Translations under genes and position numbers: made by a program
Notes under the pieces: generated by a model
Database searches by the model: none
The model's input: the letters and a program-made list of their open reading frames with translations, nothing else
Told to the model about the DNA's origin: nothing
Shown here: piece by piece, positions 1-33,851 of the stretch
Position numbering within the stretch: position 1 is the first letter of the stretch
Layout of the letters: the number at the start of each line of letters is the position of its first letter
Virus record (IMG/VR): IMGVR_UViG_3300031673_000273
Location: 1-33,851 of that record
DNA: 33,851 nucleotides
Origin: a virus
Reading direction: 5' to 3' (one strand)

Positions 1-610
1 ACTTCTCCTCCTTATCCACTCCATATACACACATACTCTCTCCATCAAACATATCCAGTAGGAACTTACTCCATATCCTTACCACCTCCACTGGTATCTT
101 CCACTGTATATCCGGCCCCTTCTCCAGTATCGGCTCCACCTTTATCCCCTCTTCTACCTGTCCCAGCAGTTCCCATCTCATCACGCTCTCTGGTACTGTT
201 ACCACCGCCTTAGCTCCATACGCCTCCGCCCTATACCATATCTTCCCATCTCCCCTCAGGGTACATTCTATCGTACCCATCTTTATCTCTACCGGCTTCT
301 CCACTATCGGTGTCTTCTCTATCACCACCACCGCTGCCTCTTCCTTCTTCTCCGTCTTCGCGGTTCCTATCCACTCCCATCCTCCATCACTCCTGTACGT
401 CCTATACACCTCCATCGCCAGTCCCATCATCTCCACCGGCACGGTCTCTATCCTCTTCTTCTCCCTATTCCACGATACCAATATCCCACTACTACTCATC
501 CATGGCAGCCCCCATGGCTTTGGCATCTCTATCTTTCTCTTCCTATCTGTACCATCTGCCATCTTGGAATCCATACATGGGTTATCTACCTCACTAAATG
601 GGTGTATCAT
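1..610 (-). CDS. Unrecognised protein, distal gene of the E1/beta-grasp operon (partial)
   Basis: The frame opens with an ATG at 610 and stays open to the window edge, giving about 203 residues without a stop. The ATG overlaps the TGA of the E1-like gene as ATGA, and an AGGAAG lies six bases before it, so translation is probably coupled. The visible protein is rich in Lys, Glu, Val and Trp, has a WGLPWMSSSG stretch near residue 33 and a KKEEAAVVV segment near residue 85. I see no signal peptide, membrane segment or metal-binding cluster. Third codon positions are almost never C, and AGG and ATA are frequent, as in the rest of this operon. In PRTRC cassettes E1-like genes neighbour E2-like or JAB-like genes, but no E2 or JAB active-site motif is visible here. 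Function unknown; reality of the gene is well supported by coupling and length. Confidence 0.7.
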   Translation of the reverse strand, partial: MIHPFSEVDNPCMDSKMADGTDRKRKIEMPKPWGLPWMSSSGILVSWNREKKRIETVPVEMMGLAMEVYRTYRSDGGWEWIGTAKTEKKEEAAVVVIEKTPIVEKPVEIKMGTIECTLRGDGKIWYRAEAYGAKAVVTVPESVMRWELLGQVEEGIKVEPILEKGPDIQWKIPVEVVRIWSKFLLDMFDGESMCVYGVDKEEK

Positions 611-1377
611 ACTACTTCCTGCCTTTCTACCTTCTCTACCCATCGGTCTCTTATCACTACATTCCCATTCTCTTTATTCCTGCTCCACACTATCTCCCCA
701 GCCACATTCTCCCTATACATTCTCTCCGCCAACTCCCACACACACATAGCTGTCAGCTGGTTCCCCATCGGACTCTGGTCTTCCCCATCCTCCACCATCC
801 CACACCCCTCGGCGTGCGTCTCCCCCTTCTCCTCCTTCTCTGCCTCCTCCTCTATGTCTGGATGTCTTGCCATCCAGTCTCCCGTTTTACTCTTATTCAT
901 TATCATACATCCATACGCATACCCATCCTCCAGTGTATTCCCCCCCGTTATACTCATCACCCTTCCACCTGGGACCACGTATCTTATTTCCATACAGGCC
1001 TTATGGATATCCACTCTCGTCCCGTGATTATCCGGCATCGTTATCATCACCACATTCCTATATTGTATACCTGGCTTTCCGCCCTTTACTATCATCTTAC
1101 TTGTTGCCCTCTCTACAAATCCCTTTAGACCTTGATGTACCCCCAACTCCCTCAGTATATCTATCGCCCTCATTACCTTTGCCTCATCTGGATTCCTGTT
1201 TATCCACTGTCTATTCCCATTCCTCTGCTCCACCACATCAGGGTCTATTAGAGCCGTATCCACATCCCCCCTCCTATGTATCCACGTAGCCATCCTCTCT
1301 ATTCCCTGGTAGAACACTCCACCACACCCCACCACTATCAGTAGGTTATCCCTTATTACTATCTTCTTTGTCTTCAT
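607..1377 (-). CDS. ThiF/E1-like adenylating enzyme, PRTRC-type
   Basis: The 256-aa protein has the ThiF/MoeB/E1 Rossmann signature: a glycine motif VVGCGG at residues 16-21, an acidic strand ALIDPDVVEQ followed by NGNRQ (the D-x-D and N-x-x-R-Q ATP-binding elements), and a following Lys. Proteins of this fold adenylate the C-terminal glycine of ubiquitin-like or sulfur-carrier proteins. The C-terminal third has a Cys followed by a Q-x5-N-Q-like stretch (GCGMVEDGEDQSPMGNQ), resembling the tail of PRTRC ThiF proteins rather than MoeB. A possible catalytic Cys lies there, but I cannot prove it. It sits between a beta-grasp gene upstream and an uncharacterised gene whose start overlaps its stop. 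Start chosen at the ATG after AAGGAGTG. A copy of the dispersed motif lies inside (966-980), read as VVPG. Family-level call is good; substrate unknown. Confidence 0.75.
   Translation of the reverse strand: MKTKKIVIRDNLLIVVGCGGVFYQGIERMATWIHRRGDVDTALIDPDVVEQRNGNRQWINRNPDEAKVMRAIDILRELGVHQGLKGFVERATSKMIVKGGKPGIQYRNVVMITMPDNHGTRVDIHKACMEIRYVVPGGRVMSITGGNTLEDGYAYGCMIMNKSKTGDWMARHPDIEEEAEKEEKGETHAEGCGMVEDGEDQSPMGNQLTAMCVWELAERMYRENVAGEIVWSRNKENGNVVIRDRWVEKVERQEVV
966..980 (+). repeat. Dispersed motif copy 1 (forward, unpaired)
   Basis: CACCTGGGACCACGT, exact 12-bp core 968-979. Lies in the E1-like gene, read as VVPG on the minus strand. The only copy without a partner in the window; the partner may lie before base 1. 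Confidence 0.85.
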
Positions 1378-1429
1378 TGTCTTACACTCCTTATTCCTGG
1401 TTATTATTTACTATGTTCCATATAATGAC

Positions 1430-1490
1430 ATGGGGGATATATCCTACTACGATAACCGCCCTTGGTTTCTCTTGTAGGTATATCCCCCAT
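1430..1490 (-). other. Long inverted repeat in the leader of the E1-like gene
   Basis: Arms at 1430-1447 and 1474-1490 pair almost perfectly: 17 of 18 positions with one single-base bulge, each arm ending in a run of five G or five C. The loop is 26 nt. It lies in the 125-bp gap between the beta-grasp and E1-like genes and would form in the minus-strand transcript. The T tract expected after a Rho-independent terminator is absent on the transcribed side, so an attenuator, processing site or protein-binding RNA element is as likely as a terminator. Confidence 0.6.
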
Positions 1491-1502
1491 TACACTGGAC
1501 TA

Positions 1503-1703
1503 TTAGCCCAGCTTACCGCTCTTGCGGACTATCTCTACCACATCACCTGCCCGTAGCTCCATATCCCTGGCTACCGGCTGTCCATTCACATTGGCCGTCA
1601 TATCACTGGGTACCAGTGCACTCAGCCTTGTACCTAAGGCTATCTCCTTACTCGACTCCCCACCATTCACATCCACTACTCTAACTGTAATCGTGTTATC
1701 CAT
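1503..1703 (-). CDS. ThiS/MoaD-like beta-grasp (ubiquitin-like) protein
   Basis: This 66-aa protein has the size and pattern of ThiS/MoaD sulfur carriers and small ubiquitin-like proteins: an N-terminal beta hairpin (TITVRVVDVNGGE), a helix-like region with LGTRLSALVP, then the diagnostic VNGQPVARDMELRAGDVVEIV strand-turn-strand (residues 40-60). Unlike ThiS and MoaD it ends in SGKLG, one terminal Gly rather than Gly-Gly. That fits conjugation-type or sulfur-carrier tails only loosely. It lies directly upstream of an E1-like enzyme in the same operon, the natural partner. Start: ATG at 1703 preceded by AAGGA at good spacing. I infer that the E1-like enzyme adenylates this C-terminus; nothing in the window shows the downstream acceptor. 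Confidence 0.7.
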   Translation of the reverse strand: MDNTITVRVVDVNGGESSKEIALGTRLSALVPSDMTANVNGQPVARDMELRAGDVVEIVRKSGKLG

Positions 1704-1724
1704 ACTATCATCCTTTTCTTGCTA

Positions 1725-1967
1725 CTATTCTTCTTCTATCTGTATGCCATAGTCAGTAGCCATATCTATCAGCATACGTAGGTGCCGGTTGGTAGTCCTA
1801 CTATAGAACTTATTGTCCTCCGACATCCTTACCTTCACTATCCCATTCTGCCAGTATGCTACTGGTGTAGCATATGACAACATCCTACTACTATCACTTA
1901 CTACCGTCCTACTCCATCCAGGTCTCCTCTTCAGGAAGTCCTGTATGGCTCCTTGTACTGTGGACAC
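1725..1967 (-). CDS. Small protein, first gene of the E1/beta-grasp operon
   Basis: The 80-aa protein starts at a GTG placed five bases after a full AGGAGGT ribosome site, so the start is well defined. It contains a basic N-terminal half (FLKRRPGW) and a conserved-looking SEDNKFYSRTTNRHLRML segment near residues 49-66, ending acidic (QIEEE). I do not recognise a family with confidence; the YSRTT-x-RHL pattern resembles short phage proteins of unknown function. It is separated by only 21 bp from the beta-grasp gene and is the promoter-proximal gene of the operon, just downstream of the regulatory region 1968-2459. Confidence 0.65.
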   Translation of the reverse strand: MSTVQGAIQDFLKRRPGWSRTVVSDSSRMLSYATPVAYWQNGIVKVRMSEDNKFYSRTTNRHLRMLIDMATDYGIQIEEE

Positions 1968-2235
1968 TTTTACCTCCTATCGTGTGTCCTCGTCCTTGGT
2001 TCTATTCTATTCCCTATTCGTACCCATTATCCTTCTACCATATGCACCTCCTATCCTATCTACCCCCCCAGCCCACCACAAAAAATCGGTTTTCACGTCT
2101 AATATAGTACCACAAATTCGAAAAACCCGCTTATAATAGGATTCAATTTTTTTGGTTTTCGTCCAGCAGGTTTTCGGCGGTTTTGGCTCTTTTTTTGTCC
2201 TGATTGACGGGTTGGCGTAGCACTCGAACTTTCAC

Positions 2236-2250
2236 TCGTGGTCCCAGGTT
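2236..2250 (-). repeat. Dispersed motif copy 2 (reverse; doublet A left)
   Basis: Exact core 2237-2248 in the intergenic region. Its partner is copy 3, 108 bp away. Confidence 0.85.
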
Positions 2251-2336
2251 GACGGGATTTCCCAATAATTTCCCTCCTCCTAACTCCTTACGCCCCCTCA
2301 CCTTATAACAATCTTCAAATAATTTTTATTTTCTTC

Positions 2337-2365
2337 TTGACAAACCTGGGACCACGTGTTATGAT
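2337..2365 (+). promoter_or_regulatory. Near-consensus sigma70 promoter with motif copy as its spacer
   Basis: TTGACA at 2337-2342, a 17-bp spacer, then TATGAT at 2360-2365. The 15-bp motif AACCTGGGACCACGT occupies spacer bases 2343-2357 exactly. Transcription would start near 2372, about 90 nt before the first gene at 2460. A protein bound to the motif would block RNA polymerase, so this copy reads as an operator. Confidence 0.75.
2343..2357 (+). repeat. Dispersed motif copy 3 (forward; doublet A right, operator position)
   Basis: Exact core 2345-2356. Occupies the spacer between TTGACA and TATGAT of the promoter at 2337-2365. Confidence 0.9.
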
Positions 2366-2459
2366 ACGTGCTGTGAATTATTTGATTATATTAGGTAACA
2401 AAGTTAAGGGAGTACGGCAATATAATAGGTCATTAAAAGAAACCAAGAAGGAGTCACGT

Positions 2460-2651
2460 ATGCAGAAGGTTAAATTTGGGACGGTTGTTAAAAATTGTCA
2501 CTTCCAAAGCGGAAATGTCGTTGTTAAATTTGATGGGCCAGCAATGATTGCCGTTGAGCATATCAGTCAAGCCCTCCTCAATCTAACAGAGATAATTAAG
2601 TCTCAACATATTGAAATAGGTGGATTACTCACCATCGAAGGAGCCAAGTAA
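2460..2651 (+). CDS. Small hypothetical protein (63 aa)
   Basis: Start chosen at the ATG at 2460, seven bases after AAGGAG; a longer frame to 2337 would run through the promoter and has no ribosome site. The protein reads as a short beta-rich domain (KFGTVVKNCHFQSGNVVVKF) followed by an amphipathic helix (EHISQALLNLTEIIK) and a short strand. No family recognised. Its stop overlaps the next start as TAATG, so it is coupled to the DUF1599-like gene. It is the first gene behind the motif-bearing promoter. Base use is AT-richer and lacks the C/T bias of the polymerase region. Confidence 0.7.
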   Translation: MQKVKFGTVVKNCHFQSGNVVVKFDGPAMIAVEHISQALLNLTEIIKSQHIEIGGLLTIEGAK

Positions 2652-3016
2652 TGGATAACGAAACATTTAACGAAATCCTCAAGACCCGTCAAGCCAAGAT
2701 GACCGCCGTTCTCGTAGCCAAAGCCGATGAGTACGCACGCGGTGACCGCCTCTCCAACTTCAAGAAGGCCGCCGTCCTCATGTCCTGCACACCCGAAGCC
2801 GCCCTCTTCGGTATGGTCGCCAAGCACATCGTCGCCATCACCGACTTCTGTGATGACCTCGCCAACGACACCATCCAACCCTACGTACGCTGGGACGAGA
2901 AACTCGGTGACATCATCAACTATATGGTCCTCCTCGATGCCCTCATCATCGAGCGTCTCCACTCCGTCCTCCCCACCAACCCCCTAACCATCGGCGGAGC
3001 CCGATTCAAGGAGTAA
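2651..3016 (+). CDS. DUF1599-like (nucleotide-modification-associated domain 1) protein
   Basis: The 121-aa all-helical protein matches the pattern of the DUF1599/Nmad1 family common in phages: KADEYARGDRLSNFKKAA (residues 24-41), a central MVAKHIVAITDF with a Lys-His pair, and a C-terminal EKLGDIINYMVLLDALI stretch. Such proteins are linked by context to phage nucleotide or base modification, and their fold resembles MazG-type pyrophosphatases; the reaction is not established. The gene overlaps the preceding one by one base and is followed by AAGGAG for the next. Its coding strand is strongly C-rich, unlike the AT-rich genes on either side, which suggests different histories within one transcript. 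Confidence 0.65.
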   Translation: MDNETFNEILKTRQAKMTAVLVAKADEYARGDRLSNFKKAAVLMSCTPEAALFGMVAKHIVAITDFCDDLANDTIQPYVRWDEKLGDIINYMVLLDALIIERLHSVLPTNPLTIGGARFKE

Positions 3017-3019
3017 CCA

Positions 3020-3346
3020 ATGGCAAAGACAACAGATAATAGAATACGAGACCTTGAGCAGGCAGTTGCAGAATTACAAGGATTAGGTCATTTTATTACA
3101 GTTAAAGATAACTTTGGACACGAGTACACACATCCTTATCCGTACAAGTACCCCATCCAGCCCATTGAGCCTCTGGACAGGGCATTTAGCGAGATTAAGC
3201 AGGGTGTCGCAAATATGAATGCCGAGCAGGACACGTGCGAAAGCTGTGAGCATCTTAAAATATATCAGGATTGTATCCATAAATGTACCAATTATTCCGA
3301 CTACGAACCGAAAGAGGAGAAGTGCTGGAGGCGAAGAGATGAGTGA
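3020..3346 (+). CDS. Hypothetical protein with C-terminal Cys cluster
   Basis: A 108-aa protein starting at the ATG at 3020 behind AAGGAG. The N-terminus is a likely coiled coil (IRDLEQAVAELQGL). A Pro/Tyr-rich linker follows (HPYPYKYPIQPIEP). The C-terminal third carries CESCEHLKIYQDCIHKC and a further Cys near residue 102, a spacing that could bind zinc. No family recognised. Its TGA overlaps the start of the DUF5662-like gene. Base composition is AT-rich, like the following three genes. Confidence 0.65.
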   Translation: MAKTTDNRIRDLEQAVAELQGLGHFITVKDNFGHEYTHPYPYKYPIQPIEPLDRAFSEIKQGVANMNAEQDTCESCEHLKIYQDCIHKCTNYSDYEPKEEKCWRRRDE

Positions 3347-3818
3347 AGCAAAATTCAAAACGATGAGACACATTGAAACAGTTAGAAATTTTATTGCCTG
3401 TGTGATTAAAGACTTGATGTATAGGCAAGAACAGCACGACCAAAGTAAACTGCAATCGCCAGAGGTTGAAATCTTTGAGGTCTATACTAATAAATTGCGG
3501 GACTGTGTTTATGCCTCTGACGAGTACAAAAAATATATGGCTGAAATGAAACCCGCTATTGACCATCACAATACCGTCAATAGACATCATCCAGAACACT
3601 TTGAGAACGGCATAGCTGGAATGAATCTGGTTGACTTAATTGAAATGTTATGCGACTGGAAGGCCGCAACATTAAGGCATAATACCGGAGATATTTACAA
3701 GAGTTTGGAGTTGAACCAAAAGCGATTTGGTTATTCGGATGAAATTAAAAAGATATTGGAAAATACAGTTGACTGGATTGAAGCGTGGCCAGTATTTCAT
3801 AAGGCAGAGGAATCTTAA
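3339..3818 (+). CDS. DUF5662-like phage protein
   Basis: The 159-aa protein starts at the ATG at 3339, overlapping the preceding stop; the frame is open further upstream but that part lies inside the previous gene. It shows the pattern of phage DUF5662 proteins: MRHIETVRNFI at the N-terminus, YRQEQHDQSKLQSPE (HD followed by SKL), DHHNTVNRHHPEHF near residue 80, and DLIEMLCDWKAATLRH. The repeated His and Asp residues look like a metal site of the HD type, but an enzymatic activity has not been shown for the family to my knowledge. It is common in phage accessory regions, consistent with its place here. Confidence 0.7.
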   Translation: MSEAKFKTMRHIETVRNFIACVIKDLMYRQEQHDQSKLQSPEVEIFEVYTNKLRDCVYASDEYKKYMAEMKPAIDHHNTVNRHHPEHFENGIAGMNLVDLIEMLCDWKAATLRHNTGDIYKSLELNQKRFGYSDEIKKILENTVDWIEAWPVFHKAEES

Positions 3819-3846
3819 ACTGCCGAAAGCAGAAAGGAGTTAGAAG

Positions 3847-4086
3847 ATGAGTAATTTACAGATAAAAATAGATGGGTTAGAAAATCTAATTGACCAGAAG
3901 GACGAGATTATTGCCGCCCAGCAAGCCCTGCTTGAGCAGCTGATGGGGGTGAGCAAAAAAGTTCTACTCGCGTTTCCTGACGTAATCCCAGCAGATAAAG
4001 AACAGATAGAATTTAACATTCCAGCATATATCATAGAGGAACTGAGAGTTGCCGTCGCCGCCGCAAAGAAAGGAGATAGCAGATGA
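3847..4086 (+). CDS. Small coiled-coil protein, related to the next gene
   Basis: A 79-aa protein behind GAAAGGAG. Residues 1-33 form a likely coiled coil ending in IIAAQQALLEQLMG; the C-terminal part reads IPAYIIEELRVAVAAAKKGD. The next gene repeats the same plan, including QQALIEQL and a C-terminal ALAAAKELK, so the two look like products of a duplication. The stop overlaps the next start (ATGATG/TGA). No family recognised. Confidence 0.65.
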   Translation: MSNLQIKIDGLENLIDQKDEIIAAQQALLEQLMGVSKKVLLAFPDVIPADKEQIEFNIPAYIIEELRVAVAAAKKGDSR

Positions 4087-4292
4087 TGGACGATGAAACT
4101 GTGTTGTCTTTGGAAATGGCAAAACTTGAGGTAAAGATTATTAACCAGCAAGCCCTCATTGAGCAGTTGGCGGCTTTGATTGGGGAGTGTAAACAGGAAG
4201 CGTCAAAATCACATAAGCATTGCGATATTGCAAGAATATACAGTATTTGCGAAGGTAGTATTGCCCTCGCCGCAGCAAAGGAGTTAAAATAA
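4083..4292 (+). CDS. Small coiled-coil protein, paralogue of the preceding gene
   Basis: A 69-aa protein with the segment IINQQALIEQLAALIG (residues 19-34), matching IIAAQQALLEQLMG of its neighbour, followed by CKQEASKSHKHCDIA and a C-terminal SIALAAAKELK. The start overlaps the previous gene and its TAA (4290-4292) overlaps the proposed non-AUG start of the polymerase gene. AAAGGAG within its last codons serves the polymerase. Function unknown. Confidence 0.65.
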   Translation: MMDDETVLSLEMAKLEVKIINQQALIEQLAALIGECKQEASKSHKHCDIARIYSICEGSIALAAAKELK

Positions 4293-6895
4293 TTAACTTT
4301 CCTGAACATAAAGATTGTACACTCTGTCCGATGCACGAATCGGCGACCCGACCTGGGATTCCAACACGCCCCCATTCAGTGGCCGACAAAGACACGGCCT
4401 TGCTTGTTGTGGGCGAAGCCCCAGGCTACCATGAAGACCTGGACTTCAAATCCTGGGTCGGCCCTGCCGGTCGCATCCTCACTCGGTTCCTCGATGCCGC
4501 TGGCTTCTCTGCCCACGCCGACATCTACCTCTCCAATGCCATCCGTTGCCGTCCTCCCCAGAACGGAGACCCTGGCTGCCGTTCCTGTAACGCCTGCCGC
4601 GTCCATCTCCAGACCGACCTGGATAATCTTATCACCAGTTACAAACATGTGGTTGTATTTTGTTGTGGAAAGTGGGGTACCTATGCCGTCACCAAAATGT
4701 CCGAACTGTCAAAGGGATTCAAACGCCAAGCTCACCTTCTTTCAACGTTCCCAGGTGGACTTACAAGTCCTGCGGGTTTTGATGTCCCTATCTTCTTCAC
4801 CTACCACCCCGCCATTCTGTTGCCAGGCCGCAAACCGGCCCTTATCGTCCCTGTTTCCGACCACTTCCGACTCCTCCAACGGTTCCTCATCGGAGAGTTC
4901 ATCCCCTCCTCCCTCCACATAACACCCCAATACGGGGCTCCTGTACCATCGGTGCTACCAAAACTTGTGGCCATAGATATAGAGACCTATGGCATCCTTG
5001 CTGGTGTCAATCAGACTGTCTTCCACCCTATCAAGTCTCTCCTCGTTGATGGTGTGCCCCTCTCAGAGCAAATAATCTCAATCTCATTCGGCTTCACGCT
5101 GACTACGGAAGCCAACGACACCGTATATCAAACCTTTGTCTATGACTTCCAGCAGCACAAGTATCTGATACACCGGTGGTTCAGAAGCCTCGTATCCAAC
5201 GGCTCCACCATCCTCGGCCAGAACACTAAATTCGATATCCAGTACCTACGTCTCTGTGACCCCGTACTTGCTACCATCCTGGACCCCACTCGTATCCGTC
5301 TCGATGACACGCTGCTGGGGTCCTTTCTTCTCTTTGAACAACGCCCTGAAAAAGGTCTCAAGGAACTCGCCACCCTCTTCGGTCTCACCGACTACACCCT
5401 GTCCTCTGTCACCGGTCGTCTCGGCAATGCCAAGTCCCGCACCGACCCAGCCCTCATTTATTACAACGCGCTCGACGTAGCGTGTACCCTCGCCCTCTAC
5501 TCATATACGTGGTCCCAGGTTGCGAAGGTATATGGACAAAATAGTTCCAAAATGTCCACTTTATGTGCCGAAATGAGAAATCAAATTTTATGGGACGTTA
5601 TCATGCTGGAGTCCTCTGGCATAGCCTTCAGTGTCCCCGAACTAAAAGCTCTCCACGCCCGCCACACTGCCCTTGCTGCCCAGCACACCGCTGTCGCCCT
5701 CTCCCACGGTGTCAAGGTAGGCGGCGTCGGCTCCGAGAAATCCTGCCGCTCCTTTATGACCGAAGCCCTCACGGAGCTCGGTCTCCTCAACGACTCTCGT
5801 GTCCAGCTCACCGAAAAGGCACGCAAGATAAGTGTAGGCCAGGAGAACTTCGGCCTCATCCTCTCGTGTTCTGGTCCTTCCTATGCTCACTGGGATACTC
5901 TCAACGCCCTCATCGGCTACCACACCTCGGCCAAAGTCCTCAACACCTATACCGGCAAGCTCCTCGACACTCCCTCTGTCGGTCTGGTCCGCCGCTACAA
6001 CTCCCTCGGCATTGCCTACCCTGCGTGGTATCCTATCCCTGCCAACATCGCCAAGGGCGGTCCTCAACCTGGGACCACGTTAGGTGGTACGATTCAAGGA
6101 AGATTTAGCTGCAAAACTCCCGCAGCCCAGACCTTCCCACCCGACGTCAAGCGTTGTATGACTACTCGATATGCTGGCGGCTTCCTCTCTGAGTTTGACC
6201 TCTCCCAGATAGAACTGCGTGGTGGTGCCCTCCTCTCCGGTGACCCCATTATGATAGACGAATACAGGCGAGGTATCGACCGTCATACCCAGACAGCCCT
6301 TGTTATCTGGCCTGACGCCGACCCACTCGCCCCTGACTTCAAGACTACCAAGCGTCAAGGAGGTAAGACCCTCAATTTCCTCGTCCTCTACCGTGGTGGT
6401 GCCCTGAAGTTCCAGGAAACCCTGCTCAAAGACCACAACATCTACATTGAATTAGAGAAATGTCAAGCCGCTATCGACCTGTTCAACACTCGCTATCATC
6501 ACTTCCGTGAATGGCAGGACCGCAACATCGACACGGTCAAGCGGCTCGGTTACCTTGAACTACCGACCGGCTGGTCCCGCAACTGGGGCAAGGGTCTCGG
6601 CGGTCTCGTCGATTCCATCAGTGAAATCTGTGACTTCCCCATCCAAACCATAGCTGCCCAGACCCTCCAGAATGCCCATTTTATGATAGAGTGTAAACGT
6701 CAAGCCCTCCATCTTAAGAGTAAGGTAGTCTGTCAGATACACGACTCCCTGTACGTGGATGGTCCTCCCGACGAGGAAAAAATAATGGATGAAATCGTAG
6801 GATTTTACTTGACAAACCCCCCATTATGGACTATACTATGTAATACGTTAGGACGTACCGTTCCATTACTGTACGAAAAGAAGAAGCTAAGATAG
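4292..6895 (+). CDS. Family-4 uracil-DNA glycosylase fused to family-A DNA polymerase
   Basis: Replicative polymerase with a glycosylase-like N-terminus. Numbering from the internal ATG at 4331: GEAPG at 28-32, VGPAG at 43-47, NAIRCRPP at 69-76, CRSCNAC at 83-89 and TYHPA near 160 are family-4 UDG motifs with Fe-S cysteines. The 3'-5' exonuclease shows AIDIE near 214, GQNTKFD near 296 and YNALD near 377. The polymerase shows motif A DLSQIELR near 622, motif B RQGGKTLNFLVLYRG near 675 and motif C QIHDS near 802, where the usual Glu after HD is Ser. The first Fe-S pair, CTLC, lies upstream of the ATG in the same open frame, which has no ATG, GTG or TTG. I therefore place the start at ATT 4292, eight bases after AAAGGAG (ATA 4289 is an alternative). 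Two motif copies form a doublet inside the gene. Confidence 0.85.
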   Translation: MNFPEHKDCTLCPMHESATRPGIPTRPHSVADKDTALLVVGEAPGYHEDLDFKSWVGPAGRILTRFLDAAGFSAHADIYLSNAIRCRPPQNGDPGCRSCNACRVHLQTDLDNLITSYKHVVVFCCGKWGTYAVTKMSELSKGFKRQAHLLSTFPGGLTSPAGFDVPIFFTYHPAILLPGRKPALIVPVSDHFRLLQRFLIGEFIPSSLHITPQYGAPVPSVLPKLVAIDIETYGILAGVNQTVFHPIKSLLVDGVPLSEQIISISFGFTLTTEANDTVYQTFVYDFQQHKYLIHRWFRSLVSNGSTILGQNTKFDIQYLRLCDPVLATILDPTRIRLDDTLLGSFLLFEQRPEKGLKELATLFGLTDYTLSSVTGRLGNAKSRTDPALIYYNALDVACTLALYSYTWSQVAKVYGQNSSKMSTLCAEMRNQILWDVIMLESSGIAFSVPELKALHARHTALAAQHTAVALSHGVKVGGVGSEKSCRSFMTEALTELGLLNDSRVQLTEKARKISVGQENFGLILSCSGPSYAHWDTLNALIGYHTSAKVLNTYTGKLLDTPSVGLVRRYNSLGIAYPAWYPIPANIAKGGPQPGTTLGGTIQGRFSCKTPAAQTFPPDVKRCMTTRYAGGFLSEFDLSQIELRGGALLSGDPIMIDEYRRGIDRHTQTALVIWPDADPLAPDFKTTKRQGGKTLNFLVLYRGGALKFQETLLKDHNIYIELEKCQAAIDLFNTRYHHFREWQDRNIDTVKRLGYLELPTGWSRNWGKGLGGLVDSISEICDFPIQTIAAQTLQNAHFMIECKRQALHLKSKVVCQIHDSLYVDGPPDEEKIMDEIVGFYLTNPPLWTILCNTLGRTVPLLYEKKKLR
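5507..5521 (-). repeat. Dispersed motif copy 4 (reverse; doublet B left)
   Basis: Exact core 5508-5519 in the polymerase gene, read as TWSQV. Partner 560 bp to the right. Confidence 0.85.
6066..6080 (+). repeat. Dispersed motif copy 5 (forward; doublet B right)
   Basis: Exact core 6068-6079 in the polymerase gene, read as PGTT. Confidence 0.85.
6809..6837 (+). promoter_or_regulatory. Strong sigma70-like promoter inside the polymerase 3' end
   Basis: TTGACA at 6809-6814, a 17-bp spacer and TATACT at 6832-6837 lie within the last codons of the polymerase gene. Transcription would begin about 65 nt before the ERCC4-type nuclease. The spacer has no motif copy, in contrast to the promoter at 2337. 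Confidence 0.55.
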
Positions 6896-6907
6896 GACAT
6901 TAAACCT

Positions 6908-7510
6908 ATGGGTTATCGAACTCCTGGACCACTTCCTGATTGTCTCACCGTGCAAATTGACACACGGGAGAAGTATCCGATACCCTTCCCCTCTAACATC
7001 AGAGTCGAACATCCATTACATTGTGAAAAGTCTGTCCTCATCCCTATAAAGACTGAGCGTATCTGCCTGCACGCAGGCGACTATCGCCTTAAACAATACT
7101 CCGACTGCTGTGTCATCGAAAGAAAAGGTTCACAGCTTGAGCTGCAAAAGAACCTCTTTAACTTGGCAGATATGGTGCGGACTGCGAAAGCCTTCCGCTG
7201 CCTGTCTGCCGTCCAGCACCCTGTCCTTCTGGTTGAGGTCTCCCCCGTCTCTCTCCTTGCTACCCGCCCTGAAGTCCCGACACCCGAACAATTGATGCAG
7301 CGTCTGATGATGGTCGCTGCCAAGTATGGTCTCCAACTCATTTGTGTACCTCAGACCTCCTCGACCTCTTCGCGTCGGGCTATGGGTCTGATGCTTATCC
7401 ACCTTATGTTAGCGTACGGTCTTGCCAGTCAGCTTGACCTGCCGCTTAATGAAATAAAAGAAAATGATACAACGTGCGTGGTCCCAGGTGGGGAGCTGGT
7501 TCAGTGTTGA
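6908..7510 (+). CDS. ERCC4 (XPF)-type structure-specific nuclease
   Basis: The 200-aa protein carries the ERCC4 nuclease signature in order: VQIDTREKYP at residues 15-24, AGDYRL at 56-61 and CVIERKGS at 68-75, the D-RE...GDY...ERK metal site of XPF/Mus81-type nucleases. Such enzymes cut branched or flap DNA near junctions. No helix-hairpin-helix follows, so this is a minimal single-domain phage form. It sits directly behind the polymerase and has its own promoter-like sequence at 6809-6837, suggesting a part in processing replication intermediates. The C-terminal CVVPGG is encoded by a motif copy at 7476-7490, and the stop lies inside a terminator hairpin. Confidence 0.8.
   Translation: MGYRTPGPLPDCLTVQIDTREKYPIPFPSNIRVEHPLHCEKSVLIPIKTERICLHAGDYRLKQYSDCCVIERKGSQLELQKNLFNLADMVRTAKAFRCLSAVQHPVLLVEVSPVSLLATRPEVPTPEQLMQRLMMVAAKYGLQLICVPQTSSTSSRRAMGLMLIHLMLAYGLASQLDLPLNEIKENDTTCVVPGGELVQC
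7476..7490 (-). repeat. Dispersed motif copy 6 (reverse; doublet C left)
   Basis: Exact core 7477-7488, read as VVPG at the end of the ERCC4-type nuclease. It abuts the terminator stem starting at 7491. Partner 524 bp to the right. Confidence 0.85.
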
Positions 7511-7532
7511 GCCAGTTCCCTCCTGATTTTTT
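7491..7532 (+). terminator. Rho-independent terminator after the nuclease gene
   Basis: Arms 7491-7502 and 7509-7520 form a 12-bp stem with G-U pairs and a 6-nt loop, followed by TTTTTT at 7527-7532. It starts one base after the reverse motif copy and contains the nuclease stop codon. Confidence 0.75.
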
Positions 7533-7544
7533 AGGAGTAACAAA

Positions 7545-7661
7545 ATGATTCTCGCAGAACTCACACTCGTAGGCTGGAACGTGCTGGGCTGGGGCGTTGC
7601 GATATTCAGTACCGCAATGATATTCAGCAAGTTATTTTGGAAAATGGTAGATAGGCTTTGA
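7545..7661 (+). CDS. Small single-pass membrane protein (38 aa)
   Basis: An ATG at 7545 follows TTAGGAG at ideal spacing and opens a 38-codon frame ending in TGA. The peptide has a hydrophobic core, NVLGWGVAIFSTAMIF at about residues 12-27, then a basic tail (SKLFWKMVDRL), so it should be a one-segment membrane protein with the positive end inside. It sits between two terminators and beside another short gene. Size and topology allow a holin-like or superinfection-exclusion role, but there is no direct evidence for either. Confidence 0.6.
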   Translation: MILAELTLVGWNVLGWGVAIFSTAMIFSKLFWKMVDRL

Positions 7662-7751
7662 AGTCCCCTGAATAATTCAGATGAGTTTACTGCCCGAATG
7701 GTTTGGGTAGAGATAAATCTTGCACATATAAAAGAAAGAATAGGTATACTT

Positions 7752-8000
7752 ATGGCAACACTTAATGAATGGTTGGATACAGTACTGGCGAAGGTTACGG
7801 ACACGAACGGCAAAGCCGACAGCCTGATTGTTCTGTTCAAGGAGTTACAGGCCCAGATAGTTGAAGGTCTGAAACTTACTCCTGAACAAGAGACAAAGTT
7901 ACAAGCTATCGTTGACGAGGCATCGGCACAGGCTGCGGAGATTGACGAAGCCATTGGTGCAACACCCGAAGAGCCTCCGGTTGAAGAGCCGGTCGCCTAA
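7752..8000 (+). CDS. Small helical hypothetical protein (82 aa)
   Basis: The frame is open from 7698, but that ATG has no ribosome site; I choose the ATG at 7752, giving 82 residues starting MATLNEWLD. The protein is predicted to be mainly helical (LKELQAQIVEGLKLTPEQETKL is typical of a helix-turn-helix bundle, not DNA binding) and ends in an acidic, Pro-rich tail (EEPPVEEPVA). The pattern resembles short phage structural accessory proteins, with no firm family. Its TAA (7998-8000) is overlapped by the forward motif copy at 7999-8013. Confidence 0.55.
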   Translation: MATLNEWLDTVLAKVTDTNGKADSLIVLFKELQAQIVEGLKLTPEQETKLQAIVDEASAQAAEIDEAIGATPEEPPVEEPVA

Positions 8001-8013
8001 CCTGGGACCACGA
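7999..8013 (+). repeat. Dispersed motif copy 7 (forward; doublet C right)
   Basis: Exact core 8001-8012. Overlaps the stop of the 82-aa gene and lies 20 bp before the terminator at 8033. Confidence 0.85.
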
Positions 8014-8032
8014 ACAATTTAGTAATTACGAT

Positions 8033-8078
8033 AAGGGGTCATCCGTTGGGCTTGTCCCTCCGGTAATGCCCCTTTTTT
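8033..8078 (+). terminator. Rho-independent terminator before the 207-aa gene
   Basis: AAGGGG (8033-8038) pairs with CCCCTT (8069-8074), with weaker pairing inside, followed by TTTTTT (8073-8078). It lies 20 bp after the forward motif copy. The AGGAG of the next gene begins right after the T run. Confidence 0.65.
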
Positions 8079-8089
8079 AGGAGAATACA

Positions 8090-8713
8090 ATGTCAGAAAA
8101 TGTAGTCTTAAATACACTCAGTGAAGACTGGAAGGTCATCCGCACCGTTGCACCTGGAGCTGGTGACGGACTTACCTATAATGTCAATGATTTGGGAGTG
8201 GCTGCTGCTGCTGCTACCCTTGACACCCTCCCCACTGTTGCTAACAAATTCTTGGAGACATACAAGGCAATCGCTTTCGAGGTTCCAAATTCTTGGAATG
8301 CTATCGAGCTCACCTTTGAGGTCTACGAAGCTACTGGTCACGCCCTTCACTCCTTTACTTACTATGCGTATATGGTAAAGGATTGGAAGAGTATCCTCCG
8401 TCATGTCTGTCATGGTGTCTGTACTATGATAGCTACGGCGGGAGGTCCCCAGACTCCTACTCAAGTACCTCGCGGGGGAACAACTGCTGTTGCATGGATT
8501 GCACCCAGTACTATCACTATTGTTACTCAGAGTTGGCCTACTACAGTACAGGTAGTCGATGCTTCCGGTACATCTGGTGATGGTGTAACTAGTGCTGGAG
8601 TAGGTAGTGTTATATTTGACCGGTGTGGTTATCGTTACCTTATCGTCTTGATACCCACCAACACGACCGGCCTTGCCGCCGACCGCATTCAGGTCAAGGC
8701 ATCTGGTTACTAG
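8090..8713 (+). CDS. Hypothetical virion-like protein (207 aa)
   Basis: The ATG at 8090 follows AGGAG by six bases. The protein is beta-rich and Ser/Thr/Gly/Ala-rich: SEDWKVIRTVAPGAGDGLTYN at the N-terminus, a central Tyr-rich stretch (HSFTYYAYMVKDW), and a C-terminal DRIQVKASGY. This composition is typical of phage decoration or fibre-associated proteins, and the next gene is a beta-solenoid. I do not recognise a family. It lies on the plus strand, away from the main virion block on the minus strand. It is followed nine bases later by the solenoid gene, so the two are likely co-expressed and may act together. Confidence 0.6.
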   Translation: MSENVVLNTLSEDWKVIRTVAPGAGDGLTYNVNDLGVAAAAATLDTLPTVANKFLETYKAIAFEVPNSWNAIELTFEVYEATGHALHSFTYYAYMVKDWKSILRHVCHGVCTMIATAGGPQTPTQVPRGGTTAVAWIAPSTITIVTQSWPTTVQVVDASGTSGDGVTSAGVGSVIFDRCGYRYLIVLIPTNTTGLAADRIQVKASGY

Positions 8714-8721
8714 GAGACTAA

Positions 8722-9981
8722 ATGGCTAACATAACTGCGATACGAAATGGTACTTGGTCCGACGAAGTTGTAGAGAGTTCACCGTGGGGAGGAGCTAAAC
8801 CTGCTGCTGGTGATACCGTCTATCTGGCTGGCTACACTGTTGCATTGGATGAAACCACTCCCGCGTTGACAGCAATATACTCCGGAACTTCTGGAACTCC
8901 TGCCGGTGCGGGGGTATTGACAGTGGATGTAACCGCTGCGGCTATTGTGTTAAATGCCACAAATATCTATGCAGGCTCGGCTAATTTCATTACTGTTTCA
9001 GGCGATGCAAATCCATTTACTATTAACGGTAACATAATTGGTTCAGTTTCTAATATTGTTCATTGTGTTCTTATCTCAAGTGCTGCGGCTGTAAATATCA
9101 ACGGAGATATAACCGGTGGTGCCGGTAACGCATCTTATGGTGTAAACAACGGCAGTACAGGTGCCTTAACTATTGCAGGAGCAATCCTTGGCGGTGCTGG
9201 TATAGGTTCTCACGGAGTTTACAATGCCTCTACTGGCCCAATAACTATTACTTCTGGTAGTCTTACTGGAGGAGCCGCTGGGGGTAGTGGTGCTGGAATG
9301 TTTTCATTTGGTGCAGCTACTTTCGTTATTGGAAGCAGTGGTTCTCCTGTAACTATAAATGGCGGTGCTGCTGGTATAGGTTGGAATGCTGCTGGGGCAT
9401 CTACTATAACAATCTGGGGGGATATTACTGGGGCTAATGCTACTGCTTTGAACATAGCTTCTACTTCAACAGTAGTGATTCATGGTAACATAACCACAAC
9501 CGGTACTTCACACGGTATAAACAATAGTGCTAATAGTTCCAACATAACAGTTTATGGGGACATAACAGCTGGTGCATCAACTGGTACTGGTATTACAATG
9601 GGTGGTACGACCTCAGTATTGACAATAACCGGAAATGTGCTTGCGGTTGCTGGAGTAGCTATTGCCCTATCAAGTACAACTACTATGATTGTGACAGGAA
9701 ATGTTACTGGTAGTACAGCAAGTGCAAAGGCTGGTATTACAAGTACAAATGCTGATGCGGTTCTAACTATTAACGGCAATGTTTCTGCGGGTGGTGTTGC
9801 GACAGCTTATGGTATCAGCAGTGCTGCCGTGGCAGTGACAGTAAATGGTAATCTTATAAACAATGATGCTCCGGCTATTTATTCTACAAAAACTCCGGTT
9901 GTACCTGCCGGATATTACATCCAAAGTGGTATTCTATATTTTCGGTCAGGTGCCCGTTACCGAAGCAGATATTCTCCATAG
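8722..9981 (+). CDS. Repeat-built beta-solenoid protein, possible fibre or spike
   Basis: The 419-aa protein opens with a short domain (TAIRNGTWSDEVVESSPWG, residues 4-22) and then consists of imperfect repeats of about 20-27 residues of the form ITINGNITGG (for example near residues 95, 120, 145, 260, 300, 340, 360). These are low in charge and rich in Gly, Ala, Thr, Ser and Ile, as in right-handed beta-helices. The C-terminus is basic (RYRSRYSP). Such folds occur in phage tail spikes, fibres and surface adhesins. No catalytic motif is visible. The coding strand is rich in G and T and unlike the C-rich genes on either side, suggesting separate origin. Confidence 0.6.
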   Translation: MANITAIRNGTWSDEVVESSPWGGAKPAAGDTVYLAGYTVALDETTPALTAIYSGTSGTPAGAGVLTVDVTAAAIVLNATNIYAGSANFITVSGDANPFTINGNIIGSVSNIVHCVLISSAAAVNINGDITGGAGNASYGVNNGSTGALTIAGAILGGAGIGSHGVYNASTGPITITSGSLTGGAAGGSGAGMFSFGAATFVIGSSGSPVTINGGAAGIGWNAAGASTITIWGDITGANATALNIASTSTVVIHGNITTTGTSHGINNSANSSNITVYGDITAGASTGTGITMGGTTSVLTITGNVLAVAGVAIALSSTTTMIVTGNVTGSTASAKAGITSTNADAVLTINGNVSAGGVATAYGISSAAVAVTVNGNLINNDAPAIYSTKTPVVPAGYYIQSGILYFRSGARYRSRYSP

Positions 9982-9998
9982 CGTAACCTGTGCTCACA

Positions 9999-10041
9999 AA
10001 GAGAGTTATAAAAATAATTAAAATTATTTTATTTTTCTCTT
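9999..10041 (+). terminator. AT-rich hairpin after the solenoid gene, overlapping a promoter
   Basis: AAGAGA (9999-10004) pairs with TCTCTT (10036-10041), and AAAATAATT (10011-10019) with AATTATTTT (10022-10030). The low GC content makes it a weak terminator candidate. Its right arm runs into the -35 box at 10040. Confidence 0.4.
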
Positions 10042-10068
10042 GACATCCCTTGTATTTTGTGGTAGGAT
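10040..10068 (+). promoter_or_regulatory. Sigma70-like promoter before the lipoprotein-like gene
   Basis: TTGACA at 10040-10045, a 17-bp spacer and TAGGAT at 10063-10068. The predicted start of transcription, about 10075, falls at the ATG of the gene (10076 or 10082), so the message would be leaderless or nearly so. No motif copy is present. Confidence 0.5.
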
Positions 10069-10075
10069 AAGAGTT

Positions 10076-10759
10076 ATGAGTATGAAACAAAACATAGTGA
10101 ATCGTTGGTTGACGCTGCCGAACGCAGTATCCTTTATATTTGCCTTCGCTGTCACCGTAGCCTACCTCACCGGCTGCGGACAACCAACGGAAACTTTACA
10201 AGTCAATCAGCCACCTAACCAAATCAGTAGCGTGAACCCTGCGGCCTGGGTTGACGTGAACTCGTGGTCTGACTGGCAGAATCTTCAGGTACTCACTGTC
10301 ACCAAAGACCTCTCGCCCATCACCGCAGGCTGTATCGTCCTCGGTATCATCGGCACCATCCTACTCATCCTCGGTCGCACTGCCATAGGTATCGCCCTCC
10401 TCGGAGGTGCCCTCGCTGGTGTCGGTCTTGTGATGGGTGTCAGTGTACTCGCTGCCCATCCCTGGACTCACTGGTTCATCGGCGGTACTATGATTATCCT
10501 CGGCCTTCTTGGTGCTGCCTATCTGGTCTTTGAACTCTACGAAAAAATTCGTAAGACACGGCTGGCCGACCTCCAAACCAAGACTATCATCCCTGAACTC
10601 GTCAAGACAGTTGAAGTCATTAAACCAGTACTTACACCTGATGACAGGTCGAAACTATTTGGATTTCCTGGTACTGCTGACAAAGGTGTTGCCGGTTCTA
10701 TTCAGAGTCCCGTCACCCAAGCAACCGTGAAGGAGGTACGATACAATGACAACGTTTAA
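10076..10759 (+). CDS. Lipoprotein-like membrane protein (227 aa)
   Basis: ATG 10076 or 10082 is the likely start. The N-terminus has a basic stretch, a hydrophobic segment and LTGC-G at residues 31-35, a plausible lipobox with Cys34. Three further hydrophobic segments follow: about residues 80-98 (GCIVLGIIGTILLIL), 103-125 and 131-152 (GTMIILGLLGAAYLVF). A basic helix and an acidic-to-polar C-terminal tail come last. The combination suggests a membrane protein anchored at the cell envelope, possibly part of lysis or exclusion, but no family is recognised. Its end overlaps the next gene, whose ribosome site GGAGGT lies inside it. Confidence 0.6.
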   Translation: MSMKQNIVNRWLTLPNAVSFIFAFAVTVAYLTGCGQPTETLQVNQPPNQISSVNPAAWVDVNSWSDWQNLQVLTVTKDLSPITAGCIVLGIIGTILLILGRTAIGIALLGGALAGVGLVMGVSVLAAHPWTHWFIGGTMIILGLLGAAYLVFELYEKIRKTRLADLQTKTIIPELVKTVEVIKPVLTPDDRSKLFGFPGTADKGVAGSIQSPVTQATVKEVRYNDNV

Positions 10760-11060
10760 TTTCCCTCTCGGTACACAACCTGCTCTCGTCATTGTCCCAT
10801 CCAACGTTCCTCTCGGCCCAGACAATGTATCGTCTATAGTCGTCTATGACTATCAGTTATATTTGAAAGTCAAAGACCTCCTACTGCTTGAAGAGGGCCA
10901 GAAGGCTGGCTACGCTGCCGCCGTTAACCACCTCAATGCACCCACTAATCTAATCAGTGAGGAAGCTGCCGAACAACTCAGGCACGCCATCAACGACCCA
11001 ATCCCCGCGCCCAAGAAACTGTTTGATTTATCTGACCGTCTAAAAGGAAACTTAAACTAA
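10746..11060 (+). CDS. Hypothetical protein (104 aa)
   Basis: The ATG at 10746 follows GGAGGT and overlaps the preceding gene by 14 bases, indicating coupling. The N-terminal 40 residues are beta-rich (QPALVIVPSNVPLGPDN), followed by an amphipathic helix (LYLKVKDLLLLEEGQKAGYAAAVNHL) and a C-terminal helix. No motif or family recognised. It could be soluble and cytoplasmic. Its coding strand is again C-rich, like the replication genes. Confidence 0.6.
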   Translation: MTTFNFPLGTQPALVIVPSNVPLGPDNVSSIVVYDYQLYLKVKDLLLLEEGQKAGYAAAVNHLNAPTNLISEEAAEQLRHAINDPIPAPKKLFDLSDRLKGNLN

Positions 11061-11112
11061 TGTCCAATTATAATTTCTAATTTGTTTCATGTAATGAAGA
11101 TAAGGAGTCTTT

Positions 11113-11490
11113 ATGAATGTTAGGAGTCGACAATTATTTCAACTGGAAACTGAGAAAGCACGTGCTCAGTTTGCCGAAGACGTACGCACCATCATGCGTC
11201 AACAAAACGTCTCCCTATCTGAGATGGCTGATGCCCTCAGCCTCTCAATGGACAAGACCAGACAGCTTATTCATTCTGATAAGCTCACCTTCGACATGAT
11301 GTCCAAGCTGGCCTTCTGTCTGGGCGGCACCATTCGTCCCCTCATCATCATCCCTGACCGTCGTAACTCCGGCTACGATACCAGCCTTGGTCTCTCCAGC
11401 AACGACGAAGACGATTTACCCGAAGGTGTCCTGCTTGTCAACGATGATTACCCAGGCCCCCCCGATGAAATTGACGCCGACAATTACTAA
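11113..11490 (+). CDS. XRE-like helix-turn-helix DNA-binding protein
   Basis: The 125-aa protein starts behind AAGGAG. Residues 18-65 fit an XRE/Cro-type domain: FAEDVRTIMRQQNVSLSEMA, then DALSLSMDKTRQLIHSDK, then LTFDMMSKLAFCLGGTI. The recognition helix would be SMDKTRQLIHS. The C-terminal half is acidic and Asp/Glu/Pro-rich (SSNDEDDLPEG, DDYPGPPDEIDADNY), possibly disordered or involved in oligomer contacts. It heads the recombination genes. It is the only HTH regulator I see in the window, so it is the natural candidate to bind the dispersed palindromic motif; that link is inference only. An antitoxin-like or operon-specific regulator role is the alternative. Confidence 0.7.
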   Translation: MNVRSRQLFQLETEKARAQFAEDVRTIMRQQNVSLSEMADALSLSMDKTRQLIHSDKLTFDMMSKLAFCLGGTIRPLIIIPDRRNSGYDTSLGLSSNDEDDLPEGVLLVNDDYPGPPDEIDADNY

Positions 11491-11515
11491 CCAACCTATA
11501 AGATAAGGAGCCATA

Positions 11516-12718
11516 ATGAGTTCAGAAACAACTATACCTGGTGTTGACGCTGTCACACCCTCCAATTTTAAGACCTGGCAAACCCCCCTACGCCAGTCTT
11601 CCCTCTCTACCTGCATACACTGTCGCCGTAAGTTTATGTTTGAATGCCGCTGGCGTCTGTTCCTCAAACAGCAACCCTTCCAGTCTGCCTCCACTACCGG
11701 CCACATCGTTCACCGCCTCCTCCAGGTAGGCCCCGAACACATCGACTCTGTAGACCGTGAAGTCCAGATGGAAATCAACGCCCTCACTGCCCGCATCGAC
11801 GCCGGTGAAGACCTCCTCGGTCACCTCGCCGCCTCTGTCAACGGCCTTACCGACTCCCTGAACATGGCCAAAGTAATGTGCCTCCTGTTGTGGGAACGCT
11901 ATCCCCGTCCTCCCCACATCCGTACCTTATTCCGTGAGTTCACTATCCGTACTATGCTCAAGCTCACCCCCCCAGGGATGCCTGCCCTCGATATCCCCAT
12001 CGAAGGCACCCTGGACGAGGGAGTCCTAGACGAGCAAGCCTCCTGTGTCTACATCCGCGACACCAAAACAACCGGTCGTCCCGTAGAGTTCACCCTCACC
12101 GGCTATTCCTACTCTCTCCAGTGCCGTCTCTACCGCATCCTCATCGACGCGTGGCTTCGTTCCCAAAAGGAAACCCCCCTCGTTGGTGTCACCAAAATCT
12201 CCGACCTCCCCCCCACCGCCACCGGCTTCATCCTCGACATCCTCCAGAAGCCCACTATCCGCATGTGTGACAAGGACCGTCCCTTCACCGAATACAACGC
12301 CATCCTCTCTCGTGGTCCCAGGAAAGGTCAGATGGAAGTGCGTCGTGAGTACGCAGAGGGCACGTCTCCTGTATTTGAGAACTACCTCAATCGCTGCCGT
12401 GAATGGTACAAAGAAGCAGGTTCCGAGGCCGCCTCATCCTTCTCTGTAGCCTATGCCGAAGCCCCTATGCCCTCTGAACTGGCCGATGCCCTTATCCTCG
12501 GTTACTACCTCACAGCTCAGGAACCCATCCCCTCCCTCTTCGCCCGCGACATAACCTCCGATGCCTGCACAGCGTGGGACCGTGTCTGTCTCTACTACCC
12601 CCTCTGTTCCACCTCTGAGGCAGCGTGGCCTGCCATCATCGAATCCAAGTACGAACAAGTCCCCCCACCCAAGATAGAAGAGGAGGTCAAAGACAATGAG
12701 TCTACTGAACTATCTTAA
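11516..12718 (+). CDS. RecB/Cas4-like PD-(D/E)XK nuclease with Fe-S cysteines
   Basis: The 400-aa protein carries the RecB-family nuclease motifs in order: an early His (GHIVHRLLQ, near 65), GTLDEGVL near residue 163 (metal-binding Asp), VYIRDTKTT near 178-186 (the D-x-K core) and SLQCRLYR near 200 (the Q-x3-Y motif). Cysteines at 33, 36 and 44 near the N-terminus and CTAWDRVCLYYPLC near 350 give the split arrangement of AddB/Cas4-type 4Fe-4S nucleases. In phages these enzymes resect DNA ends for recombination. It lies two genes before a Sak4-like ATPase and an ssDNA-binding protein. The end overlaps the next gene by 23 bases. A motif copy at 12310-12324 encodes RGPR. Confidence 0.75.
   Translation: MSSETTIPGVDAVTPSNFKTWQTPLRQSSLSTCIHCRRKFMFECRWRLFLKQQPFQSASTTGHIVHRLLQVGPEHIDSVDREVQMEINALTARIDAGEDLLGHLAASVNGLTDSLNMAKVMCLLLWERYPRPPHIRTLFREFTIRTMLKLTPPGMPALDIPIEGTLDEGVLDEQASCVYIRDTKTTGRPVEFTLTGYSYSLQCRLYRILIDAWLRSQKETPLVGVTKISDLPPTATGFILDILQKPTIRMCDKDRPFTEYNAILSRGPRKGQMEVRREYAEGTSPVFENYLNRCREWYKEAGSEAASSFSVAYAEAPMPSELADALILGYYLTAQEPIPSLFARDITSDACTAWDRVCLYYPLCSTSEAAWPAIIESKYEQVPPPKIEEEVKDNESTELS
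12310..12324 (-). repeat. Dispersed motif copy 8 (reverse; doublet D left)
   Basis: Exact core 12311-12322, read as RGPR in the RecB/Cas4-like gene. Flank AA instead of the usual TT. Partner 723 bp to the right. Confidence 0.85.
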
Positions 12719-12986
12719 CTTTGGTATAGCTGATTGGATTCTTATCGTCTTCTGGTCTATCATTGGCATCTGGGAACTCGTCTACATCCTCTCCAATGTA
12801 GCCACAATCAGCCAACGCTATCAGCGTCTATATCCCAAATGGATTGACTCCATCATTGGCTTCACCCTACTTGGCTTTTTCATGTGTGCATGGTTTATCC
12901 ACCCAGCCGTCCGTGTCTTCTCCATCTTCTGGGTGGGTCATATCTTTATCCCAAACAAAGAAACTTATAAGAAAGAAGGAGTCTAA
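12696..12986 (+). CDS. Small membrane protein (96 aa)
   Basis: The ATG at 12696 follows GAGGAGGT inside the end of the nuclease gene, so translation is coupled. Two or three membrane segments are evident: about residues 12-34 (ADWILIVFWSIIGIWELVYIL), 51-69 (SIIGFTLLGFFMCAWFI) and possibly 70-85. The tail is basic (KETYKKEGV). No family recognised. Its place between a nuclease and a recombinase ATPase is unexpected for a membrane protein. It may be an accessory gene inserted in the recombination operon, since the AAGAAGGAG for the next gene lies in its last codons. Confidence 0.6.
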   Translation: MSLLNYLNFGIADWILIVFWSIIGIWELVYILSNVATISQRYQRLYPKWIDSIIGFTLLGFFMCAWFIHPAVRVFSIFWVGHIFIPNKETYKKEGV

Positions 12987-12988
12987 TT

Positions 12989-13978
12989 ATGGAAGCAACA
13001 GCACAACCATTGGTCCAGGTTACACAATCTCAACCTGGGACCACGAACACTGTAACGAAGATACCTGCCCAATCGGTACCCTCTGACTGGGCCTCGCTGG
13101 GGGTCGAGACAGGCTACAAGCCTCTCTCGGTCAACCAGTTGCGTATGTTTATCCTTGGTCCCGAAGGTCAGGGCAAGACCACCTTCATCGCTGGTTCCCC
13201 CAAGACCCTCATCCTTGACTACGAGGGTGGAGCGTGGGGCATCCCTAACCCGCGTGCCCACCGCATTCACGTCACCACCTTCGAGATGCAGCACCGCTTT
13301 ACCGACAAGCTGGTAGCCGATGCCAAGGCAGGTCGCCGGTTCTACGACCGCATCGTCTTCGACACCATCGACCAGCTGGTCGAACTGATGAACGATGAGC
13401 TCTCCATCATCTATAAAGATAACCTCACAAAAGGTATCCCTGACATCCGCAACTACGGGCAGAAGGGTGCAGGCTACGTGTTGCTGGCTCGCTACTGCTG
13501 GGATGAAATCCAGAAGGTAGAGAAGGCTGGTTATGCGTGGACGTGTACCGGCCACCTCACAGAGAAAACTATAACTATAGGTAATACTGACCGAACCGTC
13601 ATACGCCCCGTAGTCTCTGGCACCATCAGCGACTTGGTAGGACGCAACTGTGAAGTTGTCGCTACCATCAACCAACGTCAGGAGTCCGTGGAATTCTTCC
13701 GAGAAATACAGGGGCGTAAAATCAGCGGTGGCTTTAACACCATACAGGCAACCTACCTTGAGGCTACGACGATGAATCCAGTGGAGGGCGTGGCTCAGGG
13801 TAAGGTGCGTGGTGTCCCCCCAATGCGTACCAAAATTCTTCTCCCTAATCCGATGACTGGTGAGCAAGGATGGGACAAATTCGCCGCAGCCTATGACGAA
13901 GCCGCCGCCTCTGTCATCAACACCTTTAATCCTTTCACAACTTACCCACCTCTTACAGTGGGTGAACCACCGAAATAA
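12989..13978 (+). CDS. Sak4-like RecA-fold ATPase (single-strand annealing/recombinase)
   Basis: The 329-aa protein has a Walker A motif, GPEGQGKTT, at residues 57-65, an acidic LDYEGG at 76-81, and a Walker B-like RIVFDTIDQL at 121-130, the plan of phage AAA_24/Sak4 proteins related to the RecA core. Sak4-type proteins load on ssDNA and promote strand annealing together with a phage SSB. The SSB-like gene follows directly, and a RecB-like nuclease precedes, supporting a recombination module. The N-terminal 30 residues are low-complexity and Gln/Thr-rich; they are where the motif (13032-13046) and a near-reverse copy (13012-13021) sit, so this leader may tolerate the DNA signal. Confidence 0.75.
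   Translation: MEATAQPLVQVTQSQPGTTNTVTKIPAQSVPSDWASLGVETGYKPLSVNQLRMFILGPEGQGKTTFIAGSPKTLILDYEGGAWGIPNPRAHRIHVTTFEMQHRFTDKLVADAKAGRRFYDRIVFDTIDQLVELMNDELSIIYKDNLTKGIPDIRNYGQKGAGYVLLARYCWDEIQKVEKAGYAWTCTGHLTEKTITIGNTDRTVIRPVVSGTISDLVGRNCEVVATINQRQESVEFFREIQGRKISGGFNTIQATYLEATTMNPVEGVAQGKVRGVPPMRTKILLPNPMTGEQGWDKFAAAYDEAAASVINTFNPFTTYPPLTVGEPPK
13032..13046 (+). repeat. Dispersed motif copy 9 (forward; doublet D right)
   Basis: Exact core 13034-13045, read as PGTT near the start of the Sak4-like gene. A near-reverse copy missing one base (13012-13021) lies 10 bp before it. Confidence 0.85.
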
Positions 13979-14026
13979 AGTACTTTATTAACTTTTGTAA
14001 CGGCCTATGGCCAAAGGAGTAATTGT

Positions 14027-14485
14027 ATGTCAGAAAATTTAACAGCCGACATGTCTGGTATTCTCAACGACCTTGCAGCAGAGTTTAAGACTGCGGAAGT
14101 CTTCAACTCGTGGACGCCCCCTATCGGAGATTACACTGCCCTGATTACCGACTTCAAATCAGGTATCAGCACAAGCGAAGCCAAAGGCAAGATGGCATGG
14201 TGGCGTCTGGAGATGCGTCTCCTCGACGCAGGCAACCCTGAACTGGACCAGAAGGATTTCAGTTTGGGCTTCTTCAGTCGCAACCTCGGTTTCCCGAAGG
14301 CCGCGATGTCTGTCCTCGCCGGTAGGCGTGTCGACGACATCCACCAGCTTCCGGTTATCTTCGAGGCCTCAAAGGGTGCCATTGTGAAGCTCAATGTCGT
14401 GATGTCCAGCAACAAGAAGAACAAGAACATCACCATCACGGAGCTGGTAGAGGCAGCCCCCGCCGCTGCTCCCGCGACAGCGTAA
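14027..14485 (+). CDS. DUF669-like single-stranded DNA-binding protein
   Basis: The 152-aa protein starts behind CAAAGGAG. It has the DUF669-type plan: a short N-terminal helix, then GDYTALITDFKSG with a beta-strand series (WWRLEMRLLDAG) and IVKLNVVMSS-NKKNKNITITELV near residues 122-142, ending in an Ala/Pro-rich tail. DUF669 proteins are phage ssDNA-binding proteins that work beside Sak-type annealing proteins. The tail is not the acidic tip usual in bacterial SSBs. Its position directly after the Sak4-like gene supports the call. The GC-rich stem-loop at 14517-14581 follows. Confidence 0.65.
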   Translation: MSENLTADMSGILNDLAAEFKTAEVFNSWTPPIGDYTALITDFKSGISTSEAKGKMAWWRLEMRLLDAGNPELDQKDFSLGFFSRNLGFPKAAMSVLAGRRVDDIHQLPVIFEASKGAIVKLNVVMSSNKKNKNITITELVEAAPAAAPATA

Positions 14486-14516
14486 CAAGACTCTAACTCT
14501 CTCTCCTCCTTTCTTC

Positions 14517-14581
14517 GGGGGTGGTGGGTAAGTCCTGCTTGGCTACGGTCACAGTAGGGGCTGCCACCCCCAGTTATTATA
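14517..14581 (+). other. GC-rich stem-loop after the SSB-like gene
   Basis: GGGGGTGG (14517-14524) pairs with CCACCCCC (14574-14581), extended by three wobble or GC pairs. An inner stem CCTGC (14534-14538) with GTAGG (14554-14558) sits within. No T tract follows, so it may be an RNA stability or processing element rather than an intrinsic terminator. Confidence 0.5.
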
Positions 14582-14598
14582 CATAAGGACATATACTG

Positions 14599-14808
14599 AT
14601 GAGCACAAAAGAAAAAGATATTGCTAGTCTTTATTGTTATTCTTCTGGGGGAGATACAGTTATAAATGTCGAAGCTATCCGACAATCAACAATATCTACT
14701 CTCAAAGTCCTGAAATCCAAACCAGTAGATATCCCTATCTCTCTTTATCCCGCGGGCCTTATTGCACAGTGCAAACTCATCCTATCCCTATGCAAAATTA
14801 TTAAATAA
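14599..14808 (+). CDS. Hypothetical protein (69 aa)
   Basis: The ATG at 14599 follows AAGGAC. The 69-aa protein is a mix of a polar start (STKEKDIASLYCYSSGG) and a hydrophobic C-terminus (GLIAQCKLILSLCKIIK). No domain recognised. The gene is AT-rich compared with its neighbours and stands alone after a stem-loop. Moderately likely to be real because of the ribosome site and intact frame. Confidence 0.5.
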   Translation: MSTKEKDIASLYCYSSGGDTVINVEAIRQSTISTLKVLKSKPVDIPISLYPAGLIAQCKLILSLCKIIK

Positions 14809-14843
14809 AGGATATACCAATAACAGAAAGCGTGCAAGTGTAA

Positions 14844-15428
14844 ATGACACCAGAAGCTGCCGAGACAATGCGAAAGGCCATAGGACTCCTGAGACACCCA
14901 TTCTCATTTATCCTGCCTCTCACTCTCCGTCCCTATCGCCATCGTGACGCGTGGCATCTATGGGTCTTCTCTCCCATTCCCTGCATCGAACCAGGCAAGC
15001 CTATGATGCTGAAGACGCCACGATTCATTGGTGTCCACGAATGTCTATGTATCACTCTCCTCCACCCACTTCGCATCAAGTCTCTGGTCCAAGTCTCCCG
15101 CGAACTCCCGACCATTGAACCGTTTGGTCCTGTCAACTGGCTCGCCTATACGGGCTATAACCGTTATTCTGTAACTACCCGACAGGGCTTTATCTTTCAT
15201 ATTCCATCTTATGTTTACACAGCATTCTTGGACACCCACCCCCATCCCATCAAGACAAAGGGAGTAGTTCATAATCTATGGGTCGGCACCCACGAATACT
15301 TCATCCTTGAAATTCCTATCCTTCAACGCAAGTATATTATTCCTGAAGAGGTAACCTGTGAATCCACTGAATCCGTTGGAAACTATACGCCAACAGTATC
15401 AGACGTTACTGCAACTGGGAACGGATGA
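14844..15428 (+). CDS. Hypothetical protein (194 aa)
   Basis: The ATG at 14844 has only a weak ribosome site. The 194-aa protein has an Arg/His/Trp-rich N-terminal part (LRPYRHRDAWHLWVF), a central PFGPVNWLAYTGYNRYSV and a beta-rich C-terminal half (HEYFILEIPILQRKYIIPEE). The C-terminal 24 residues lie over the start of the next gene in another frame and look low-complexity. No family recognised. Codon use is C-rich, like the replication genes, which supports it as a resident gene. It lies between the SSB-like protein and a P-loop ATPase, so a role in replication is plausible but unproven. Confidence 0.55.
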   Translation: MTPEAAETMRKAIGLLRHPFSFILPLTLRPYRHRDAWHLWVFSPIPCIEPGKPMMLKTPRFIGVHECLCITLLHPLRIKSLVQVSRELPTIEPFGPVNWLAYTGYNRYSVTTRQGFIFHIPSYVYTAFLDTHPHPIKTKGVVHNLWVGTHEYFILEIPILQRKYIIPEEVTCESTESVGNYTPTVSDVTATGNG

Positions 15429-16575
15429 CCTGATGGCAGTTGACTTTCTTGTCAGCGTGTACATAGCGAACATTACACCTGCCCTGACTGAACCAATCTG
15501 GGCATACCTAATCGCTCCGCCCGCTGGCTGCAAGACAGAACTCATCCGTCCCTTCATGGAATATGAACGCTCTGTCGCCATCAGCAGTCTCACAGAAAAT
15601 GCCCTCATCAGCGGCTACAAAGACGAGCACGACCAGGACCCTTCCCTTATCAACCTCCTCGACTCCAAAGTCCTCGTCATCAAAGACTTGACGAGTCTCT
15701 TAACCGACAGTCCCTCCAAGCGTACAAAGATATACGGAGACCTCCGTGACGCCTTCGATGGCACCTGTGCCAAGTCCTCTGGCCGAGCCGGTTACCGTTC
15801 CTACAAATCCCGCTTCGGTGTCATCGCCGCCACCACCGGTATCATCGACGCCTTCAACGAAGAAAACCAACAGTTAGGTGAACGCTTCGTAGCCTGTCGT
15901 ATGGCTCGCTACGCTCCCTCCTTCGACTCCATCCTTGCCTCTCTCGCCCACGTCGAGAAGAGCATGGTCAACAAGGAAATCTGGCGTACCACCCTCCGTG
16001 AAACCCTCCATACCCAACTCTCAGCCATCCGTGCCCACCTCACATCCACTACAGAATTCGTGGTCCCAGGTGAAGTGTCCCGTCTCCTACAGATACTGGC
16101 ATACTTGCTGAGCCAGTTCAGGACTACACCCATACATGGTATACCCATAGACGCCGAAGCCGCCTCTCGTATCCTCCAACAACTTAAGAACCTCGGTCTC
16201 GCTCACATGCTATCGGAGTGCCGTACTGCCTGGAATGACTCTGACACTATCCTTGTAAAGCGTGTCATCATCGACACCCTCTCCATCACCCGTCGGCGGT
16301 TCCTGCTCGCCCTCTACGGCTGGAACAACGCCCTGCCCTCCCTCTCTATCAACCAGATTACCACCCTGACCCACACCTCCTCGTCTGCTGCGACCGACAT
16401 CCTGAACCAATACCTGCACTCTGGTCTCATAGATGAACTCACGGTGCAGGGTGAGAAACACTACCAGTTCACCACAATTATCAGGGGGTTGCTCAACGAA
16501 ACAACCCTCCTCTGTACCGGCCCCCACCTTCCCCAATTATCACGAAAGGATATACACTATGCAGTTAAAACGTAA
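15358..16575 (+). CDS. P-loop ATPase with C-terminal winged-helix-like region (helicase-like)
   Basis: The 405-aa protein starts at a GTG after GAGGTAACC, overlapping the previous gene by 71 bases. It has a Walker A variant, APPAGCKT, at residues 53-60 and a Walker B-like VLVIKD at 105-110, with a sensor-like stretch FGVIAATTGIID near 160 and ERFVACRM near 180 (a possible Arg finger). The C-terminal part, SINQITTLTHTSSSAATDILNQYL-type sequence near 335-360, looks like a winged helix. The layout fits phage and plasmid replication ATPases or helicase loaders of the AAA+ class; substrate unknown. A motif copy at 16058-16072 encodes VVPG. Confidence 0.6.
   Translation: MNPLNPLETIRQQYQTLLQLGTDDLMAVDFLVSVYIANITPALTEPIWAYLIAPPAGCKTELIRPFMEYERSVAISSLTENALISGYKDEHDQDPSLINLLDSKVLVIKDLTSLLTDSPSKRTKIYGDLRDAFDGTCAKSSGRAGYRSYKSRFGVIAATTGIIDAFNEENQQLGERFVACRMARYAPSFDSILASLAHVEKSMVNKEIWRTTLRETLHTQLSAIRAHLTSTTEFVVPGEVSRLLQILAYLLSQFRTTPIHGIPIDAEAASRILQQLKNLGLAHMLSECRTAWNDSDTILVKRVIIDTLSITRRRFLLALYGWNNALPSLSINQITTLTHTSSSAATDILNQYLHSGLIDELTVQGEKHYQFTTIIRGLLNETTLLCTGPHLPQLSRKDIHYAVKT
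16058..16072 (-). repeat. Dispersed motif copy 10 (reverse; doublet E left)
   Basis: Exact core 16059-16070, read as VVPG in the P-loop ATPase gene. Partner 706 bp to the right. Confidence 0.85.
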
Positions 16576-16840
16576 ATATGTCACACGCCCTCTGCCCTGT
16601 CGGGACGACCTTGGCACCATCTTCCGCCAGCACTGTGAAGACAACGGCTTCATCCTCCACAAGTCAGTCGCTGCCGCCCTCGTTATGTTTCTCCAAGCTT
16701 TCCATCTTGACCAGATTGACACCATGTCCCACATCTTCGACCCCAAGAAAGCCAAAACCATTCACCTGGGACCACGTAAAAGGTCCGCAAATTGGCGTAG
16801 TCCAGGTCGTATCAAGAACGAAACCGATATACCATATTAA
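16559..16840 (+). CDS. Small basic hypothetical protein (93 aa)
   Basis: The ATG at 16559 follows GAAAGGA and overlaps the ATPase gene by 17 bases. The 93-aa protein is basic (MQLKRKYVTRPLP at the start, GPRKRSANWRSPGR near the end) with a helical middle (VAAALVMFLQAFHLDQI). It could bind nucleic acid, but no motif is diagnostic. The LGPRK segment is encoded by the forward motif copy at 16763-16777. The next gene follows 10 bases later with GGAG overlapping this stop. Confidence 0.6.
   Translation: MQLKRKYVTRPLPCRDDLGTIFRQHCEDNGFILHKSVAAALVMFLQAFHLDQIDTMSHIFDPKKAKTIHLGPRKRSANWRSPGRIKNETDIPY
16763..16777 (+). repeat. Dispersed motif copy 11 (forward; doublet E right)
   Basis: Exact core 16765-16776, read as LGPR in the 93-aa basic protein, 74 bp before the deoxyribosyltransferase-like gene. 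Confidence 0.85.
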
Positions 16841-16850
16841 GGAGCACAAA

Positions 16851-17279
16851 ATGTTAGGAACAACCTTCTACTTGTCTCACCCCTGGAAGTCAAGAGCTTA
16901 CGTACGTAAGTGGGAACTCAACATTGAAAAACAAACAGGTATCACTCTGCTCAATCCCTTCTATGATGAGCCGCGTCGGGAAGTAGACGAGATAGATAAT
17001 GGTACTCGTGAAGAGTATGATTTAGACCCCTACATGATAGTCCAACGAGACATAGCTGCTATACGACGGTGTGAGGGTGTTGTCGCCATCATCGACGGTG
17101 GTACATCCTACGGCACTATTATGGAAATCGTTTACGCTTTCAGTATGGGTAAGCCTGTCTACCTCATCTGTACTAACGGACAGGAAAAGCATCCGTGGTT
17201 ACGCTATCACTGCCTCACTATTTTTACCTCCTTTAAGGAATTTGAGGATGTTAATACCCAAGAAAAATCTAATAATTAA
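16851..17279 (+). CDS. Nucleoside 2-deoxyribosyltransferase-like protein
   Basis: Start at ATG 16851 behind AAGGAG; the longer open frame upstream overlaps the previous gene. The 142-aa protein opens with FYLSHPWK (residues 6-13), has DPYMIVQRDIAAIRRCEGVVAII at 59-81 and GGTSYGTIMEIVYAFSMGKP at 83-102, with Glu92 in the position of the catalytic Glu of the family. Members transfer deoxyribose between bases or hydrolyse nucleoside monophosphates, and in phages support nucleotide salvage or base modification. Its end overlaps the phosphoesterase gene by 32 bases. This gene begins an AT-richer patch that runs to 18968. Confidence 0.75.
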   Translation: MLGTTFYLSHPWKSRAYVRKWELNIEKQTGITLLNPFYDEPRREVDEIDNGTREEYDLDPYMIVQRDIAAIRRCEGVVAIIDGGTSYGTIMEIVYAFSMGKPVYLICTNGQEKHPWLRYHCLTIFTSFKEFEDVNTQEKSNN

Positions 17280-17991
17280 CGATTTGCATATCCCCTTTCA
17301 GGACAAAGTTGCCGTTGAGTTGGTACTGGATTTTACCGCCAAGAAAAAACCCCACCGAGTAATTATAGATGGCGATGGCATTGACTTCTATGAGTTGAGC
17401 CGATTTGATAAGAACCCCAACCGAAAAACCAACTTGCAATGGGAAATTGATGAAATGCGGGGTTTCCTTATTCGGCTAAGAAATATTCTTCCGAAAGCCG
17501 AAATAGTCTATATTGAGGGCAATCACGAAGCAAGGTTGAGGAAGTACCTCTGGCGTAAGGGTGCGGAGATTGCTTCGTTGAGGTGTCTTGATTTTAAGGA
17601 ATTACTGGGGCTGAAAAGTCTGAATATAAACTACTATGAAGAGGGATACTGGTTAGGTAAATTGTATATCTATCACGGCACTTTAATTAGAAAAGACTCT
17701 GGCGCAACGGCGAAGGCGGAGTTTATGAAGAACGGCTGCTCAGGTATCAGCGGTCATTGCCATCGAGATGGTAAGTTCGGTGTTAGAAATCAGGGTGGCT
17801 TATTCGGCTGGTGGGAAAACGGCTGCCTGTGCGACCTTAACCCTGAATATATCGAGGGCATAGCCAACTGGGTGCAGGGCTTTACAATGGTTACACAAGT
17901 TAAAGGAAAAGAGTTCGTCTGGCCGATAGCTATTATTAACGGCACTTGCGCCTTTGGCGGGCACATATATAAATTAAAGGAGTTAAAATGA
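17248..17991 (+). CDS. Calcineurin-like metallophosphoesterase
   Basis: Start at ATG 17248, shortly after AAGGAATTTGAGG, giving 247 residues; the frame stays open upstream only across the previous gene. Metal-site motifs appear in order: NDLH (11-14), DGDGIDF (41-47), EGNHEA (90-95), YHG (142-144) and GHCH (169-172), the D-x-H, GD-x2-D, GNHE and GH-x-H set of the family. Phage members act on nucleic acid ends, cyclic phosphodiesters or nucleotides; the substrate here is unknown. It is sandwiched between a deoxyribosyltransferase-like gene and small genes with ATGA overlaps, so a nucleotide-metabolism role is likely. Confidence 0.8.
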   Translation: MLIPKKNLIINDLHIPFQDKVAVELVLDFTAKKKPHRVIIDGDGIDFYELSRFDKNPNRKTNLQWEIDEMRGFLIRLRNILPKAEIVYIEGNHEARLRKYLWRKGAEIASLRCLDFKELLGLKSLNINYYEEGYWLGKLYIYHGTLIRKDSGATAKAEFMKNGCSGISGHCHRDGKFGVRNQGGLFGWWENGCLCDLNPEYIEGIANWVQGFTMVTQVKGKEFVWPIAIINGTCAFGGHIYKLKELK

Positions 17992-18260
17992 ATAAGAAAG
18001 TCGAAATGAACAGCGATGTATGTGATGGTGGAAATAAAGAACTAACATTTACGGAATTATCACCGCCGAACAGGTCAAGAACTTATTATTTTCCTAAGGG
18101 AGAAAAGATTACTTTTTTCTGTGTAGAGAAAATATGTGTGCGCCCAAGTGGTGTTCATAGGTTGATTATGAACCCTGCAGCCAATGATGGCAATAAGTTG
18201 GCCATTGTACAATCTGGATGGCTGGCTATTGCAATAGATGCTGACAAGTGGACACTATAG
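17988..18260 (+). CDS. Hypothetical protein (90 aa)
   Basis: The start overlaps the phosphoesterase stop as ATGA, with AAGGAG before it. The 90-aa protein is beta-rich with two Cys near the N-terminus and in FFCVEKICVRP (residues 44-54). No signal peptide, membrane segment or family recognised. AT-rich like its neighbours. Confidence 0.6.
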   Translation: MNKKVEMNSDVCDGGNKELTFTELSPPNRSRTYYFPKGEKITFFCVEKICVRPSGVHRLIMNPAANDGNKLAIVQSGWLAIAIDADKWTL

Positions 18261-18325
18261 GCATCGTCCTTACTTAGCGGCAGGATACATAAATTGAAAG
18301 GATAGAATATTGGGAGAATAAGTAT

Positions 18326-18607
18326 ATGAACAAACAAGAATTTGAAAAGTGGTATGATACGGGCGAAGGCAGCGAGAGGATGAAACAGCAGACAAGGCAA
18401 GCAGAGCGCAAGGAGAAGCCGCTTATCCAAAAGTATATGGAATTGCAAGGTGAAATTAAAACACTTAGACAGGAATGGGAAAAATACAAACAGTTTTTGA
18501 TAGCAAAGTATCCTGCCGAAACGGGCAAGAAGTGGAAGTTTATTTGCAAACACCATAAGAAAATTGACTCCATTTTATCAAAAAGAGGTCATAACCATGA
18601 AGTATAA
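18326..18607 (+). CDS. Hypothetical helical, basic protein (93 aa)
   Basis: The ATG at 18326 follows GGGAGAATA. The 93-aa protein is highly charged and helical (MKQQTRQAERKEKPL, then YMELQGEIKTLRQEWEKYKQ, a likely coiled coil at residues 35-58), ending in a basic KKWKFICKHHKK segment. It could bind nucleic acid or oligomerise. No family recognised. Its last bases overlap a 26-codon frame. Confidence 0.6.
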   Translation: MNKQEFEKWYDTGEGSERMKQQTRQAERKEKPLIQKYMELQGEIKTLRQEWEKYKQFLIAKYPAETGKKWKFICKHHKKIDSILSKRGHNHEV

Positions 18608-18677
18608 AGTCTACACACTTATGGACAAGTGCCGAGGAAACTACAATGATAAGTTATATTTTCTATCTAATTGGTAG
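18597..18677 (+). CDS. Possible very small protein (26 aa)
   Basis: An ATG overlapping the previous gene opens a 26-codon frame (MKYKVYTLMDKCRGNYNDKL...). There is an AGAGG seven bases upstream. It overlaps the next small frame by 32 bases in another register. The evidence is only the ribosome site and packing. Confidence 0.3.
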   Translation: MKYKVYTLMDKCRGNYNDKLYFLSNW

Positions 18678-18726
18678 TGTTTGTTTTCTGATTGGTAGCG
18701 TTATTGCTATGTGGAGACTAAAATGA
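18646..18726 (+). CDS. Very small single-pass membrane peptide (26 aa)
   Basis: An ATG after GAGGAAA opens a 26-codon frame that is almost entirely hydrophobic, from YIFYLIGSVCFLIGSVIAMW, with a basic end RLK. Its TGA overlaps the next gene's ATG (ATGA), typical of real coupled phage genes. Function unknown. Confidence 0.45.
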   Translation: MISYIFYLIGSVCFLIGSVIAMWRLK

Positions 18727-18968
18727 AAGACAGATTACTCAATGTGTTGCGTAAAATACCGATTCGGATTATCAAGGTAAGTACGTTGAAGCGGATGTCG
18801 GATGCCCGTAAGATAGGTAATGAAGTGCTCTCTAAGCTTCTGGCAGATAATCACTTCCTCAGAACACAGATGGAAGGGTTGCTCCAAATGTCCCCGAAGG
18901 AATTTGCCCACCAGGCACGTAAGCGGGAACTGGCGAAGGCACCAGTGTGGGCGACGGAACCGAAGTAG
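18723..18968 (+). CDS. Basic hypothetical protein (81 aa)
   Basis: I choose the ATG at 18723, coupled by ATGA to the small membrane peptide and seven bases after GGAG; a GTG at 18711 is the alternative. The protein is basic at its start (KDRLLNVLRKIPIRIIKVSTLKR) and helical later (EVLSKLLADNHFLRTQMEGLL). No family recognised. It is the last gene of the rightward half and its end runs about 110 bases into the 3' end of the convergent 1076-aa virion gene, an unusually long tail-to-tail overlap. Confidence 0.6.
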   Translation: MKDRLLNVLRKIPIRIIKVSTLKRMSDARKIGNEVLSKLLADNHFLRTQMEGLLQMSPKEFAHQARKRELAKAPVWATEPK

Positions 18969-21900
18969 GCATCAGGTGTTGTAATCCGGCTGCATCCTCT
19001 GGACTCATATTTATGTTCTGAGCCATGGCACCCAGTCCCACCTGATTTACCATCTCCTGAAACATAGGTCTGATATTCTGAGGAATACCTCTCATCACTC
19101 TGTTGAGTCTCGATATCTCTTTCCCATTCTCCATCGTCCTCATATCAGCCTTCGTAGCTTTCAGTGGTCCCAGGTTGGGATACGCTTCCTCAAACGCCTT
19201 GCTCACCTTGTCTGCCTCCTCCAAGTCGTTGGCCATCAAAGCCCGCAAGAAGTCCTTCCTCATCCCCCTTATCCTGTCTCTCTGCTTTAGCAGATATTGT
19301 GTCATCTGCTGCTCTGCTCCGATGTCCGTATTCTGTATACCTAATCCTCTCATCACTATCTGCATTGGTGTCTCATTTGCTATCAAGTCTCCCCTGTCAT
19401 TGTACACTGGAATTCGTCCATCTGGAGACCTATTATTATAATCCGCATACTTGGGTGCGAATGCCCTATATGCTCTCCTGGCCATCAGACCACCTGGGAC
19501 CACGAGTGCCGCAGTGTTGCCCATCCGACCAAAGTCGCCCGTAGCCAATGCCTTCACCGTCTCACCCACTGCTCCCACCATCGGAGGCACAAACGGAAAT
19601 GGATAGAACGCTGACCCCTCAAACGAAGCTCCTGGCAATGCACCAGCCATCAAGCCACCACTAATATCCGTATGCAATAAGTCCTTCGCTACTGTATAGG
19701 CCGCTGCACTCCCCACCAATCCGCGTCCTATGATACCCGTAGACATCTTCGTGGGTACAGGACCCATCCGTAATGACCCGTACAAATACTCCATAAACCG
19801 TAGGGGGAAGTGTGTGAACTGCCGCAGGGGTGCCCACATACCGGCTGTGCCCCAGGGCATACCCATCGGCCCACCCGTAAACTGTGTCATATTTGTCATA
19901 TATGCCGCGTACTCATTGGCCGACCCAGGAATACTCCCTGTTGCTGTCTTCACCATCGGTGTCAGCTTGTCCGCTAATCCAAATGACCGAGCACTATAGA
20001 AAGCCAGTAGCCGATTGAACTTCTCGGATACGGCAAATGGACCCATCAAAATGGTTTTCCCCGTTGTCAACAAATTCTTTGCTGCCGTTGCCGCCACGCG
20101 TCCCTCTTTGATGAGGTCCCCCTCTGCCATTCCCGCTATCAGATTCTCTGCCCCAAACATCCGCACGTAATCAGGAAATAGTTTTTCGGTCGCTGCTTTC
20201 ACTCCAATCTTCTGAGATAGAGTTGCAAACTCCGGCAGGCGTGTCGCCAAATACTGAAACCCCTTTGCAAGGTGTGTCGGCCCCACAACATTCAATGTCG
20301 TAATATAATTCTGTAATAGGTTTTTGCTGATGGGGGCAAGGTTCAAACCTAGTGTAGACATATATGCCATCCCAGCTATCTTCCCGCCAACCGTCTTATC
20401 AGACAGGAATGACCCATTCAGCACATCAATAGCATATTTACGCAGACTATTCGGTAATGCTTTCTGAAGCCGTTCATCCCTCATCAGCCAGTCCTGTGTC
20501 TTGGCAATCGTATCCTTGAACCACAGATTTCTGGCGTACTCCTTTGCGTTCATCAATCCCCTCATTGCAGGTCTCAACGTCTCCTCATAATAATTTGATA
20601 TAGCTGAGCCCTTCGCTGTATTCTCTGAGATAATTCTGTTAATCTCCGTACCGCGTCCCTCCAGCATCCCTGGATTATGGTCATACCAGGCAAACGTATG
20701 AGACATTGATTGTCCGTATTTGGCCGCAACCTTAGATACTTGCATACTGTACCTGGCAGGTCCGCCTATCTTCTGAGCCAACGCCGTCATAGCAGACTTC
20801 AAGTCTTCCGGCCTCTGTCCCATCGTCAGTGAAAGCCTAAATACCTCCCTCATAATCTTTTGTCGCACGTCAGGGTCCTTGTATCCAGCCTGCTCCAGAT
20901 ACACTCCCAGTGCCCTTGCTGTTTTTGTCGGGATATTCTCCGACGGCGTAAGTGTCTTTAGTGACTTGGCGATATGTGATTTCATTAACAGACCGACATC
21001 CTGTGCTTTCTCCGTCTGATACTTCGACATATAGGTCGCTATATTCGTAAATTCGTCACGGAGCTCTGTGATTTGTTTGCTCTCAATCGTCGCGAGTTTC
21101 TCATACACCCCTGGAGCAAAGTCAGCCTTGAGCAAATCAATGTCTGCCTGCATCGGCAGGGAGTTTCCAATACGTGCTTTAACGTGTGCCGAGCCCTTCG
21201 TAGTCCCACTGAGCTGGGCCAAGAAACTCTTCCACGTCTGTGTCATTCCCTGCAATCCTCCACCTGCCCAATTCTCCAACCGGTTTGGTCCCGTCTGCCG
21301 TGGAAAATAAATTCCATCTATGAACTCAACGCCCTTTGCCCTAAGCTCCTCCCGTATCTCCCCCGTCTCATCCTGCAATACTTTCTTACCGTACCTCGTA
21401 AATATCTGACGGAGGTCCTTCGCTGCATCCAACACCGGCCTTCCCATCTTCTGTTCCAGCCCAGGAATAAGTGCCATATCCCCCCCAAACATCCGTGTAT
21501 ACTCAGGATATTGGTGGAGAGCCGACTCTCCAGCCTTATGAAATCCTTCCAACCAGGCTGATATACGTGCCTGGTCGACTGCCGTAGGCTGCCGCCCCAA
21601 TCCCGTCGCCAGCTTCTGAAACACTCCTGCTACCTCTGTCTCCCACGCGTCTAGAAATATATGAGTCTCCCTCGTAACATCCATCATCTTGAGTGTAATC
21701 CCTGTGTGTTGTAGTTCACGAAGATTTGTAAATGAACTCAGGAACCCCCTCATAAAAGGCATCACTCCCTTGATGTATCCTTTTCCCTCTTTCATAATCC
21801 CCATCATAGTACTAGGACTGGCTATCTTGCCCCATGGTCCCACAGCCAACGCCAATCCAATCAACAGCACTGGATTCGTCGCCAAGTCCGTAATCACCCT

Positions 21901-22089
21901 CAACACCGGATTCTCGGCAGCCTTGCCTTGCAACAATCGCTGCCGTATCGTCTTGATTTCTTCTGGGGATTGAGTCATAGGTGCGAAGATGGCCCGCACC
22001 GCTGCACTTGGATTTCCAGTCAGTAGATTTGCGAAGGCCATTGACGGCCTATCGTACGCTGTAATGGGGAACAGGTCTTCTCGATTCAC
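18859..22089 (-). CDS. Large internal virion/ejection-type protein (1076 aa)
   Basis: The largest gene of the window and the last of the leftward virion block. It begins at a GTG directly after the preceding stop, with AGGAGG inside the upstream gene. Long helical stretches dominate. A hydrophobic segment (NPVLLIGLALAVGPWG) lies near residues 72-87 and another glycine-rich one (GLMAGALPGASFEG) near 830. The C-terminus is Pro-rich (PSPTLVPSPVPAYVPGG). Its size and place after other helical Gln-rich proteins match the gp16-like internal core protein of T7-type phages, which is ejected to span the envelope. I see no transglycosylase motif. Two motif copies (19162-19176, 19491-19505) form a doublet near its 3' end. 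Confidence 0.6.
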   Translation of the reverse strand: MNREDLFPITAYDRPSMAFANLLTGNPSAAVRAIFAPMTQSPEEIKTIRQRLLQGKAAENPVLRVITDLATNPVLLIGLALAVGPWGKIASPSTMMGIMKEGKGYIKGVMPFMRGFLSSFTNLRELQHTGITLKMMDVTRETHIFLDAWETEVAGVFQKLATGLGRQPTAVDQARISAWLEGFHKAGESALHQYPEYTRMFGGDMALIPGLEQKMGRPVLDAAKDLRQIFTRYGKKVLQDETGEIREELRAKGVEFIDGIYFPRQTGPNRLENWAGGGLQGMTQTWKSFLAQLSGTTKGSAHVKARIGNSLPMQADIDLLKADFAPGVYEKLATIESKQITELRDEFTNIATYMSKYQTEKAQDVGLLMKSHIAKSLKTLTPSENIPTKTARALGVYLEQAGYKDPDVRQKIMREVFRLSLTMGQRPEDLKSAMTALAQKIGGPARYSMQVSKVAAKYGQSMSHTFAWYDHNPGMLEGRGTEINRIISENTAKGSAISNYYEETLRPAMRGLMNAKEYARNLWFKDTIAKTQDWLMRDERLQKALPNSLRKYAIDVLNGSFLSDKTVGGKIAGMAYMSTLGLNLAPISKNLLQNYITTLNVVGPTHLAKGFQYLATRLPEFATLSQKIGVKAATEKLFPDYVRMFGAENLIAGMAEGDLIKEGRVAATAAKNLLTTGKTILMGPFAVSEKFNRLLAFYSARSFGLADKLTPMVKTATGSIPGSANEYAAYMTNMTQFTGGPMGMPWGTAGMWAPLRQFTHFPLRFMEYLYGSLRMGPVPTKMSTGIIGRGLVGSAAAYTVAKDLLHTDISGGLMAGALPGASFEGSAFYPFPFVPPMVGAVGETVKALATGDFGRMGNTAALVVPGGLMARRAYRAFAPKYADYNNRSPDGRIPVYNDRGDLIANETPMQIVMRGLGIQNTDIGAEQQMTQYLLKQRDRIRGMRKDFLRALMANDLEEADKVSKAFEEAYPNLGPLKATKADMRTMENGKEISRLNRVMRGIPQNIRPMFQEMVNQVGLGAMAQNINMSPEDAAGLQHLMPTSVPSPTLVPSPVPAYVPGGQIPSGTFGATLPSVF
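19162..19176 (-). repeat. Dispersed motif copy 12 (reverse, variant; doublet F left)
   Basis: Core 19163-19174 ends CCAC then T instead of G (read on the minus strand: CCTGGGACCACT), encoding LGPL. Partner 330 bp to the right. Confidence 0.75.
19491..19505 (+). repeat. Dispersed motif copy 13 (forward; doublet F right)
   Basis: Exact core 19493-19504, read as VVPG in the 1076-aa virion protein. Confidence 0.85.
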
Positions 22090-24051
22090 TTATCCTCCTA
22101 TACGTTCTTGTCCCTGTGCGAGTTGCGGCATCCCTGCCCCCACAAACGGCATATTAACCCCTTGTTTTGCCATCATTGCTTGCATCATCATCTGTGCCTG
22201 CATCAGCCTCTGGTCCTGTACTGGCCCCGCCTGTCTATAATACTCCGCCTCTGGATTCATCGCTGCCCCCATCTCCTCTGTCTGCCGTATCCTTTGATTA
22301 GCCTGACGAGCCGGTGTAATCATCCCCAACGCCTCAAACACCGCCATTATTCCCAACCCCCCAGCAATACCCGCACCTGGATGTTTACCTAAGAACTTTC
22401 CAATCTTCCCAGCCGTTGCAGCCGTTTCCGCCGCAGCCGCAGCAGGCATCTTTCCTGCCTTAAACTCCGCAAGAGATACACCAACTGGTTTCGTTTTCAT
22501 CCCAAGAGCCTCAGCTATCTTATTTAAGATTCCCCCCTCAGAGGCTGTTCCTGCTTTCAATCCAGCCTTAGCAGCTGTTGCATCCACAACAGGCTTAGCA
22601 TACACCATCTTGGTCGCAGGGTCATAAAAATACTTTCGGTTCCTAAATTGAGTCAACCGACTTGCAATCTGTTTTTCAGCAAGTGACTGCGGCTTACTAC
22701 TCAATTCCTCCCTTGAAAACTTACGGGGATTTCCTGGCGTCCCACGAGCCCCCTTCCCTGTTGGGATTGGTTCTGCTTCCCGCAGTGGTGGTGTCGTCCG
22801 TCCCTCCTGAGCACCAAATGCCTGCTCCACCAGTGATGGTCCACCTTCCGCTGCCTGTGTCGCACCTGGGACCACGTTAGGATTCGATGCCGGAGCAGTC
22901 GCCTGTGGCGGTACATTTGTCGGATACGGTGGTACTATTACATCACCACCCTCTATCAACTTCTGAGGAGTAAGACCTAACATCGTTCCAGGAGCCAAAC
23001 TCGATTCCATAGAAGTCAACGGTGTATAGTTTAAGGCAGTAGCAGCCCGACGAGTCGATAGAATTAGTGCTCCCTGTACTTGCTTCAATTCCATAAGCTT
23101 TGCTGCCAAGGCGTTCTTCGTTGTAGGAGAGGGGTTGGCTATCGTTTTCCTTGTCAACGCTTCCACTTCTGTGACTAACGTGGTCCCAGGTTGCATAGAT
23201 TCGTCTGGCATGTTCTTGACAAATTCTATGTCTTTCATAATATCGGGGGTACGAAATCCCTTAGCAGCTGAAACAGCCGTAACTTGCTGTGGGATTTTTC
23301 CTTTGGGGTTTCGCGTTGCCTTGATTTCATCAGCTATCCTTTTCCGTATAGTTTTTGTATCCAGGTCTTTTGTCTTTGGCGGCAGAACCACATCTGGTTT
23401 TCCTTTTGGTGTTACATTGACACCCTTAGCCCGAAGTGCACGAGACATTGTTTGGAGGGCGTTTGTGTTATTGAGAGCTACCTGCTCAAGTTGTTCTACG
23501 TTGCCTACGACTGCGTTGAGGTGGGCTATCTCAGCCTTACTCGTCGCACCCAGATAGATGTCAACCGCAGCTGGCCCCGATACCTTCGATGCACCCCTTG
23601 GGAGGAAGCCATTCTTCTTAAATATATCTATGAGTTGAGCTCTAAGTTCATTCATATTCGCCATAGGAGACACTCCTGATTCCGTCTTTATTGCATGTTC
23701 AACAGCGGCCTGAAGCCGGTCACTGTGAGGTATTGCCCTCTGTGCAAATGTTTGTTGTCTAAAGTGAGTTGGTAGATTTATCTTTTCCTGATATATTTTT
23801 GTTGCAAGTGACCCATCAAGACTATGATGAGCATTAAAAACATCCACACGAAAAGTTACTTCGTGATTCGCGGCAGAAATCAAGTCAGCTTGATGTTTAG
23901 TGATAGAAGGTCGTGCCCCTGCACTTGTGAGGAGTGTTTTTAATTCTTCAATAGTTGGAATGGGGCCTGTCTTATCAAAGCCCAAATAGATTGTCGAGCC
24001 TTGAAGAGAAGCTTTCGTTATAATTGGTATTTTTGGATTTACCTCTACCAC
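22090..24051 (-). CDS. Internal virion-like protein (653 aa)
   Basis: Starts at a GTG seven bases after AAAGGAAA. The N-terminal 120 residues look globular (STIYLGFDKTG, RVDVFNAHHSLDGSL). The middle is Lys/Thr/Pro-rich with few aromatic residues. Residues about 575-600 are hydrophobic and Gly-rich (GAGIAGGLGIMAVFEALGM), and the C-terminus is Met/Gln-rich (RLMQAQMMMQAMMAKQG). That mix is typical of internal or scaffold-like virion proteins. No catalytic motif recognised. Two motif copies (22863-22877, 23178-23192) form the one doublet in the window with reversed orientation. Its last codons carry the ribosome site for the 1076-aa gene. Confidence 0.55.
   Translation of the reverse strand: MVEVNPKIPIITKASLQGSTIYLGFDKTGPIPTIEELKTLLTSAGARPSITKHQADLISAANHEVTFRVDVFNAHHSLDGSLATKIYQEKINLPTHFRQQTFAQRAIPHSDRLQAAVEHAIKTESGVSPMANMNELRAQLIDIFKKNGFLPRGASKVSGPAAVDIYLGATSKAEIAHLNAVVGNVEQLEQVALNNTNALQTMSRALRAKGVNVTPKGKPDVVLPPKTKDLDTKTIRKRIADEIKATRNPKGKIPQQVTAVSAAKGFRTPDIMKDIEFVKNMPDESMQPGTTLVTEVEALTRKTIANPSPTTKNALAAKLMELKQVQGALILSTRRAATALNYTPLTSMESSLAPGTMLGLTPQKLIEGGDVIVPPYPTNVPPQATAPASNPNVVPGATQAAEGGPSLVEQAFGAQEGRTTPPLREAEPIPTGKGARGTPGNPRKFSREELSSKPQSLAEKQIASRLTQFRNRKYFYDPATKMVYAKPVVDATAAKAGLKAGTASEGGILNKIAEALGMKTKPVGVSLAEFKAGKMPAAAAAETAATAGKIGKFLGKHPGAGIAGGLGIMAVFEALGMITPARQANQRIRQTEEMGAAMNPEAEYYRQAGPVQDQRLMQAQMMMQAMMAKQGVNMPFVGAGMPQLAQGQERIGG
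22863..22877 (+). repeat. Dispersed motif copy 14 (forward; doublet G left, orientation reversed)
   Basis: Exact core 22865-22876, read as VVPG in the 653-aa protein. Left member of the only doublet arranged forward-reverse. Confidence 0.85.
23178..23192 (-). repeat. Dispersed motif copy 15 (reverse; doublet G right)
   Basis: Exact core 23179-23190, read as PGTT in the 653-aa protein, 314 bp from copy 14. Confidence 0.85.
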
Positions 24052-24069
24052 AATTATTTCCTTTGACTA

Positions 24070-24480
24070 TTACTGTCGGCTCAGATACTGGAGGAGTTGG
24101 TCGGGAGAAAGAGGACTACCGAAATAGGGTTTGGGCATCCGCTCCGAAGCGAACTGCATAAAGTCTTTCTCACGTTCCAGGTTCTGCTGTCCCAGCCCCA
24201 ACTGCAATTGCTTATTTGCATCCTCTCTACTCTGAGCCATCATACTCCTGGTCATCTGCATTGTATCTTCACTCAGCTTAGTCCTCTCCTGACCAACGCG
24301 GATGCTCGCCTGCTCTTCCATTTTCATTTTCTTCAGAGCAAGCTGAAAGTCTGCATCCGTAACCTTCTCACCTTTGTAACCTTCATAGATAGTCTTGGCT
24401 AATCCAAAGGCTCCGTAACCCACCAATCCCCATATGATTGCCCCTACTAATCCTATTGCTCCTAGTATTCCTGTCACCAT
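24070..24480 (-). CDS. Membrane-anchored helical virion-block protein (136 aa)
   Basis: Residues 1-30 are a hydrophobic segment (GILGAIGLVGAIIWGLVGYG). The rest is polar, helical and Gln/Met-rich (MQMTRSMMAQSREDANKQLQ), probably a coiled coil. The start lies 15 bases after the preceding stop. Small proteins with one N-terminal membrane segment are common among internal virion proteins of podoviruses and could help form the ejection channel. No specific family recognised. Confidence 0.55.
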   Translation of the reverse strand: MVTGILGAIGLVGAIIWGLVGYGAFGLAKTIYEGYKGEKVTDADFQLALKKMKMEEQASIRVGQERTKLSEDTMQMTRSMMAQSREDANKQLQLGLGQQNLEREKDFMQFASERMPKPYFGSPLSPDQLLQYLSRQ

Positions 24481-24495
24481 TGTTACCTTCCTATC

Positions 24496-25716
24496 TTACT
24501 TCTGTATGGGAGAGGGTTGTCCGCCCAACTGAAGTACTTGCATTAAGTAGTTATTCATAATTGCGTTTTGTTCATCTGGTGAAAGGCCTGGTTTGTTTAT
24601 CGCAGCCAATGCCTGTCGTCCTAACGCCCGTTTCTCATCGGTATTCGGTATCGCAGATGTCTGTGTCCATTTATGTAAAAATGTATGCCCATGATATGTC
24701 TTCTCAGCCGCATCAACCTGCGTTGCAATTGGGTCCAGTTTTCCATCCTTACCCTTAAGTGTCTTTAGGGCATAGATATTTCGCAGAGCCTCTGATGTTC
24801 TCCTGTAGAGTGCCGTATAAAAGGCTTTCACAGGTGCCTCTTTGTAACCAGTTCCGCCACTGAGTTGGGTGGTCTTATTTGCCGTATACTCCTTCACAGC
24901 CTCTAATGACGTTATCGTCCGCTGAATATCAATCGCACCCATTCCAATCGCACTCACTAATGTATCCTTCGCAGTACTATCCAGTATTATATTTGGAGAT
25001 GTAACACCAGCTGACGTTCGTAACATATTTGTCAGTGCCTCATCAACATTCCGGTTAGTTGCGAGTGAAGGAGTTACTCCCATTGCCGATAATGCCTTAT
25101 TTCTTTCCTCATCATACCAACTCGTTGTGAAGGATTGAGTTTCAAGGGTTTGAATAGCGTCCTGGCTCTGGTTCTTTTTCAACATTTCCGCATTATCTTT
25201 CGCCTGTATTGCTTTATCTTCCGCCTCCTGCTGTTTCTGTATATCTGTTTCAGACTTAACATGATTATTTGCAACCTCCTGTGCCAGCACCACCTGTATA
25301 ACTGCTTGCGTATTCGCAAAAGCAAGTTCCTTTCCTTTTACCTCGTCCCACTTTTTCATTCCATCTTCAATTATCGCCTGGTTTGCAGCACGGACTCCAT
25401 TCCTATATGTCTGGTCAGCTTCATGTTCCTCTGTCAGAAACTTCTGTTGTATCATCTGTCTCTCCGTAGCAGATTTATCGGCAAGGCGCCGTGCTTCCAC
25501 ATCACTGGCAGTCCTGTAATCCTCTGAAGCACTTTGCATCTGTGCCCGTCTTTGGGCTCCCATCTCTTGTGTATTCGTCTGCTGCTGCTGGGCTCCTATA
25601 GCTTGTGTCTGCAACATTGCCTTGTTTGTATATTCTCTGTTCATATCCAACGACTTCTGGGCTTCTGGGTCCGTCTGTCCAAACTGCATTGGAGCTGCGT
25701 TCTGTTGTCTTGCCAT
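24496..25716 (-). CDS. Gln-rich helical internal virion-like protein (406 aa)
   Basis: Starts behind AAGGAATATAAAA. The first 120 residues are extremely Gln-, Ala- and Met-rich (AIGAQQQQTNTQEMGAQRR), then long charged helices (QQEAEDKAIQAKDNAEMLKK), then a more globular C-terminal region. The pattern matches internal core proteins of T7-like phages (gp14/gp15 type) in composition and place, though sequence similarity cannot be shown by eye. No motif copy lies in it. Confidence 0.55.
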   Translation of the reverse strand: MARQQNAAPMQFGQTDPEAQKSLDMNREYTNKAMLQTQAIGAQQQQTNTQEMGAQRRAQMQSASEDYRTASDVEARRLADKSATERQMIQQKFLTEEHEADQTYRNGVRAANQAIIEDGMKKWDEVKGKELAFANTQAVIQVVLAQEVANNHVKSETDIQKQQEAEDKAIQAKDNAEMLKKNQSQDAIQTLETQSFTTSWYDEERNKALSAMGVTPSLATNRNVDEALTNMLRTSAGVTSPNIILDSTAKDTLVSAIGMGAIDIQRTITSLEAVKEYTANKTTQLSGGTGYKEAPVKAFYTALYRRTSEALRNIYALKTLKGKDGKLDPIATQVDAAEKTYHGHTFLHKWTQTSAIPNTDEKRALGRQALAAINKPGLSPDEQNAIMNNYLMQVLQLGGQPSPIQK

Positions 25717-25727
25717 TTTTATATTCC

Positions 25728-27395
25728 TTATGGTCTATTACCACTAAATTCTGTTGCGGCTGCTGAGGATGGCCACTGGTCGGCATTACGTGCCATCGCC
25801 GCCTGCTGTATTGTTTGCCCCTGAGGATTTAGATTCCCATACGTAAAAGTTGTAGGCTTAGCCGCAGCCTTTGGCGTAGCTGGTGTATTTGCCACCGCAG
25901 CCTGTGTTTGTGCCTGTGCCTGTGCTTGGGGCTTTTGTGTTTGCGTTCCAGTTCCTTGTCCACCACCACCGAAACTCCAACCACCAGAATTAGCATTTGC
26001 CAAATCTTGTTCCTGATTGGCATTCTTGATTAAATCCGACAGGAACGTTACAAGCGGTACAGCCGATATAAACACTGTAGGCGTTGCAATCAGCCAATTT
26101 GCCCAGCTTTCTTGCCCCGCATCTATTAGTTGTGCCACATTCAGATTCAGTTGACTTTCCTGCAACGCATAGTTCGCTGCCGCCAACGCATACTGTTTGC
26201 CCATCTCCAGCCGGTTCTGTTCCGAATACTGTATATTCGTAGCCATCGCTATCTCTGCCTGTATTCCCGCACTTCCTAATGTAGTAAGAGCCCCAAACCC
26301 CATCTTTGCATATTCTAAATCCTGCTGCACCTTCAGTGTATCGTATGCCAACTTCATCTGTGCTTCCAGTTTGGCACTATTTGACATAATACTGCTGGAC
26401 AGTGTAGCCAATGTTTGCTGCTTCTGTGCCTGGAACTGTGCATACTCCGCACTGTCCGTTCCATAGGCCGACCTTATATTTCGCTCTTCTTCACCCATTG
26501 TCCCCATCGTCTGCTGCACTGCTACCTGCATATCGTGAGCAGTCGTCTTCGCCAGTATCGACGAATCGTAATCCACACTGGGCTTCCCAAAATCTAATAC
26601 TTTTTGGAGCTCCGTTTGCAATTTATCAACATGACCCATCACGTCAGCCATTCGTTTGTTTGAGGCAGCCACATACTCATCCGCCTTCGCAAGAGTGTTC
26701 GTCCACGCGTCTGATGCCTTGGCACGTCCAGTCGCAGCATCCTTCGATATCTGTGCCAGATTTGCCATCAACGTCTCTGTTGCCTTCTTCTTTTCAATTA
26801 GACCTGCCTGATTCTTTGCTGTCTCCACTTCACCCATCTTCGACTGAGCAACGTAATCCTGTATCCGTGCACTAGCAGCTGCCAATGTTGCCATATCTCC
26901 TTCTGGTATCGAATCCAGTAATGCCGCTACATCCTTCAAGCCATACTGTTGAGCCAATGTCTTGGTATTCTGGAGAGTACCCTTATACGCAGCAAGCTGT
27001 GCAGGTGTCTGTGCCGCAGTCGTCGGTTGTGCACCTGGATTCGGCATTCCCTGTACGCCTGGTGTTGGAGAAAGTTTCCCCGCCCACGGGTCATACTTGG
27101 GAACCGCCGGTGTCGCCTGCGATGCCTGCATTGCATCAAACTGGTCCTTCGGTATTCCGCCCCCAGGATATACGGGCTGAGCTACTTCACTCTGTGCCCC
27201 TATCATACTTAACTGTGGAACGTCTCCGAGTGTCGGTGTCACAATCCCTGAACCCGACATCGCTTGTGCTGTAGGATTATACCCGCTTGTTGCCATATTC
27301 CCCGTTGGTATAGTCGAAATCTCTGGAACACCGGCGACCGGAGTCCCCATCAACGAAGACCTAAACGGGTCAAATGTATTTTTTGGTATTGCCAT
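25728..27395 (-). CDS. Internal virion-like protein with Gln/Ala linker (555 aa)
   Basis: Starts behind AAGGACG. The N-terminal 110 residues are Pro/Gly/Thr-rich and low-complexity. Residues about 120-410 are long helices (FQAQKQQTLATLSSSIMSNS), possibly a bundle. A hydrophobic stretch (WLIATPTVFISAVPLVTF) near residue 435 could enter a membrane. The C-terminal part contains a linker of QAQAQTQ type followed by a Pro-rich tail. The plan suits a virion core or ejection protein. No family recognised. Confidence 0.55.
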   Translation of the reverse strand: MAIPKNTFDPFRSSLMGTPVAGVPEISTIPTGNMATSGYNPTAQAMSGSGIVTPTLGDVPQLSMIGAQSEVAQPVYPGGGIPKDQFDAMQASQATPAVPKYDPWAGKLSPTPGVQGMPNPGAQPTTAAQTPAQLAAYKGTLQNTKTLAQQYGLKDVAALLDSIPEGDMATLAAASARIQDYVAQSKMGEVETAKNQAGLIEKKKATETLMANLAQISKDAATGRAKASDAWTNTLAKADEYVAASNKRMADVMGHVDKLQTELQKVLDFGKPSVDYDSSILAKTTAHDMQVAVQQTMGTMGEEERNIRSAYGTDSAEYAQFQAQKQQTLATLSSSIMSNSAKLEAQMKLAYDTLKVQQDLEYAKMGFGALTTLGSAGIQAEIAMATNIQYSEQNRLEMGKQYALAAANYALQESQLNLNVAQLIDAGQESWANWLIATPTVFISAVPLVTFLSDLIKNANQEQDLANANSGGWSFGGGGQGTGTQTQKPQAQAQAQTQAAVANTPATPKAAAKPTTFTYGNLNPQGQTIQQAAMARNADQWPSSAAATEFSGNRP

Positions 27396-27409
27396 ATTTA
27401 ACGTCCTTA

Positions 27410-29680
27410 CTAGGTAGACGATACCCGTCTACTCTCCGTCATTGTAACACTTACTTCCATATTTGTCAACTCAAAACTTGTCCCAGCCGAAATTTGTTCT
27501 ACATACGGCTCCACATCCACCCCATCCCCCGCTAGATTTGCTACCGTAGTTGATGGATTCAACCCCACCGTAATCTCCGCCGTGTTCTCCGACAGTGTAG
27601 GACTACTGTTCCGGTAGCTTCCCACCCTCATCACATTGTTTGGATTATCCGTAAATCCCACTAAATTCCGTACTTTTACCGCCATCCCACCGATATTCCA
27701 CCTCTTAAACTTACTCATCGGCTTTATTGGATAATCACTCTGGTCTGTCAGCGGCCAGCATCTCACCCTAAACGGTACTGCACATACTGCGAACGTGGTC
27801 CCAGGTGCGAGGATACTGCTAAATTCAGTGGCTGTAGTTATTTTATGGGTTGCCGCTGTGTAATCTGATATAATAGCGGACTCTCCTGCACAGTCCCCAT
27901 TGGTCACATACACATACGACCCAATACAGGAGGCAGGCAAATCAATGCCTGTATCTATGATTTCAGACACAGTCCCCCTTGCCGTCACGGTTCCATTGTA
28001 CGTATAGGTCGTCCCATCCGCGTCAGTCGGCAATCCCCACATCGTCCCAGTCCCCGTCGCATACGCATCTGGGACCACGATAAGGCTCGTATCCGTCACA
28101 AAATATGCCCTCATACTTCCAGTTCCCGTCACGTCGGGGCCGTGGGTCATCGCATTGAAGTTTGCTCCCTCTATCAGGGACGTCGAATGTGTGGACGCCC
28201 ACACACACAATATCTCGGCTTGGTTAGGATTCAGGAAAAATGACGCGTTCATTATGGCATCATACCCACTTCTGACATCCGAGAGGTCGGTTGCCCATTC
28301 ATCCAGTATGATGCGGTCGGTCGCAGAGATTTGTCCCATTGTTCCATCTGCCGCGTTGAATATCATCAGTCCCATCCCTGACACAAAGAATATACTGGTG
28401 CCGCTGGTATGACCAGCCTCTTTCCCCACCAATCCTCTTTCCTGCTGTACCACATTATATTGTAATGGTCTCCCCGTCGCCCCCTTAAATATATGAATTA
28501 CACCGGTAGGTGAGAACGCAAACAGTGAATCTGCCCCCTTGAAAAACCTCAGCGTTCTTCCCTCATCTGCACTTCCCTTTCTCCTATTATATGTCGTGAA
28601 GTATTCCGCAGCTTCACTCTCCATCGCACTATGCAGTATGTCGTACTGGGTCGCTGCCGCCGTCAGCGGATTCAGGGACTCTCCCACAAACGTAATCCCC
28701 TGATACCGTCCGATGGTGGACGTATATGGAATAGCACTCACAACACTAGTGAGTGGATTATATTGTGTCTGGAACGGCAGAGCCTCATCGAGCAGTGTTC
28801 CAAAGTATCCGCTGCCCATTCCCTCGGTGTCAAAATCAACAGCCAAATCAAGAGTAGATTCCAGATAGAATATAGCTCCTTTACCTCCCGACATATCAAT
28901 CGTTCGGTAGAAATCTATCATATCAAAGCCCGCAGCCAGAGCCGCTGCCGCAGGCACATTATAACTGCATTTTCCATAGTTATAAGTGTCAGACGCAGGG
29001 ATACGTGCGGTTCGCGGTAAACTCAATGCACTGTATAGCTGTGCCGATGAGTTGTAGAACCTGTATGCCATCTGATAAAGACCATCCTGATTTAGGAAGT
29101 AAGTATCGGTTGTATCCAGTGATGCACTAAGGGCAGTCATCGCCGCCGGTGCCGCAGTAAATACTGTTCCAGCTCCCATATCCCGCACAACCAGCGTGGT
29201 ATCCTGATATTGCACCGTCTTGGGTGCAACACCCTCAATACACACAAATAGGAAGTTCCGGTGTACAGCTACGTCAATCGCTGTATCCCACAACACATCA
29301 TTGTCACTGTATACGGCAAACCAGTCCCACGTATCTCCATCATCCTCCGTATACACCAAGTCTATCTGCATATTGGTACTGGTTGTCTTATGCCTATGGG
29401 CTATCACAAATCCCCTATATGTGATGGCCGTATCCGTCTTCTGAAACGCCACACACTTGATAAAGTATATGCCTCCATTCGCCAGCTCAGCCGTCATCCC
29501 TGTGATTGTATTCAGGTCAAGCGTCAGATTCATTCCAAAGAACTTCCGCAGGCAGCCCATAAAGCGGCCATCAACTCCCACCAGTCTCGGAAAGGTTCCT
29601 GGCCTCACCTGATTCGGCGGCATACTTGCGTCCATCATCGGACCCACTATCGGATACTGTACATAACTATCATACGGCAT
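27410..29680 (-). CDS. Tail protein, tubular-B-like candidate (756 aa)
   Basis: The frame is open to 29737, but ATG 29680 follows GAGGTG by four bases and overlaps the glycosyltransferase stop, so it is the best start. The protein is almost wholly beta-structured, with repeated Thr/Gly/Ser/Tyr patterns such as TAPAAMTALSASLDTTDTYF and TSIFFVSGMGLMIFNA, suggesting a propeller-like or stacked-sheet fold. Its size and place, after the adaptor-like protein and before the internal proteins, match the T7 tail tubular protein B position. That assignment is by context. A motif doublet (27793-27807, 28066-28080) lies near the 3' end, encoding APGTTF and VVPD. Confidence 0.5.
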   Translation of the reverse strand: MPYDSYVQYPIVGPMMDASMPPNQVRPGTFPRLVGVDGRFMGCLRKFFGMNLTLDLNTITGMTAELANGGIYFIKCVAFQKTDTAITYRGFVIAHRHKTTSTNMQIDLVYTEDDGDTWDWFAVYSDNDVLWDTAIDVAVHRNFLFVCIEGVAPKTVQYQDTTLVVRDMGAGTVFTAAPAAMTALSASLDTTDTYFLNQDGLYQMAYRFYNSSAQLYSALSLPRTARIPASDTYNYGKCSYNVPAAAALAAGFDMIDFYRTIDMSGGKGAIFYLESTLDLAVDFDTEGMGSGYFGTLLDEALPFQTQYNPLTSVVSAIPYTSTIGRYQGITFVGESLNPLTAAATQYDILHSAMESEAAEYFTTYNRRKGSADEGRTLRFFKGADSLFAFSPTGVIHIFKGATGRPLQYNVVQQERGLVGKEAGHTSGTSIFFVSGMGLMIFNAADGTMGQISATDRIILDEWATDLSDVRSGYDAIMNASFFLNPNQAEILCVWASTHSTSLIEGANFNAMTHGPDVTGTGSMRAYFVTDTSLIVVPDAYATGTGTMWGLPTDADGTTYTYNGTVTARGTVSEIIDTGIDLPASCIGSYVYVTNGDCAGESAIISDYTAATHKITTATEFSSILAPGTTFAVCAVPFRVRCWPLTDQSDYPIKPMSKFKRWNIGGMAVKVRNLVGFTDNPNNVMRVGSYRNSSPTLSENTAEITVGLNPSTTVANLAGDGVDVEPYVEQISAGTSFELTNMEVSVTMTESRRVSST
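27793..27807 (-). repeat. Dispersed motif copy 16 (reverse; doublet H left)
   Basis: Exact core 27794-27805, read as PGTT in the 756-aa tail protein. Partner 274 bp to the right. Confidence 0.85.
28066..28080 (+). repeat. Dispersed motif copy 17 (forward, variant; doublet H right)
   Basis: Core 28068-28079 begins T instead of C (TCTGGGACCACG), encoding VVPD on the minus strand. Confidence 0.75.
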
Positions 29681-30290
29681 TAAACACCTCATCAAGCCAT
29701 ACCCTATTTGTATGCCTGCATCGCACAGTAGGGTCAATCTTTATTGTAAACTTTGCCTGCTTCGCCTTCTGTGTAAAGTAAATATCTTCCGACAGTACAT
29801 AACCAGAGCGGTAATAATTTGTCCTAAACCACGGCCACTCCAACGTCTCCAACACCTTGCGTTTTATCAAGAGCGTCGTGCCGCCCATCGCGTCTACCTC
29901 AAACGGCTCTATGAGTTCCTTGTTGTGTGGAATCATAATATAATATTTATTTTGCCTATCATACTTACACACATTCCACCACCGTCCCCCGTGATACCAC
30001 ACCGGACAAAGCCCCCCTGCAATATCACAATCCAACGCCAGGAGTTTCTCAATAGCATCATCAGGCGGGACAACATCAGAATCCAAGAAAAACAAATGTG
30101 TAAATCGTGGATTCTTCAGAAAGAGGTCAACCAGTGCATTGCGGCCCTCTTCGGCTGCTCTCGACGGCCATCCATACCAATCTATGTTTTTCTTTACAGC
30201 CTGACTAAGCCAGCGAGCTGTCCCTAGCTGTATCCAGGACTCCAACCCTACTGGGATTCCGACAAGTATTTTTGTTGGTTGTTCTACCAT
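29670..30290 (-). CDS. GT-A glycosyltransferase-like protein
   Basis: I place the start at ATG 30290, overlapping the previous stop (ATGGTAG); the longer reading from 30320 also lacks a ribosome site. The 206-aa protein starts TKILVGIPVGLESWIQL, has the nucleotide-sugar DxD motif in LFFLDSDVVPPDDAIEKLL near residue 67, then GGLCPVW and a later DAMGGTTLLIKRKVLE, as in family-2-like GT-A enzymes, with SEDIYFTQKA near 175 as the likely acceptor-side acidic motif. In this context it may glycosylate a virion protein, a host receptor or modified DNA. Lying inside the tail operon makes a virion substrate the simplest idea. Confidence 0.75.
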   Translation of the reverse strand: MVEQPTKILVGIPVGLESWIQLGTARWLSQAVKKNIDWYGWPSRAAEEGRNALVDLFLKNPRFTHLFFLDSDVVPPDDAIEKLLALDCDIAGGLCPVWYHGGRWWNVCKYDRQNKYYIMIPHNKELIEPFEVDAMGGTTLLIKRKVLETLEWPWFRTNYYRSGYVLSEDIYFTQKAKQAKFTIKIDPTVRCRHTNRVWLDEVFNAV

Positions 30291-30634
30291 TTTTTTACTG
30301 GGCAATGAGCCGACTCCCATTTAACTTTGCGTTCCAATACACACCCACACTTCACATTGGTACATCTCATTTGTTCATTCTTCAGAATCATCTGATTACA
30401 TTCTCGACATAACTTCAAACAACCTTCCTGTTGTTCCGCCGTTCGTTCCTTCATCCCGTTCAACAGATGGCGTGCAGTCGCCACCGTAAAATTGGCCGCC
30501 ATCTGCGGCACAGACGGCAGCTCCGGTTTAGGTTCCCCTGGGTGCATCTTCCGCCAGCACTTCCCGCAATAAATTGTCGAACACCATATCTTCCTGGTTT
30601 CACAATATCCATTTTGAGTTAGGGGACACGTCAT
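30284..30634 (-). CDS. Cys-rich zinc-ribbon-like protein (116 aa)
   Basis: The start overlaps the previous stop as ATGA. The protein has an N-terminal cluster CPLTQNGYCETRKIWC with CGKC near residue 23, a helical middle (TARHLLNGMKERTAEQQ) and a C-terminal CRECNQ...CTNVKCGCVLERKVKW...CPVKKW. The C-x2-C plus C-x4-CGC plus CP-x-KW pattern is that of small zinc-ribbon proteins seen beside tail genes in many phages. It could fold around two zinc ions. Function unknown; probably a tail-associated or assembly factor. Confidence 0.6.
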   Translation of the reverse strand: MTCPLTQNGYCETRKIWCSTIYCGKCWRKMHPGEPKPELPSVPQMAANFTVATARHLLNGMKERTAEQQEGCLKLCRECNQMILKNEQMRCTNVKCGCVLERKVKWESAHCPVKKW

Positions 30635-31326
30635 AATGTATCCTCACATGGGTCCCACGTCAAATCTGCCTGTCCTCCTGTATAACAGGCCGTATTACAA
30701 CTTGGATACGAAGCACATACCATATCTGGAATAATAGGAATATACGACGCACATCCGGCACCGGCACCACTCCATACACAAGGTGCGGCTGTATGAACCA
30801 CCGAAAGAGTTGTTATTCCCGCTCCAATGAACAGGTTCATAATAACACCCCCCTCTACATACAAGTAGAAGTAGCATGACGTTCCAGACTCACCAATATA
30901 ATCGAGAGTATAAACTCCATTTATATCTGGACAACCACACATAGGAGGACTACAATCTGATACAAGGGGGCAACTCGTAATCCCAGAGAGCGTTACGTGA
31001 ATATGAGACGGTACAAACGTATATGGCCAGAGCTGGTTTGAACAATAAGTGCATACTTCACAGCAGCACTTATCCCCCTCCGGTATCGTGATTTGAGGAG
31101 CTCCTGCTTCCGTCAAACACCCATAGAAAAAATCAAAGGCATCGCGGGCATCACAATATGGTGACTGTGCATTTCCAATCGCACCAGCATACTGAGGTCG
31201 TAGCTTCCCCGTGACAGTAGTTCCCACACACCCATAAAATGGGTATGCCGTACAGGGGTCTACCCACTTAGGCTTAAACACACCTGCATTATCTTCCCAA
31301 CAACCTGTAATTACCTTATCACCCAT
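30631..31326 (-). CDS. Cys-rich secreted-type or virion surface protein (231 aa)
   Basis: The ATG directly follows the stop of the collagen-like gene. More than 20 Cys occur in 231 residues, including CCCEVCTYC near residue 88 and CPLVSDCSPPMCGC near 120, with many Tyr, Pro and Gly. No signal peptide is visible. So many Cys suggest several metal ions or disulfides, as in some proteins on virion surfaces. The middle (DINGVYTLDYIGESGTSCYF) looks like a beta sandwich. The family is not recognised. It lies between a collagen-like and a zinc-ribbon protein in the tail block. Confidence 0.55.
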   Translation of the reverse strand: MGDKVITGCWEDNAGVFKPKWVDPCTAYPFYGCVGTTVTGKLRPQYAGAIGNAQSPYCDARDAFDFFYGCLTEAGAPQITIPEGDKCCCEVCTYCSNQLWPYTFVPSHIHVTLSGITSCPLVSDCSPPMCGCPDINGVYTLDYIGESGTSCYFYLYVEGGVIMNLFIGAGITTLSVVHTAAPCVWSGAGAGCASYIPIIPDMVCASYPSCNTACYTGGQADLTWDPCEDTL

Positions 31327-31327
31327 A

Positions 31328-31891
31328 TTAACACATCACAAATGTTCCGGTCCCATCCTCTCCAGTTGCACCCGTCACACCCGTCGCTCCAGTTGCTCCA
31401 ATATCTCCATCAAGACCTGCATCTCCCTGTACTCCCTGTACTCCCTGTATTCCCTGCACTCCTTGCACTCCCTGTATTCCCTGTGCACCTGTTGCCCCAG
31501 CTTCACCAGTAGCCCCAGCAGCTCCAGCGGCACCGTCATCTCCTGGAAGACCTGGTAATCCATCAATACCATCGGCTCCAGGAGGTCCAGCGGGGCCCTC
31601 CGGTCCCTGTTCCCCTCCAATATTGTACGTGTTGTTAAGGGTATCGCCACCCTCAACCGTAATATCTCCAGCCTGGAGTGTTGTCTGGGTATTGAAGCCT
31701 GCCAGATTCCCTCCCACTACCGAATTAGGGTCAAGTATATTAAAACTAAAGATGCCCTCACCCCAGGGTGTCACCATCTTGCGTCCGTCAAACGGCACCA
31801 CACCCACTCCAGGTGTGTAGTCTCCTGCCAGCTGCGGCATCGGCAATGTCTCAGACGTATTCTTCCCAGGAGCATAAAATAAATCACCCAC
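31328..31891 (-). CDS. Collagen-like virion protein (187 aa)
   Basis: Starts at a GTG whose first base is the last base of the preceding stop, with CGGAGAA upstream. The first about 90 residues form a small globular part (GDITVEGGDTLNNTYNIGGE). Residues about 92-180 are Gly-X-Y triplets (GPAGPPGADGIDGLPGLPGD, then GIQGVQGVQGIQGVQGVQG), a triple-helix fibre motif. It ends FVMC. Collagen-like segments in phages build trimeric fibres or stalks. It sits immediately after the adaptor-like gene, so it is likely part of a tail appendage. Slippage of the tandem GIQGVQG repeats could vary its length. Confidence 0.75.
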   Translation of the reverse strand: MGDLFYAPGKNTSETLPMPQLAGDYTPGVGVVPFDGRKMVTPWGEGIFSFNILDPNSVVGGNLAGFNTQTTLQAGDITVEGGDTLNNTYNIGGEQGPEGPAGPPGADGIDGLPGLPGDDGAAGAAGATGEAGATGAQGIQGVQGVQGIQGVQGVQGDAGLDGDIGATGATGVTGATGEDGTGTFVMC

Positions 31892-33426
31892 TATGGCATT
31901 CTCCGAGGACGACTACGTCCATTGTATGTATCGGCTCTCTGTTTTCCGGCATCCGCCAGATTAGAATAAAACGCATTCAGTCTCAAATTCCGTATACTCT
32001 TCTGATATGACTTCTCCAGCAACAAATGCCGTATCTTATCCCCCTCTATCGCCGCCACTGACATCGCCACATAGCTGCTTATTGCCAAATCCAACCCCTG
32101 ATGTATGGGAGGTGCAATCTCATAGTACGTGGTCCCAGATTGAGGGTTTGGGTCAAGGGCCACGTCAAGTGTCGCCACACGTGTCACAGGGTCATAGGCT
32201 GTAATCGTACGTTCCTGCTGATAGTCATAGGTAGATTCCGTAGACCTGAGCACCCTGAGCAGACTTCCTGCGTACGCATTGGCGTGCGTGTCCAGGCTCC
32301 CTGTCACGGGTGTTGCCCCAAACGTCACCAGCAATCCTGTCGTATCCACTGTACACGTCCCATTATGCAGTTTCGCTGTCCCGCTCGGCAGGTATTCCAC
32401 CGTCACCGCATCACCTGGGACCACGGCGTTTGGTTGTATGTGCAGGATGTCACCCTCTCGCCATACCTGACGGCCAGAGGGACTGTATTCACTCTTGGAA
32501 TCATAGAAGACTTTGCAACCTGAATCATTACTTATGTAGATGGCCCGTACTGCCCCGATGTGGGTCGGCAGTTTGTATGTTTCTTGTCCCGACACAGCCG
32601 TCACGTTGAAGCGTGCGACTATTGGTTCCTGATTCAGCCGGTTCAGTTCGTTGATAACTTCAGCATATCCCTGTTCTATCTTGCCCAGCAGCACTGCATC
32701 CGTATACTTGGCGTTAATCACCGGCTCATCGACCAGCAACCTAAAGTCAGCAATGGCCCGTGCGATAAATCCACCCGTCACATATCCCTCAGCCCCGATT
32801 GTCCCTAAGTCTATTGCAGTCCCCAGGGGCTTCGTAAATGCAGTATTTGCAGCGGGCATTATAATCCGATGTTCGGTACCTGCTGTACTAAAACTATATC
32901 CTGCCTTGTTACAAAATACATAGTGATTACCTGCTGTCAGGTTTAAGGTCACTACCCCACTTGCATTTGTAGTTTGGGGGGCTGTAATAGACCCCGTACT
33001 ATCGTTAGAGTCATTGACCCAAACGATAACATCCTTCATTGCTACTTCAGCCGTAGTCTGTATCGTAATCGTTGCTACATATGCTCCAACCCCCGCTTCT
33101 AGTGTTGTCTTTATATCTCCCGCCTCATCCGGATATATGATTATTACTGTAGGCATATTACTGACAACATCTGATGTTCTAACTTGTATTACTATACAAT
33201 CCCCATCCATCTCATCTGCTGTCAAATCCAGATAATAAATACCTGAATCAGTTGCTATCTCTACTGCCTCTGATGTTACGTCTGCGAAAGTCGCGCCATC
33301 AATACTTACTTCACTATCAAGGTCAGCGGCACCAGTTATCAGTCCACCTATCGCGTCATAAATAGGGAAATAAATCCGACAGGCGACATTCCTACGTGGG
33401 ATGGGTTTTGCTTGTTCTGCACTCAT
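31891..33426 (-). CDS. Adaptor-like virion protein with N-terminal Ig-like region (511 aa)
   Basis: Starts behind GAGGAG. Residues 1-200 look like one or two beta-sandwich domains (TIQTTAEVAMKDVIVWVN, ASGVVTLNLTAGNHYVF), probably surface-exposed or carbohydrate-binding. Residues from about 240 show the adaptor/tail-tubular-A pattern: KIEQGYAEVINELNRLNQEP, ETYKLPTHIGAVRAIYIS, GDILHIQPNAVVPGDAVTVEY, and a C-terminal helical part ending RPRRMP. T7-like phages have a smaller adaptor (about 190-200 aa) here, so this would be a fused or enlarged form. The motif doublet 32127-32141/32412-32426 lies inside, encoding SGTT and VVPG. Confidence 0.55.
   Translation of the reverse strand: MSAEQAKPIPRRNVACRIYFPIYDAIGGLITGAADLDSEVSIDGATFADVTSEAVEIATDSGIYYLDLTADEMDGDCIVIQVRTSDVVSNMPTVIIIYPDEAGDIKTTLEAGVGAYVATITIQTTAEVAMKDVIVWVNDSNDSTGSITAPQTTNASGVVTLNLTAGNHYVFCNKAGYSFSTAGTEHRIIMPAANTAFTKPLGTAIDLGTIGAEGYVTGGFIARAIADFRLLVDEPVINAKYTDAVLLGKIEQGYAEVINELNRLNQEPIVARFNVTAVSGQETYKLPTHIGAVRAIYISNDSGCKVFYDSKSEYSPSGRQVWREGDILHIQPNAVVPGDAVTVEYLPSGTAKLHNGTCTVDTTGLLVTFGATPVTGSLDTHANAYAGSLLRVLRSTESTYDYQQERTITAYDPVTRVATLDVALDPNPQSGTTYYEIAPPIHQGLDLAISSYVAMSVAAIEGDKIRHLLLEKSYQKSIRNLRLNAFYSNLADAGKQRADTYNGRSRPRRMP
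32127..32141 (-). repeat. Dispersed motif copy 18 (reverse, variant; doublet I left)
   Basis: Core 32128-32139 reads TCTGGGACCACG on the minus strand, encoding SGTT in the adaptor-like protein. Partner 286 bp to the right. Confidence 0.75.
32412..32426 (+). repeat. Dispersed motif copy 19 (forward; doublet I right)
   Basis: Exact core 32414-32425, read as VVPG in the adaptor-like protein. Confidence 0.85.
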
Positions 33427-33480
33427 TTAATATACTCCTCGGCCTCGCGGTCGCATAACATGTATACGTGGTATCGTCAT
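33427..33480 (-). CDS. Possible 17-residue coupled peptide
   Basis: An ATG overlapping the upstream TAA (TAATG) opens MTIPRIHVMRPRGRGVY and stops just before the adaptor-like gene. It fills the only gap there, but 17 codons is too short to be sure, and no ribosome site precedes it. Confidence 0.25.
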   Translation of the reverse strand: MTIPRIHVMRPRGRGVY

Positions 33481-33836
33481 TAGAGATTTTTGTTCCGCTT
33501 CAAATTTTCCTTAACATCCGCCCTAACCTCGGTCAAAGTAGTACTAATATTGTGAATGACGAGTTCAAGGTTCTTGAGTTTTAAGTCAATCTGTGCCATA
33601 TCCGAAATCTGCTTACTCGCCACAGTTGTAGACATCAGGATTGCATCGCGGGCGGGACCGCTGCCATACTTCTCAAAGGCTTCTACCCTGATTTCAAGGA
33701 TAGACTGCCTGCGTTCAATACTGTTTATGTACATAGTACAACCAACAGCACTACCTATCACCGAGATAAGTATCGCAATTATAGCCAACCATAATTGTAT
33801 TTTGTTTACAGCTACTACATTGTCTCTTGTTTCCAT
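33480..33836 (-). CDS. Membrane-anchored coiled-coil protein (118 aa)
   Basis: ATG 33836 follows CCGGAG at good spacing, and a TTG at the window edge is less likely. One membrane segment lies at about residues 14-36 (QLWLAIIAILISVIGSAVG). The remainder is a long charged helix, probably a coiled coil (DLKLKNLELVIHNIST, LTEVRADVKENLKRNKNL). This is the plan of XhlA-like or spacer-type phage membrane proteins. A lysis or virion role is possible, not shown. It heads the visible virion block. Confidence 0.55.
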   Translation of the reverse strand: METRDNVVAVNKIQLWLAIIAILISVIGSAVGCTMYINSIERRQSILEIRVEAFEKYGSGPARDAILMSTTVASKQISDMAQIDLKLKNLELVIHNISTTLTEVRADVKENLKRNKNL

Positions 33837-33851
33837 TATTTTCTCCGGCAA

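Follow-up and report, generated by a model that had tools for sequence, protein, structure and literature searches.

Inverted doublets of a 12-bp asymmetric sequence, mostly within genes, in a probable phage genome fragment

The sequence CCTGGGACCACG occurs 16 times exactly and three times with one mismatch on the two strands of the 33,851-bp DNA that was analysed here in its entirety (the window; IMG/VR virus record IMGVR_UViG_3300031673_000273, linear), which is probably a fragment of a phage genome. All but one of these copies belong to inverted doublets, and one copy lies in the spacer of a strong promoter match. We propose, with a probability of about one half, that the sequence is the asymmetric site of a phage DNA-binding regulator, most likely a repressor, that would act together with paired auxiliary sites distributed throughout the genome. 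The promoter overlap is the strongest functional clue, as this site is placed where an operator would be.

The site, its copies and their pairing

The one-mismatch copies are those at 19163 (-), 28068 (+) and 32128 (-), and our recount agrees with the 16 exact and three altered copies claimed in a preliminary description of this DNA, each altered copy carrying a single change. The conserved site extends slightly beyond 12 bp and can be written as M-A-CCTGGGACCACG-W, with abrupt edges: A is found at position -1 in 18 of the 19 copies, and A or C at position -2 likewise in 18 of 19. It has no dyad symmetry, and its density amounts to 19 copies per 33.9 kb. Partial matches are not in excess beyond these copies: the window holds only one further sequence with two mismatches and 16 with three. 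The former, CCTGCGACCAAG at 22609 (-), was considered a chance match and was not counted, since shuffled sequences allow 2.2 hits with two or fewer mismatches; the conserved A that precedes the core is also missing from it.

Codon-preserving shuffles, run as a check on the motif count, contained on average 0.08 and at most two exact intragenic copies against the 13 observed, so the excess that had been claimed holds. The exact-site count is also far above that of dinucleotide shuffles, and no unrelated 10-mer in the window has more than four copies. Short words within the motif are not clearly avoided in a way suggestive of a restriction site, and no known RNA family or tRNA was found in the window. 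The copies are as follows.

Copy 1, 968-979, +: single, no partner in the contig; in ThiF-like ORF, antisense (VVPG)
Copy 2, 2237-2248, -: left of doublet 1; intergenic, 108 bp upstream of copy 3
Copy 3, 2345-2356, +: right of doublet 1; operator position within promoter spacer
Copy 4, 5508-5519, -: left of doublet 2 (560 bp); in DNA polymerase gene, antisense (TWSQV)
Copy 5, 6068-6079, +: right of doublet 2; in DNA polymerase gene (PGTT)
Copy 6, 7477-7488, -: left of doublet 3 (524 bp); 3' end of ERCC4-like ORF (VVPG)
Copy 7, 8001-8012, +: right of doublet 3; abuts the TAA stop of ORF 7698-8000
Copy 8, 12311-12322, -: left of doublet 4 (723 bp); in PD-(D/E)XK nuclease gene (RGPR)
Copy 9, 13034-13045, +: right of doublet 4; 5' end of Sak4-like AAA gene (PGTT)
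Copy 10, 16059-16070, -: left of doublet 5 (706 bp); in ORF 15358-16575 (VVPG)
Copy 11, 16765-16776, +: right of doublet 5; in ORF 16433-16840 (HLGPRK)
Copy 12, 19163-19174, -: one change, left of doublet 6 (330 bp); in ORF 18859-22089 (NLGPL)
Copy 13, 19493-19504, +: right of doublet 6; in ORF 18859-22089, antisense (VVPG)
Copy 14, 22865-22876, +: left of the sole + ... - doublet (314 bp); in ORF 22090-24051, antisense (VVPG)
Copy 15, 23179-23190, -: right of the + ... - doublet; in ORF 22090-24051 (PGTT)
Copy 16, 27794-27805, -: left of doublet 8 (274 bp); in ORF 27410-29737 (PGTT)
Copy 17, 28068-28079, +: one change, right of doublet 8; in ORF 27410-29737, antisense (VVPD)
Copy 18, 32128-32139, -: one change, left of doublet 9 (286 bp); in ORF 31891-33426, weakly SU10-adaptor-like (SGTT)
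Copy 19, 32414-32425, +: right of doublet 9; in ORF 31891-33426, antisense (VVPG)

The copies thus make up nine inverted doublets and one single site (968, +), with short gaps of 108 to 723 bp and long gaps of 1.27 to 4.6 kb. Long and short gaps alternate without exception along all 18 gaps, and a separation of the two classes this complete arose in only 4 of 200,000 random placements. The nine spacings given earlier (108, 560, 524, 723, 706, 330, 314, 274 and 286 bp) were all correct on recheck; they share no common helical phase. The unbroken alternation of orientation through the first 13 copies, for which the chance is 2^-12, was likewise reproduced. The pairing of copies in opposite orientation stands for all nine doublets and can be refined, as eight of them share the polarity - ... 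+, the reverse being found only at 22865 (+)/23179 (-), while the copy at 968 is unpaired.

Close relatives of the window were found neither by protein searches nor by a distant DNA search, and one candidate relative was discarded, as it is 39% identical in a single protein and lacks the motif. Patterns of doublets with spacings of about 91 to 151, 271 to 331 and 501 to 561 bp were absent from the IMG/VR records scanned, from which records very near the window may have fallen outside. A soil Bacteroidetes MAG was also rejected as a carrier, its two one-mismatch copies being attributable to chance, with no exact copy in that genome. No second genome carrying the motif was found in IMG/VR or in the genome contigs, the latter having been scanned for the doublet pattern.

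Promoter overlap and gene setting

The match that overlaps copy 3 is the following.

2337-2365, +: sigma-70-type promoter match, TTGACA-17 bp-TATGAT with extended -10 (TG), reading into the rightward operon

It agrees with the consensus at 11 of 12 positions and is one of three sites with a 17-bp spacing that are that good in the window. Copy 3 is contained in its spacer (2343-2359), with the partner copy at 2237 lying 108 bp upstream, and by a rough estimate, the probability that any motif copy would fall by chance within one of the three spacers is about 0.01. The roles that had been listed for the motif were a looping operator, a nucleoid or partition site and a recombination or replication site; the promoter lends support to the operator reading. 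For the remaining 18 copies, no strong promoter match was found in the same spacer register.

Genes are arranged leftward from about 1 to 2000, rightward from 2337 to 18607 and leftward again from 18859 to 33851. The rightward genes encode a uracil-DNA-glycosylase/PolA-type polymerase fusion, an ERCC4-like protein, a PD-(D/E)XK nuclease and a Sak4-like AAA protein, and the leftward genes resemble virion genes, the SU10-adaptor match being weak and under the Pfam cut-off. Because 16 of the 19 copies lie inside ORFs, in a window with a coding fraction of 0.93, and 10 of 19 are oriented with transcription, the placement of the sites reflects neither the gene borders nor the direction of transcription. 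Among the three copies outside ORFs, two are located in the intergenic region before the rightward operon. The site, its copy number, the geometry of the doublets, the promoter overlap as a sequence and this lack of orientation bias are all seen directly.

Within genes, the reading frame is not random, since 12 of the 16 intragenic copies encode PGTT/SGTT or VVPG/VVPD (p of about 0.0008, the two frames having been picked from the six after the fact). PGTT occurs four times in the window proteins against 0.26 expected, and VVPG six times against 0.15; the DNA word therefore appears to shape the proteins and not the reverse. A preference for two frames would be anticipated for a DNA site that is retained at positions where the protein can accommodate it. 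When the polymerase is aligned with homologues, no gap appears at codon 580, so the copy there probably arose by substitution rather than by insertion of a 12-bp element; the copy at codon 393 adjoins a six-residue gap.

Other features were observed in the window. The + strand of the first 2 kb is strongly pyrimidine-rich, and GC skew is negative across most of the contig despite the switch in transcription at about 18.7 kb, this single sign suggesting a replication-linked strand bias. Individual genes and arrays include the following.

607-1377, -: ThiF/E1-like ORF (Pfam ThiF, E 3e-6, just under the cut-off)
1503-1703, -: 66-aa ORF near the ThiF/E1-like ORF, by eye resembling a small ubiquitin-like/ThiS-type protein
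4331-6895, +: uracil-DNA glycosylase domain fused N-terminally to the PolA-type DNA polymerase
29670-30320, -: glycosyltransferase-like gene amid virion genes, with distant cyanophage relatives
31416-31484: array of 9-bp tandem repeats in a collagen-like ORF (31328-31891, -)

A possible repressor operator and the alternatives

From these features we infer that a protein, presumably a repressor, binds the site, bridges paired copies and silences the genome. Bound at 2345, such a protein would exclude RNA polymerase from the rightward promoter, and the inverted partner at 2237 would serve as an auxiliary operator, 108 bp upstream, through looping. At the other doublets, which are mostly intragenic, two oppositely oriented bound proteins would bridge the intervening 274 to 723 bp into a small loop, and/or they would block elongating polymerase arriving from either direction, and the outcome could be the silencing of the whole phage genome. 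By analogy, the C1 operators of P1 and the early-promoter operator of cluster A phages with its dispersed sites may be taken as precedent. Several findings count against the operator reading: only one of the 19 copies is at a promoter, intragenic sites without orientation bias are unlike the known elongation-blocking sites, which are inactive on reversal, and the doublet spacings lack a common helical phase. The window also yielded no recognisable gene for a repressor, an integrase or any other lysogeny function, an absence that weighs little in what is probably a fragment. One small ORF may be mentioned here.

11113-11490, +: small ORF, probably containing a helix-turn-helix segment (weak HTH-type hits only)

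Speculatively, this ORF may encode the protein that binds the site; it is a weak candidate, and the window offers no other. Its AlphaFold model, built from the single sequence, is of low confidence (pLDDT 49). It is also conceivable, if doubtful, that a phage-encoded bridging protein uses the intragenic inverted doublets across the genome to fold the DNA into a series of small loops, by which it would be silenced or packaged. To our knowledge, a loop-based system for the control of a whole genome has not been described for phages.

The distribution of the sites over both gene modules and both directions of transcription, mostly inside genes and as strict doublets, would also suit architectural or segregation sites, that is, a phage protein that folds, condenses or partitions the genome through the doublets, with the promoter overlap being secondary. 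We consider this rather unlikely, as the overlap (about 0.01 by chance) would then be unexpected and no ParA/ParB-like gene was recognised among the scanned window proteins; moreover, partition sites are usually clustered and not dispersed. A use of the doublets by phage replication proteins, for entry, pausing or recombination, seems improbable to us, even though the window encodes a PolA-type polymerase, a Sak4-like protein and a PD-(D/E)XK nuclease and the sign of the GC skew is constant across most of the contig while transcription changes direction. The sites have no link to any replication gene, inversion between intragenic sites would break genes, and there is no strand bias such as that of Chi-type sites.

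Each doublet has two inverted arms of 12 bp, which could in principle pair as RNA or single-stranded DNA stems in long-range hairpins. Nevertheless, a stem does not need one sequence common to all doublets, and the flanks are barely more alike within doublets than between them (6.1 vs 5.4 of 16 positions). In three doublets (19163, 28068 and 32128), a change affects one arm only, although that at 28068 still allows a G-U pair, and because these single-arm changes are unmatched in the other arm, stem formation is disfavoured and would be a very improbable explanation. A library artefact was also weighed, in which the sequence of one amplification primer ending in ...CGTGGTCCCAGG would have remained on either end of amplicons of 108-723 bp; the - ... 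+ polarity and the spacing are exactly what convergent priming by a single primer gives. However, in many genes the reading frame runs unbroken through the motif into the coding sequence to its left and right, which primer-terminated reads could not give, two copies vary at the would-be primer 3' end, the frames are non-random and one doublet has the wrong polarity; for these reasons, a PCR-primer artefact is unlikely, and we grant it only a very small chance. Furthermore, the 14-mer AACCTGGGACCACG is present in at least 40 IMG/VR contigs, none of which has clustered copies of the core: the 11-bp core occurs once in each, with one exception that has two in the same direction.

Comparison with known systems

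The genome of phage P1 is dotted with 22 copies of an asymmetric 17-bp site, the C1 operator (PMC8546580). In the P1 annotation, Oref (1962-1978) lies inside the -35/-10 spacer of P2ref, and inverted pairs are found at OpmgRa/b, 49 bp apart, and at Obana/b. The motif resembles these operators in its asymmetry, its dispersal, an operator located in a spacer and the existence of inverted pairs. In contrast, the P1 operators are mostly at promoters or between genes and few are paired, whereas 16 of 19 motif copies are intragenic, nearly all are in inverted doublets and only one of 19 overlaps a strong promoter match; the C1 site is also unrelated in sequence. Neither a C1-like protein nor another repressor family was recognised among the scanned proteins of the window, the contig probably being a fragment.

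Cluster A mycobacteriophages such as L5 and Bxb1 carry 20 to 30 copies of an asymmetric site of 13 to 14 bp, one at the early promoter and most elsewhere (PMC6550527), and these elongation-blocking stoperators lose their function when reversed (PMC9283540). The motif is similar to them in size, asymmetry, number and density, but stoperators keep one direction relative to transcription and are mainly intergenic, while the motif is divided 10 to 9, is mostly intragenic and forms inverted doublets. We checked this contrast, which had been claimed in the preliminary description, directly in the cluster A phage 20ES, and it holds: its intergenic sites uniformly have the - orientation in the left arm and the + orientation in the right, and most sites are intergenic or partly so. 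The sign relative to transcription in 20ES depends on the consensus strand used, and it is the uniform direction that matters here. Thus, the motif is a dispersed short asymmetric site as stoperators are, and we rejected it as a stoperator set on orientation and location, both of which were reproduced in 20ES; by analogy, it may work like stoperators all the same. A tblastn search of the window with the 20ES repressor gave no match better than E 1.1, in a contig that is probably incomplete.

In the looping systems of gal, lac and lambda CI, the promoter operator is accompanied by an auxiliary site at a distance of about 100 bp or more, an arrangement that the motif shares. These systems have few, palindromic sites at one locus, in contrast to the nine dispersed doublets of an asymmetric site described here. 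In the literature, we found no paper describing such inverted doublets, and the paired-site layout is not seen in the known phage systems that we compared. The motif itself offers a bait of 12 to 14 bp for fishing out the protein that binds it. The best-known dispersed repressor sites that block elongation work in a single direction with respect to transcription and are mostly absent from genes; if our reading is true, near-invariant inverted pairs would instead be written into coding genes, the imposed amino acids being accepted, and the genome would be under a different form of control, exerted through many small loops or two-way roadblocks.
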